Origin: a virus
Virus record (IMG/VR): IMGVR_UViG_3300044641_005534
Coordinates: 1-35,352 of that record
Length of the DNA stretch: 35,352 bases
Reading direction: 5' to 3' (one strand)
This document shows positions 1 to 35,352 of this stretch, in pieces. The notes under the pieces were generated by a model that was given only the letters and a program-made list of their open reading frames with translations, ran no database searches and was not told the origin of the DNA. The translations under genes were made by a program, and so were the position numbers. The number at the start of each line of letters is the position of its first letter. Within the stretch, counting starts at the first letter, position 1.

Positions 1-51
1 CTCTTCGGCTAGGTCGTCGGGAAGCTCGGGCGGCTCGGGAAGCTCATCCAT
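1..51 (-). CDS. 5' end of a gene running off the left edge
   Basis: An ATG lies on the minus strand 10 bases beyond the stop of the polyprotein gene. The visible peptide is MDELPEPPELPDDLAEE, acidic and proline-rich. An AGGA sits upstream of the start at a rather long spacing, so the ribosome site is only fair. The same strand and tight spacing suggest co-transcription with the MuF polyprotein; head scaffold or capsid genes often follow MuF genes in phages. Too little is visible to assign a function. Confidence 0.5.
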   Translation of the reverse strand, partial: MDELPEPPELPDDLAEE

Positions 52-61
52 AATCGTAATC

Positions 62-3000
62 CTATCGCGGCTTGGCGACGGCCCGAAGGATCACGCTGCC
101 GTCCTCCTGTGCTACGGCCTGCACCTTGAGCGAGGTGTTGCGGGGCAGTAGCAGCTCGCCGGGTCCGCCGACGCCTAGGCTCGAGGTGCGAAGCGCATTT
201 GCCCCAGCCGGGATCTTGACCCGGATTGCCGTCTCTCCCGGTCCGGGCCGGTAGTCCAAGTCCAGCGGCAGGTAGGACTTTTCCCTGACCCACTTCCCGG
301 CAAGCCCTTCGGGGTTATCGATGTCGGGCAGCGGTGCGTAAGCGATCACGTCTTCATCGATCTTTGTCTCGTCGATCGCCAGCAGCATGTCGATGTTGGC
401 TATGGCTCGGCGCACCTCCGGAGTCGTTGCCTCCTTGGGTGCCCCTGACTGCAGGTGCATCTCTATGGCCCCGCGCATCTGTCCCATGTAGTCGCGCACC
501 GAGTCGTCCTCTTCGGGTGCCGTGATGAGCAGCTCGTCGCGCTCGTCAAAGTAGGCTCTGGCGTCGTCGCCTTCCAGCGGCTCCGGCAGGCTTTCGTCCC
601 CGTTAGCGAACCGCTCGAGCCATGCGACCCTGTCCTTCAGGCTCTGGCGGACCTGCTCGCGCATCGCTTCGTCTTCGAAGGGTGCCTGATCGACCAGCTC
701 GTCGACCCGCTCGGGCGGTAGCCGCAGTGCCGCGTCCCTTGCCCCGGCCAGCATCCCATCTTCTGTGATTTTCATGGTGCCGTTGGCCTGACCCCGTTCG
801 CTCTGCATCGTCCACAGCTCGCTCGGGACCGGCCCGTAGTCCTTTCGTGCTCCCTGTGCTCGGAAGGCCAGCGCCCCGCCCTGATCGAGCCGGATCGGTC
901 GTCCGCTATTCCATAGGACGTTGTCCTGTGTCAGTCCGATCACATCCCAGTTCGCCAGCAGCGCGTCCGCTACGAAGCCGTCACCGAGTTCTTCATTCGG
1001 CTGCGACCACTGTCTGATCTCACCCTTGATAAGCGGGTAGGCCACCGCCAGCTGCTTGCCGTATTCCGGGTGATCATGCTCGACGATCCCGGCGTTGGAC
1101 ACCCGGATACCCAGCTCGCGGTAGATCGAGTTAGCCAGCAGCTCGCTGGCGACCCTGTCGGCGTTGCCCCGGTATGGCTTCAGCAGCCACGAGTTCCCGT
1201 CCTTGTCGACGGCGATCCGTGCTCCGTTTGAGCCGCCTGCTGCTTCTACGTCGGTCAGCTCGACGTTGTAGCGCGGGATGCCCTGCACCGGCGCTGGCGG
1301 CATCTCGAGCATCGACCGCTTCAGCGGCTCCACGCGCTCAGGCTTGTTCTTCTGGGTCCAGCCGAAGAGGTCGAAGGTGGGGGTAGCCATGCTGGGCCGC
1401 TCGCCCCGATAGACAGCAACCGCATCTTTCCCGATCTGCTCTACTCGAGGAATGGCGTTGGATGGGTATGTCACTTCCACAACCTCAGCAGTGTCGTCGG
1501 CGTCTAGCAGCCACTCTTGCTCGTCGTCGAGCACTCCGGGCGCGTCCGTGAACTCGTCGATCGGCTCCCATTTATCGGCCACCCGGAAACCCCTACCCTT
1601 TGTTGCTATCTGGAATGTGAAGGTGACCGTGTCTCCGGCATCCTCCGGGTAGTCCAATGCAACCCTGCCGTCTGGCAGTATGTTCGCAAGCTCGCTTGAC
1701 TGTGCGACAGCAAACTGAGCGGCAATCGTCGGGTCTGTCGAGTAGCTTCGGGGTCCAGATGTGCCGCCCTCTGATGTGCCCCGAACGAAGTAGCCGTTGT
1801 CTGGCGCTTCGACTACAGGAGAGTTTGCGATTTCCCAAGCGAAGGCTTCTTCCTGCTCGGCGGTGTATTCGCCGTCGGTCCCGCCCCAGTCTCTGATCCA
1901 TGTGTCGATGAAGTTCGCCAAGTCTTCATCATGGTTAGGCCCCTTTGTCGGGGTCGCCATCGCTGGTAGTTCTCGACCCATGCGCTCGGCGACGCGCTCG
2001 GCGGCAGGTGGTTTAGCACGGTATGGCGAGTCGGGGTTGGCGATAGCGTCTCTGACGCGGTCAAGAGCGCCGGTTCGATCGGGGTCACCCAAGCGTGCCA
2101 GCACCACATCTAGGCGCTCATATTGGGCCTGCTCGTTGTCGACTATCACTTCCTGTTCTTCCATGAAGCTGACCGTGAGATCTAGTTCCGACAGCTTCTT
2201 GACCACGTCCAGCCCGGTGGCGTTTCGGGCCGTGTGAATGGTCACGACCAGCTCGTCGCCCGGTTCGTCTAGCTTCCCCTTGGGGTCAGTTACCGATTCA
2301 AGAGTTGCCGGGTCGGGGATCTGGGTAGCACCGGGGCTTCTGATGATGTTCCCTACCGTTGCCGGACCCGTGTAGGTGGAGCCGTCAGCTCGACGAATCT
2401 CCCAGCCTGCATACTCTAGGGCGATCCGCTCGCTCTTAGACCAGCCCCGGTAGCGACCTGCTGTCGGCGGGGGCATACTGGCGGCTTGACCCCGGAATAG
2501 CGGTCGGTCGAACTTCTCTCCATTTCGTATTTCCCAGCTCAGGGCATCTGCCTGCTCGGGGTTATCCAAGGCCATTTGCGGGTCTGACTGCCAGTCGTCC
2601 AGTGCGCTAGCAAGGTTCCGGCGGTGGTCGGGATTGCTGGCGGGGTCGTAGGTCGGCGTCGCCATTTGCTCGAGCCTGTCGAGGGCCGCATCTTTGGCTG
2701 GCGGCATGGCCGCTGCCGGTTTCCCGCTCCGGTCGGCTTCAATAGCGTCAAGCACTCTCTTGCGCAGTATTTCCTGCTCGGCGTCTACTGCTTCCGCCGA
2801 CTCATCCCCGGCGGTCGGCAGCTTTTCGCCCGCTCGAGCCAGAACCACTTCCACGCGGCTGTAGTTCTGCAGCGTGTCCGGCTTGAGTATGTGCTCCCCT
2901 TCCCTTGCCCAGATCCAGTTACCTTCCGGATCGTAGGGTCCGACCTCCTGCATGATCTCGGGCAGGTCAAGTCCGTTGGCTCGGTCCGCCACGAAAAGTG

Positions 3001-6000
3001 TTGCGACCAGCTCTTCACCCGGCTCGAGCGACTCGACCAAGTCTGAGGTCAGGCGATCTGCGGGCCTTATCTCCCCGTCCGGCCCGCGTCGACCCAGCCC
3101 TTCGTTGATCGCAAAGTCTATAGCGATATTCACGTTGTCCGACCAGCCCCTAGCGCCTTGGTCCGGGTCGGTAAGGTTCGGCGGCTGCCCCCGGAAGAAC
3201 GGGCCTTCGGTTTCCGGAGCGGTGTCTATTGCATGCTGCAGAATCCGCATCGCCTCTTCGTTCTGGCGCACGTCATCGGGCCAGTTGCACCACATCTTGA
3301 TTACTTCCCTTAAGTGCTGATCGAATTCTGGCCCCGGCTCGAAGTCAGCGGTCGGGGTTGCCATCGCGTGGTCAAGTGCTTGGTCCCGCGCTGCGGTGAG
3401 TGATGCGTCCGCCACCTCTTCGCCCGAGCCGTCGTAGCGCCTTTCGCCCAGCCGGTATTTCGAGTCCGGGTTCAGGACGGCTTCCTCAAGCCGGACGTCT
3501 GCGGATGTCGGGTCGTCTTCACCGCCGGTTTTAATTACGATGTCTATTCGCCGGTAGTTGTTAAGCCGCTCATTGTCTAGGATGTGCTCGGCTTCAGATT
3601 CGTATGGATTACTCCAGTAGGGTGAGTCGGCAGGGTCATCGAGCATCCAGTTCAATGCCTGCTCTTCCGCATCGTTCAGGCGTGCCCTGTATTCAGCCTG
3701 CAGCGGTGGCTCTGGCGGCGCTTCGATACCTTCGATCGTGAGCTGGTCTGCGGGGGGCTTCAGTTCCTCTTCGACACGCTTCAGCGCATCGAAGCGTGCG
3801 TTTTCTTGTAGGCTCCACAGTGCCCGCCCTAGCTCGGTGTCCCTTCCCGGCATGTCGGCGGGCTTTGCCCGGATGTCGTCTGCTTCAAAGTTCACTCCGA
3901 ACTCTTCGCCCAGCACCCGTTTCATCACTCGCCGTATGGCCGTTGAGCTGACGGCAACTTCCCCAACCTGTCCGCTAGCCATATCTACGAAAGTTTCAGT
4001 AGCGAGCTTCCGCTCCGTGGTGATTGCCGCTTCGACGGCAGCAGGATCCCGGTAGCCGACCGTTTCATTCAGCCCTTCCAGCTCTTCCGTTACGTCGATG
4101 CCGACCGCCGAGTCAGCGACGTATATCGACGCCACGACAATGTCACCATCTCCGAGCTGTGCCCCGCTCCGCTCGCGCTCACTTGCCTTGCGTCGGGTGC
4201 CGTCCTTGGTTCTAAGCTCGTAACCCCCCACATCGGCGAAGCCTATGGCCGTTTCGAGATCGGTAGACCAGCCGCGCAGCCTTCCGCTCTGGTGCGGGGG
4301 CGCTGCATCAGCGGGCTGCCCCCTGTAGAACGGTCCCTGCTTCTCTTCGGCGTTCTCTACGGCTAGGGGGATAGCCGATCCCCGCATCGCGTCGGGATCG
4401 CGGACCCAGACCAGCAGCTCTTCACCCAGATTGCGCAGGTCTGCTTCGGTCTGCGCTCTGGTCGGGGTCGCCATCTCGACGGCCCGGTCGAGCGCGGCGT
4501 CCTGTGCCTGCCGGTGGATCTCGAGCCGGGTCGGACGGGTAGGAGTCGCCATCGACACCGGTCTTCCGGCTCCAGTGGGGAGTCGCCCGGTCCGCCAGCC
4601 CCAGCGCGGGCTTGTCTGTCGCAGCTTCTCGGCTGCGTTCGGGTATTTCTCTGCCAGCATCTCGGGCAGGAGGACGTGGACGGCGAAGTCGATCAGCCGG
4701 AAGTTTGCGCAGGGCGACAGACCCTTGCCGCCGACCGAGAACCTGCTTACCGGGTCCAGCTCATGCTCGGTCGCGTGGTCGGCGAGTTTGTCCCAATCGA
4801 CGTCGTAGGGGTCAATGCCGATTGCGTTCAGGGCGCGGCGTGTCAGGTCTTCGACCGGCCCTTCCCCGTCCTTGATTCGGTCCAGCATGCTCGGGGTCGC
4901 CATTTCGAGCAGTTGTTCTTCCCGATCGCTCAGCTCCCTGCTGTCGGAGCCGCCGGGGGTCAGGCCGAGCGAAGCCATGATGTCGCGTGCTTCATCGTCC
5001 ATGTCGAAGTCGGCGTCGCTCACCCCTTGCGCGATGGCGTCGTCGATCGCCTGATCGTCTAGCGCCCACTCAAGATCCTCTTCAGGCTCGACCGGCTTAC
5101 CCGGCGGGGTGAAGGTCTCGCCGGTCTCGAGCGCCCGGCTGACCTTGGCTTCGACGGTGGTTTCGGTTATCTCGCCGTTGTCTTCCCCGCCTATGGCGAG
5201 CACCACTTCGACTCCCCGGTAGCCGTCAACACTCTCGTTGTCGAGAATGACTTCCATTTCGTTCTCGAACTCGTTTTCAAGGGGTCTTAGCGACCCTTCG
5301 GCCTGCGGGTCATTGAGTAGCCTGTCCACCATTTGTTCGAGCTTTTCGGGGCCAGCCAAAGCTCTATAGGCGGGATTAGACCATTCATCCCTGATCGTCG
5401 ATTGCGCCCGCTCGACCCTGCCGGTTTCGTGGTCATCACTTATGTCTTCATGCTTCTGGTTGATATCGATGCCGTATTTGGCTGATTTGGCTTCGTAGAG
5501 TGTGATGGTCAGGGCTTCACCGGGTGCCAGCTCGCCGATAGCTTCTGCCACTCCCGAGTAGCGGCGGCTATTGCCATCCGACTCCCTTACAACCGGGCCT
5601 TCGAGTGCGAACGCGATCGCGGTCTTGAGGTCTTTGCTCCAGCCCCGGAAGCGTCCGCTTCGGATCGGATCGGGCCTGTCTCCCGGCTGCCCCCGGAAGA
5701 AGGGACCGGCACCCGGCGAGCTGACTGCAAGCTCCCGCTGCAGCGCGTCAAGTTCAGGCCCCTCCACCGAGTTTGGCTCGTCCTGCCACTGCATCAGCGC
5801 GTTGCCAAGGTCGAAGGCGTGCTCTTCGGCGCTCGGCATGGCGGTAGGCGTAGCCATCTCCACCTTGTCAAGAGCTTCATCCTGCTTTGCCTTGAACGCA
5901 ATCGTGCCACGCTGGGCCGGGTCGCCGTCAACGGCAGGCGTGAACCTGCCCGACTTCATTCCAACGCGCCTGCCGATACCTTCCGTCTCAGCATTGGCGA

Positions 6001-8581
6001 GCCGCGCCGGGGATGGGTAAACCTTTTGGCTTCCGTCTGGCCGCTCGATTGACACATTGCCCTTCGTGCCCCTAGTTACCACGGACCCGTCGGCGAGCTG
6101 CAGCTGATCGCCCGGTGGCATCGCGCTCATCTTGGTCAGCAGGGCGCGGCGGGGGTCTTGGTAGCGACGCGGGTCGTAGCCACGTGGACCGGAGACCTGC
6201 ACGGCCTTTGTCCGCCTTGCCCCGCCGGGAACCTTTGGCTTGGGTCGCGCTCTCCGTCGAGACCGGGTTCTTTCGTTTGCTCGCTGCACGTCCAGCAGCT
6301 CGGTGCTCCGGACCCTGATTCGCCGCCCCATGCCGTCGGTCACATCGATGGCGAAGCCGCCGTCTGGCCCCGAGCCGGTAGAGGCTATTCGGTCCAGCGT
6401 TCCCACCTGCAGGTCGCCGTTGTTCCGCTTTATCCGGATGCGGTCGCCCACCTTGACCGGGCCTGTTACCTTTCGCCCCTTCAGGCTCTTCTTGGTGGCG
6501 CTTGCCACCTTTTGAATGTCGTCCGGGTCCGGTATCCGGATCTCGTAGTCCATGATCCCGCCGTTCGCATCCTTGATCGGCACTTCGAGTATTGGCTGGA
6601 CCCTGCCGTCGTCGAGCATCTGGAAGTCGATCACTCTCCCGTTGTAGTCGCGGTCACCCCGGCCCGTGACTTTCACGACGTCGTTGCGGTCGAATCCGGC
6701 GTCGGGGAACTGGATGTCCACCAGCCTTGGGGCGAGCACTCCGCGTCCGATCGGCGCTGTGACCAGCTGGTCGCGCCCCGGTCCCGCCGTTGCTCCTGCC
6801 GCAGCCATTTTGTTGCGGACGATCTCGGCTGCCTGCTCTTCCGAGATGCCTTCAGCGTCGGCCAGCCGTCGGGCCAGCTCTGCTATCCGCTCATCGGTTG
6901 TTGACATGCCGAAGCTCAGCTTCTCGAGCAGGGCGCGGCGCTCGCGCTCGGGGACGTTGGCCCTGTCGAGCACTTCGACCAGCCCCGTCCGCTGCAGTCG
7001 ATACATGCCCTTGAGCACGTCGTTGTCTGGGTCTTGCTCGATAAGCCGCATGACGTCAAAGTTGCCTTCGGTTATGAAGGCGTCCGTCATGATCACGTGG
7101 GCCAGCTCTTCGGTCAGCGCCTCTTCGGTGGCGAAGCCTTCATGGGATCTGTAGTCGTCCAGAGTGATTGCGCTGGCCGCGTGTATGAGTTCGTGAGTCA
7201 CAACCCGGCGGGCTTCATAGAGCTGGGCCGCTTCCCCGGTCGTCAGCGTTTCGCCACGTGCCTGCTTTGCGCTCAGGCGCTCCAGCGTGTCTGCCGTGTC
7301 CTTTCCGATGACGATTCTGGACTTGCCGGGACCGTCGGGTGCCCTTCGACCGCCCGAGATGTTGGGATCGATTCCCACTTTGCCAACCTCGTCCATCACG
7401 CCGCCATTGATCCCGGTGGCTTCGGTCAGCTTTGCCTTGAGTCCATCGACTATCTGGTCGAGGTCTGGTGATACGGATGCTCCGCTGATCCTGCCGGTCA
7501 GGTCACCAGCGTCGGCAGCTCTTGTCGGTGTCGACATGTCGTCTAGGTCGGGTGCCGCTATCGTCCGCTGGCCCCCACGCGATGCGATCGGTGGCGCATC
7601 TGCCCCCATCAGCCGTCGCAGGATTTCCTGTATTGAGATGCGTGGTGCGAAGCCGCCCCGCTTCGGCATGAAGCGTCCGCCCCAGATCGTTCCCTTCGGG
7701 TAGCGGCGGTTCCACTGCAGCTCCATTAGCTCGGTTTCGTCCAGCGGCGGGAGCCAGCGCCACTCGGCTTCGCCTAGGTCATACAGGTCTACGATCGCCT
7801 TGGCTCTCTGGATCGCTTCCGCCTTGTCGGGCAGCTCCCCGGCTTCCATGTAGCCCATGCCTATGGCTTCATCTCGCGTCAGCAGGTCGCACCGGCACCC
7901 GGTATGGACCGGCGGGTTCAGGTTGTCGAGCACTTCCCAAGGCCACCAACCGACAGCGGCCATCGCTTCGCAGTCCGGGGTGTGCTTCTTTACGTAGGGG
8001 CTAAGGATCCAGTAAGCGCCTTCCGACGAGAGTCGCTTGACAAGTCTTCGCTTCACGGCAGCTTCGACTCGAGCTGCTGCCGCGTCATCGTGTTGATCCA
8101 TGTAGCGCTGCTCGCGCTCTAGGATCACGTCGACGGCGGCTACCGGGTCAGGTTGCAGCAGGGCTTGCGGCAGGTCGCGCTCGAGCCGCTTGCGCATGTT
8201 CCGGATGAAGTCTGCTTCTCGCTCCCGCTCTATTGCGGCCTGCTCGCGGATCTCCGCGTCGTCGACTTCGTCTTCGGAGAACTCTGGCCGCACGATGTCG
8301 TAGAGCCAGCTTTCGTCGCCGCGTGCGGTTACGAGTGCCGCCAGAAACAGCGTGACCAGCGTTGCGGTCCGCCCAGATTCGGCTCCCGCTGACGCTAGGG
8401 GGTTTGCGGGGCTGGCCGCAGGTATGAGTCCGCCCGAGCCAGCCGCCAGAAAGAAGGCTGCGGCTGCGGCATCGTCTCGCTTATTCCCGCTACCGGCTTC
8501 GGCTGCCGCGAGTAGGGCTTCTGTGTCGTCCCTAGCCTTCTGCTTGGCTTTTCGGCTCTGTTTGCTTGCGGACGACGCCAT
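62..8581 (-). CDS. giant MuF-type polyvalent polyprotein (metallopeptidase, ART modules, kinase-like domain)
   Basis: A 2,839-residue head-associated protein, far longer than a normal MuF protein (about 250-500). Domains in order: Ala-rich hydrophobic segments at 37-85; MuF head-morphogenesis domain about 100-250, with the Cys/His signature at 194-233 ending PPVHTGCRC; zincin-type peptidase with HELIH at 463-467 and candidate third ligands E481-E492; two SH3/KOW-like segments about 633-736; five ART-like modules with R/S/ExE triads R963-S982-E1108/E1110, R1420-S1439-E1663/E1665, R1797-S1814-E1894/E1896, R2030-S2048-E2142/E2144 and R2267-S2281-E2354/E2356; a HipA/PI3K-like kinase domain about 2435-2660 (K2468, D2565); and a degenerate ART-like tail. 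MATP[TS] recurs at residues 909, 1227, 1344, 1370, 1740, 1973, 2208 and 2398, with MSTPT at 349. Known context: phage polyvalent proteins combine MuF, peptidase and ART domains and enter the host with the DNA. Self-cleavage at MATPT is inference. The GGAG upstream of the start supports 8581. Confidence 0.9.
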   Translation of the reverse strand: MASSASKQSRKAKQKARDDTEALLAAAEAGSGNKRDDAAAAAFFLAAGSGGLIPAASPANPLASAGAESGRTATLVTLFLAALVTARGDESWLYDIVRPEFSEDEVDDAEIREQAAIEREREADFIRNMRKRLERDLPQALLQPDPVAAVDVILEREQRYMDQHDDAAAARVEAAVKRRLVKRLSSEGAYWILSPYVKKHTPDCEAMAAVGWWPWEVLDNLNPPVHTGCRCDLLTRDEAIGMGYMEAGELPDKAEAIQRAKAIVDLYDLGEAEWRWLPPLDETELMELQWNRRYPKGTIWGGRFMPKRGGFAPRISIQEILRRLMGADAPPIASRGGQRTIAAPDLDDMSTPTRAADAGDLTGRISGASVSPDLDQIVDGLKAKLTEATGINGGVMDEVGKVGIDPNISGGRRAPDGPGKSRIVIGKDTADTLERLSAKQARGETLTTGEAAQLYEARRVVTHELIHAASAITLDDYRSHEGFATEEALTEELAHVIMTDAFITEGNFDVMRLIEQDPDNDVLKGMYRLQRTGLVEVLDRANVPERERRALLEKLSFGMSTTDERIAELARRLADAEGISEEQAAEIVRNKMAAAGATAGPGRDQLVTAPIGRGVLAPRLVDIQFPDAGFDRNDVVKVTGRGDRDYNGRVIDFQMLDDGRVQPILEVPIKDANGGIMDYEIRIPDPDDIQKVASATKKSLKGRKVTGPVKVGDRIRIKRNNGDLQVGTLDRIASTGSGPDGGFAIDVTDGMGRRIRVRSTELLDVQRANERTRSRRRARPKPKVPGGARRTKAVQVSGPRGYDPRRYQDPRRALLTKMSAMPPGDQLQLADGSVVTRGTKGNVSIERPDGSQKVYPSPARLANAETEGIGRRVGMKSGRFTPAVDGDPAQRGTIAFKAKQDEALDKVEMATPTAMPSAEEHAFDLGNALMQWQDEPNSVEGPELDALQRELAVSSPGAGPFFRGQPGDRPDPIRSGRFRGWSKDLKTAIAFALEGPVVRESDGNSRRYSGVAEAIGELAPGEALTITLYEAKSAKYGIDINQKHEDISDDHETGRVERAQSTIRDEWSNPAYRALAGPEKLEQMVDRLLNDPQAEGSLRPLENEFENEMEVILDNESVDGYRGVEVVLAIGGEDNGEITETTVEAKVSRALETGETFTPPGKPVEPEEDLEWALDDQAIDDAIAQGVSDADFDMDDEARDIMASLGLTPGGSDSRELSDREEQLLEMATPSMLDRIKDGEGPVEDLTRRALNAIGIDPYDVDWDKLADHATEHELDPVSRFSVGGKGLSPCANFRLIDFAVHVLLPEMLAEKYPNAAEKLRQTSPRWGWRTGRLPTGAGRPVSMATPTRPTRLEIHRQAQDAALDRAVEMATPTRAQTEADLRNLGEELLVWVRDPDAMRGSAIPLAVENAEEKQGPFYRGQPADAAPPHQSGRLRGWSTDLETAIGFADVGGYELRTKDGTRRKASERERSGAQLGDGDIVVASIYVADSAVGIDVTEELEGLNETVGYRDPAAVEAAITTERKLATETFVDMASGQVGEVAVSSTAIRRVMKRVLGEEFGVNFEADDIRAKPADMPGRDTELGRALWSLQENARFDALKRVEEELKPPADQLTIEGIEAPPEPPLQAEYRARLNDAEEQALNWMLDDPADSPYWSNPYESEAEHILDNERLNNYRRIDIVIKTGGEDDPTSADVRLEEAVLNPDSKYRLGERRYDGSGEEVADASLTAARDQALDHAMATPTADFEPGPEFDQHLREVIKMWCNWPDDVRQNEEAMRILQHAIDTAPETEGPFFRGQPPNLTDPDQGARGWSDNVNIAIDFAINEGLGRRGPDGEIRPADRLTSDLVESLEPGEELVATLFVADRANGLDLPEIMQEVGPYDPEGNWIWAREGEHILKPDTLQNYSRVEVVLARAGEKLPTAGDESAEAVDAEQEILRKRVLDAIEADRSGKPAAAMPPAKDAALDRLEQMATPTYDPASNPDHRRNLASALDDWQSDPQMALDNPEQADALSWEIRNGEKFDRPLFRGQAASMPPPTAGRYRGWSKSERIALEYAGWEIRRADGSTYTGPATVGNIIRSPGATQIPDPATLESVTDPKGKLDEPGDELVVTIHTARNATGLDVVKKLSELDLTVSFMEEQEVIVDNEQAQYERLDVVLARLGDPDRTGALDRVRDAIANPDSPYRAKPPAAERVAERMGRELPAMATPTKGPNHDEDLANFIDTWIRDWGGTDGEYTAEQEEAFAWEIANSPVVEAPDNGYFVRGTSEGGTSGPRSYSTDPTIAAQFAVAQSSELANILPDGRVALDYPEDAGDTVTFTFQIATKGRGFRVADKWEPIDEFTDAPGVLDDEQEWLLDADDTAEVVEVTYPSNAIPRVEQIGKDAVAVYRGERPSMATPTFDLFGWTQKNKPERVEPLKRSMLEMPPAPVQGIPRYNVELTDVEAAGGSNGARIAVDKDGNSWLLKPYRGNADRVASELLANSIYRELGIRVSNAGIVEHDHPEYGKQLAVAYPLIKGEIRQWSQPNEELGDGFVADALLANWDVIGLTQDNVLWNSGRPIRLDQGGALAFRAQGARKDYGPVPSELWTMQSERGQANGTMKITEDGMLAGARDAALRLPPERVDELVDQAPFEDEAMREQVRQSLKDRVAWLERFANGDESLPEPLEGDDARAYFDERDELLITAPEEDDSVRDYMGQMRGAIEMHLQSGAPKEATTPEVRRAIANIDMLLAIDETKIDEDVIAYAPLPDIDNPEGLAGKWVREKSYLPLDLDYRPGPGETAIRVKIPAGANALRTSSLGVGGPGELLLPRNTSLKVQAVAQEDGSVILRAVAKPR
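1376..5857 (-). repeat. tandem ART-like modules separated by MATPT linkers
   Basis: Within the polyprotein gene, a block of roughly 200-370 codons is repeated five times. Each copy starts just after a MATPT pentapeptide and contains an FRGQ-like motif, a GWS-like motif, and an ExE followed by (I/V)LDNE-like residues. The linker is often preceded by an ALD[RKH] motif, as in DAALDRAVEMATPT. MATP[TS] codons start (minus strand) at 5857, 4903, 4552, 4474, 3364, 2665, 1960 and 1390. The fifth module is the most divergent (VRGT, YST, EQE). The copies are well diverged, so duplication is old or modules were acquired separately. Confidence 0.8.
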
Positions 8582-8615
8582 CGCTCCATATGGTAATGCC
8601 GAATCAGGTCGTGTC

Positions 8616-8645
8616 CATACTTCCGTCGGGACGATTGTCTACAGT
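8616..8645 (+). promoter_or_regulatory. weak plus-strand promoter candidate for the methyltransferase operon
   Basis: CATACT, an 18-base spacer and TACAGT lie just upstream of the first plus-strand gene, in the 75-bp divergent gap with the polyprotein gene. The bases after the -35 (TCCGTCGG) resemble the TCTGTCGG that follows TTGACT in the accessory-array promoters. Spacing and the -35 are suboptimal. Confidence 0.3.
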
Positions 8646-8656
8646 CGGTAGCACCG

Positions 8657-8854
8657 ATGGGACGCCATACGCAACTTATCCGGCTCGGTGTGGACGATTT
8701 CGGTGTCTACCTTGTCGGGCCACCGTTTGCGGCTGGCCCTTACGGGACGCCGCTTCTCTTTCGGGGGACGTTTGAGCAGTGTCAGGAGTTCCGGGTGGAG
8801 TTCGCAGCCGGTAGGGTCGTCGATCCCGAGTTCCTAGCCAGCGAAGATGTCTGA
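8657..8854 (+). CDS. small protein of unknown function, first gene of the methyltransferase operon
   Basis: A 65-residue protein with no family I recognise. It is glycine-, phenylalanine- and valine-rich with a predicted beta pattern and an acidic C-terminus. The ATG lacks a clear Shine-Dalgarno, so the start is uncertain. It is followed by an 8-base overlap with the next gene. Four consecutive plus-strand genes overlap or abut here and end at the methyltransferase, so they are almost certainly one operon, read divergently from the MuF polyprotein gene. Confidence 0.6.
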   Translation: MGRHTQLIRLGVDDFGVYLVGPPFAAGPYGTPLLFRGTFEQCQEFRVEFAAGRVVDPEFLASEDV

Positions 8855-9101
8855 AGAAGCCCTGAAGACTTGGATCGATGCTCGCGGCCTGATCGAGTGG
8901 CTGCACTACGTCCGCCCGACCTTCTCGACGGCGTCCATGAGCGTCAGGGACAGGGCGCTGATTCGGAACTGGACGGAGCGGGGCGGCAAGGCTCAGGTCG
9001 CCGTAGTGGACCGCCTGCTTACTCGGCTCGAGCTTCACATTCACCTCCTGCCCGATGAGCTTTGGTGCGATCCACCGCAGCCGAAATCTAAGGTAGGATG
9101 A
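8847..9101 (+). CDS. small protein of unknown function
   Basis: An 84-residue protein, mostly alpha-helical in pattern, with tryptophans at W9, W18, W42 and W73 and a C-terminal LWCDPP segment. I do not recognise a characterised family. Its ATG overlaps the end of the upstream gene by 8 bases and its own stop overlaps the next possible start by 4 bases, so translation is probably coupled. Position between two other small genes and a methyltransferase hints at an accessory role in DNA modification or regulation, but that is inference. Confidence 0.65.
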   Translation: MSEEALKTWIDARGLIEWLHYVRPTFSTASMSVRDRALIRNWTERGGKAQVAVVDRLLTRLELHIHLLPDELWCDPPQPKSKVG

Positions 9102-9124
9102 GCGCCACAAGTAAGGAGGGGAGA

Positions 9125-9358
9125 ATGGCTGTGCGACTTGATCACAATGCTCGGGAGGTTCTGCTTCGGTTTGACGGGGGTCGGACCAATACACCCGTCC
9201 CGCCAAGCCTTCTGGGTGACAGCTCCCTTTCCGCACTCGCGCCTGCTCTCGGGACTCTGGTCGCGCTTGATCTGGTGATGGAAGTGACCGGCGGATACGC
9301 TCTTACCCAGCTGGGCATCGAGCAGCTGGAAGCGCTTCGGTCGTCCGGCTGGCACTAG
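9125..9358 (+). CDS. small winged-helix-like protein
   Basis: A 77-residue protein. The segment beginning AREVLLRFDGG, followed by an alternating LDLVMEVTGGYALTQLG stretch, has the helix-helix-strand-turn-strand pattern of a winged-helix DNA-binding fold. The start at 9125 is preferred because AAGGAGG lies 5 bases upstream. An alternative ATG at 9098 overlaps the preceding gene (ATGA) and would add nine residues, but has a poorer ribosome site. The stop directly abuts the GTG start of the methyltransferase, implying translational coupling. A regulatory role for the operon is possible but unproven. Confidence 0.65.
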   Translation: MAVRLDHNAREVLLRFDGGRTNTPVPPSLLGDSSLSALAPALGTLVALDLVMEVTGGYALTQLGIEQLEALRSSGWH

Positions 9359-10753
9359 GTGGTCATTTGTGGCGACAGCCTGTCGGTGCTCGCCGACCTA
9401 GAGCCTAACTCGGTGCATGCAGTCGTCACGGACCCGCCCTACTTCATCTCTTTCATGGGTAGGGACTGGGACGGCGAGGACAACGTGGCCGCTACCGCTG
9501 AGTTCTGGCGGGCCGTCAGCCGGGTTTTGGTCCCCGGTGGTCATGTTCTCGCCTTTGGTGCCCCGCGCACCTACCATCGGCTAGCAGTAGCCATCGAGGA
9601 TGCGGGCTTGGAGATCCGCGATTCGCTGCACTGGATGTTTGGGTCTGGATTCCCCAAGTCTCTCAACGTCTCGAAGGCCATCGACCGGGCAGCTGGTGCG
9701 GAGCGAGAGGTTGTCGGGACCAAGATCGGCCTGCCGGGTTATCACCTGAGCGGCCACGACTCTCCCACCGGTGCCTTCGGTCATGGCTTGGGAAGCTCCA
9801 CCGAGGAGACTCGGGCGGCTTCGGCTCAGGTTACGGCTCCCGCCACCGAGGAAGCTCGGGAATGGGAGGGCTGGGGCACGGCGCTGAAGCCTTCCCACGA
9901 GCCAGTCGTGGTGGCTCGGAAGCCCTTGGATGGCACCGTTGCCGAGAATGTCGTCTCGCATGGGGCTGGTGCCCTGAACATCGATGGCACTCGGGTATCT
10001 CTGGGGTCCGAGTATGACCCGACTAAGGTGCAGCGGCAGTCCAAGGCCGAAGGTGTGGTCGGCTTTGCGGCGGAGGGCTTGATCGGGACCGAGATCCCCA
10101 CCTACAACCCCGGTGGCCGGTGGCCGTCTAACGCGGTCCTGTCTCATCTGCCGGATTGCGAGCTGGTCGGCACGAAGAAGGTCAGCACCGGCACGGCGGT
10201 CCGGCGCAACCTGCCCGATGAAGGGTCCGCCAACGGCACCGTCGAGAACGTCCCGCCGACCCAACGCGACGTGGACTACGGCTACGGGGATCCCGACGGC
10301 ATGGAGGAGGTCGAGGACTGGCGGTGTGCTTCGGGATGTGCGGTTTCGTCTCTCGACTTCCAGAGCGAAGAGCATGGCGGCGCGGCCCGGTTCTTTCCCG
10401 TGTTCCGCTACGTCACCAAGGCCCGGAGCGCCGAGCGCCACGCGGGTGTCGATCGCAATCAACATCCTACGGTCAAGCCCGTCGAGCTTATGCGGTGGCT
10501 GGTGCGGCTTGTCACCCCGCCCGGCGGCACGGTGCTCGACCCTTTCCTTGGCTCAGGCTCGACCGGGATCGCCGCCCATCTCGAGGGCTTCGACTTTATC
10601 GGTATCGAGATGGAACCGAAGTCGGCTGCTACCGCCGAGGCTCGAATCGCGTTCTGGTCAGATGCGGAGCCGGGGGTCGACACGGCAGACGCGCTCGAGG
10701 GCTTGCTTCGCAGGGCTGAGATTACCGACGCTGGTCAGCTCGGGCTTTTCTAA
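9359..10753 (+). CDS. DNA methyltransferase (N4-cytosine/N6-adenine, beta-type motif order)
   Basis: A 464-residue S-adenosylmethionine-dependent DNA base methyltransferase of the N-4/N-6 family. The catalytic motif DPPY is at residues 25-28 and the AdoMet-binding motif DPFLGSGST at 394-402, preceded by HPTVKPVELMRWL. Catalytic motif first and AdoMet motif last is the beta arrangement shared with CcrM-type enzymes. The long middle (about 110-345) should hold target recognition; the segment WGTALKPSHEPVVVARKPL at 172-190 is typical of phage and prophage members. It starts with GTG immediately after the upstream stop, with no separate Shine-Dalgarno. No restriction partner is visible, so protection of phage DNA or gene regulation is more likely than a restriction system. 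The target site cannot be read from sequence. Confidence 0.93.
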   Translation: MVICGDSLSVLADLEPNSVHAVVTDPPYFISFMGRDWDGEDNVAATAEFWRAVSRVLVPGGHVLAFGAPRTYHRLAVAIEDAGLEIRDSLHWMFGSGFPKSLNVSKAIDRAAGAEREVVGTKIGLPGYHLSGHDSPTGAFGHGLGSSTEETRAASAQVTAPATEEAREWEGWGTALKPSHEPVVVARKPLDGTVAENVVSHGAGALNIDGTRVSLGSEYDPTKVQRQSKAEGVVGFAAEGLIGTEIPTYNPGGRWPSNAVLSHLPDCELVGTKKVSTGTAVRRNLPDEGSANGTVENVPPTQRDVDYGYGDPDGMEEVEDWRCASGCAVSSLDFQSEEHGGAARFFPVFRYVTKARSAERHAGVDRNQHPTVKPVELMRWLVRLVTPPGGTVLDPFLGSGSTGIAAHLEGFDFIGIEMEPKSAATAEARIAFWSDAEPGVDTADALEGLLRRAEITDAGQLGLF

Positions 10754-10760
10754 ACGAAGC

Positions 10761-10778
10761 ACCGGCCCGTAGGCCGGT
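10761..10778. terminator. hairpin between convergent genes
   Basis: ACCGGCC-CGTA-GGCCGGT is a perfect 7-bp stem with a 4-base loop, placed 8 bases after the methyltransferase stop and before the stop of the convergent HARE-HTH gene. There is no clear U-tract, so it may act as a weak bidirectional terminator or RNA end. Confidence 0.6.
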
Positions 10779-10803
10779 GGCTCCGTGTGGGTGTTCCCTG
10801 CTT

Positions 10804-11181
10804 CTACTCTGCGCTGCCCCACATCTTGTTGAGCAGGCCGCTCTTCTTTTCATCCTGCTCTTCCGGCTGGTCCGACCCTTCTGTCGTCCCGGTCGTTGCG
10901 AGCGTGCCCTTGGCATCACGCGTGATCAGCCCGTATGTTCCGGGCTGCGTCCGGACGAACTCCTGTCCGTTCTTCGCGGCTACGCTGAGCTGAGCCTGCA
11001 TAGTCGCGGCAGGAGTTCTGCCCGAGCTTCGGATCATGCCCTTGGCGAGCGCGATCTCCGTGATGTCGGTTGCACGCATCGGGCCTCCTTGTGCTTCAAG
11101 GATTACCCTTGCGGCTTCCTTCATCGTGGTGGGTTGTGAGAACGAATCCATTCGTTCTACCTTTTCGCTCGTCGCTTGCAT
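10804..11181 (-). CDS. HARE-HTH domain protein
   Basis: A 125-residue protein containing a HARE-HTH winged-helix domain about residues 20-88. The domain opens with TMKEAARVIL, contains MRATDITEIALAKGMI, and closes with a short strand around PGTYGLI. In known families this domain is found in chromatin factors and restriction or DNA-modification proteins and is thought to sense modified DNA. The C-terminus is acidic and disordered. The start at 11181 is supported by AAAGGAGGTG 5-6 bases upstream; a longer frame to 11217 lacks a ribosome site. It is last in the portal-side minus-strand gene run and converges on the methyltransferase gene, so a link with DNA methylation is attractive but is inference. 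Confidence 0.8.
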   Translation of the reverse strand: MQATSEKVERMDSFSQPTTMKEAARVILEAQGGPMRATDITEIALAKGMIRSSGRTPAATMQAQLSVAAKNGQEFVRTQPGTYGLITRDAKGTLATTGTTEGSDQPEEQDEKKSGLLNKMWGSAE

Positions 11182-11212
11182 TTCACACCTCCTTTCGGCG
11201 ACTTGGCAATCA

Positions 11213-11241
11213 AACATTGCACAAAGCCCGCCGTTTGTCTA
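11213..11241 (-). promoter_or_regulatory. minus-strand promoter candidate before the HARE-HTH gene
   Basis: Read on the minus strand, TAGACA is followed by a 17-base spacer and AATGTT, about 30 bases upstream of the HARE-HTH start. Both hexamers are imperfect, so this is tentative. Confidence 0.3.
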
Positions 11242-11249
11242 GCGCGGGG

Positions 11250-11585
11250 CTAGAACAGCGAAGGCCCGACGGCGATAGTCTGCTCGTCGGCGTATACGTA
11301 GTTGCCGGTGGACTCCCACCGAATGGCCCACGTTCCCGGCGCGTCGAGGAGGAGGTCGACCTGATACACGCCCGTGCTCGGGCGACTCAGGGCGGTGTCG
11401 GTTCCGTAGACGAGGGTCGTTGGGGTGCGGTCTTCGGGGGAGAGGCTCTTGAACCGAACGGTCGTTGGGTTGACCTTCGACCCGCTGGCGCGGTCCATGA
11501 ACGTCAGGCTCAGCCGAACCATGTTGCCGACCGTATGCGGCCCGGTCTGGATCTCGCCTTGGACGACTTTCGGCGGCACCGTCAT
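11250..11585 (-). CDS. small beta-rich protein next to portal
   Basis: A 111-residue protein with an alternating strand pattern and an Ig-like ending: a GVYQVDLLLDAPGTWAIRW segment followed by a YVYADEQ strand. Its ATG overlaps the portal stop by 4 bases (ATGA), so it is translationally coupled to the portal. Small beta-sandwich proteins in this position often act as head decoration or connector proteins. I cannot assign a specific family, and the structural role is inferred from the neighbour and fold pattern only. Confidence 0.75.
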   Translation of the reverse strand: MTVPPKVVQGEIQTGPHTVGNMVRLSLTFMDRASGSKVNPTTVRFKSLSPEDRTPTTLVYGTDTALSRPSTGVYQVDLLLDAPGTWAIRWESTGNYVYADEQTIAVGPSLF

Positions 11586-13624
11586 GAGTCCTCCTTCAGG
11601 ACTTCAGCGGCTTCATCATAGTCCAAGCCGAGCTGTTTCCGGCGCAGCGCCAGTCGCTTTCGCGCTTCCGGCGAGAGCCGCTTGGCTGCAGCCGTCTCGG
11701 GCAGGTCGCCCTTGGTTGCAGCTTCCATAGCCTGCTCGGGTGGCGGTGAGCCGAAGGACGCAGCATCTGCTTCGCCGGTCGGTGCCATTCCGGGCTGCGG
11801 CGGGACGAGTCCGGGTTCCGGGCCTGTTACCTGCTGCATCGGTCCCTGCTCCGGTGCCGGTGCGGGCATGGCTGCGGCTTCCTGCTGGGCCTGCAGAGCT
11901 GCCATCGCCGGATCTTGGTAGCCCGGTGGGAACACCTTCTCGACGACCTGTCCGGGGTCTTCCATCTCGAGTCCTTCCCCGAGAGCGACGCCCAGCAGGG
12001 TCCGGCTCAGCTCCATATTGGTGCCGTTCGGGTCGAAGGTCCGTGCGATCGTGGAGACCGAGTTGACCAGATCGCTCATCATTCGGCGGAGCGGGTTCGG
12101 CAGTGAGAAGTCATAGCTCAGGTCGCGCTTGCGCTCTTCATCGGTTGCCGGTTCCGGCTCAGGTGCACCCAGCTCCATCGCGGCTTCCTGCGTTGCCATC
12201 GCCTGACCACCGACGGACTCCATGCCGGTTGCTACTGGCGGGGAGTCGGTTGTCCCCTCCTGCTCCATCTCTTCCTGCTTCTTGGCCCACTCTTCGTCGC
12301 TGAGAGTCTCGGTAATCGCTCCGGCCTTGACCGCCTCTTCGATTACCCGGTCTATGAACCAGCGGAAGAGCTGCTCGAAGACCTCCTGTCGGGACTCGAC
12401 GGCTTTCAGGACCGGCAGCTCCATGCTGGTGGCAGTAGCAAGGTTTGCCGAGCCTATGTCGCCTAGGTAGTGCTGCGGGAAGTGCGTGGCCGCGCTGATC
12501 TGCGAGCGAATCATCTGCCCGTCCACGTTGGCTCCGGCACTTCCGGAGTCCAGCTTGAAGGATTCGTGCTCGACCTGCTCGTTTTCGGTGATCACCGATC
12601 CCGACCTAGGCCCGATCAGGTAGTCTTCTCCGGCGGTATCGACCGAGCGTCCCAGCTCTCCACGCTTCGAAAGGATCTGGGTAGCCAGCTTGCGGACCTG
12701 ATTCGGCGTGCCCTTGACCTTCCGCTTCATCACGAAGGCGGCGGCTGCCTTGGCCGCGTCCACTCTGGCTTCCATCAGCGAGTTGAAGGCATTGGCCCAG
12801 CGCAGCACCCTGTGCATCGTGGGGTGTCCGAATGCCATCTCGCCCGTGCGGTTGATCGCCACGTGGTAGACACGGCCCTTACCCATCTTGGCTGTCGGTG
12901 CCTTCTGGCCCCGGTTTGGCTCGTTTCGCCAGTGCTGGTAGTAGAGAATCCGCTCGCCACGCTTGCGGTCGAGGTCTGAGTCGTAGGCCGGGACGTCGTT
13001 TACGTAGTCCCACTTGATGTGGCGTCGACGGCTGACGTAGTAGATCACTTTCCTGCGGTTATCTTCGTCTCGCACGACGTTCTCGACGGTGTCGTGGTCG
13101 AGCATCCCGAGCTTGACCTTGCCGTCGGCTCCGGTAAACATGAGCATGAAGAGGTTGCTCTGCAGCGACAGGTCTGTCCCGAGTGCCATCTGTGCCGGGT
13201 AGCTGGTCAGAATCAGCTGGTTGTCTTCATCGTTCCACGCTTCATCGATGATCTCCTGCACCTTCGGATCTCGGGCCTGCGGTGCTGGCACGCCCCGCCC
13301 TAGGACGAAGTCGTTCATCAGGTCGACCGCAGCACCCAGCTGGGGATCCTGCTGCCACGCTACCCGTGCCTGCTGGACGAGCTTCCGCCGCTGGACGGCC
13401 TGCATGTCCTGCTCGCTGCCCCCAAGGTAGTCCAGCGACTGCCACGCCAGCAGGTCCAGCTCCTTGCGGAGTGTCCGGCGTTCGATGGCTTCGGCTTCCA
13501 GCAGCTCGAGCCGGTTGTCTTCGACCACCTGAGCGCCCGAGCGCCGTGCTGCGGCTTCAGCTATCCGCCGAAGGACGCCACCTTCGGTGCTTTCGGCACC
13601 AAGTTCTGTGGGATCGTCAGGCAA
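11582..13624 (-). CDS. phage portal protein
   Basis: A 680-residue portal, the dodecameric ring at the head vertex through which DNA is packaged and ejected. The core (about 80-440) has the usual order: a helical N-terminus, a beta-rich wing, then the conserved region ATHFPQHYLGDIGSANLAT at about 385, followed by the long helix KAVESRQEVFEQLFRWFID. The last 100 residues are low-complexity, rich in Met, Pro, Gln and Ala, and end in a basic helix. It overlaps the upstream gene by 8 bases and the downstream gene by 4. Normally the portal follows the large terminase directly; here the two are separated by about 13 kb of opposite-strand accessory genes. Confidence 0.88.
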   Translation of the reverse strand: MPDDPTELGAESTEGGVLRRIAEAAARRSGAQVVEDNRLELLEAEAIERRTLRKELDLLAWQSLDYLGGSEQDMQAVQRRKLVQQARVAWQQDPQLGAAVDLMNDFVLGRGVPAPQARDPKVQEIIDEAWNDEDNQLILTSYPAQMALGTDLSLQSNLFMLMFTGADGKVKLGMLDHDTVENVVRDEDNRRKVIYYVSRRRHIKWDYVNDVPAYDSDLDRKRGERILYYQHWRNEPNRGQKAPTAKMGKGRVYHVAINRTGEMAFGHPTMHRVLRWANAFNSLMEARVDAAKAAAAFVMKRKVKGTPNQVRKLATQILSKRGELGRSVDTAGEDYLIGPRSGSVITENEQVEHESFKLDSGSAGANVDGQMIRSQISAATHFPQHYLGDIGSANLATATSMELPVLKAVESRQEVFEQLFRWFIDRVIEEAVKAGAITETLSDEEWAKKQEEMEQEGTTDSPPVATGMESVGGQAMATQEAAMELGAPEPEPATDEERKRDLSYDFSLPNPLRRMMSDLVNSVSTIARTFDPNGTNMELSRTLLGVALGEGLEMEDPGQVVEKVFPPGYQDPAMAALQAQQEAAAMPAPAPEQGPMQQVTGPEPGLVPPQPGMAPTGEADAASFGSPPPEQAMEAATKGDLPETAAAKRLSPEARKRLALRRKQLGLDYDEAAEVLKEDS

Positions 13625-13943
13625 TGTCTTCCCCGATCGTGGCCGCGTCGCGCAGGATCGCGCTTGCTTCCCTGTAGGCGGAGCAGGCTCGGGTGCTGTT
13701 CGGGATCTTTTCCGTCCGGGCTTCCATCCGGTCCAGAATGTCGGCCCCCACGTTCAGCAGGACGGTTCTCGGCTGCAGGTCGCCGTTCTCGGTCCGCTCC
13801 TGCTCTCTTCCCTCTTCCAGCCCACGCTCGTAGTTCCGGCGGACCAAGTCCCTGATGCTACGGGTCAGATCACGGTCTTCGATGCCCAGCTCTCTGGCTA
13901 TCCGACGGGCGTCGGCTGCCACTCGGCGGTTGTTAGTCGTCAT
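13617..13943 (-). CDS. small helical protein upstream of portal
   Basis: A 108-residue, strongly charged, helix-rich protein; the middle (RRNYERGLEEGREQERTENG) is likely coiled or disordered. No family is recognised. The ATG at 13943 has GGAAGGAACG upstream. It overlaps the portal start by 8 bases and the preceding gene by 11, so it belongs to the same operon and may be a small head or packaging accessory protein. Confidence 0.7.
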   Translation of the reverse strand: MTTNNRRVAADARRIARELGIEDRDLTRSIRDLVRRNYERGLEEGREQERTENGDLQPRTVLLNVGADILDRMEARTEKIPNSTRACSAYREASAILRDAATIGEDIA

Positions 13944-14124
13944 CTCGTTCCTTCCGCTCTACGACGTTGTAGCCGAGCAGGTCGGCATCGCCCATTTCGA
14001 TTTCCTGCCCGTTCTTGACGTTCTCCGCAAGCAGCGTGTCCGAGCTGGTTCGCTCGATCACCCAGAGAAGGGTATGTCCGTCGGTCAGGTAGGTTCCCGG
14101 TAGGTGTCTCGGTGTTTCGGGCAA
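13933..14124 (-). CDS. small protein of unknown function
   Basis: A 63-residue protein with a TTG start three bases after the preceding stop. The middle, TDGHTLLWVIERTSSDTLLAENVKNG, reads as short beta strands with turns, ending in a charged tail. No strong Shine-Dalgarno is present, consistent with coupling to the upstream gene. An overlapping frame starting with GTG at 14131 gives an Arg-rich low-complexity product and is less likely. Function unknown. Confidence 0.6.
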   Translation of the reverse strand: MPETPRHLPGTYLTDGHTLLWVIERTSSDTLLAENVKNGQEIEMGDADLLGYNVVERKERDDD

Positions 14125-14127
14125 CCG

Positions 14128-14403
14128 TCACTTTGGCCGATCCCCGCTAGGCGCGGTAGCTGTTATCTCATCGTGTAGCTGTCGCGCCTTCCGTTCCGCT
14201 ATGGCTCTCTTCTCTCGACGCCATACCGGGCAGTCCATGTATTTTCCGGCGCAGAACGCATTCAGGCTGCTGGCGTTCTCGACGGCGGTGAGCGTCTCCC
14301 TAGTTATCCGGCATCGGCAGCCTGCGCCTTGGATCGTCTCGGTCACGAGGTCGCCTGCCGGACACTTGATTCTGCTGCTGGTGAGCTTCACTCGGGAAAG
14401 CAT
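14128..14403 (-). CDS. cysteine-rich small protein, first gene of the portal operon
   Basis: A 91-residue protein with five cysteines (a CPAG, CRC, FCAG and DCPVW pattern). A CxC pair and a C-x5-C spacing suggest metal binding, though this is not a standard zinc ribbon. A basic helix follows. It is the promoter-proximal gene of the portal operon; the ATG at 14403 has only a weak GGAA upstream. A clear minus-strand promoter was not found in the gap above it. Similar small Cys-rich proteins occur near actinobacteriophage structural genes, but I know no function. Confidence 0.65.
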   Translation of the reverse strand: MLSRVKLTSSRIKCPAGDLVTETIQGAGCRCRITRETLTAVENASSLNAFCAGKYMDCPVWRREKRAIAERKARQLHDEITATAPSGDRPK

Positions 14404-14461
14404 AACTGGTGTTCCGGCGCGATGCCCGACGCGATGCCTTGTGTGCTAGTCTCGGGAGACC

Positions 14462-14525
14462 GGGAGCTGGTGCTCCCCCTTTCGTCGCCAAGGCGCGGTC
14501 CCGCAAGGGCCGCGCTTTGTGCTTC
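14462..14525 (+). terminator. two tandem hairpins in the divergent gap
   Basis: In the 209-bp gap between the divergent portal operon and the accessory array, GGGAGC-TGGT-GCTCCC (14462-14477) is followed by GCGCGG-t-CCC-GCAA-GGG-CCGCGC (14493-14515) and a T-rich stretch. The second has the form of an intrinsic terminator reading rightward, although no plus-strand gene ends just before it. It may insulate the array from antisense or read-through transcription. Confidence 0.55.
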
Positions 14526-14546
14526 TGCTACCAAAGTTCGCAATCC

Positions 14547-14575
14547 GAACATTCTTTCGGAGTCTCTGCTATGAT
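14547..14575 (+). promoter_or_regulatory. extended -10 promoter opening the accessory array
   Basis: TGC followed by TATGAT gives an extended -10; 17 bases upstream is GAACAT, a poor -35. The transcript would reach AAGGAGG (14600-14606) and the 13-codon ORF. CGACGAAGGAGG here is a diverged form of the array leader CCGACCAAGGAGG. Confidence 0.5.
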
Positions 14576-14612
14576 TGGTAGCGCAATCTGGTAACGACGA
14601 AGGAGGTTGCTC

Positions 14613-14654
14613 ATGAACGGTATGACGGAATCCACAACACGGAGCATCCGGTGA
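14613..14654 (+). CDS. 13-residue leader ORF
   Basis: MNGMTESTTRSIR, with AAGGAGG six bases upstream, the best ribosome site in this stretch. Its TGA overlaps the GTG of the next gene (GTGA). It may be a translated leader coupling initiation of the membrane protein downstream, which has no Shine-Dalgarno of its own. It has no run of one amino acid of the attenuation type. Confidence 0.5.
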   Translation: MNGMTESTTRSIR

Positions 14655-14929
14655 GTCGGCTCGGCGTAGTCGACTCGGCGATGGTGTTCCTTATCGGCGT
14701 GTCGGTCCTGCTTCTGGCGCTTGCATTCATGGCTTGGATCGCGGACCGCATCGGTGATGCATTCGAGCGGAAGCCTTACCCAAGGCGTCTGTCTGCACGC
14801 ATCCCCGCACGCGAGATGGAGCTGGTAGGCGATGACTACCGGGACTGTGTCGCAGGCTACTTCGCTCGGTCTGAGCGGAAGGCGGAGATCATCAACCATG
14901 TGACGGGAGCTAACGATGACCGTAAATGA
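14651..14929 (+). CDS. small membrane protein
   Basis: A 92-residue protein with one transmembrane helix at about residues 9-32 (a hydrophobic run containing VFLIGVSVLLLALAFMAWI), followed by a charged, probably cytoplasmic, domain. Starts with GTG inside the stop of the 13-residue leader ORF and overlaps the next gene by 14 bases. No family recognised. Small single-span proteins in phage accessory regions sometimes serve superinfection exclusion or lysis, but nothing here decides that. Confidence 0.7.
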   Translation: MSRLGVVDSAMVFLIGVSVLLLALAFMAWIADRIGDAFERKPYPRRLSARIPAREMELVGDDYRDCVAGYFARSERKAEIINHVTGANDDRK

Positions 14930-15104
14930 CGCTATGCGAGCGCTGGAGGAGGCACGGTCTTCTCTGCGCGATGCCAAGCACTCCATGACCCACCTGCAGG
15001 AGATCGGGGAAGTCTCCGATGAGCTGCGGCAGGCCACCAGCCGTCTGATGGACGGGGTGACCAATGTGGAGTCGGAGCTGGCGCGACACGTTTCCGAAGA
15101 CTGA
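14916..15104 (+). CDS. small coiled-coil protein
   Basis: A 62-residue protein that is helical along its length, with heptad-like leucine and alanine spacing and many Glu/Arg pairs; likely a short coiled coil. The ATG has GGGAG upstream. Its stop shares bases with the next start (TGATG). Function unknown. Confidence 0.65.
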   Translation: MTVNDAMRALEEARSSLRDAKHSMTHLQEIGEVSDELRQATSRLMDGVTNVESELARHVSED

Positions 15105-15298
15105 TGCTCGGGGATCTGGAGGCAGCCGTGCTCGACGCCCTGATCGGGGCCGAAGTCGAGCAGGCCGTTCCCGAAGTGGCCCAGCAGACCGGCCTGACCG
15201 AAGCCGATGCGCTGGCCGTGATCGAAGGGCTGGCCGAGCGGGGCCGAGCAAGGCTGATGGTCGCCCCGACCGGGGAAGAGCGGTGGTCCCTGTGCTGA
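15104..15298 (+). CDS. small winged-helix-like DNA-binding protein
   Basis: A 64-residue protein of MarR/ArsR-like winged-helix size. Segments: helix AAVLDALI, helix VPEVAQQTGL, a recognition-like helix TEADALAVIEGLAERG, then the strand pair RARLMVAPTGEERWSL. Starts within the preceding stop (TGATG). It could be a small regulator of the array, which is inference. Confidence 0.65.
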   Translation: MLGDLEAAVLDALIGAEVEQAVPEVAQQTGLTEADALAVIEGLAERGRARLMVAPTGEERWSLC

Positions 15299-15510
15299 AA
15301 CGCATCCATGTGAACCAGCACGTGATCCGCCGGAACGCAAAAACCGGCTCTCAAGAACCGCCCCTAACCGTGAAGACGTACCGGGACAACACGCTTTGCC
15401 ACTCGGTCGACATCCTTGGTCCGTCTAGGGTCGTCTACTCCCCTGAAAAACCGCTCTCATGCGGAGCGAAGGTCTGGATCGAAACCAACGCTGAAATTGT
15501 AACCGAGTAA
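15292..15510 (+). CDS. conserved small phage protein (PLSCGAKVWIET motif)
   Basis: A 72-residue protein. The motif VVYSPEKPLSCGAKVWIET near the C-terminus and RIHVNQHVIRRN near the N-terminus match a small family I recognise from many unrelated phages, including marine ones; its function is unknown. The likely start is GTG at 15292, overlapping the previous stop by seven bases; an in-frame GTG at 15283 is possible. The predicted fold is all-beta. Base composition is lower in GC than neighbouring array genes, suggesting a different origin. Confidence 0.75.
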   Translation: MLKRIHVNQHVIRRNAKTGSQEPPLTVKTYRDNTLCHSVDILGPSRVVYSPEKPLSCGAKVWIETNAEIVTE

Positions 15511-15515
15511 TGATT

Positions 15516-15544
15516 CCCCATTCTGGCGTGGGGTATGCTACAAT
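15516..15544 (+). promoter_or_regulatory. array promoter with extended -10, poor -35
   Basis: TATGC followed by TACAAT is the extended -10 shared by the array. The hexamer 17 bases upstream (CCCCAT) is a poor -35. A CCCCA/TGGGG hairpin (15516-15533) overlaps the promoter. The leader CCGACCAAGGAGG follows at 15564-15576. Confidence 0.55.
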
Positions 15545-15583
15545 GCGTAGCACAACCATTCACCCGACCAAGGAGGTCTGAAA

Positions 15584-15769
15584 ATGAGCGCAATCAAAAA
15601 CCAAACCGCTGGCGTATGTGTGGAGTGTGGCAAGGAGACGGACATCGACTCTCCGATCGTCTGCTTCGGCTGTGTCTCCGCTGCGGAGGCCAAGGCTCAG
15701 GGCATCGAGGTGCCCGAGTTCGATTCCTGCTGTGTCTCCCCTGTCGCTTCCGACCCGGTCCCCTTCTGA
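15584..15769 (+). CDS. zinc-ribbon-like small protein
   Basis: A 61-residue protein with two CxxC knuckles, VCVECGK and VCFGC, 15 residues apart, typical of a small zinc ribbon, plus a CC pair near the C-terminus. The start is fixed by the array leader (AAGGAGG seven bases upstream). It shares TGATG with the next gene. It opens the second transcription unit of the array. The role is unknown; such ribbons usually bind nucleic acid or protein. Confidence 0.75.
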   Translation: MSAIKNQTAGVCVECGKETDIDSPIVCFGCVSAAEAKAQGIEVPEFDSCCVSPVASDPVPF

Positions 15770-15924
15770 TGAGTCCGGAGTGGTGGGTCGAGGCCGTGTT
15801 CTCTCTCGAGGAGCGGCTCGGGGACGATTGGGATCAGGGCATGTCTGATCAGGAGCGCGAGGCTGCGATCGTGGACGAGGCGATCTGTGCCGGGTCCATC
15901 CCCGGCTGGCAGGTGATCGTATGA
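15769..15924 (+). CDS. 51-residue acidic protein
   Basis: A short acidic, tryptophan-containing helical protein (begins MSPEWWVEAVFSLEERLG). It is supported by overlapping junctions on both sides: its ATG lies in the preceding stop (TGATG) and its stop overlaps the next start (ATGA). No family recognised. Confidence 0.65.
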   Translation: MSPEWWVEAVFSLEERLGDDWDQGMSDQEREAAIVDEAICAGSIPGWQVIV

Positions 15925-16124
15925 GTGCCCGTCGTGGGCGCGGTCCTGCCGCTGCCAAGGTCGAGGAGCCAGACGCGCTGTATCGCGTGTTCCGGATCTC
16001 GGACGGGCTGCCTGCCTACCTGCCTGCGGGTCGGGGGATGCCGCTCGAGGAGGCCGAGCGCCTGTCAGGGCAGCTGGCCGTCCCTACCGAGGTGCGGGAG
16101 GTCTGGCGTCGGCCCGAGTCCTGA
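15921..16124 (+). CDS. small protein of unknown function
   Basis: A 67-residue protein with a basic N-terminus (RRGRG) and a compact middle (ALYRVFRISDGLPAYLPAG) that reads as strand-strand-helix. Starts by ATGA overlap with the upstream gene. The ALYR motif also appears near the N-terminus of the protein at 16888, so the two could be distantly related, but the similarity is short. Function unknown. Confidence 0.6.
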   Translation: MSARRGRGPAAAKVEEPDALYRVFRISDGLPAYLPAGRGMPLEEAERLSGQLAVPTEVREVWRRPES

Positions 16125-16127
16125 CCC

Positions 16128-16406
16128 GTGCGCGAGCTTGAGCTTTACCCGCGTGCCCGGTTCTCGGCCTACTACCCGGAGGGCGTCCCCGGCATCCTGA
16201 TGTGCGCGGAGTGCGCGATCGGGCGGTTCGGTGTCAGGTCTGTGTGGCGTGCCCTGCATGCGATCAAGGCCGACCCGGTGCTCGAGTCTCGGGCGCTCGG
16301 GTTCATCCTGCGGGAGGTTCCGGGCGCTGCCTGCACCGAGTGCTCGGAGCCGTTCTGGGACCAGCTTCCCCCTTCCCCCGAGTTGCTCGACACAGAAGAT
16401 TCCTAG
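16128..16406 (+). CDS. zinc-binding small protein with two CxxC motifs
   Basis: A 92-residue protein with MCAECA and ACTECS knuckles about 45 residues apart, a probable split zinc-binding site around a helical core. GTG start three bases after the previous stop without its own strong ribosome site, so translation is likely coupled. Last gene of its unit; a hairpin and a new promoter follow. Function unknown. Confidence 0.65.
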   Translation: MRELELYPRARFSAYYPEGVPGILMCAECAIGRFGVRSVWRALHAIKADPVLESRALGFILREVPGAACTECSEPFWDQLPPSPELLDTEDS

Positions 16407-16410
16407 CCGC

Positions 16411-16441
16411 CTGTCAGGTTTCCCGGTCGGGTGCCGACCCT
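16411..16441 (+). terminator. hairpin element, also present at 17191-17221
   Basis: GGTCGG-gtg-CCGACC (16425-16439) lies within a 31-base element that matches 17191-17221 at 24 of 31 positions. In both places it follows a stop codon and precedes an array leader. The second copy forms GGTC/GACC. These are probable unit-end hairpins but lack U-tracts. Confidence 0.5.
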
Positions 16442-16461
16442 ACCCTGACCCGGAGGGTGAC

Positions 16462-16490
16462 TTGTAATCGCTCGGCGGGTATGCTATGAT
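16462..16490 (+). promoter_or_regulatory. array promoter
   Basis: TTGTAA, a 17-base spacer ending in TATGC, and TATGAT. The leader CCGACCAAGGAGG is at 16506-16518, so the untranslated leader is about 25 bases. Confidence 0.75.
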
Positions 16491-16522
16491 GTGTAGCGTT
16501 GTTAACCGACCAAGGAGGCATC

Positions 16523-16891
16523 ATGTCAGCATCTGTTGGGGGCGCGACCCCCGTTTCCGTCCCGGCCTGTGTCATCGATCGTCCCGAGGGCGTCGAGGTC
16601 AACCTGTCGGGTCTTGTCATCGCTCACCCCCGTTTCGTGTTCGCCATGAAGGAGGCCGGTGCCGAGGAGTATGCGGTGCAGGATCGAGGCGCGTCGTTGT
16701 CGGAGGTCTGGCAGCGTCTCTACCGGCTGTCGTTGTCGGAGGTCATCTCCCCGGCGGTCCGCGACTACTCGGTGCTCGCCCTTGCCCGGACCGACGTCTC
16801 GGACGTGCTCATCCGGTTCGAGGATGGCACGCTACTCAACGTCGTCCGCGAGGCCGTCGAGTATTCGCCCCGCAGCAGGAGGTCAGCATGA
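16523..16891 (+). CDS. small protein of unknown function
   Basis: A 122-residue protein; the start is set by the array leader (AAGGAGG, 5-base spacing). The sequence alternates strands and short helices (VLIRFEDGTLLNVVREAVEY near the C-terminus). The RFEDGTLL motif resembles LFKDGSTLEIEAIV in the protein at 21819, suggesting a shared small beta fold among array products. No family assigned. Coupled to the next gene by an ATGA overlap. Confidence 0.7.
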   Translation: MSASVGGATPVSVPACVIDRPEGVEVNLSGLVIAHPRFVFAMKEAGAEEYAVQDRGASLSEVWQRLYRLSLSEVISPAVRDYSVLALARTDVSDVLIRFEDGTLLNVVREAVEYSPRSRRSA

Positions 16892-17163
16892 CTCCGGCGG
16901 GTGTCCCGGTCCCTGTCGAGGACGCGCTGTATCGGTGGCACGCCGACCGGTCCTACTCGTCGCACGACGACAACCGGATCACGGTCCTTGAGGCGTCTCG
17001 CCTTGGCGAGGTCTGGTCTGTCCGGTATCGGCTGGACCGCCGGAGCCGTCGGGAGGTCAGCACTGCGACCTTTGTGACCACTCCCCTGCGCACCACCTAC
17101 GGGGTTGCGACCGTCGAGGTCAGCGCGGGTGCGGCTCGGGTCGTCGCTGGGAGGTCGTTGTGA
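16888..17163 (+). CDS. small beta-rich protein
   Basis: A 91-residue protein: helix VEDALYRWHADRSY, then four or five strands (ITVLEASRLGEVWSVRYRL, EVSTATFVTT, YGVATVEVSAG). Its ATG overlaps the preceding stop and AGGAGG lies seven bases upstream. No recognised family; the strand pattern is typical of small phage host-takeover proteins in general, which is not evidence of function. Confidence 0.65.
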   Translation: MTPAGVPVPVEDALYRWHADRSYSSHDDNRITVLEASRLGEVWSVRYRLDRRSRREVSTATFVTTPLRTTYGVATVEVSAGAARVVAGRSL

Positions 17164-17235
17164 GGTCTGCCCCGAATCTTTTCGTGCGGTCTGTCAGGTC
17201 TGCGGGTCCGGGCGCGACCCTGTCTGTAACGTCAA

Positions 17236-17248
17236 CCGACCAAGGAGG
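17236..17248 (+). promoter_or_regulatory. array leader without an obvious promoter
   Basis: CCGACCAAGGAGG is intact, seven bases... before ATG 17255, but no TTGACT/TACATT pair at the usual distance is visible in the 91-bp gap. The upstream 31-base hairpin element (17191-17221) occupies the place where the promoter lies in other units. The gene may be read from the unit upstream. Confidence 0.6.
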
Positions 17249-17254
17249 TCAAGC

Positions 17255-17536
17255 ATGAACGCATCTCAGGAGGGGCCAGCTCGTCTGGTCGTGGTGGTGC
17301 CGCCCAGCGTGGCTGGCGGGTCAGAGGACCATCTGCGCTGGTTCGCCGGTCTGAAGGAGGCTCGGGCGCACGCGCTCGAGTACTTCCTTGCTGGCGACTC
17401 TGTCGAGACGTCGGTGGTGGTGGCCGTCGATGAGCAGGCTGCCGAGGGCGTGCCCGGCTGGGCGTCCGAGGATCTGGAGTGGAACCGGGCCGGTGTCCGT
17501 GACTGGCTGAAGCTGGAGCTGGAGCTGGGAACGTGA
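17255..17536 (+). CDS. small protein of unknown function
   Basis: A 93-residue protein: the strand LVVVVPPS, a helix FAGLKEARAHALEYFLAG, a strand ETSVVVAVDE, then an acidic C-terminal helix. The start is fixed by the array leader. It overlaps the following GTG by four bases. The beta-alpha-beta pattern suggests a small alpha/beta fold; no family recognised. Confidence 0.7.
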   Translation: MNASQEGPARLVVVVPPSVAGGSEDHLRWFAGLKEARAHALEYFLAGDSVETSVVVAVDEQAAEGVPGWASEDLEWNRAGVRDWLKLELELGT

Positions 17537-17973
17537 GCGCCGGGTTCCGGGGCCGTCTCGCAGGCCGTGACGCTTCCGGCGGGGTGGTGCGGCTTGGCGA
17601 TCGTGATTCGATGGGTCATGTCGTCGGCTTCATCCAGTCGGACGGGTCGTGCTGGGAGTCGGTGCTCGAGCACGACACATCCACCGCTGCGGGGCGCTAT
17701 GCGGACGCTGTGCAGGAGTTTCGGCGTGGCCTGACCCCTGACCCCCCGGACGTCCGTGCCATCGCTCAGGCGGCTTGTATCGATCCGGCGAATGTCGACG
17801 CCGCTGTGCAGGAGGCCGAGGAGTCGTTGGCCTTCTACGACCGGCTTCGGGACATGTCGCGTCCGGGTGTCGCTCGGTTCATGCTCCACTGCCTGCAGGA
17901 GGACCGGACCTTCGATTCGTGGACCGAGTTTCTGGACGCGCTCGGGGAGTGGCTCGAGGAGGGTCGGGGCTAG
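17533..17973 (+). CDS. hypothetical protein, helical
   Basis: A 146-residue protein starting with GTG in the preceding stop (GTGA). A short beta-rich N-terminus (VVRLGDRDSMGHVVGFI) is followed by a long helical part with many acidic residues. Its TAG stop sits in a CTAG shared with the convergent 32-residue gene, so the two stops overlap by four bases. Function unknown. Confidence 0.65.
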   Translation: MSAGFRGRLAGRDASGGVVRLGDRDSMGHVVGFIQSDGSCWESVLEHDTSTAAGRYADAVQEFRRGLTPDPPDVRAIAQAACIDPANVDAAVQEAEESLAFYDRLRDMSRPGVARFMLHCLQEDRTFDSWTEFLDALGEWLEEGRG

Positions 17974-18068
17974 CGGTCCCCGGCCTGCCGGTTGAGGTGC
18001 CACTCGAAGATCTCGATCCCGGCGATGTAGGTGGCGGCGATGGCGAGGCCGAGCAGCGTGTCGGTCAC
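17970..18068 (-). CDS. 32-residue membrane peptide
   Basis: GTG start overlapping the stop of the larger minus-strand gene (GTGA), stop in a CTAG shared with the convergent plus-strand gene. The product has one hydrophobic segment (TLLGLAIAATYIAGIEIF) and a charged C-terminus (EWHLNRQAGDR), the form of a small single-span protein. The exact fit between two gene ends supports a real gene. Confidence 0.55.
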   Translation of the reverse strand: MTDTLLGLAIAATYIAGIEIFEWHLNRQAGDR

Positions 18069-18601
18069 TCGCCCTTGCCGCGCTTCTCCGCCCGGTCGAG
18101 CTGGTCGCTCCGGCGTCGGGCCTTGGCAGCGATCGCCTGTGCCGCCTGCCGGGTCTTGGGGACCGGCTCACCCCACGCGGTCGCCATGAGTGCTAGGCGC
18201 GTCGGCTTGCCGTCGTCTCCGACCATCGGCCCCTTGGGGTTGGAGTAGAAGCGCGTCGCCCAGCTAATCCAGCGGCGCTTGTCTCGGGTGCTGGCCTTCG
18301 AGTAGCTCTTGACCCCCGGCTTGATGTTCTGCCCCTGTGCCTTCAGCGATCGTCTGCCCGCAGCGTTCAGCCCGCCCTTCGGGTTCTTGCCGCGCTTGGT
18401 CGTCCATGCCTGCCCTTCCAGCAGCTCGTCGAGGGCTGTCTCCGGCTCAGGCGGCTTCGGCTCGAGGTCGACGATCCCGTATTGCCGCAGGGTGTCGATC
18501 GCCTTGTCGCTTGTCTCCCGGTCTGGTCGTTTGTCCACGTCTGTATCGTAGCGCGGCTTGACCCTGCCCGCCCGTTCTGTTACGCTGCTCGTCGCAATCA
18601 C
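18065..18601 (-). CDS. basic hypothetical protein (GGLNxxGR motif)
   Basis: A basic protein of 178 residues, or 157 if it starts at GTG 18538. It contains KNPKGGLNAAGRRSLKAQG followed by a basic segment and an alanine/arginine-rich C-terminal helix. The GGLNxxGR motif is reminiscent of small basic DUF6321-like phage proteins, although the usual SFCARM ending is replaced. It is one of only two minus-strand genes inside the plus-strand array. The promoter of the next plus-strand gene (18558-18586) lies inside its 5' end if the longer start is used, which favours the shorter start. Neither start has a good ribosome site. A DNA-binding or head-associated role is possible. Confidence 0.65.
   Translation of the reverse strand: MIATSSVTERAGRVKPRYDTDVDKRPDRETSDKAIDTLRQYGIVDLEPKPPEPETALDELLEGQAWTTKRGKNPKGGLNAAGRRSLKAQGQNIKPGVKSYSKASTRDKRRWISWATRFYSNPKGPMVGDDGKPTRLALMATAWGEPVPKTRQAAQAIAAKARRRSDQLDRAEKRGKGE
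18558..18586 (+). promoter_or_regulatory. promoter of the multi-HTH gene
   Basis: TTGACC, 17-base spacer, TACGCT. Unlike its neighbours the spacer lacks TATGC and the leader is diverged (ACGACCTATCTAGGAGG, with an AGGAGG ribosome site). Confidence 0.65.
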
Positions 18602-18622
18602 GACCTATCTAGGAGGCTTCCC

Positions 18623-19738
18623 ATGACCCTTTCCGACCCCAGCGGGGCCGTCGCCCTGCCCGAGATCACCGTCCCTGTCGATGCCCGCCAGCGGCGCGAT
18701 CGTGAGCGGCGCTCCCTTGGCCTTTCGTGGTCCGAGTGGATCCTTTTCAAGGCGTGCGAGTGGACCCGTCTCTACGGCGTGCCCCCGTCTGCGATGGATT
18801 GGAACGTGCCGATGGCCCGTCGTTCGGCGACCCCCGAGCGTGCGGCGCTGCTGGCCGAGCGTTACTCGGAGCACGTCTGGCCGTCGACTTCGACTACGGC
18901 TTCGAAGTTCGGGTCTTGGAACGCCATGATCGAAGCGGCAGGTCTGCCCGCCATCCCCGGTGGCCGTCGCCGGACCCGTGCTCGGGACCAGTGGCCCAAG
19001 GCTCAGGCTCGGCGTGAGCGGATCGAGGCGCTGCTGCTGGAGGGTCGCTCTCGGCAGGAGGTGGCCGACGCGCTCGGGATCTCCCGCGCTTCCCTTGCAG
19101 GGGACATCGTCCGGATGCGGCGGCTGGGCTTCGACGTCCCCGACTCGAACCGGTCTGGCGTGACCGTTGTCAGGCCGCACATCGAACCGCCCGAGGTGGT
19201 CGGGCCTTCCCCTGCCGTGCTGCAGCAGATCGCCGCGCTGTGGCGGCTGGGTGCTCCGGTTCAGGAGATCGCTGACACCTTCACCGGCGGTCACCCCGGC
19301 GTGCTGCTCTCCCACGTCGAGCGGTGCCGTGCCGCCAACCCTTCCCTGCCCGTCAGGGATCTCGAGCGCAGCGAGGCCGAGCGGCAGCTGTCGCCGGAGC
19401 GCGAGGCCCGCTTGCAGGAGGTCGCCGAGCTGTGGCGCTCGGGGCTTCGGTCGGAGGTCATCGCCGATCGCCTTGCCGTTGCCCGCTCGACCGTCTGGGC
19501 CGACGTAGCGCTTCTCCGCGATCGTGGAGTCGCCCTGCCGGAGCGCCCGCCCGGACGTCCCCGGCTGGATGGTCCGTCTGCCCCGGTGCTGCAGCGTCGT
19601 GCCCGCGTTCGGACTATGGATCACGCGGGGCTGAACACCGCAGCGATCGCCGAGCGGCTGGGCGTGACCCCAGCGACCGTGCGGGCCGACCTGCGAGCGA
19701 TTCGGGACGCTTCGCCGAGCCGCTACGGGGGCGCTTGA
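18623..19738 (+). CDS. multi-HTH DNA-binding protein with an HNH-associated repeat
   Basis: A 371-residue protein with four helix-turn-helix modules at about 130-168, 198-237, 261-301 and 328-363. Each has the pattern LWRxGxxxxxIADxLxVxxxTVxxDVxxLR. The N-terminal part (67-108, with WPSTSTTASKFGSWNAMIEAAGL) resembles the repeat found next to HNH homing endonucleases, but no nuclease domain is present. The start at 18623 is set by AGGAGG. It lies in the middle of the array under a variant promoter and leader, and its TGA stop is inside the -35 box of the next promoter. Four HTHs would suit binding to a long or repeated site; a regulator of the repeated array promoters is the obvious hypothesis, not shown. 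Confidence 0.8.
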   Translation: MTLSDPSGAVALPEITVPVDARQRRDRERRSLGLSWSEWILFKACEWTRLYGVPPSAMDWNVPMARRSATPERAALLAERYSEHVWPSTSTTASKFGSWNAMIEAAGLPAIPGGRRRTRARDQWPKAQARRERIEALLLEGRSRQEVADALGISRASLAGDIVRMRRLGFDVPDSNRSGVTVVRPHIEPPEVVGPSPAVLQQIAALWRLGAPVQEIADTFTGGHPGVLLSHVERCRAANPSLPVRDLERSEAERQLSPEREARLQEVAELWRSGLRSEVIADRLAVARSTVWADVALLRDRGVALPERPPGRPRLDGPSAPVLQRRARVRTMDHAGLNTAAIAERLGVTPATVRADLRAIRDASPSRYGGA

Positions 19739-19763
19739 CTTCTGTCGGTCGGGATGCTATGCT
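19735..19763 (+). promoter_or_regulatory. array promoter; -35 contains the upstream stop codon
   Basis: TTGACT, 17-base spacer ending in ATGC, TATGCT. The TGA of TTGACT (19736-19738) is the stop of the multi-HTH gene. Leader CCGACCAAGGAGG at 19775-19787. Confidence 0.85.
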
Positions 19764-19793
19764 GTGCGCAGCAACCGACCAAGGAGGTATCAG

Positions 19794-20000
19794 ATGATCG
19801 TAGGCACCGTAGGAACCACCGCGACGCTTCACGTCCTGCGCCCCGCCAAGAGGCGACACGTCAACGAGAACGTCGAGGGCAAGCTCGAGCCGAGCTGCCG
19901 GTCCCGTTCGTCGCACTTCGGCTTCGCCGTCGACCCCCAGAGCGCGTTCGCCGCTGACGCCAAGAGGTGTCGTCGCTGCTTCGGCGAGGTGGCCCAGTGA
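19794..20000 (+). CDS. small basic protein with a CxxC
   Basis: A 68-residue protein; the N-terminus is beta-like (IVGTVGTTATLHVL), the rest is basic and ends with a CRRCFGE knuckle plus an isolated Cys (EPSC), a possible partial zinc site. It has the look of the small HRDA/CRRC-type actinobacterial proteins that carry a short zinc knuckle. The start is fixed by the array leader. Overlaps the next GTG by four bases. Confidence 0.65.
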   Translation: MIVGTVGTTATLHVLRPAKRRHVNENVEGKLEPSCRSRSSHFGFAVDPQSAFAADAKRCRRCFGEVAQ

Positions 20001-20413
20001 TCTCGCTGGTCGAGGTCGCCGAGTTCGGGGGCCGTCGGGAGGAGATCCGCGACGTGTCCGAGGCCAGCGATCGTGACCGCCTGCAGGAGGCGTTCCGCGT
20101 CTGGCGGAAGCTCACCGGCGGTCGTGCTCGAGGGAACTTCGGGTGCTGCGGCTCCTGCGCATCGGCGGAGCTTGCCGGGATGGACGAGGGCGATCGCAGC
20201 TTCGTGTTCTGGCACCGTCAGGACGACGAGGCGTTCGCCCCGGACCCTTGGCACGGCACCCACACCGACACCCTGCACTCGTCGCTGTGGATCAAGCACA
20301 GCGCGTCTGCCGAGGAGCTGGAGCTGCTCGTCGAGCTGGCCGAGGCCGTCGGGCTTCAGGCCAGCTGGGACGGCAGCGAGTCCCGCTGTGTCGAGGTGTC
20401 GCGGCAGGACTAG
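19997..20413 (+). CDS. DUF6891-like protein
   Basis: A 138-residue protein. The segment NFGCCGSCASAEL, then FVFWHRQDDEAF, and finally a helix followed by a VGLQASWDG strand match what I recall of the DUF6891 family: a CC-x2-C cysteine cluster, a tyrosine or phenylalanine-rich strand with HxQD, and a C-terminal WDG strand. Function of that family is unknown. GTG start in the previous stop. A 10-bp-stem terminator follows. Confidence 0.7.
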   Translation: MISLVEVAEFGGRREEIRDVSEASDRDRLQEAFRVWRKLTGGRARGNFGCCGSCASAELAGMDEGDRSFVFWHRQDDEAFAPDPWHGTHTDTLHSSLWIKHSASAEELELLVELAEAVGLQASWDGSESRCVEVSRQD

Positions 20414-20425
20414 GGCGGGAGCGAT

Positions 20426-20454
20426 CGCGGCGCTCGGGGATCTCGGGCGTCGCG
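20426..20454 (+). terminator. unit-end terminator hairpin
   Basis: CGCGGCGCTC pairs with GGGCGTCGCG (10 bp, two G-U pairs) around a 9-base loop. The left arm begins inside the GCGATCGCGG motif that follows the stop codon. Confidence 0.65.
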
Positions 20455-20464
20455 GTCGGGCCGC

Positions 20465-20493
20465 TTGCTTCTCTCCGGCATCTATGCTACGCT
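20465..20493 (+). promoter_or_regulatory. array promoter
   Basis: TTGCTT, 17-base spacer ending TATGC, TACGCT. Leader CCGACCAAGGAGG at 20511-20523; the ATG is five bases beyond. Confidence 0.8.
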
Positions 20494-20528
20494 ACCGTTG
20501 TTAGCAGGAACCGACCAAGGAGGATCGC

Positions 20529-21026
20529 ATGGCATTTCGAGACGAGATCACAGTCAGCGGGACGATCCCGGCAGGCACCTACTTCGTGGGTGATCCCGGT
20601 TACGCCTTCGACGACCACGGCGTGTGGATGGAGCTGCTCAAGTCGGCGGACTTCGAGAGCCGCGACCTGCTCGAGGCGTCGGCGCGTGGCCGCAGCTTCG
20701 TCGCTTCCGGCACTGCCTACGGCGACGGCGAGTACGAGGATCGCGAGGGCAGGCGCTACCCGGTCGACGCAGGTCTGATCGGCGTGGTCCCGGCTCGGGG
20801 CAAGACCCCTTGGGGCATGCACCGCATCGAGTTCCCCGACGAGTTCACCGTCAGCTACGAGGACGGCACGATCTACATCGGGACGATCGCGATCGAGACG
20901 GACCCGCGCTTCGAGTGCGACGGGTTGCGCTGCAACACGGAGGTCGAGGAGTGGGAGGACTACTGCCCCGACTGTGCCGCCGAGTTCGAGGAGCAGGAGC
21001 TGGGCGAGCAGGACGACGACCAGTAG
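20529..21026 (+). CDS. conserved phage protein (GDPGY ... VDAGLIGVVP type) with C-terminal zinc ribbon
   Basis: A 165-residue protein. The N-terminal part has YFVGDPGYAFDD, then TAYGDGEYEDREG and YPVDAGLIGVVP, the signature of a small widespread phage protein family of unknown role. The C-terminus adds a zinc ribbon: FECDGLRCNTEVEEWEDYCPDC, giving CxxxxC and CxxC. The tail is very acidic. It is the only gene of its unit, with its own promoter and UUCG terminator. The ribbon suggests binding to nucleic acid or to a host protein. Confidence 0.75.
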   Translation: MAFRDEITVSGTIPAGTYFVGDPGYAFDDHGVWMELLKSADFESRDLLEASARGRSFVASGTAYGDGEYEDREGRRYPVDAGLIGVVPARGKTPWGMHRIEFPDEFTVSYEDGTIYIGTIAIETDPRFECDGLRCNTEVEEWEDYCPDCAAEFEEQELGEQDDDQ

Positions 21027-21037
21027 CGATCGTGGAG

Positions 21038-21059
21038 GGTCCGGGCTTCGGCTCGGGCC
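21038..21059 (+). terminator. UUCG-loop terminator
   Basis: GGTCCGGGC-TTCG-GCTCGGGCC, a 9-bp stem closed by a UUCG tetraloop, following TAGCGATCGTGG at the gene end. No long U-tract. Confidence 0.75.
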
Positions 21060-21070
21060 TTCCCGGTCGC

Positions 21071-21099
21071 TTGACTTTTGTCGGCGGCGATGCTATGCT
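21071..21099 (+). promoter_or_regulatory. array promoter
   Basis: TTGACT, 17-base spacer ending ATGC, TATGCT. Leader CCGACCAAGGAGG at 21113-21125. Confidence 0.87.
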
Positions 21100-21131
21100 G
21101 TCGTCACCATTACCGACCAAGGAGGTATCGC

Positions 21132-21524
21132 ATGAACACGCTTTTCGGCTTCACCCCAGAGGACATCGCGGCGGTCGCCTTCGGCGCAGGCGTCCCGTTC
21201 GCCGTCACCGAGATCCGGCTCGTCAGGGGCGAGATCCGGACCCTTCGGATCGAGGCCCAGCGCGAGTCGCTCGAGGGCGCTTCGGTGCCCGTCGATATCA
21301 CGATCGCGGCTGGTGCGGATCGGGCGAAGGTGCTCGGCTCCAATCCATCGTCCGAGACATTCATCCTGACGGCGCTCCCGTCGATCGTGGGGACCGGGGA
21401 TGTCTGCCCGTATCCCATTTCGGACGAGGGCGCTGCTGTCTGGCTCTCGGCGGCGCTGGTCACCAATGCCCTGTCAACCAAGCTTGCCTGCACCGAGACC
21501 GGTGTGGGTGCCCCGCGCTCGTAG
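21132..21524 (+). CDS. hypothetical alpha/beta protein
   Basis: A 130-residue protein: helix PEDIAAVAFGAG, strands VTEIRLVRGEIRTLRIEA and VDITIAAG, and a C-terminal helix rich in Ala and Ser. It belongs to the same general size and style as the proteins at 22181, 23903 and 24361, with a strand-rich centre and a helix that begins like AVWLSAALVTNAL. Distant homology within the array is possible. Single-gene unit; start set by the leader; a long terminator hairpin follows. Confidence 0.7.
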   Translation: MNTLFGFTPEDIAAVAFGAGVPFAVTEIRLVRGEIRTLRIEAQRESLEGASVPVDITIAAGADRAKVLGSNPSSETFILTALPSIVGTGDVCPYPISDEGAAVWLSAALVTNALSTKLACTETGVGAPRS

Positions 21525-21549
21525 GGTCGGTTCTCAGCGATCGCGGGAG

Positions 21550-21585
21550 GGACGGGGGTCCGGAGAGCCAGCCGGATTCCCGTCC
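21550..21585 (+). terminator. long terminator hairpin
   Basis: GGACGGG pairs with CCCGTCC, with an inner GTCCGG/CCGGAT stem, followed by ATTCATTT. Located after a GCGATCGCGG motif at the end of the unit. Confidence 0.7.
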
Positions 21586-21615
21586 ATTCATTTCACCACA
21601 ACCAGAGGAGGCAGC

Positions 21616-21822
21616 ATGACGACGATGGGTTGGCCCGGTTCTCGGGAGGAGGAGTATTTGCAGGCGCTCAGCGAGCCTGTGCAGGTGGACGGCTTCGATT
21701 CGATCGAGGCGTGGGCCGCTTCGCAGCAGCTCACCCTGTCGGAGGCGCTCGAGGAGGGCGTGCGGCAGGACGACGACGGGACGATCTGGGTGCCCGTCAA
21801 CCTGAGCAGGTGGCTGGCGTGA
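21616..21822 (+). CDS. small acidic protein
   Basis: A 68-residue acidic helical protein containing FDSIEAWAASQQLTLSEALEEG, ending with a strand-like TIWVPVNLSRWLA. The ribosome site is AGAGGAGG; the upstream leader (CAACCAGAGGAGG) is a diverged array leader and no TTGACT promoter is visible in the 91-bp gap. It may rely on read-through. Overlaps the next GTG by four bases. Confidence 0.65.
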   Translation: MTTMGWPGSREEEYLQALSEPVQVDGFDSIEAWAASQQLTLSEALEEGVRQDDDGTIWVPVNLSRWLA

Positions 21823-22121
21823 CGGGCCTGCTCGATTGGCACGACGAGTCGAGTCGGGGTAACCTGCTGGTCCTGTTCAAGGACGGCAGCACGCTCGAGA
21901 TCGAAGCGATCGTGGGCGGTGGGATGTTCGTCGGCGACGATCCCGACAGCGGCTCGGGCTACGAGGTGCACGCGACGGCGGCGGACGGATCTCCGCTCAC
22001 CCTTCAGCAGTCAGCGATCGCGGCGGTGCTCGAGCTTGAGCGGCTTCGGCAGGTCGAGTTCGGCAACCCCTTTGTCGCGTCCCCGGCTGGTCACCCGCGT
22101 GGTCGAGCGGTTCCTGCTTGA
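21819..22121 (+). CDS. small beta-rich protein
   Basis: A 100-residue protein with strands NLLVLFKDGSTLEIEAIV and GGMFVGDD, then a helix LQQSAIAAVLELERLRQVEFG. GTG start in the preceding stop (GTGA). Its TGA stop lies inside the -35 box of the next promoter (22118-22123). No family recognised. Confidence 0.65.
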   Translation: MTGLLDWHDESSRGNLLVLFKDGSTLEIEAIVGGGMFVGDDPDSGSGYEVHATAADGSPLTLQQSAIAAVLELERLRQVEFGNPFVASPAGHPRGRAVPA

Positions 22122-22146
22122 CTTCTGCCGGTGCCTATGCTACATT
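22118..22146 (+). promoter_or_regulatory. array promoter; -35 contains the upstream stop codon
   Basis: TTGACT, 17-base spacer ending TATGC, TACATT. The preceding gene stops at TGA 22119-22121, within the -35. Leader CCGACCAAGGAGG at 22162-22174. Confidence 0.9.
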
Positions 22147-22180
22147 ACTTAGCGTTAGGAACCGACCAAGGAGGTATCAA

Positions 22181-22672
22181 GTGAGCACAACCACATTCCA
22201 CGATCGCGTCGTCGACGGAGAGGCTCGGGCCGAGGGATTCGTCCCGGTCATCGTCGAGCGGCTCGGCAACATGTTCGGTGGCCGGGCGCTGGCGATCAAC
22301 GTCAGGGGCAGCAGCATCGACATTCGCTACGGCGTCGAGCAGGTCAGCGGCACAACCCCGCAGACCGAGCGTTGGGTCGGCGTCCGGGTCACCGCCAACT
22401 TCCCTTCCTACTCGAAGGGCATGAGCTACATGGAGCTGTCCCCGGAGCTGATGACTCGCACCGGCAGGAGTCCCCGGCACAGCGGGTTCTGGTCACCCGA
22501 CATCAACCTGAGCGCAGGTCGCTCAGACCGGATGGCCGACGGCGCGGAGGTCACCTGCAGCTCGGGGCCGCTGCTCAACGGCGGCGAGGGGCCGGGCCGA
22601 GCGGCGATGTTCACTGGCTGCCTGTCGATCGCCAACGGGCTGATCGAGGACGCCGAGGAGCTGGGCCTGTAG
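22181..22672 (+). CDS. hypothetical protein, beta-rich
   Basis: A 163-residue protein starting with GTG at the position where ATG stands in other units (GGTATCAAGTG). Central strands include ALAINVRGSSIDIRYGVEQV and WVGVRVTANFPS; the C-terminus is a helix (LSIANGLIEDAEELGL). This layout of a strand-rich body and a final helix recurs in the proteins at 22889, 23903 and 24361. No family recognised. Confidence 0.7.
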   Translation: MSTTTFHDRVVDGEARAEGFVPVIVERLGNMFGGRALAINVRGSSIDIRYGVEQVSGTTPQTERWVGVRVTANFPSYSKGMSYMELSPELMTRTGRSPRHSGFWSPDINLSAGRSDRMADGAEVTCSSGPLLNGGEGPGRAAMFTGCLSIANGLIEDAEELGL

Positions 22673-22697
22673 CTCAGCGCCACATCCGGTAGCGATC

Positions 22698-22721
22698 GCG
22701 GCTCGGAAGTTCTCGGGCCGC
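22698..22721 (+). terminator. unit-end hairpin
   Basis: GCGGC pairs with GCCGC around a 14-base loop; the left arm overlaps GCGATCGCGG and CTTTCGCG follows. Moderate support. Confidence 0.5.
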
Positions 22722-22762
22722 TTTCGCGTTGGCCGCAGCCCGCAAAGCGAGAATGGGACACA

Positions 22763-22791
22763 AGCATAGCTTTTTCACGCTGGGAAGTCAA
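22763..22791 (-). promoter_or_regulatory. isolated minus-strand promoter
   Basis: On the minus strand TTGACT, 17-base spacer, TATGCT, followed by TGTGTCCC. GCGATCGC directly abuts the -35. It points left, antisense to the gene at 22181, with no minus-strand gene nearby. It shares the TGTGTCCC start region with the promoters at 25017, 30192 and (one change) 30254. Confidence 0.75.
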
Positions 22792-22826
22792 GCGATCGCG
22801 GGGAGAATCTTTTGTGGTCGGTGCCC

Positions 22827-22855
22827 TTGACTTCTGCCGGTGGGGATGCTATCGT
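22827..22855 (+). promoter_or_regulatory. array promoter
   Basis: TTGACT, 17-base spacer ending ATGC, TATCGT. Leader CCGACCAAGGAGG at 22870-22882; the gene starts with GTG. Confidence 0.87.
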
Positions 22856-22888
22856 GCTTTCAGTAGGAACCGACCAAGGAGGTAGCAA

Positions 22889-23374
22889 GTGAAGATCAAC
22901 CCCGTCATTTACAAGGTGCTCGAGGCGAAGCTCAACGGTCGTCTGGGCGTCTCGGAGTACATCGAGGACGCCGAGCAGGTGCTCATCTACGAGTGCGAGG
23001 GCGGACACATCTGGCGCAGGTTCAGTCGCGGACACGGCGACGATCGCGTCGAGTACGACGTCTCGGTCCAGATGGTCACCCAGAACTTCGGGCGGATCAC
23101 CGTGTATCGGTATGCTGGCTACGATATCGAGCAGACGATCATCCCCGCCATCGAGTTCGGGGCGCTGTCCGTCACCGCAGCGTCTCCGGCGCTCCCGGTG
23201 CTCGAGGTGCCGGAGGCGTCGCTCACCGACATCGCAGAGATCCGGCTGTGGAACTCGGCCTTCGAGTTCGCGGTCGAGATGAGCGAGGTGCTCGTCAAGG
23301 TCGCCAACGGCACCTACGAGCCGGAGTCGCTGGTTCGGGCAGCCGAGTGGCTCGAGGGGCAGGTGGCCGCATGA
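22889..23374 (+). CDS. hypothetical alpha/beta protein
   Basis: A 161-residue protein: N-terminal helix (VIYKVLEAKLNG), central strands (YDVSVQMVTQNFGRITVYRYAG), and a C-terminal helical part (EFAVEMSEVLVKVANG). GTG start with the array leader. Coupled by ATGA overlap to the next gene. Similar layout to other array proteins; no known family. Confidence 0.7.
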   Translation: MKINPVIYKVLEAKLNGRLGVSEYIEDAEQVLIYECEGGHIWRRFSRGHGDDRVEYDVSVQMVTQNFGRITVYRYAGYDIEQTIIPAIEFGALSVTAASPALPVLEVPEASLTDIAEIRLWNSAFEFAVEMSEVLVKVANGTYEPESLVRAAEWLEGQVAA

Positions 23375-23559
23375 AGGGCTTGAGGGGCCGTCGCACAATC
23401 GTCCTGATGGACCTGACCGCCGAGGAGGTAGCGTCCCTGCGGAAGCTGTCCCAGCAGGAGGAGTCCCGGCTCGACCTTCGGCAGGCGTCTGGGGAGCTGC
23501 CCGAGACCGGCAAGGTTCGCGCCAAGGTCGTCGCAAAGCTCCTGCGGGTGACCGAGTAG
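23371..23559 (+). CDS. small charged helical protein
   Basis: A 62-residue protein: strand RRTIVLMDLTAEEVASLRKL, then a charged helical tail. It starts by ATGA overlap and ends with TAGCGATCGCGGG, so the GCGATCG motif overlaps the stop codon. The strand-helix beginning with DLTAEEVASLRKL is typical of small phage proteins of unknown function. Confidence 0.65.
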   Translation: MKGLRGRRTIVLMDLTAEEVASLRKLSQQEESRLDLRQASGELPETGKVRAKVVAKLLRVTE

Positions 23560-23569
23560 CGATCGCGGG

Positions 23570-23593
23570 TGGCCCTGCCTTCGGGCGGGGTCA
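23570..23593 (+). terminator. UUCG-loop terminator abutting the next promoter
   Basis: TGGCCCTGCC-TTCG-GGCGGGGTCA, a 10-bp stem with two G-U pairs and a UUCG loop. It ends one base before the next -35 (23595). Confidence 0.75.
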
Positions 23594-23594
23594 C

Positions 23595-23623
23595 TTGCTT
23601 TTCGCCGGGGGCTATGCTACATT
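23595..23623 (+). promoter_or_regulatory. array promoter
   Basis: TTGCTT, 17-base spacer ending TATGC, TACATT. Leader CCGACCAAGGAGG at 23636-23648. Confidence 0.85.
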
Positions 23624-23654
23624 ACCCAGCAGTAACCGACCAAGGAGGTATCGC

Positions 23655-23903
23655 TTGACTGACACACTTCACATCCCACTCTCGGCGGCAGTCGCACTTG
23701 CCGAGGCCAACGGCTGGGCCTTCACGCCCGGTGAGGACGCGGCTCCGCCCACTCTGTCCTGCGGCGGGTCCGCCTTCCAGATCGACATGGAGCGCCCCGG
23801 CGAGACCAAGGTCGCGGTCGCCAGCATCGTCGGTGCCCTGCTCGATCGTCCGGTCGAGTCGATCGCGGTGCGGCTCGGGCCGCTCGGAAGGTCGTGGTCG
23901 TAA
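23655..23903 (+). CDS. small protein with TTG start
   Basis: An 82-residue protein. The TTG stands exactly where ATG stands in sister units (GGTATCGC then start), so the conserved leader decides the start. The N-terminal half is a helix (LSAAVALAEANGWAFTPGED), the rest strands with one cysteine. Shares TAATG with the next gene. Function unknown. Confidence 0.7.
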   Translation: MTDTLHIPLSAAVALAEANGWAFTPGEDAAPPTLSCGGSAFQIDMERPGETKVAVASIVGALLDRPVESIAVRLGPLGRSWS

Positions 23904-24364
23904 TGGCCAGCTTCGATCCCACCACCCGGCTGGCGACGTCGCTGCTTTCGCACCGGCTCGGCACGCACCTTGTCGCCGACGAGCGGGTCACCAAGAGCGC
24001 CGAGGCCACTGCCGAGACCGTGCTCTACGAGATGCTGACCGGCTGCCTTCAGGTGTCGATCGTGACTCAGGCCGATGGGTCGCTGTTCGCTCCCGCCGCT
24101 GGGCCTTACCCCGCAACGATCGCGGAGGTCCGGGTCGTCGAGAATCAGTCTGGCGGCTTGACCACGCTCGAGGACATCGCGGAGGTCGGGTGTCCCCGGA
24201 TCTCGATCGTCTGGGCGACGTCCAACCCGATGGACCGGCAGGGCTGGCCGCAGTTTGACCTTCAGGTCAGCTCGGGCACGGTGCCGCCGCAGCACGCCGA
24301 GGGCTTCGTCGTCGCGCTCGAGGTTGCCAACGCACTCGTCAGCTCGCTGAGGGTGTCCGCATGA
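23903..24364 (+). CDS. hypothetical alpha/beta protein
   Basis: A 153-residue protein starting at ATG in the previous TAA (TAATG); an in-frame GTG at 23894 has no suitable ribosome spacing. Helix AEATAETVLYEMLTG, strands LQVSIVTQADG, IAEVRVVEN and RISIVWATSN, then a C-terminal helix (FVVALEVANALVSSLRVSA). It looks like a distant paralogue of the proteins on either side of it. Coupled to the next gene by ATGA. Confidence 0.7.
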   Translation: MASFDPTTRLATSLLSHRLGTHLVADERVTKSAEATAETVLYEMLTGCLQVSIVTQADGSLFAPAAGPYPATIAEVRVVENQSGGLTTLEDIAEVGCPRISIVWATSNPMDRQGWPQFDLQVSSGTVPPQHAEGFVVALEVANALVSSLRVSA

Positions 24365-24807
24365 TCACGCAGGAGGCGATTGATCAGGCCGAGCGCTTCG
24401 GCACTCGGGAGGAGCTTCGGATGCTCGTCGATGTCGACTTCGCGGTCGAGGCTAGCGGGGTTCCCGCCGAGGTTCTCAGCAGCTCGAGTGGTCCCGGCTA
24501 CGCGCAGCTCCGGCTCGGCGTCGTCCGCCTGTCGGGGAGGCCCGTCCGCTGGTTCGGGGTGATCTACCGGGTCACGCTGGGCTACGACGGCAGCTTCCTG
24601 TTTGCCGAGATCGGCGGGGCTTCGATGATCGGCGACGGCAGGACGGTGTCGGGCTACCTGTCGCTCCCGCAGATTCGGATCTCGACGGATCTCGAGGGCC
24701 GCGTCGCGGACGAGCTGTCGCTCGACGGCGTGGTGCAGCAGGAGGCTGGCCCGGCGTTGGCCTTCCAGACGGCGCTCGGCTTCCAGCTGCTTCAGCGACT
24801 TTCCTAA
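24361..24807 (+). CDS. hypothetical alpha/beta protein
   Basis: A 148-residue protein with strands around AQLRLGVVRLSGRPVRWFGVI, an YLSLPQIRIS strand, and a terminal helix (ALAFQTALGFQLLQRL). Third gene of its unit. The strand-body plus final-helix plan matches the preceding gene, suggesting duplication and divergence inside the unit. A GCGATCGTGG motif and a strong terminator follow. Confidence 0.7.
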   Translation: MITQEAIDQAERFGTREELRMLVDVDFAVEASGVPAEVLSSSSGPGYAQLRLGVVRLSGRPVRWFGVIYRVTLGYDGSFLFAEIGGASMIGDGRTVSGYLSLPQIRISTDLEGRVADELSLDGVVQQEAGPALAFQTALGFQLLQRLS

Positions 24808-24831
24808 GTCTGGTCGGTTCCAGCGATCGTG

Positions 24832-24866
24832 GGTCCGGGCCTAGCGGCTCGGGCCTTCGGTCGTTT
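24832..24866 (+). terminator. terminator with TTCGGTCGTTTT tail
   Basis: GGTCCGGGC-CTAGCG-GCTCGGGCC (9-bp stem, the same arms as 21038-21059) followed by TTCGGTCGTTTT. The tail recurs at 26226-26247, 26630 and 26851. Confidence 0.82.
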
Positions 24867-24897
24867 TGGATCGTGCGAGATTCTTTCCGGTAGGGAC

Positions 24898-24926
24898 TTG
24901 CTTTTTCTGGACGGTTAAGCTACTAT
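24898..24926 (+). promoter_or_regulatory. array promoter without a downstream gene
   Basis: TTGCTT, 17-base spacer ending AAGC, TACTAT. The partial leader CCGACCAAGG at 24939-24948 lacks the GGAGG ribosome site and no ORF follows. It converges on the minus-strand promoter at 25017-25045. Covers the 24808-25144 gap, which holds no gene. Confidence 0.72.
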
Positions 24927-24947
24927 CTGTAGGTCAATCCGACCAAG

Positions 24948-24986
24948 GCGCAACCGGGGGAACCAGACCGGAGAGCACCCCCTACC
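24948..24986. repeat. 39-bp element, copy 1, between convergent promoters
   Basis: Matches 30112-30150 at 31 of 39 positions without gaps; most differences are transitions. It begins GCGCA, contains ACCGGAGA and ends in CCCCCT plus ACC. In both places a plus-strand promoter lies to its left and a TGTGTCCC-type minus-strand promoter to its right. It could be an RNA or a protein-binding site. Confidence 0.75.
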
Positions 24987-25016
24987 CTGTAGGCCGCGCA
25001 GCGAGACCGGGACACA

Positions 25017-25045
25017 ACCATACCTTTTTCTCGGCAGGAAGTCAA
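25017..25045 (-). promoter_or_regulatory. minus-strand promoter facing the 39-bp element
   Basis: On the minus strand TTGACT, 17-base spacer, TATGGT, then TGTGTCCC. Directly preceded by GATCGC. The transcript would cross the 39-bp element and then run antisense to the gene at 24361. Confidence 0.72.
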
Positions 25046-25079
25046 GCGATCGTGGCAGGAAATATCTTTGCCCTACGGC

Positions 25080-25108
25080 TTGACTTTTGCCGGACGCGAT
25101 GCTACATT
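25080..25108 (+). promoter_or_regulatory. array promoter
   Basis: TTGACT, 17-base spacer ending ATGC, TACATT. Leader CCGACCGAGGAGG (one change) at 25126-25138. Confidence 0.88.
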
Positions 25109-25144
25109 ACCCGTGTTAGTTGGAACCGACCGAGGAGGTATTAC

Positions 25145-25387
25145 ATGGCTAGTGAACTTTCACCGCTCGAGCGCCGCGTCATGCAGCAGATCGCTGTGTG
25201 GGAGAACGAGGGCGTCTACCCCGAGCGCGTCTGGCTCGACGAGGTCATCAACGTCGAGGGCGTGGACGCCGCTGTGCAGGCGCTCGTCGATCGCGGCGTG
25301 CTGGTCGAGACGGACGTATTCGTCACGACACCGGCAGTCGCCGAGCACGGCAGCATCGAGGCCGCTCGGCAGGCGGTCGGCCAGTGA
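25145..25387 (+). CDS. small winged-helix-like protein
   Basis: An 80-residue protein: helices PLERRVMQQIAVWENEG, WLDEVINVEG and AAVQALVDRG, then the strand pair VLVETDVFVTTPAV, a clear winged-helix order. The start is set by the leader. The next gene has the same general order, so the unit may encode two related DNA-binding proteins. Targets unknown. Confidence 0.7.
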   Translation: MASELSPLERRVMQQIAVWENEGVYPERVWLDEVINVEGVDAAVQALVDRGVLVETDVFVTTPAVAEHGSIEAARQAVGQ

Positions 25388-25647
25388 CCCCGGCTCAGCG
25401 TCGGATCATGGACGCGGTCGAGGCAGCTCCGGCGGGTGTCGGGGTCTGCTTCGACGGCAGGTCGTCGGCAGCGATCGACGCGCTTTACCGGCTCGGGCTG
25501 GTCGAGCGGGACATCGATCACGTCCAGTCGCTTCGGGCCGGTGGCAGCTTCCACCGCGCCACCCGGATTCGCGTCTGGCTCGCGGGTGGCCCCTACCCCG
25601 AGGGCGGGGACGTCTGGCCGAACGGTATCCCTTGGTGGCTGGCTTGA
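25384..25647 (+). CDS. small winged-helix-like protein
   Basis: An 87-residue protein beginning TPAQRRIMDAVEAAPAGVGV, a first helix like that of its neighbour, followed by AAIDALYRLGLVERD, a recognition helix and wing pattern, and a tryptophan-rich C-terminus. GTG start in the preceding stop. Its TGA (25645-25647) is inside the next -35 box. Confidence 0.68.
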   Translation: MTPAQRRIMDAVEAAPAGVGVCFDGRSSAAIDALYRLGLVERDIDHVQSLRAGGSFHRATRIRVWLAGGPYPEGGDVWPNGIPWWLA

Positions 25648-25672
25648 CTTCTGTCGGGCGCTATGCTACATT
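25644..25672 (+). promoter_or_regulatory. array promoter; -35 contains the upstream stop codon
   Basis: TTGACT, 17-base spacer ending TATGC, TACATT. Leader CCGACCAAGGAGG at 25690-25702. The promoter-leader stretch is almost identical to those at 25080 and 26260. Confidence 0.9.
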
Positions 25673-25708
25673 ACCCGTGTTAGTTGGAACCGACCAAGGA
25701 GGTATCGA

Positions 25709-25963
25709 ATGGAAATCATCACGGAGGCACGGAGGATCAGCGAGATCATGGGCGTCGTGTCGCTGCCGGTAGCTATCGTCCGGCGCACGGGCAACAGCGT
25801 CGCGTTCGAGACGTCCAGCCACATCACTCGGGACAACCCGATCGGCTCGGGCGTCACTCAGCTCATCACCGAGGACGGGACGATCGTGGTCCCTTCCGAT
25901 GCTCGGGTCCGGGTCACGATCCACGTCGATGACGCCGACGTCACGGTGGAGGACAACCAGTGA
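25709..25963 (+). CDS. small beta-rich protein
   Basis: An 84-residue protein with a short N-terminal helix (EARRISEIMG) and several strands (VVSLPVAIVRRTGNSVAFE, GTIVVPSDARVRVTIHVDD). Short strands with TEDGTIVVP turns resemble the DGT loops of the proteins at 16523, 20529 and 21819. Start set by the leader; overlaps the following GTG by four bases. Confidence 0.7.
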   Translation: MEIITEARRISEIMGVVSLPVAIVRRTGNSVAFETSSHITRDNPIGSGVTQLITEDGTIVVPSDARVRVTIHVDDADVTVEDNQ

Positions 25964-26190
25964 GCCGCGTCGTGTTCAGCATGCTCTGCCCGGAGTGCGA
26001 CGACGAGATCGTCGACATCGAGGTCGAGGCCAGCAGCGGCTCCCGCACGGAGAACTTCTGGGGCGCTCGGGTCCGGGTCGACGAGTCCGAGTGCGAGGTC
26101 GATGTTCTGCCGCCCTGCGACACCTGCGGCGAGGTGACGGTCAGCGAGGACGAGGTCATCGACCACTACTGGATGAAGGTGGCTGGCTAG
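25960..26190 (+). CDS. zinc-ribbon-like acidic protein
   Basis: A 76-residue protein with knuckles LCPECDDE and PCDTCGE separated by an acidic beta segment of about 40 residues, fitting a split zinc ribbon similar to that at 16128. Very acidic overall. GTG start inside the preceding stop. Function unknown; an acidic zinc-binding protein could mimic DNA or bind a host factor, which is speculation. Confidence 0.7.
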   Translation: MSRVVFSMLCPECDDEIVDIEVEASSGSRTENFWGARVRVDESECEVDVLPPCDTCGEVTVSEDEVIDHYWMKVAG

Positions 26191-26219
26191 TCCCGCAGCG
26201 ACGGCTCGGCGATCGTGTG

Positions 26220-26247
26220 CCCGGCTTCGGTCGGGTTTCGGTCGTCT
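26220..26247 (+). terminator. UUCG-loop terminator
   Basis: CCCGGC-TTCG-GTCGGG, then TTTCGGTCGTCTTT. Preceded by GCGATCGTGTG. Confidence 0.78.
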
Positions 26248-26259
26248 TTGCTAGCTCGT

Positions 26260-26288
26260 TTGACTTCTGCCGGGGTCTATGCTACATT
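26260..26288 (+). promoter_or_regulatory. array promoter
   Basis: TTGACT, 17-base spacer ending TATGC, TACATT. Leader CCGACCAAGGAGG at 26306-26318. Confidence 0.9.
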
Positions 26289-26324
26289 ACCGTTGTCACT
26301 AGGAACCGACCAAGGAGGTATCGC

Positions 26325-26585
26325 ATGAATCTCGAAGTCTCGCCGAAGGAGAAGGCTCGGATCAAGGAGCTGGTCGAGAAGGCTGGCTACCTGTCCGAGG
26401 ACGGGATCATGGACGTCGCCGACGCGATCGTCCCCGGCTACGGCGAGTGTCTCGTCGAGCAGGACGAGGCCGGTGCCGACCGGCACTACCGGAAGTGGAA
26501 GCTGGCGTTCAACCTGACTTGGGATTACGTCGAGTATCTCGAGGCGCGGTCCCGGTTCGAGGCTTTGGCCGACCCGTTGGCCTAG
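26325..26585 (+). CDS. small helical protein
   Basis: An 86-residue, mainly helical, charged protein: PKEKARIKELVEKAGYLSEDG, then a tryptophan- and tyrosine-containing helix (WKLAFNLTWDYVEYLEA). Single-gene unit with its own promoter, leader and terminator, and the last protein-coding unit of the main array. No family recognised. Confidence 0.7.
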   Translation: MNLEVSPKEKARIKELVEKAGYLSEDGIMDVADAIVPGYGECLVEQDEAGADRHYRKWKLAFNLTWDYVEYLEARSRFEALADPLA

Positions 26586-26610
26586 CTGGTCGGTTCCAGC
26601 AGCGATCGTG

Positions 26611-26639
26611 GCCCCGCCCTTGGTGGGGCTTCGGTCGTC
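26611..26639 (+). terminator. unit-end terminator
   Basis: GCCCCGCC-CTT-GGTGGGGC, an 8-bp stem with one G-U pair, then TTCGGTCGTCTT. Directly follows GCGATCGTG. Confidence 0.8.
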
Positions 26640-26645
26640 TTGGCC

Positions 26646-26674
26646 TTGACTTTTCAGCAGCGGTAAGCTACAGT
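26646..26674 (+). promoter_or_regulatory. array promoter driving a non-coding unit
   Basis: TTGACT, 17-base spacer ending AAGC, TACAGT. The partial leader CCGACCAAG at 26687-26695 has no ribosome site. The AAGC before the -10 is shared only with the other non-coding unit at 24898. Confidence 0.8.
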
Positions 26675-26680
26675 TGTTTA

Positions 26681-26862
26681 GTCAATCCGACCAAGACATA
26701 GGCAAGTCCTCTTACTCCACAGTGCCGTCTGGCCCCCACAGGTTGGGCGACCACTAACACAGCCCACGTGAGTCAGGGATGCCCGTTGAAAGAGCCGGGT
26801 AGAGAAGGGGCAAAGGTTCGGATCGATCGTAGCTCCGCCCGGTGCGGGGCTTCGGTCGTTTT
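26681..26862 (+). ncRNA. candidate structured small RNA, about 180 nt
   Basis: A promoter at 26646-26674 and a terminator at 26831-26862 enclose about 150 bases with no ORF and no ribosome site. Foldable parts: a long hairpin 26721-26755 with AGTG/CACT, GTC/GAC and GCCC/GGGC stems, and CCCG/CGGG at 26782-26799. It does not look like tRNA or tmRNA and I recognise no RNA family. The transcript starts near GTCAATCCGACCAAG, as does that of the 24.9-kb unit. Confidence 0.55.
26831..26862 (+). terminator. terminator between the RNA unit and terminase
   Basis: AGCTCCGC-CCGGT-GCGGGGCT, an 8-bp stem with one G-U pair, then TCGGTCGTTTT. It lies three bases before the end of the convergent terminase gene. 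Confidence 0.83.
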
Positions 26863-26865
26863 GGG

Positions 26866-28605
26866 CTAGTCCCACTCGAGGGGATCTCGGGCGAAGCCGG
26901 GATCGTAGCTCTCGACGAAGCCGGGGTCGGCGGTCAGGTTCACCACGTCGAGCTGCGATGGCTCCCAGTCGTAGACGTCTTGGAAGGCCATCGTGTCGCC
27001 CCGGATCGCGTCGTCGGTGGCCTGCTGCCAGAGCCACACCTGCATGGCCAGCGTGTCGTAGGCTTCCGCGAAGGCGTAGTCGTCGGCAGCGACGCTCTGG
27101 TATTCGCCCCGGACCATTCCCCCGGCGGCGGTTACCTTCACGCGGGTCAGTGCCTGCATCTGCTTGACGTAGCCCGTCGGCTTCTGCTCGGGGAGCAGGT
27201 TCCGCTGCTGCCTTATGGAGTCGAAGGTGGCGTCCAGCAGCTCGGTCCGCTTTACCCCGACGGATCTCATCTCGGGCTTAGGGTCGAACACGGTCCCGCT
27301 CCGGCTGGTGATGAAGTGCGCGAGATAGACCCTTCCGGGGAACTGCTCGGCCAGCGCTCGAGCCATGCGGTGCTCGGGTTCATGGTCGACGCAGCACATA
27401 TTCACCTGATACCGGTTCATTAGCTCGGCTACCTTGCCGAAATCGTCCACTTCTCCTAGCCACAGCGATCGTTTGGTAGGCAATCTTCCGTCGGTCGGCA
27501 GGGTGTAGGCACTCACGCGGACGTTCAGCGCACGCACAGACGCTACGTCCACACCCATCGTGACTAGGTCGCACTGTCCCACTTCGATCGCTTCGATCGG
27601 GATGTCGGCTCGGCTAGCGGCAGCGATCGCTTCGTCGGACAACCTGCCCTCTTCCGGCGCGTAAGGGCGGGCGAGGTCTTTGTTCTGGTGCACGGCTATC
27701 TCGTAGGGCGTGGTCTTCTGGTGCGCTTCTATGATCGGCTTGAGGTTTACCCCCGGCACGACGAGTCTCGGGACGAGATACCCCTTCACGTCACGATCGG
27801 GATACTCGGCAACCCATTCGCCCTTGGCTGTGTCAAGCGGTTTCTGGCACTTGTGGCACACCAGAGTGGCCGAATCTTCGTCGACATTTTCGGCATAGCT
27901 CAGGGTCTGGCGGTGATTACAGGCATCGCAGGGCACCATCCACTGCCGCTGATCGGTCTTCTCGTATAGCGCGGAGATACCGTAGCCGGGGATGCTCGGG
28001 ACGCCTACCCGACGGATCAGGCCGTTTACAGATCCCGAGATACGGCGCTCAGCGTCGGGGATATTCTCCTGTCGCAGCGTGTCATACTCGTCAAGGCACA
28101 GCACGTCGGCGTCTACGGCGTCAAGATCGTCCTTAGATTCGCTACCACGGGCGTAAAGCCAGCCCATTCCCACCTGCTTGAGTCCCTTGTTGTTCACGTA
28201 GCCGCTCGGGATCCTTGCCCGCAGGTAGCGGCTGCCCATGATCGCGGCCTTGATGCGGGCGTCGGCAAAGTCATACATCTGCTGCCGCTTAGGGAAGATA
28301 TACAGCGCGTTCTGGCGGCGTATGTCGGCGTGATAGAGCGCCCATCGCAGGAGATAGGTGCTCACGCCTACCTGTGTCGCCTTCTGGATCACCACTTCCC
28401 GGTCCATCGCCCCGGTCATGTCGTATAGCTCTTTCTGGAAGGGGAACCGCTCGAAGTCCAGCTTGCCCGCCTTCGGCTCGGGCACCTGCAGCGACCAGTT
28501 CAGGAAGTTTGGCTGTCTCCCGGTGAGTTCCGCGTGCTTTTGTCTCAGCAGTTCGCCAAAGGCTTCACTCGGCAGTCGCCCGCTGTCTACCTGCTCATCG
28601 GCCAT
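26866..28605 (-). CDS. terL: terminase large subunit (GpA/lambda-type)
   Basis: A 579-residue packaging motor: the ATPase that drives DNA into the capsid, joined to the nuclease that cuts the concatemer. It has a Walker A-like QKATQVGVST at 74-83, Walker B VLCLDEYD at 168-175, and a zinc ribbon with C226/C229 and C250/C253, characteristic of the GpA family. Candidate nuclease acidic residues are D353 (VTMGVDVA), D407 (CCVDHE) and D508-D517. The length is normal for the family (about 550-680). It overlaps the upstream membrane-protein gene by 11 bases. The ATG at 28605 has a weak Shine-Dalgarno, suggesting coupling. Transcription probably comes from the minus-strand promoters at 30.2-30.3 kb. 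Confidence 0.93.
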   Translation of the reverse strand: MADEQVDSGRLPSEAFGELLRQKHAELTGRQPNFLNWSLQVPEPKAGKLDFERFPFQKELYDMTGAMDREVVIQKATQVGVSTYLLRWALYHADIRRQNALYIFPKRQQMYDFADARIKAAIMGSRYLRARIPSGYVNNKGLKQVGMGWLYARGSESKDDLDAVDADVLCLDEYDTLRQENIPDAERRISGSVNGLIRRVGVPSIPGYGISALYEKTDQRQWMVPCDACNHRQTLSYAENVDEDSATLVCHKCQKPLDTAKGEWVAEYPDRDVKGYLVPRLVVPGVNLKPIIEAHQKTTPYEIAVHQNKDLARPYAPEEGRLSDEAIAAASRADIPIEAIEVGQCDLVTMGVDVASVRALNVRVSAYTLPTDGRLPTKRSLWLGEVDDFGKVAELMNRYQVNMCCVDHEPEHRMARALAEQFPGRVYLAHFITSRSGTVFDPKPEMRSVGVKRTELLDATFDSIRQQRNLLPEQKPTGYVKQMQALTRVKVTAAGGMVRGEYQSVAADDYAFAEAYDTLAMQVWLWQQATDDAIRGDTMAFQDVYDWEPSQLDVVNLTADPGFVESYDPGFARDPLEWD

Positions 28606-28858
28606 ATCGGTCCAGTGCTTTCCTGATAGCGTTTGTCGGCGGCCTACCGGCAGAAGGCGCGGGCCGTGCCTTAGATTTTCCCACAGAATCTTGCCAGCGA
28701 TCGCGGATAACCGGCAAATCGCGGCGGGCCTTCCGGTAATAGTCGATCGTGTGGCCCAAAAGGATCAGCAGGAGGGCGAGCACGGGAGCGATCGCGGTCC
28801 AAGCAAGGTCATCGGCCTTTACTTTGCTCTTCGGCGGGCGTTCTGTCACGGGAGACAC
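28595..28858 (-). CDS. small membrane protein
   Basis: An 87-residue protein with one transmembrane helix at about 20-40 (AWTAIAPVLALLLILLGHTI) followed by a basic, probably cytoplasmic, C-terminus. Overlaps the terminase start by 11 bases. Such a protein between small genes and the terminase could be part of lysis or exclusion, but no holin signature is visible. Confidence 0.65.
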   Translation of the reverse strand: MSPVTERPPKSKVKADDLAWTAIAPVLALLLILLGHTIDYYRKARRDLPVIRDRWQDSVGKSKARPAPSAGRPPTNAIRKALDRYGR

Positions 28859-28894
28859 TGCTCCAGCGATCGTGTAGCCGACAATATGGGGCGG

Positions 28895-28916
28895 AGATGG
28901 CCCCTGCGGGCCGTCT
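28895..28916. terminator. hairpin in the 96-bp gap
   Basis: AGATGGCCC-CTGC-GGGCCGTCT, a 9-bp stem with one G-U pair, flanked by GCGATCGTG motifs at about 28865 and 28930. No U-tract on either strand; it may be a processing site rather than a terminator. Confidence 0.45.
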
Positions 28917-28954
28917 CGCAGCGGTTCGGAGCGATCGTGGGTCGGTGGCCCATA

Positions 28955-29122
28955 TCAGCGATCGCGGGGCTTAGGGGGCGTCTGGCGGATGCGCTTCGCA
29001 GCTCGAGCGGCGCGGGCCTTGTTGTCCCTTCCGAGATACTCGGCTAAATCTTCGGTGGTGCCGTTTCGCAGCAGCTCGGCAACCTTCCGCATCTGCTCAC
29101 GGTCAAGCCTACGGTCACTCAT
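28955..29122 (-). CDS. 55-residue basic HTH-like protein
   Basis: A short basic protein. The segment MRKVAELLRNGTTEDLAEYLG, followed by a basic helix (ARAARAAKRIRQ), has the pattern of a minimal HTH. Its ATG overlaps the preceding stop by four bases (ATGA), which supports it as real despite its size. Its TGA falls within GCGATCGCTGA, again placing GCGATCGC at a gene end. Confidence 0.65.
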   Translation of the reverse strand: MSDRRLDREQMRKVAELLRNGTTEDLAEYLGRDNKARAARAAKRIRQTPPKPRDR

Positions 29123-29841
29123 GCTCGCCTACCGGCTCGCATCGCCGCCCAAAGGCGGGCAAAGAGTCCCGATCGCGGGCGAGCGGCGGGCCTTAGCACG
29201 GAGTTACCCGGCTCGAGCGGCACGGTGTCGAGCAGTTCAGCGTCAATCTTGGCGATCCGCTCGGCAAACTCCTGCTTATCTTCCCTAAGATCCCGAGAGC
29301 TGGCGGCAAAGTCGTCATGGACCCGTGCCCAGCGCCGGAAAGTGTCGTCAAGAGAGCGATCGTCAGTCCCGGCTTCGGGGAGCTGCGCCAGCTCCATGAG
29401 CATGCGATCGTTGATAGAAGGCGTATGCCCGCGCAGCGTCCGCTTATACAGCGTTGGCTCGCGGCGGGCGACGTTACGCCACCACTCACCATCGCGCTTA
29501 CCACGGCTTACCAGCCACCACTCGTCAAGCGACGCCTTCAGCTGCTCGAGTTTGGCTTCAAGTCTGGCTTCAGCATCCCTAAGTTCCGGCTCACCCTGCA
29601 GCAAAGCCGCATGAAACTCGGCGATAGCGTCCCGCACAGTTGTGGTGAGACAGTCGATACGCACTCGACCTTCTGGGAGATAGGGGTCTGGCTCGATCGG
29701 GATACCCCGGAAGTCCTGCCAGTCCAGCGCTTGATAGTCGATAGGATGCAGCAAGATAGCCCGCACGGGATCCCCACAGTGGACGTCGTGAGCGTCGAGA
29801 GCGAGCTGCAGACCCTTCAGACGCAGGGCTTCTCCCTTCAC
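29119..29841 (-). CDS. hypothetical protein with coiled-coil middle
   Basis: A 240-residue protein. The N-terminal third is alpha/beta (LQLALDAHDVHCGDPVRAILLHPIDY); the middle (about 80-115) is a charged helix of coiled-coil type (LRDAEARLEAKLEQLKASLDEW); the C-terminus is Arg-rich. Linked on both sides by ATGA overlaps. No family recognised; its place between small genes and the terminase suggests a packaging or replication accessory. Confidence 0.7.
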   Translation of the reverse strand: MKGEALRLKGLQLALDAHDVHCGDPVRAILLHPIDYQALDWQDFRGIPIEPDPYLPEGRVRIDCLTTTVRDAIAEFHAALLQGEPELRDAEARLEAKLEQLKASLDEWWLVSRGKRDGEWWRNVARREPTLYKRTLRGHTPSINDRMLMELAQLPEAGTDDRSLDDTFRRWARVHDDFAASSRDLREDKQEFAERIAKIDAELLDTVPLEPGNSVLRPAARPRSGLFARLWAAMRAGRRA

Positions 29842-30047
29842 AGCGCTTCCTCCTGCCCGCGCTTCCGCCCGTAGTACTCCTTATTCCAAGCGTAGGGCGT
29901 CTCCCAAGGGTCGGTGGCGTTCCGGCGGTAGCGGGCGATTGTGCCGGTCAGCAGTCGCTCGGCTCCGCAGGGGCAGCTAGCGAAGGTGTCCCCCAGCTCC
30001 GTCGCTTCCACCACCGTCCATTCGTGCGCGTGAAACCGGTCCGGCAT
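29838..30047 (-). CDS. small protein with a CPCG motif
   Basis: A 69-residue protein with ASCPCGAERLLTG, half of a zinc knuckle, and histidines near the N-terminus (FHAHEW) that could complete a CCHH-like site. The C-terminus is aromatic and basic. A GGGGGAG ribosome site is present. First gene after the triple promoter region, so probably the promoter-proximal gene of the terminase operon. Confidence 0.7.
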   Translation of the reverse strand: MPDRFHAHEWTVVEATELGDTFASCPCGAERLLTGTIARYRRNATDPWETPYAWNKEYYGRKRGQEEAL

Positions 30048-30064
30048 TATTTCTCCCCCGGCGC

Positions 30065-30093
30065 TACACTTCGTCGCACTTTTATGCTACACT
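30065..30093 (+). promoter_or_regulatory. degenerate array-type promoter without gene
   Basis: TACACT, 17-base spacer ending TATGC, TACACT. The -10 region and downstream GTCGTTGT resemble array promoters, but the leader is replaced by GGACCGCGC and no gene follows. It converges on the minus-strand promoter at 30192. Confidence 0.5.
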
Positions 30094-30111
30094 GTCGTTG
30101 TGAGTTGGACC

Positions 30112-30150
30112 GCGCAGCCGGGAGAACGGAACCGGAGAACGCCCCCTGCC
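30112..30150. repeat. 39-bp element, copy 2, between convergent promoters
   Basis: See the copy at 24948-24986 (31 of 39 identical). Here the internal CCGGGAGAACG / CCGGAGAACG direct repeat is clearer. It lies in the 5' untranslated region of the minus-strand terminase operon. Confidence 0.75.
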
Positions 30151-30191
30151 ATTTTTTCTGGCGTCGGTCCCCCCAAAAAGGACGGGACACA

Positions 30192-30220
30192 AGCATACCG
30201 CATCCGTCGGCATTTGTCAA
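30192..30220 (-). promoter_or_regulatory. minus-strand promoter 3 of the terminase operon
   Basis: TTGACA (consensus), 17-base spacer, TATGCT, then TGTGTCCC. Nearest of three tandem promoters; about 135 bases of leader precede the first ATG (30047) and include the 39-bp element. Confidence 0.82.
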
Positions 30221-30253
30221 GTCCCCAAGGGGGGGAAAAGAGAACGGGACACT

Positions 30254-30282
30254 AGCATATCGAAGTCTGGCCGGTTTGTCAA
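30254..30282 (-). promoter_or_regulatory. minus-strand promoter 2 of the terminase operon
   Basis: TTGACA, 17-base spacer, TATGCT, then AGTGTCCC. Followed by a run of C and a CCCC/GGGG element before promoter 3. Confidence 0.82.
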
Positions 30283-30296
30283 GTCCGGCGATCGCG

Positions 30297-30325
30297 GCGC
30301 TACCATGTCTGGCCGTGGAAGTCAA
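30297..30325 (-). promoter_or_regulatory. minus-strand promoter 1; -35 contains the upstream stop codon
   Basis: TTGACT, 17-base spacer, TAGCGC (weak). The stop TGA of the small-terminase gene (30322-30324) lies inside the -35, as in three plus-strand units. Confidence 0.5.
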
Positions 30326-30978
30326 GCGCTCGTCTCCCGCTCGGGTGGCGGCTCGAGCATCGGCAGCTCTTCGGCTTCGCTCTCGAAGGTGTCCTGCGGC
30401 TCGACCCCCATCAGCTCCATCATCGCTTCGGTGATCTCCGGCGTCAGCAGACCCTTGGTGTCCAGCGTGGTCATGATCGCTCCTGCCAGCTGGTCGGCGT
30501 CGAGCTTGATCGTCATCTCTCTGGCGCTCTGGGGTAGCAGGCCCGACGACTGCAGCCACTTGCCCTTGTCGATGATGGCCCGGATGCGATTGGTGACGGC
30601 GGTGACTCGAGCGCTGCCCTTCTCCCTAGCAGCGACGGCTGCCAGCTCGGAGATGCCAGCGTCGATCTGGTCGACCAGCTCTTCGACGACTTCCAGCGGG
30701 TCGTAGGCACTCAGGCGCTTGCCTTCCTGCCGGGTGCGGCGGACGATGTCGGTCACGGTCCGGGGCGTGATGCCGTAGGTCACCGCTAGGTCGTAGTGGC
30801 TGATGCCGCGCAGGTGCGCTCGGTAGATCTCCATGTCTCGCTCCCGCTGCTCGAAGCGATCGCCGCCCTTGGTCCCCGGCTTGGACTGCTCGGCGCGGAT
30901 CTCATCCACCACCTGCTCGGTGTCCAGCCGTCGTTGCTCTCGGGTCCGGCGCTTTCCCTTTGGGGGCATCTCGGTCAT
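30322..30978 (-). CDS. probable terminase small subunit (HTH protein)
   Basis: A 218-residue protein. A basic N-terminus is followed by an HTH at about 50-85 (YRAHLRGISHYDLAVTYGITPRTVTDIVRRTRQEG), a central helical region (70-165) suited to oligomerisation, and an acidic, disordered C-terminus. Small terminases have this order: DNA-binding HTH, oligomer core, tail for the large subunit. Position upstream of the large terminase on the same strand supports it, though four genes intervene. It could instead be a general HTH regulator. Its ATG overlaps the preceding stop by four bases. Confidence 0.65.
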   Translation of the reverse strand: MTEMPPKGKRRTREQRRLDTEQVVDEIRAEQSKPGTKGGDRFEQRERDMEIYRAHLRGISHYDLAVTYGITPRTVTDIVRRTRQEGKRLSAYDPLEVVEELVDQIDAGISELAAVAAREKGSARVTAVTNRIRAIIDKGKWLQSSGLLPQSAREMTIKLDADQLAGAIMTTLDTKGLLTPEITEAMMELMGVEPQDTFESEAEELPMLEPPPERETSA

Positions 30979-31445
30979 CGCTGTAAGTCTGACACGGCTT
31001 CCGGCTGCCCCGGCGATTCACTTTCATCGCGCAGTGCCCAGTATTCCCCCCGTGCTATTCGTCCTGCCGTGCGCGGGGACACATCGAATATCTCGGCGAT
31101 CTGCCGGTGGCTGGCCCCGAGCTTTGCCAGTCGGTATGCGCGTTTGGCGACGGTCGGGTGCAGTCGGCTTTGCCCCGAGCGGTAGCGCACTTCCGACATG
31201 GTGGCCGGTGAGTGGTGGCTGGGCCGGACGCATAGCCTTGTGCCGCAATCGTTGGAGAGCACCTTGCCTTCCGGTATCCCCCCGTGCTCCCTTGTCCAGT
31301 AGTAGCGTGCGGCGGTGGTGCAGCTCTTCGTGGTTCGGATGATGGGCATGTGATTCCTGTCGGTCTGGCCCTGCCAGATCCAGCAGCCGCAGGCGTGGGC
31401 GTGCTCTCCGTCCTGCTCTATGTTGGCTTCTCGGTATCGGCTCAT
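30975..31445 (-). CDS. HNH-like zinc protein with C-terminal HTH
   Basis: A 156-residue protein. The N-terminal half follows the HNH_3-type pattern: ACGCWIWQG at about 18-26, ARYYWTREHGGIPEGKVL, then CGTRLCVRPSHH with C67, C72 and H77/H78. In active members the segment before the first of these cysteines carries a conserved His (usually DHxC); here it reads SNDC, so a catalytic or metal residue seems lost. The C-terminal half (about 97-135) is an HTH with KLGASHRQIAEIFDVSPRTAGRIARG. It may be a DNA-binding regulator derived from a nuclease. First gene of the minus-strand packaging run; ribosome site weak. Confidence 0.72.
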   Translation of the reverse strand: MSRYREANIEQDGEHAHACGCWIWQGQTDRNHMPIIRTTKSCTTAARYYWTREHGGIPEGKVLSNDCGTRLCVRPSHHSPATMSEVRYRSGQSRLHPTVAKRAYRLAKLGASHRQIAEIFDVSPRTAGRIARGEYWALRDESESPGQPEAVSDLQR

Positions 31446-31584
31446 GTCGTTGCCCCTATGGTAACCTGCCCTCTCCCGGCGGCTAGCGGTTCCTCCTCCT
31501 TGGGTGTCGCTGGGTTGGTAGCGAGCGCGTCGCCTTCTCCCCGGCGGCGCGTTCGTCGTCTTGGGCTGGGTGTAGGGTTGGCGT

Positions 31585-31632
31585 TCAGGTCAGCCGTAGC
31601 GTGGCGGCTGGTCGGGTCGGAGTCGCATCCAT
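31585..31632 (-). CDS. 15-codon leader ORF candidate
   Basis: MDATPTRPAATLRLT on the minus strand, with AAAGGAGG eight bases upstream, the best ribosome site in the 330-bp gap 31446-31777. It lies about 140 bases before the HNH-like gene and may be a leader peptide or a remnant. A second AAGGAGGAGG at about 31491-31500 has no start codon after it. Otherwise the gap shows only the promoter at 31720. Confidence 0.35.
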   Translation of the reverse strand: MDATPTRPAATLRLT

Positions 31633-31719
31633 TCTCCGGCCTCCTTTCGGTGGGTGACCGGGTGAAGCCAATCCCTTTGCCCGGTTGCCTGCTGTCTCGG
31701 TTCAGCAGATTGCTGGCGC

Positions 31720-31748
31720 TTGAATCTGTCGCTCGGTTATGCTACGGT
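31720..31748 (+). promoter_or_regulatory. array-type promoter, outlying unit
   Basis: TTGAAT, 17-base spacer ending TATGC, TACGGT. Leader CCGACCAAGGAGG at 31761-31773. Same design as the main array but 5 kb away, beyond the terminase operon. Confidence 0.8.
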
Positions 31749-31777
31749 CTGGCTTCGCAACCGACCAAGGAGGCTTC

Positions 31778-32083
31778 ATGGAAACCAATCATCTCGTCGT
31801 CCGCTTTGTCCACTTCCAGCGCAACGGCATCGGCGGCGCTCCCTTCCACACGGTGTCGCTCGAGGGCACGCTGGACGGCGAGGAGCGGCGGTTCATCGCG
31901 ACCGTGTTCTCGGCGGACGAGGACGAGTCGTTCACCGGCTACTGCGGCGTTGTCGAGATCGACGACAACGGTCCCGTCTCGTCGGCGTGGCGCGGCGACC
32001 AGTTCGAGCGCGGCCTTCGGGACGTCATCGAGCAGGGGTCCGGTGCCCTGCGCTACGACGGTGGCGGCTGGGTTGCCGTCTAG
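31778..32083 (+). CDS. hypothetical beta-rich protein, outlying array unit
   Basis: A 101-residue protein: strands HLVVRFVHFQRNG, HTVSLEGTLDGEERRFIATVF, CGVVEIDDNG, then a short helix and a final strand. The start at 31778 is set by the array leader. The product is of the same small beta-rich type as main-array proteins. Its stop lies in a CTAG shared with the convergent start-less ORF. Function unknown. Confidence 0.75.
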   Translation: METNHLVVRFVHFQRNGIGGAPFHTVSLEGTLDGEERRFIATVFSADEDESFTGYCGVVEIDDNGPVSSAWRGDQFERGLRDVIEQGSGALRYDGGGWVAV

Positions 32084-32514
32084 TCTCCGGTAGGTTTCCC
32101 GGCTCGAGGCCCGTCCCTGTGGCGGGCTTCGTTTTTTTTCCGGTTGGTTTCGCGCTCGAGGGCGCTGGCGGCTAGGGCTATGTGGTGGGCTGCGGTCAGC
32201 AGTTCGGCGGCTTCTCTCTCCCCGGCTCGGGCGTCGGTGAGTCGGGCGTGGTGGATCGCGGTCAGCGCATCGGCTAGGCGCTCGAGGGCGGCGGCGGCGT
32301 TGTCTCTGGCGAGGTAGGTCAGGCCGTGCCGTGCTCGGTCCTGTCGCTCTTTGTGGTAGGCCGCGATCAGGATCCCTGCGGTGATTCCGGGCAGGTCGGC
32401 CAGCAGGTTTTGGAGCTTGGCTAGACTTTCGCCGCTGCTCAGGGCTGCCGGGTTGTGGCGGACTCCGCAGGCGCGGCAGAACTCTGGGCGGCGGTCGTTG
32501 AGGCGCGGCCTGTC
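32080..32514 (-). CDS. start-less zinc-ribbon ORF in the +1 frame after the phosphoesterase
   Basis: An open minus-strand frame of 144 codons with no ATG, GTG or TTG; upstream the frame stays open into the end of the phosphoesterase gene. It encodes CRC ... FCRACG (a zinc ribbon, the first two cysteines lying upstream of 32514), then long Ala/Arg/Glu helices containing LTYLARDNAAAALERLADAL, with the GC-rich third positions of a real gene. The phosphoesterase ends GTG TGA C; a +1 shift at that stop would enter this frame. UGA followed by C is a leaky context and the arrangement resembles the prfB frameshift, but no strong upstream stimulator is visible. A non-standard start or sequencing error are alternatives. 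The last 20 codons cross the terminator of the convergent gene. Confidence 0.5.
   Translation of the reverse strand, partial: DRPRLNDRRPEFCRACGVRHNPAALSSGESLAKLQNLLADLPGITAGILIAAYHKERQDRARHGLTYLARDNAAAALERLADALTAIHHARLTDARAGEREAAELLTAAHHIALAASALERETNRKKNEARHRDGPRAGKPTGD
32107..32139 (+). terminator. strong intrinsic terminator
   Basis: AGGCCCG pairs with CGGGCTT around a 9-base loop, followed by CG and eight T residues. It is the most canonical terminator in the window. Confidence 0.88.
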
Positions 32515-33763
32515 ACACCTGCAATACGTAGCGCCTTCCGTCGGGCAGCAGGAGGCGTCCCGGCAGGTAGATGATCGGCGCGACCGTGAAGTCGTTGTCG
32601 CTCCAAGTTTTCACCAGCATGGCCCCTTGTTGCCAATCTGGAGCGTTGGCGTAGCCTAGGCCGTCGTCGATCTCGCAGGCGCAACCCGTCTCCCCGGCGA
32701 GGCGCGTCTCGGTTCCGTCGTCGGCGTGGTGCGAGGTGCGATACAGCAAACTGAGGCGATGGCTGTGCCCCTGTAGCGTGCTCCCGGTCAGCTCGGTCAG
32801 GATTTTGCCGCCCGGATTCTTGGTGGTCGAGTATCCATGCAGCGCGGTCAGGTGCTTGCCGATGCGGGTTCGTGCCCGCTCCCAGTCCTGCTCGACCAGC
32901 TCGACATGCAGCTCGTCGAGGCGCAGCAGCTTCCGCAGGCTCAGCGCGGGCACGTCGTCGTTGGCGGGCGTGATGTCGTAGAGACCCTTCAGGTTGTCGA
33001 CCAGCGCGTAGTACAATCTGGCGTCGTGGTTTCCGAACTTGAGTCGGATCTCGGCGTCCGGGCAGGCTCGGCGGTAGTCGGCCAAGATCCCGAAGCCCAC
33101 TTGGAGGCATTCGTTTACGGTGTTCACGAAGGGGTTCGGGCCGTTCGGTCCCGTAGCGGGCATCGTCCGGTGCCGGGAGATGTCGGCGAAGTCCAGCAGG
33201 TCGCCGTTTACTTCGATCAGGTCCGGTTGGTCGTCGGCGAGCCACTCGACGAAGAGCGCGTGGAAGCCCTTGTCGTTGTGGGGCGCGTGGTGGTCGGAGA
33301 TCACGACCGAGGTGCTCGGCTCCTCCTTGGCCCGCTTTCGGGGCTTCGGTTTCGGTAGCGGTTGCCAGCCTTTCAGCTCGGGCAGCTTGAGTCCGCCGAG
33401 CTTTGGCTTCACGGTCACCTCGAGCCGGATCTGCTCGTTTGGGGCGTCCGGGTTTCCCCACGTGCCTTCCCTTGCCTTGACCGACATGACCTGCCACTCG
33501 GCGGGGTCGAGGCCGACTCGCCGCAGCAGCTTCTCGGGGCTAAGCTGGGATCCCTTCGGCACGTCGAGGCTCACCACTTCGGGGTCGGTGTTCGGGTTCG
33601 GCGCAGCGCCTTTCCCGGTCCGGAGTCCCATCTTGCGGGCGCGGTAGGACAGGGCGGAGCCAGACATGCCGATCTCGCGGGCGACTTGCTCCACTCCCTT
33701 TTCGTGAAGCATTCGCTGCAGCGTGTCTGGGTCGGGCAGGATGTACTTTGGCTTCCCGGCCAT
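32513..33763 (-). CDS. calcineurin-like metallophosphoesterase with N-terminal HTH
   Basis: A 416-residue two-metal phosphoesterase. Metal and active-site motifs: DHH at 157-159, NGD at 186-188, GNHD at 244-247, H309 and GHSH at 332-335, all in standard order. The N-terminus (about 14-50, TLQRMLHEKGVEQVAREIGMSGSALSYRARKMG) is an HTH, so the enzyme probably acts on nucleic acid at specific sites or is targeted to DNA. Phages use such enzymes as nucleases or nucleotide phosphatases. The start is taken as 33763; a longer frame would run antisense through the gene at 33854. The ribosome site is weak. The stop GTG-TGA-C may be a frameshift site into the zinc-ribbon ORF. Confidence 0.9.
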   Translation of the reverse strand: MAGKPKYILPDPDTLQRMLHEKGVEQVAREIGMSGSALSYRARKMGLRTGKGAAPNPNTDPEVVSLDVPKGSQLSPEKLLRRVGLDPAEWQVMSVKAREGTWGNPDAPNEQIRLEVTVKPKLGGLKLPELKGWQPLPKPKPRKRAKEEPSTSVVISDHHAPHNDKGFHALFVEWLADDQPDLIEVNGDLLDFADISRHRTMPATGPNGPNPFVNTVNECLQVGFGILADYRRACPDAEIRLKFGNHDARLYYALVDNLKGLYDITPANDDVPALSLRKLLRLDELHVELVEQDWERARTRIGKHLTALHGYSTTKNPGGKILTELTGSTLQGHSHRLSLLYRTSHHADDGTETRLAGETGCACEIDDGLGYANAPDWQQGAMLVKTWSDNDFTVAPIIYLPGRLLLPDGRRYVLQV

Positions 33764-33853
33764 CGTCAGAAGCCTATTCCCCTGCACCGGACGACAAAAC
33801 AGGTAGCGGCTCGGTTTGGTAGTCTCGGCTCCCGCTAACCCAAGGAGGTTGAC

Positions 33854-34132
33854 ATGAGCAGTTCCGGTTTCCCCGACCCTTCCCAGTCCCCCGTCCGGCT
33901 CGACCCGGTGCTGCAGCGGATGCGGGACGTTTCGATCTCGGCGGGTATTGCCGTGAGCCACGCGGCTCGGGCGCTAGACTATGCAGAGATGGCGCAGGGG
34001 GCGAATCGTGATCAGGGCGGCAAGGGTTCCAAGCGGAGACGCAAGGCGCTAACCGATGTCGAGAAGCGTCTGGAGGTCGCGCTCGAGGAGCTTCGGCGCA
34101 TCCGGCGCGAGCTAGACTCGACGCTTCGGTAG
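33854..34132 (+). CDS. small coiled-coil protein
   Basis: A 92-residue protein with AAGGAGG six bases before ATG in a partial array leader (TAACCCAAGGAGG). The N-terminus is Pro/Ser-rich; the C-terminus (about 58-92) is a charged coiled coil (EKRLEVALEELRRIRRELD). No clear array promoter precedes it. Its 3' end overlaps the convergent gene at 34112 by 21 bases. Function unknown. Confidence 0.65.
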   Translation: MSSSGFPDPSQSPVRLDPVLQRMRDVSISAGIAVSHAARALDYAEMAQGANRDQGGKGSKRRRKALTDVEKRLEVALEELRRIRRELDSTLR

Positions 34133-34342
34133 CGCGGAGAGCCAGCCGCGCTCTTCGGCGGCGACGGCGGCGGTTTCGACCCGGCGCAGTCTCCAGCCTA
34201 GGTCGGCGGCAATCGCAACCGTATGGCTAGGTTTCCCGTCGTGCGAGAGCAGCACGCTCGAGGCCATGACCCGGCGGATGTCCGGCTCGTCTTCCGAGTC
34301 TCGGATCGCTTCTAGCTTCTCCCGGTTAGGCGTCTTCGACAT
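34112..34342 (-). CDS. small winged-helix-like protein
   Basis: A 76-residue protein with helices REKLEAIRDSEDEPDIRRVMASSVLL and HTVAIAADLGWRLRRVETAAVAAEERGWL, consistent with a winged-helix or MarR-like half-domain. Its 5' end overlaps the end of the ParB-like gene by 17 bases, so it is co-transcribed, possibly as an accessory DNA-binding factor. Confidence 0.65.
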   Translation of the reverse strand: MSKTPNREKLEAIRDSEDEPDIRRVMASSVLLSHDGKPSHTVAIAADLGWRLRRVETAAVAAEERGWLSALPKRRV

Positions 34343-35063
34343 CGATTGCGGCCTGTCGGATGCGCTCAGCCTGCTCTTCCGGCTCGTCGGTCCCCAGCAG
34401 CCGTAGCAGCTCGGTTGCCTGCTCGGGCGTAGCGACGATGGCGATGTCGCGGCCCGGTGGCGGAGGCTCGGGCGGCTCCTTGTCGGGTGTCGTGTCCGGC
34501 GTCGGCGGCTCGAGGAAGTCTCCGAGGTCGAGCAGGTCTTTCAGCTCGGAGGCTTCCATGCTCAGGCGTTCCTGTATTTCCTTCCGGTCGATCCGCTCGG
34601 CGAGGTCGGCCAGCAGGTGCGCCAGCTTGATCGGGACGAACTGTCCGCGCAGGCGGTTCATCGTGATCATGCGAATGTCGGCGTCGGCTTCGGTCGAGTC
34701 TTCGACGATGCACGGGACGGTTTCGGCTCCCAGCTCGCCCAGCACCCTCCAGCGGTGCTCCCCGTCGATGATGCGGTAGCGGATGCCGCCCTCCGGCGTG
34801 AGCTTCGGGTCGTTGTCGTAGTGCTGGCAGGTGCAGACGTAGCGGTCCTTCGGGTCGGCCTTGGTCATCGGGCAGTCGGCGACGTGCATCTTGACTTCCC
34901 CGGCAATCCGCTCGAGCGGTCGGACGAGGACCGGCTGCACGAAGCCCCGTGTCTCGATGTCGTCGCGCAGCGCGTTGAGCGTGCGGGGATCCATAGCGTT
35001 CGGGTTCTCCGGGTTCGGCTCGATTTCTGAGTGCGGGATGTCGAGGATCTCGAGGTCGCTCAT
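34326..35063 (-). CDS. ParB/Srx-fold protein with a cysteine-containing insertion
   Basis: A 245-residue protein with an N-terminal ParB-like domain: IPHSEIEPNPENPN, ALRDDIETRGFVQPVLVRPL, then IIDGEHRWRVLGELGAETVPC with the GEHR box at 101-104. Between residues 51 and 93 there is an insertion with C64, C77 and C79 and nearby His, which may bind metal. The rest is helical with a Pro/Glu-rich linker and an acidic C-terminus. Phage ParB-like proteins act as CTP-dependent DNA clamps, nucleases or regulators; no ParA partner is visible, so plasmid-style partition cannot be claimed. Overlaps the upstream gene by four bases. Confidence 0.82.
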   Translation of the reverse strand: MSDLEILDIPHSEIEPNPENPNAMDPRTLNALRDDIETRGFVQPVLVRPLERIAGEVKMHVADCPMTKADPKDRYVCTCQHYDNDPKLTPEGGIRYRIIDGEHRWRVLGELGAETVPCIVEDSTEADADIRMITMNRLRGQFVPIKLAHLLADLAERIDRKEIQERLSMEASELKDLLDLGDFLEPPTPDTTPDKEPPEPPPPGRDIAIVATPEQATELLRLLGTDEPEEQAERIRQAAIDVEDA

Positions 35064-35341
35064 CGCTTGACTCCCATCAGCAGCAGTTCGTCTCCGTCCG
35101 GGTCGTGGTCGACCTTCAGGGCGCTGAGGTGCTTGTGGTCGAGGGACTTCCAGCTCGGCTCCCGGCCAGCTTCGGTCATCATTTCCGAGATTTCTTCCGG
35201 GTCGGCACCCTTGCCCATGCTGATGACGACCAACGGGACGTTCTCGGCGGCTTCGAAGGCTTGCTTGAGCAGCCTCCAGCCGTCGGCGGCGGACCAGTCG
35301 CTCGGGTCGGTCGGCATGCTCGGGTCGAGGAGGTGATTCAC
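35060..35341 (-). CDS. hypothetical protein, start uncertain at window edge
   Basis: 93 residues from a GTG at 35341; the frame stays open to the window end, so the true start may lie outside. The sequence has a SAADGWRLLKQAFEAAENVPLVVISMGKG segment with a helix-strand order and an acidic C-terminus. Coupled to the ParB-like gene by an ATGA overlap. No family recognised. Confidence 0.6.
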   Translation of the reverse strand: MNHLLDPSMPTDPSDWSAADGWRLLKQAFEAAENVPLVVISMGKGADPEEISEMMTEAGREPSWKSLDHKHLSALKVDHDPDGDELLLMGVKR

Positions 35342-35352
35342 TCCGGCGTAGA

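Follow-up and report, generated by a model that had tools for sequence, protein, structure and literature searches.

The DNA analysed here, hereafter the window (G000), is an IMG/VR virus record of 35,352 bases, which is probably a fragment. An open reading frame (ORF) of 2839 amino acids with an ATG start occupies positions 62-8581 on the minus strand. The first-pass annotation had located the open frame correctly; its strand is corrected here to minus, and the plus strand over the same positions contains many stops. This gene, referred to below as the cargo gene, shares its strand with the portal and terminase genes, and the gene order is kept in three relatives (G004, G005 and G006). The orthologues in these relatives (2659, 2389 and 1871 aa, respectively) contain no internal stops; since the frame is intact in all three, the ORF is not an assembly artefact. 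The interval from the cargo gene to the portal gene contains a DNA methyltransferase gene (9359-10753) on the opposite, plus strand.

No close relatives of the whole 2839-aa protein were found among viral contigs, and no relatives were found in sequenced bacterial and archaeal genomes. Because the whole-protein search was empty, relatives were reached via the terminase, the MuF-like region, the kinase-like domain and the portal protein; domain B (see below) added no new phage. G004 (IMGVR_UViG_3300032288_003949, 80.9 kb) was found via its terminase (77% identity; portal, 85%). G005 is IMGVR_UViG_3300015371_000006. The G004 orthologue is 61% identical to the window protein in the MuF-like region and 59% identical in the kinase-like/ART unit, and the middle is largely different. 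The features of the locus are as follows.

62-8581, minus strand: ORF of 2839 aa, putative multi-module MuF-like cargo polyprotein (stop codon, 62-64)
7538-8581, minus strand: N-terminal MuF-like region, residues 1-348 (HTPDC...PPVHTGCRC signature and YPKGTIWGGRF element; near the portal gene)
7523-7537, minus strand: linker 1, MSTPT, residues 349-353 (MKSPA in G004)
6782-7522, minus strand: predicted zincin-like metallopeptidase, residues 354-600 (H463-E-L-I-H467 and EEALTEE helix)
5858-6781, minus strand: conserved chassis region, residues 601-908 (from alignments; small and beta-rich, SH3/KOW-like by eye)
4904-5857, minus strand: linker MATPT (909-913) and ART-like module A (909-1226; motif, paralogy and R/S/ExE)
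4553-4903, minus strand: linker MATPS (1227-1231) and conserved non-ART domain B (1227-1343; 64% identity in G004, 59% in G006)
4475-4552, minus strand: linker MATPT (1344-1348), followed by a 21-residue spacer (motif)
3365-4474, minus strand: linker MATPT (1370-1374) and ART-like module C (1370-1739; motif, paralogy and R/S/ExE)
2666-3364, minus strand: linker MATPT (1740-1744) and ART-like module D (1740-1972; motif, paralogy and R/S/ExE)
1961-2665, minus strand: linker MATPT (1973-1977) and ART-like module E (1973-2207; motif, paralogy, R/S/ExE and AF2 model)
1391-1960, minus strand: linker MATPT (2208-2212) and ART-like module F (2208-2397; motif and R/S/ExE), the most divergent module
512-1390, minus strand: linker MATPT (2398-2402) and kinase-like unit (2398-2690; 40-59% identity in G004, G005 and G006)
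65-511, minus strand: VIP2-like ART tail lacking the catalytic residues, residues 2691-2839 (PDB profile and Pfam)
11582-13624, minus strand: portal protein gene (context; phrog_10963, E 2.8e-34; 85% identity to G004)
26866-28605, minus strand: terminase large subunit gene (context; phrog_675, E 2.5e-86; 77% identity to G004)

The N-terminal region had been labelled MuF. Both the placement after the portal gene and the W...C...PPxHxxCxC signature of that type are present, and the HTPDC...PPxHxxCxC form is invariant in an alignment of six phages, which supports the label. A profile match, however, is absent: no MuF match was obtained in Pfam (with the 2839-aa protein and six aligned relatives), PHROGs or NCBIfam, and the CRC end alone was aligned with one annotated MuF protein (E 0.053). 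Because the region was recognised by none of the profile libraries, we infer the assignment from the signature and the synteny, and use the term MuF-like.

In the peptidase region, HELIH occupies residues 463-467, so that E464 had been numbered correctly. The HExxH motif and an EEALTEExAH helix are invariant in the alignment of G000, G004, G005 and G006. The AF2 model of this region (pLDDT 76) consists of three strands, the HExxH helix and a second helix; this agrees with the zincin-like MPTase layout described in PMC5512222 (three-stranded sheet, HExxH helix and second helix with Glu). Foldseek gave no match to the model at E<=0.001, and the weak matches included elastase, MATCAP, a SprT-like protein and a zinc metallopeptidase. 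Profile comparisons of the peptidase and the ART modules gave no significant matches. As a separate observation, a 4683-aa protein of another relative, G014 (L134:2096-16147), has three HExxH motifs, and the peptidase profile matches it in two regions.

The five ART-like modules (starting at 909, 1370, 1740, 1973 and 2208) are paralogues: their alignments begin at the M of MATPT, with pairwise E values from 1e-22 to 4e-3. The R/S/ExE residues claimed for them were confirmed, in order, in 5 of 5 modules: R963/S982/E1108-x-E (A), R1420/S1439/E1663-x-E (C), R1797/S1814/E1894-x-E (D), R2030/S2048/E2142-x-E (E) and R2267/S2281/E2354-x-E (F). No PDB sequence match for an ART module was found by profile search. 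The AF2 model of module E (pLDDT 82.9) was compared with known structures by Foldseek; 6 of the first 11 matches were ARTs (best E 0.51, none significant), and the top matches included the cholera A subunit, ART toxin/immunity pairs, ExoT and Vis. The ART assignment of the five modules is thus well motivated by their residues and no more than suggested by the fold. The number of ART copies, which had been regarded as unusual, is not so, a phage-derived protein with 12 ARTs having been published (PMC5512222).

The kinase-like domain has a weak HipA_C match in the relative G013 (E 0.07), and a domain resembling the kinase-like unit also occurs in named phage records. By profile, the C-terminal tail is similar to VIP2-type ART structures (E 3.6e-6); its match to Pfam ADPrib_exo_Tox is weak (E 0.011), and its sequence has neither the catalytic R nor the ExE. 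Its earlier description as a degenerate ART therefore holds.

MATP[TS] occurs eight times in the 2839-aa protein (residues 909, 1227, 1344, 1370, 1740, 1973, 2208 and 2398). These eight had been recognised before; MSTPT at residue 349, between the MuF-like and peptidase regions and orthologous to MKSPA of G004, had been overlooked, which brings the total to nine. Shuffles of the protein gave a mean expectation of 0.001 copies, and MATP was the top-ranked pattern in an unbiased scan of gapped 4-residue patterns. All nine linkers sit at the starts or ends of modules, in agreement with the boundary positions proposed earlier; two of them (1344 and 1370) are 26 residues apart. ALD[RKH], said to precede the linker often, was found at 4 of the 8 MATP[TS] sites and is missing from the other 4. 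Linker 1, beside the peptidase, is predicted to be disordered (pLDDT 34-38, within the first 20 residues of the model). The linker flanks are only weakly disorder-prone on a simple scale, and no such signal was seen in the 3786-aa protein of G004 or in the G005 giants.

The expectation that MATPT itself would be conserved at the boundaries in homologues did not hold: the positions keep a linker, and its sequence is replaced by another throughout. In G004, MATPT is absent and the linker is MxSP, with 39 copies (11 in the 2659-aa orthologue, 4 in a neighbouring 1781-aa protein and 24 in a 3786-aa protein), three of which fall within 11 residues; in the parts of the contig examined, MxSP is essentially absent outside these three large late-region proteins. 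In G005 the linker is GQxSP, with 19 copies (7 in the 2389-aa orthologue and 12 in a 2561-aa giant) and single stray matches outside the giants. One such GQASP lies in a long ORF of G005 (17002-21171, minus strand; L090 and L091), tape-measure-like by eye, and may be a chance occurrence. The linker of G006 is APQSPG (three copies) and that of G014 is RSEG[IL] (four copies in the 4683-aa protein). At the junction before the kinase-like unit, the window, G004, G005 and G006 have MATPT, MASPN, GQASPP and APQSPG, respectively; the core shared by these four phages is x-[ST]-P, and the residue before x is phage-specific. Not every orthologous junction is occupied in each phage.

The segments between linkers differ in content from phage to phage. 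In G005 they contain GNAT, ART and zeta-toxin domains, and each domain recognised in the relatives (GNAT, ART, zeta toxin, PI3/4-kinase-like and phrog_20074) lies within one inter-linker segment. The giants of G004 and G005 are homologous only in the N- and C-terminal chassis, and the cargo between is unrelated. In two further relatives, G013 and G016, the chassis is complete and includes a peptidase-like domain (in the HExxxH form), but cargo and linkers are both absent. Since these cargo-less chassis lack linkers, the linkers go with the cargo; their retention of the peptidase-like domain indicates that this domain does not persist solely to cut linkers. The notion that the peptidase was lost where the linkers were lost was dropped, HExxxH being a known variant form and not a dead site. 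In the linker-bearing giants of G004 and G005, HExxH is confined to the MuF-like protein and is missing from the 3786-, 1781- and 2561-aa giants; any cutting of the latter would thus be in trans. As a separate observation, the inter-linker cargo of G004 includes a second kinase-like module (Pfam PI3_PI4_kinase, E 4e-5; L012:10044-18023, residues 2083-2127).

No repeated linker was found in the kinase/ART giants of three unrelated phages, Actinomycetia phage DSL-LC01, Gordonia phage Sixama and Enterobacter phage phiT5282EW, so the linker motif is not general to such giants. Other candidate border elements were observed. In phages with related portals (L117:12054-19175, L120:12098-19177, L127:12109-18129, L115 and L118), the giants reiterate E..[LW]LHPRGRGGKW, with as many as 4 copies in one protein; the position of the first copy corresponds to that of YPKGTIWGGRF in the window protein. 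In L025:7820-18736, NY[HNS]P[NSG]QPRD[SAY]RGRFGSGG occurs nine times over three proteins (one copy with Q for R) and is a candidate phage-specific border element; in L026:5185-10658, [SP]RNCGDGAGGFK..N.CA.GGD occurs four times over two adjacent proteins. L136:5135-9334 encodes a minimal chassis protein whose kinase-like domain is interrupted by a NUDIX domain (E 7e-10).

The linker copies were also compared at the DNA level. The seven MATPT copies of the window have seven distinct DNA spellings, and the similarity of their flanks is no higher than chance; therefore the identity of MATPT is kept at the amino-acid level. The linker as a recent DNA repeat was accordingly rejected for the window. 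In G004 and G005, codon sharing among the copies is above chance (0.46 vs 0.25 and 0.64 vs 0.49, respectively), so that DNA copying may explain part of the linker uniformity there. The modules of the 3786-aa giant of G004 are, with one exception, mutually unrelated by BLASTP, yet have a common linker. On these comparisons the motif is selected as protein and switches in concert between phages, which is the behaviour expected of a recognition site. Module 1927-2084 of the same giant (phrog_20074) is 49.6% identical (E 2e-30) to a free-standing protein of the window (20529-21026, plus strand), and a homologue is encoded by a 129-aa gene in Stenotrophomonas phage DLP_6. Since this module stands alone elsewhere, at least one linker-delimited unit is a whole protein. 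The phrog_20074 protein thus has its own gene in the window phage and is an embedded, linker-delimited module in the giant of a relative.

We propose that the gene encodes a 'polyvalent' cargo polyprotein associated with the phage head, which would be packaged in the virion and injected with its modules as active enzymes. A conserved chassis, consisting of the MuF-like N-terminus, the zincin-like peptidase, the 601-908 region and the C-terminal kinase-like and degenerate ART unit, would bear a variable effector insert, here five putative ART enzymes and the conserved domain B. M-x-T-P-[TS] between the modules would be a protein-level recognition site particular to this phage, most likely a processing site for a phage-encoded protease; the modules would be separated prior to ejection into the host, in the course of it or afterwards. 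The embedded zincin would cut in cis here and, in the relatives, in trans on the sister giants. That the linkers are processing sites for a phage-encoded protease, with the embedded zincin as the leading candidate, is rated at a little under an even chance. The strongest argument for a trans-acting partner that recognises the linker is the concerted switching at orthologous junctions between close relatives, and the strongest counter-argument to the embedded zincin as the cutter is the linker-free, peptidase-bearing chassis of G013 and G016. A wider form of the same idea is tentative and rather doubtful: such phages would carry dozens of pre-made effectors and early proteins in linker-delimited chains, on two or three giant virion proteins, in a private code cut at infection by one phage-borne protease that has a sequence specificity of its own and co-evolves with the whole set of linkers, and new cargo would be recruited by gaining a linker.

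The chief rival, which we regard as unlikely, takes the linker as an uncut seam or spacer that moves with cargo cassettes inserted or duplicated within a lineage and is tolerated as a hinge. The seven DNA spellings and unrelated flanks in the window speak against it, although the ART paralogues there could have brought the linker along, and the codon sharing in G004 and G005 is in its favour. Linkers are missing where cargo is missing (G013 and G016), and the tandem linkers, 26 residues apart in the window and three within 11 residues in G004, resemble seams; on the other hand, the linker is common to mutually unrelated modules, the motif changes together at orthologous junctions between close relatives, and a hinge would not need an invariant sequence of 4-5 residues. 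Concerted phage-specific change would fit any partner protein and not a protease alone, and the linker might thus be a binding or translocation tag for a scaffold, portal or chaperone, one per module, serving packaging or threading without cleavage. The HPRGRGGKW-type repeats of the sister phages, also in giant head-gene-proximal proteins, agree with this idea, which is nevertheless improbable: a single tag should suffice for a covalent chain, yet there is one at each module boundary.

Cleavage could also be due to another enzyme, namely the prohead (capsid maturation) protease instead of the embedded zincin. Processing of ejection proteins by prohead proteases is known from T4 (gp21) and the phiKZ proteases. 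Such enzymes recognise a motif particular to the phage and cut a number of its head and ejection proteins there; in SPN3US, the prohead protease (gp245) cleaves many of them after A-X-E (PMC10052503). The presence of the linker in giants without HExxH is in keeping with this, whereas the major capsid protein of G004 and a neighbouring protease/scaffold-like ORF (no family match) lack MxSP, and we assign the prohead protease a low probability. That each MATPT is an internal translation start, with the modules made separately, is scarcely tenable. The motif does begin with ATG in the window and G004; however, a Shine-Dalgarno-like sequence precedes only 1 of 8 motif ATGs in the window and 1 of 8 and 4 of 18 in two G004 proteins, and the GQxSP and APQSPG linkers of G005 and G006 contain no Met. 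With no Shine-Dalgarno enrichment and Met-free linkers, internal starts were rejected.

The closest known systems are the polyvalent proteins of phages and conjugative elements (Iyer et al. 2017, PMC5512222), for which autoprocessing by the MPTase has been proposed and which contain up to 12 ARTs. The window protein resembles them in being multi-domain and encoded among packaging genes, with a zincin-like MPTase, multiple ARTs and kinase-like effectors, and GNAT effectors in the relatives. Its peptidase-like, five ART-like and kinase-like domains and VIP2-like tail lie within the 2-15 distinct effector-type domains per polypeptide given for that class, and its gene has the head/packaging location. 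Unlike those proteins, it has a phage-specific motif at every module border, and such a motif is common to two or three giants of one phage; no comparable linker or short tandem motif was found in the text of PMC5512222. P1 DdrB, as cited there, is likewise a large phage head protein with an MPTase domain and is processed before packaging; its domain content is different, and no reiterated linker is reported for it. In MuF polymorphic toxins (Jamet et al. 2017, PMC5576092), MuF-effector fusions with ARTs and metallopeptidases among the effectors are hypothesised to be delivered with phage DNA. A putative MuF-type head protein is fused to effectors here as well; those toxins usually have one C-terminal toxin domain and belong to temperate phages, whereas here several effectors lie in mid-protein, the C-terminal chassis is conserved and there is no MuF Pfam match. 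Prohead-protease substrates share with the present proteins a short phage-specific motif with a constant core, repeated over several proteins of one phage; those cuts mostly remove N-terminal propeptides, whereas here the motif separates predicted effector modules between which cleavage would occur.

Multi-effector phage proteins, proposed MPTase autoprocessing, 12 ARTs, MuF-effector fusions and phage-specific prohead-protease motifs are thus already published. In the open-access papers searched we found no report of a phage-specific linker that delimits modules over several giants and is swapped as a set between relatives. Processing of polyvalent phage proteins has been proposed before, and the border motif would predict the exact cut sites. 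It would also allow cargo modules to be read automatically from genomes, offer a natural series of protease-substrate co-evolution, and supply compact phage effector candidates, which probably act against the host early in infection; a single G004 protein contains over 20 modules.

Elsewhere in the window, at least eleven small genes lie on the plus strand between 16473 and 31783, each after a repeated leader ending in AACCGACCAAGGAGGT, and several of them have a promoter-like TTGACTT...TATGCT upstream. These genes look like an early array with one promoter per gene. The DNA-ligase ORF of G004 has the same leader, translated as RNRPRR.

Follow-up and report, generated by a model that had tools for sequence, protein, structure and literature searches.

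To what extent can the genes of a phage be replaced while the signals that frame them stay the same? The question is raised by a 35,352-nt fragment of an uncultured phage (hereafter the window; IMG/VR record IMGVR_UViG_3300044641_005534), whose kin are IMG/VR records of up to 135 kb and whose identified core genes encode a terminase (phrog_675), a portal, and baseplate proteins. The stretch from the portal gene to the terminase gene holds an array, examined from 14547 to 26862, which was originally predicted to be a row of self-contained units sharing one promoter, leader, and terminator design. It comprises 14 transcription units, 13 of them with a sigma-70-like extended -10 promoter, together with two further units devoid of ORFs (N1 and N2), and one more unit of like design, U15, stands outside it at 31740 (Table 1). 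Positions 14000–27000 have no near DNA match among 50,697 phage records, and the window terminase is less than 30% identical to those of the listed cultured phages, which places the window outside the cluster K mycobacteriophages. The flank of one unit gave three matches among cultured phages, at chance level, and a terminase search of genome contigs, made in pursuit of the host, returned no relative. Eight records of 80–135 kb, of which some may be incomplete, show turnover of gene content under a regulatory grammar that stays.

The leader, CCGACCAAGGAGG, is 13 bases long and occurs in 12 exact copies in the window, against 0.003 expected from composition; all are on the plus strand and all directly precede an ORF start. 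Eleven of these fall inside 14547–26862, where a one-mismatch copy at 25126 joins them, and the predicted row of units is borne out. Ten related records hold 63 copies where 0.07 would be expected; a start codon follows immediately on 62 of these, and 35 have a -10 element upstream. Mean pairwise identity across 14 units, U15 included, is 0.94 in the leader, 0.78 in the -10 element, and 0.62 in the -35 element (0.79 in U6–U14), as opposed to 0.30, the background level, in the first 60 gene bases and 0.28 in the 60 bases upstream, so that the flanks are indeed far more conserved than the genes. Within the leader, the CCGACC part is conserved as well as the AAGGAGG part. CCGACC is unable to pair with the anti-Shine–Dalgarno region of 16S rRNA. 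Furthermore, CCGACCAA follows a -10 element without GGAG in 24 cases, which include both ORF-less units and others with a separate ribosome site; because it is thus also found 3′ of promoters whose ribosome site is separate or absent, CCGACCAA is probably more than a ribosome site. A literature search for the string CCGACCAAGGAGG found no paper, and one for five terms on Ku, ligase, and phage together found none, absence from print being claimed for these searches alone.

Sites of sigma-70 type number 11 in 14300–27000, against 1.1 (sd 1.1) in shuffled sequence, which supports a common promoter type. The exact form proposed for it, TTGACT-N17-TACATT, recurs only four times (22118, 25080, 25644, and 26260), and the actual consensus is CTTGACTTYTGYCG-N7-TGCTAYNNT. 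U4 has a leader and no recognisable promoter, and U1–U3 are without a strong -35 element, a palindrome taking its place. Around the -10 element, promoter sequence varies from phage to phage, whereas the leader is common to the lineage. These promoter dialects are uniform within a phage: 41 of 64 promoters have their nearest neighbour within their own record (shuffle null: mean 11.5, maximum 24), with those of G005 failing to cluster (one of eight). PWM scanning worked for the window, G001, G002, and, among the matches listed, G005; in G003 and G021 its matches were mostly noise, and stricter patterns took its place there. A palindrome exceeds the maximum of 300 draws in G001, in G002 and G003 combined, in U1–U3 of the window, and, at another axis, in G004, and is not above the null in G005. 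None was found in U6–U14, the main units of the window, and a single operator-reading regulator is therefore not supported for them. Searches for close relatives with the window's dialect yielded 0 stretches in viral contigs and, in genome contigs, two matches that look like chance.

Most units end in a bipartite hairpin with an outer stem of CGATCG/CGGTCG and a variable inner stem, its 5′ arm being GCGATCGYGG. Nine of the 13 exact copies of this arm in the interval are non-coding (4.28 per kb of non-coding versus 0.39 per kb of coding sequence), and eleven unit ends fold with a mean z of -2.73, compared to -0.27 for 33 coding stretches. The claim that the arm and a hairpin close the units nevertheless holds only in part, as the folding of four of the eleven ends does not exceed that of shuffles (P > 0.05), and a terminator is missing from U5, U8, and U12, in each of which the last stop codon is the TGA of the next TTGACT box. 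Terminators abut the following promoter, and those with a U-tract are not in excess (8 versus 6.2 expected). Shuffled sequence folds as well as N1 and N2 do (z of 1.39 and -0.76), so no structured RNA is claimed for either. As known RNA families they were likewise rejected: across the window and G001 (four pieces, 80,000 of 80,925 bases) the gathering score was reached by one tRNA of G001 alone, and no family matched in 22600–26900 at E up to 1.

Table 1. Units and other features of the array and of the outlying unit U15, in window coordinates
Feature	Span	Strand	Promoter and leader	ORFs, unit end, and remarks
U1	14546..15510	+	promoter TGCTATGAT at 14567; palindrome arm GGTAGCGCA; variant leader ACGACGAAGGAGG 14594-14606	92, 62, 64, about 73 codons, after 13-codon ORF
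U2	15515..16460	+	promoter 15536; palindrome arm GTAGCACA; leader 15564-15576	15584-15769, 15769-15924, 15921-16124, 16128-16406; hairpin region not better than shuffles
U3	16461..17235	+	promoter 16482; palindrome arm GTAGCG; leader 16506-16518	16523-16891, 16888-17163
U4	17236..17973	+	leader, no recognisable promoter	17255-17536, 17533-17973 (homologues in G011 and, relocated, in G005)
DUF6321 protein	18065..18541	-		only array-region gene kept in place in nearest relative (75%)
U5	18556..19738	+	promoter 18578; variant leader CCTATCTAGGAGG	371-codon ORF, several helix-turn-helix stretches; stop is TGA of U6 -35 box
U6	19734..20463	+	promoter; leader 19775	19794-20000, 19997-20413; terminator z -3.95
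U7	20463..21070	+	promoter; leader 20511	20529-21026 (homologue is a domain within a very large G001 protein); terminator z -5.5
U8	21069..22121	+	promoter; leader 21113	21132-21524, internal terminator, 21616-21822, 21819-22121 (relocated in G001, 39534-39827); stop is TGA of U9 -35 box
U9	22116..22762	+	promoter; leader 22162	22181-22672; GCGATCGCGG 22692
U10	22826..23594	+	promoter; leader 22870	22889-23374, 23371-23559; terminator z -2.9
U11	23593..24896	+	promoter; leader 23636	23655-23903, 23903-24364, 24361-24807; bipartite terminator z -5.5
N1	24897..25015	+	promoter 24918 with CTGTAG and CCGACCAAGG	no ORF; faces leftward promoter 25017-25045
U12	25078..25647	+	promoter; leader CCGACCGAGGAGG 25126	25145-25387 (C-terminal remnant in G001), 25384-25647 (stop in U13 -35 box)
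U13	25642..26258	+	promoter and leader, sharing a 33-bp identical block with U12	25709-25963, 25960-26190; hairpin
U14	26258..26645	+	promoter; leader 26306	26325-26585; bipartite terminator z -3.4
N2	26646..26862	+	promoter; CCGACCAAG core	no ORF; bipartite terminator; adjoins terminase gene
U15	31718..32083	+	promoter 31740; leader 31761	31778-32083; outside 14547-26862

The units hold one to four ORFs each, mostly of 51–165 codons as expected, U5 being the exception in length and one to three being the number originally given. In the closest relative, G001, only 5 of 31 array genes have a match versus 17 of 20 flanking genes, and the disparity is present among genes under 171 aa (5 of 30 versus 9 of 11; Fisher P 2e-4). 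G002 and G003, with terminases at 82%, have 8 and 7 operator sites and four genes in common. Several array-gene homologues are relocated in relatives and some others stay in place; unit order is not strictly conserved, and the turnover and relocation of genes between relatives agree with what was anticipated. Since homologous genes in different phages are preceded by each phage's own dialect, no joint movement of flanks and genes is visible. As for the predicted recombination at the flanks, it finds partial support in the U12 and U13 promoters, where a 33-bp identical block stands upstream of unrelated genes, and in the stop codons within the next -35 box; exact breakpoints are few. The idea of morons in the prophage sense is not supported: tyrosine integrase (PF00589) was found in 0 of 10 related records and serine recombinase (PF00239) over the cut-off in 0 of 10, these records being possible fragments.

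We consider it likely that an early regulon extends over the whole phage and is densest in the array, and that its standard flanks would act as insulated gene slots. The near-invariant leader before start codons and the promoters of one type agree with the regulon-like design first envisaged. Host RNA polymerase would transcribe the units early, a phage regulator would read the phage-specific promoter element, CCGACCAA would give early units a second address, at the level of the transcript, and neighbouring units would be insulated from each other by the hairpin. With flanks of this standard form, a foreign gene landing between a leader and the next promoter would be expressed at the right time, and genes could therefore turn over quickly while the flanks persist, kept alike by selection and by recombination between units. 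Transcripts would be expected to start 5–10 bases after TGCTANNNT at all units within one early window, with 3′ ends at the hairpins. The best candidate for the regulator is a small HTH_17 protein whose family is conserved in eight records. Only 1 of 10 records has it above the Pfam cut-off, and only 1 of 8 places it about 420 bp or less from a dialect promoter; it is not in the 35-kb window, and its assignment as the regulator is a guess.

The PeSLs of T4-type phages are reportedly mobile regulatory cassettes. Sections of published accounts describe them as elements that couple an early promoter to a stem-loop, sit among the small genes of hypervariable regions, and have a proposed role in gene shuffling (PMC4503421; PMC3950731), and mention a similar motif in the archaeal virus HGTV-1 (PMC3950731). 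Here, too, a promoter and a hairpin lie between small genes of a variable region, although the phage is probably not T4-type, a conserved leader is added, and promoter sequence differs between related phages. It is possible, though we lean against it, that the units are recombination cassettes first and regulatory devices second, their repeated terminator, promoter, and leader being kept for homologous gene swapping. The U12/U13 block, the gene ends fused to the next -35 box, the high turnover between portal and terminase, and the abutment of terminators and promoters all fit such cassettes; on the other hand, the differing promoters leave little homology shared between phages, only the 13 leader bases are common, with upstream and 5′-UTR sequence at or near background, and the repeats within one phage are short and imperfect.

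A more far-reaching version, which we regard as doubtful, would make CCGACCAA a lineage-wide early-transcript address and no ribosome site, the promoter dialect a private key, and the two together a gene-capture platform. If true, this would be a phage counterpart of the integron array, where an ORF arriving behind a resident leader is expressed and insulated under the resident regulator, and genes with a foreign dialect are silent until recaptured.

The conserved inverted repeats of phiC31 are many dispersed, phage-specific regulatory sites. The stoperators of cluster A mycobacteriophages, in the portions of the literature concerned with them, are of this kind as well and co-vary with the phage (PMC9283540; PMC6550527). 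Likewise, the present phages have many dispersed copies of a phage-specific site, several relatives with palindromic elements over the -10 region, and many elements per genome, as would suit operators through which an immunity repressor silences the lytic genes of a temperate phage. Such a role is unlikely, given that the sites here are promoters at gene starts, that U6–U14 are without a palindrome, and that no integrase was found in the ten, possibly incomplete, records. It is quite unlikely that these are simply strong host-type promoters and ribosome sites, selected singly, with neither a common phage regulator nor a leader of any special kind: the promoters do fit the sigma-70 consensus and AAGGAGG lies within the leader, but the equal conservation of CCGACC and the CCGACCAA copies without GGAG speak against it, and phage-specific dialects would not be expected. 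That a single unit was recently duplicated in tandem and its genes then diverged, which could account for alike flanks in a row, is very improbable and was set aside, as the array proteins show no convincing relatedness, with one pair at E 0.003 among them all.

The proposed parallel with the start-associated sequences (SAS/ESAS) of cluster K mycobacteriophages proved closer than the "partial" one first suggested. Those parts of the cluster K reports that treat the element describe a 13-bp start-associated sequence, an upstream promoter with inverted repeats, and a consensus that differs between subclusters (PMC3203893; PMC11373665). In the corresponding parts of the Adephagia (2024; PMC11373665) and Yasnaya_Polyana (2025; PMC12699233) studies, the repeat is asymmetric, stands 3–9 bases before start codons in many copies, and is accompanied in about half of them by an upstream SigA-like promoter with inverted repeats; the sites are intergenic in non-structural gene regions, and bases beyond the Shine–Dalgarno are conserved without rRNA pairing. 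To the extent of those descriptions, the present lineage shares the 13-base asymmetric repeat at start codons, in one orientation relative to the genes (62 of 63), the upstream promoter or palindromes at part of the sites (35 of 63 with a -10 element), and the variation of consensus between subgroups, with palindromes in G001, G002 and G003, G004, and U1–U3 and not in U6–U14. In contrast, the repeat is GGGATAGGAGCCC there and CCGACCAAGGAGG here, the former being absent from the window at two mismatches and from all 10 records at one; the units here follow one another between portal and terminase, and most of them possess a hairpin; two have a leader core and no ORF; and the phages are unrelated. 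In layout, then, the array combines the SAS/ESAS of cluster K with the PeSL cassettes of T4-type phages, and the cluster K sequence itself is absent. Here a SAS/ESAS layout, coupled to insulation of the PeSL kind, arises in phages with no DNA-level relationship to cluster K; this suggests a widely applicable way for large phages to take on accessory genes and leave the early programme intact, and the natural variants in the eight records make the function of start-associated sequences testable.

Most array products match no family, in keeping with what had been foreseen, and AlphaFold models of the U7 and U9 proteins are poor (mean pLDDT of 52.6 and 43.2). These roughly 30 compact, mostly family-less genes are candidates for tests of host takeover or counter-defence, and the shared flank design is a simple mark by which genes of this kind could be located in metagenomes. 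When ten proteins (nine from the array and the product of the 9359-10753 gene) were submitted to PADLOC, no array protein matched, and the only matches were to the 9359-10753 gene, a methyltransferase outside the array.

Within the interval between the portal and terminase genes (14547-26862), 11 exact copies of a 13-base start-associated leader and one copy with a single mismatch are found, and predicted sigma-70-like promoters are tenfold more frequent than in shuffled sequence, so that the array of small-gene units proposed in the original prediction is real. Its claim that the flanks are more conserved than the genes holds as well: across 14 units, with U15 from outside the interval counted in, mean pairwise identity is 0.94 in the leader, 0.78 in the -10 element, 0.62 in the -35 element (0.79 within units U6-U14) and 0.28-0.30 in the upstream and gene sequence on either side. 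The -10 elements bear a TG extension and lie 11-19 bases from the leader.

The 35,352-base window is a phage fragment, with genes for a portal protein and for the large subunit of terminase (phrog_675). Among 50,697 cultured phage records, none matches positions 14000-27000 at the DNA level, and the terminase is <30% identical to cultured phages among the matches listed (25 of 691 records). A terminase search of IMG/VR yielded the related records G001 (80.9 kb; terminase 77% identical), G002 (134.7 kb), G003 (130 kb), G020 (127.5 kb), G021 (126 kb) and the fragments G011 and G022, while G004 (105 kb) and G005 (112 kb) were first recovered through the promoter-leader pattern and later confirmed to have this terminase and portal as well. 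A baseplate protein encoded by G001 makes a myoviral lineage probable.

The leader sequence CCGACCAAGGAGG occurs 63 times in ten lineage records, against 0.07 copies predicted from composition (window 12, G001 2, G002 13, G003 16, G004 8, G005 10, G020 0, G021 1, G011 1, G022 0). A start codon and an open frame of at least 35 codons follow directly in 62 of these copies, and TGNTANNNT lies within 60 bases upstream in 35 (background 0.1-3.5%). The same ten records hold 65 copies of CCGACCAA without GGAG after it, 24 of which have a -10 element at most 45 bases upstream, some probably by chance. In several of the latter the ribosome site stands apart by 4-45 bases, and in the array units N1 and N2 CCGACCAA is followed by no ORF, which argues that this part is probably more than a ribosome site.

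Promoter sequences are particular to individual phages. With the -10 core excluded, 41 of 64 units have their most similar promoter within their own record, compared to a mean of 11.5 and a maximum of 24 in 2000 label shuffles (window 11/14, G004 15/17, G001 6/11, G002 6/10, G021 2/4, G005 only 1/8). Even the Ku protein and ATP-dependent DNA ligase genes, common to several phages and diverging from one intergenic region, have in each phage its own dialect upstream; the ligase promoters of G002 and G003 are alike (29/39), as close relatives would be expected to be. Ku is encoded in seven of ten lineage records (G001, G002, G003, G005, G020, G021, G022), with the divergent ligase beside it in four, a possible phage end-joining pair; tblastn returned no match to this Ku among cultured phage records.

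Two promoter classes can be distinguished within the array. U1-U3 share a palindrome whose axis falls on the final T of TGCTANNNT (paired fraction 0.71; maximum of 300 random draws, 0.67). Similar palindromes exceed the random maximum in G001 (0.57 vs. 0.49), in G002 and G003 jointly (0.56 vs. 0.45) and, on a different axis, in G004 (0.60 vs. 0.46); G003 alone, G021 alone and G005 as a whole (0.44 vs. 0.50) do not. U6-U14 show no palindrome (0.42 vs. a random mean of 0.40) and carry a strong -35 element with TTYTGYCG. This distribution suggests that the left units are closer to the ancestral design and that the right units may be a derived class. A second class of predicted promoters, TTGAC..TATGCTTGTGTCCCGTYCTY, points leftward with conserved first transcribed bases; two of them lie within the array, facing U9 and N1/U11.

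The best candidate regulator, and nothing beyond a candidate, is a 68-144-residue protein with an HTH_17-like domain, kept in 8 of 11 records compared. Its gene sits behind a dialect promoter in G004 and just outside the part corresponding to the window in G001; the HTH_17 Pfam match is above cut-off in G002 only. The multi-HTH protein of U5 could be a second regulator. For the array proteins that were compared with Pfam, PHROGs and PADLOC, matches are few and weak.

Each unit had also been predicted to end in GCGATCGYGG and a hairpin. The motif is indeed the 5' arm of a bipartite hairpin, with outer stem CGATCG/CGGTCG and an inner stem of variable sequence, and 11 unit ends fold with a mean z of -2.73, compared to -0.27 in 33 coding stretches; significance is confined to seven of the 11 (P 0.045 or better). 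Three units, U5, U8 and U12, lack a terminator, their last stop codon being the TGA within the following TTGACT. Since a scan revealed no excess of U-tract hairpins (8 vs. 6.2 expected), we only infer that the unit-end hairpins act as terminators. CGATCG itself is near-absent from G001 (2 copies, 76 expected), G005 (0, 219), G020 (2, 268) and G022 (2, 46), and frequent in the window (75, 53 expected), G002 and G004; its scarcity would reflect restriction avoidance in some relatives, with the window employing it in hairpins.

The suggested partial parallel with cluster K mycobacteriophages stands for layout. In cluster K, SAS/ESAS are described as a 13-base start-associated repeat with an upstream SigA-like promoter bearing inverted repeats, the consensus differing among subclusters (PMC3203893, PMC11373665). 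The layout is the same; however, the sequence differs, with no relationship between the phages at the DNA level. The joined hairpin and promoter, set in a variable region, act in the manner of T4-type PeSLs as other papers describe them. The array is therefore a variant of known layouts that belongs to neither family.

Array genes show turnover and relocation between related phages, the kind of change that the original prediction proposed to look for. G001 matches (E up to 1e-3) exist for only 5 of 31 array genes, one match being no more than 19 residues left of the first U12 gene, beside the G001 terminase, in contrast to 17 of 20 flanking genes, three of them matching weakly or partially (see table); for genes <171 aa the counts are 5/30 and 9/11 (Fisher P 2e-4). 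Several homologues are relocated: that of the last U8 gene lies across the portal in G001, the homology ending five codons short of the stop that lies in the U9 -35 box, and that of a U4 gene is at another place in G005. The U7 protein corresponds to a domain within a 3786-aa frame of G001. Place is kept by the DUF6321 gene, the last U2 gene, Ku, ligase and several G001-G005 and G002-G003 pairs. G002 and G003 (terminases 82% identical) have 8 and 7 sites of their putative operator, with four genes in common and the others different. A stretch of 33 bases, running from -10 element to leader, is identical between U12 and U13, whose genes are unrelated.

Coordinates of features in the window and related records
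Record	Position	Strand	Feature
Window	9359-10753	+	DNA methyltransferase gene; G001 match only partial
Window	17533-17973		U4 gene
Window	21819-22121		Last U8 gene
Window	22763-22791	-	Leftward promoter
Window	24897-25015		N1
Window	24897-25400		Counterpart of G001 52257-52560
Window	25017-25045	-	Leftward promoter
Window	26646-26862		N2
Window	28595-28858		Flanking gene; G001 match weak or partial
Window	30198, 30259	-	Leftward promoters
Window	31740		U15
Window	32513-33961		Flanking gene; G001 match weak or partial
Window	34326-35351	-	ParB-like genes
G001	4807-5634 and 3697-4647		Ku/ligase loci
G001	7306-18666	-	Very large open frame
G001	39534-39827		Homologue of last U8 gene
G001	52257-52560		Probable decayed unit
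G001	56193	-	Leftward promoter
G005	44823-52508	-	Very large open frame
G021	110375-117538	+	Very large open frame

The probable decayed unit of G001 consists of a promoter, a long ORF-less stretch (z -2.05) and the U12 remnant beside the terminase. Other records carry pieces of the very large frames (2388-3786 aa) as individual small genes, one being U7 of the window. Homologues of the methyltransferase gene occupy other positions in G002-G005 and G011, and it is thus an accessory gene that moves. The ParB-like genes lie side by side in the window, and in relatives too.
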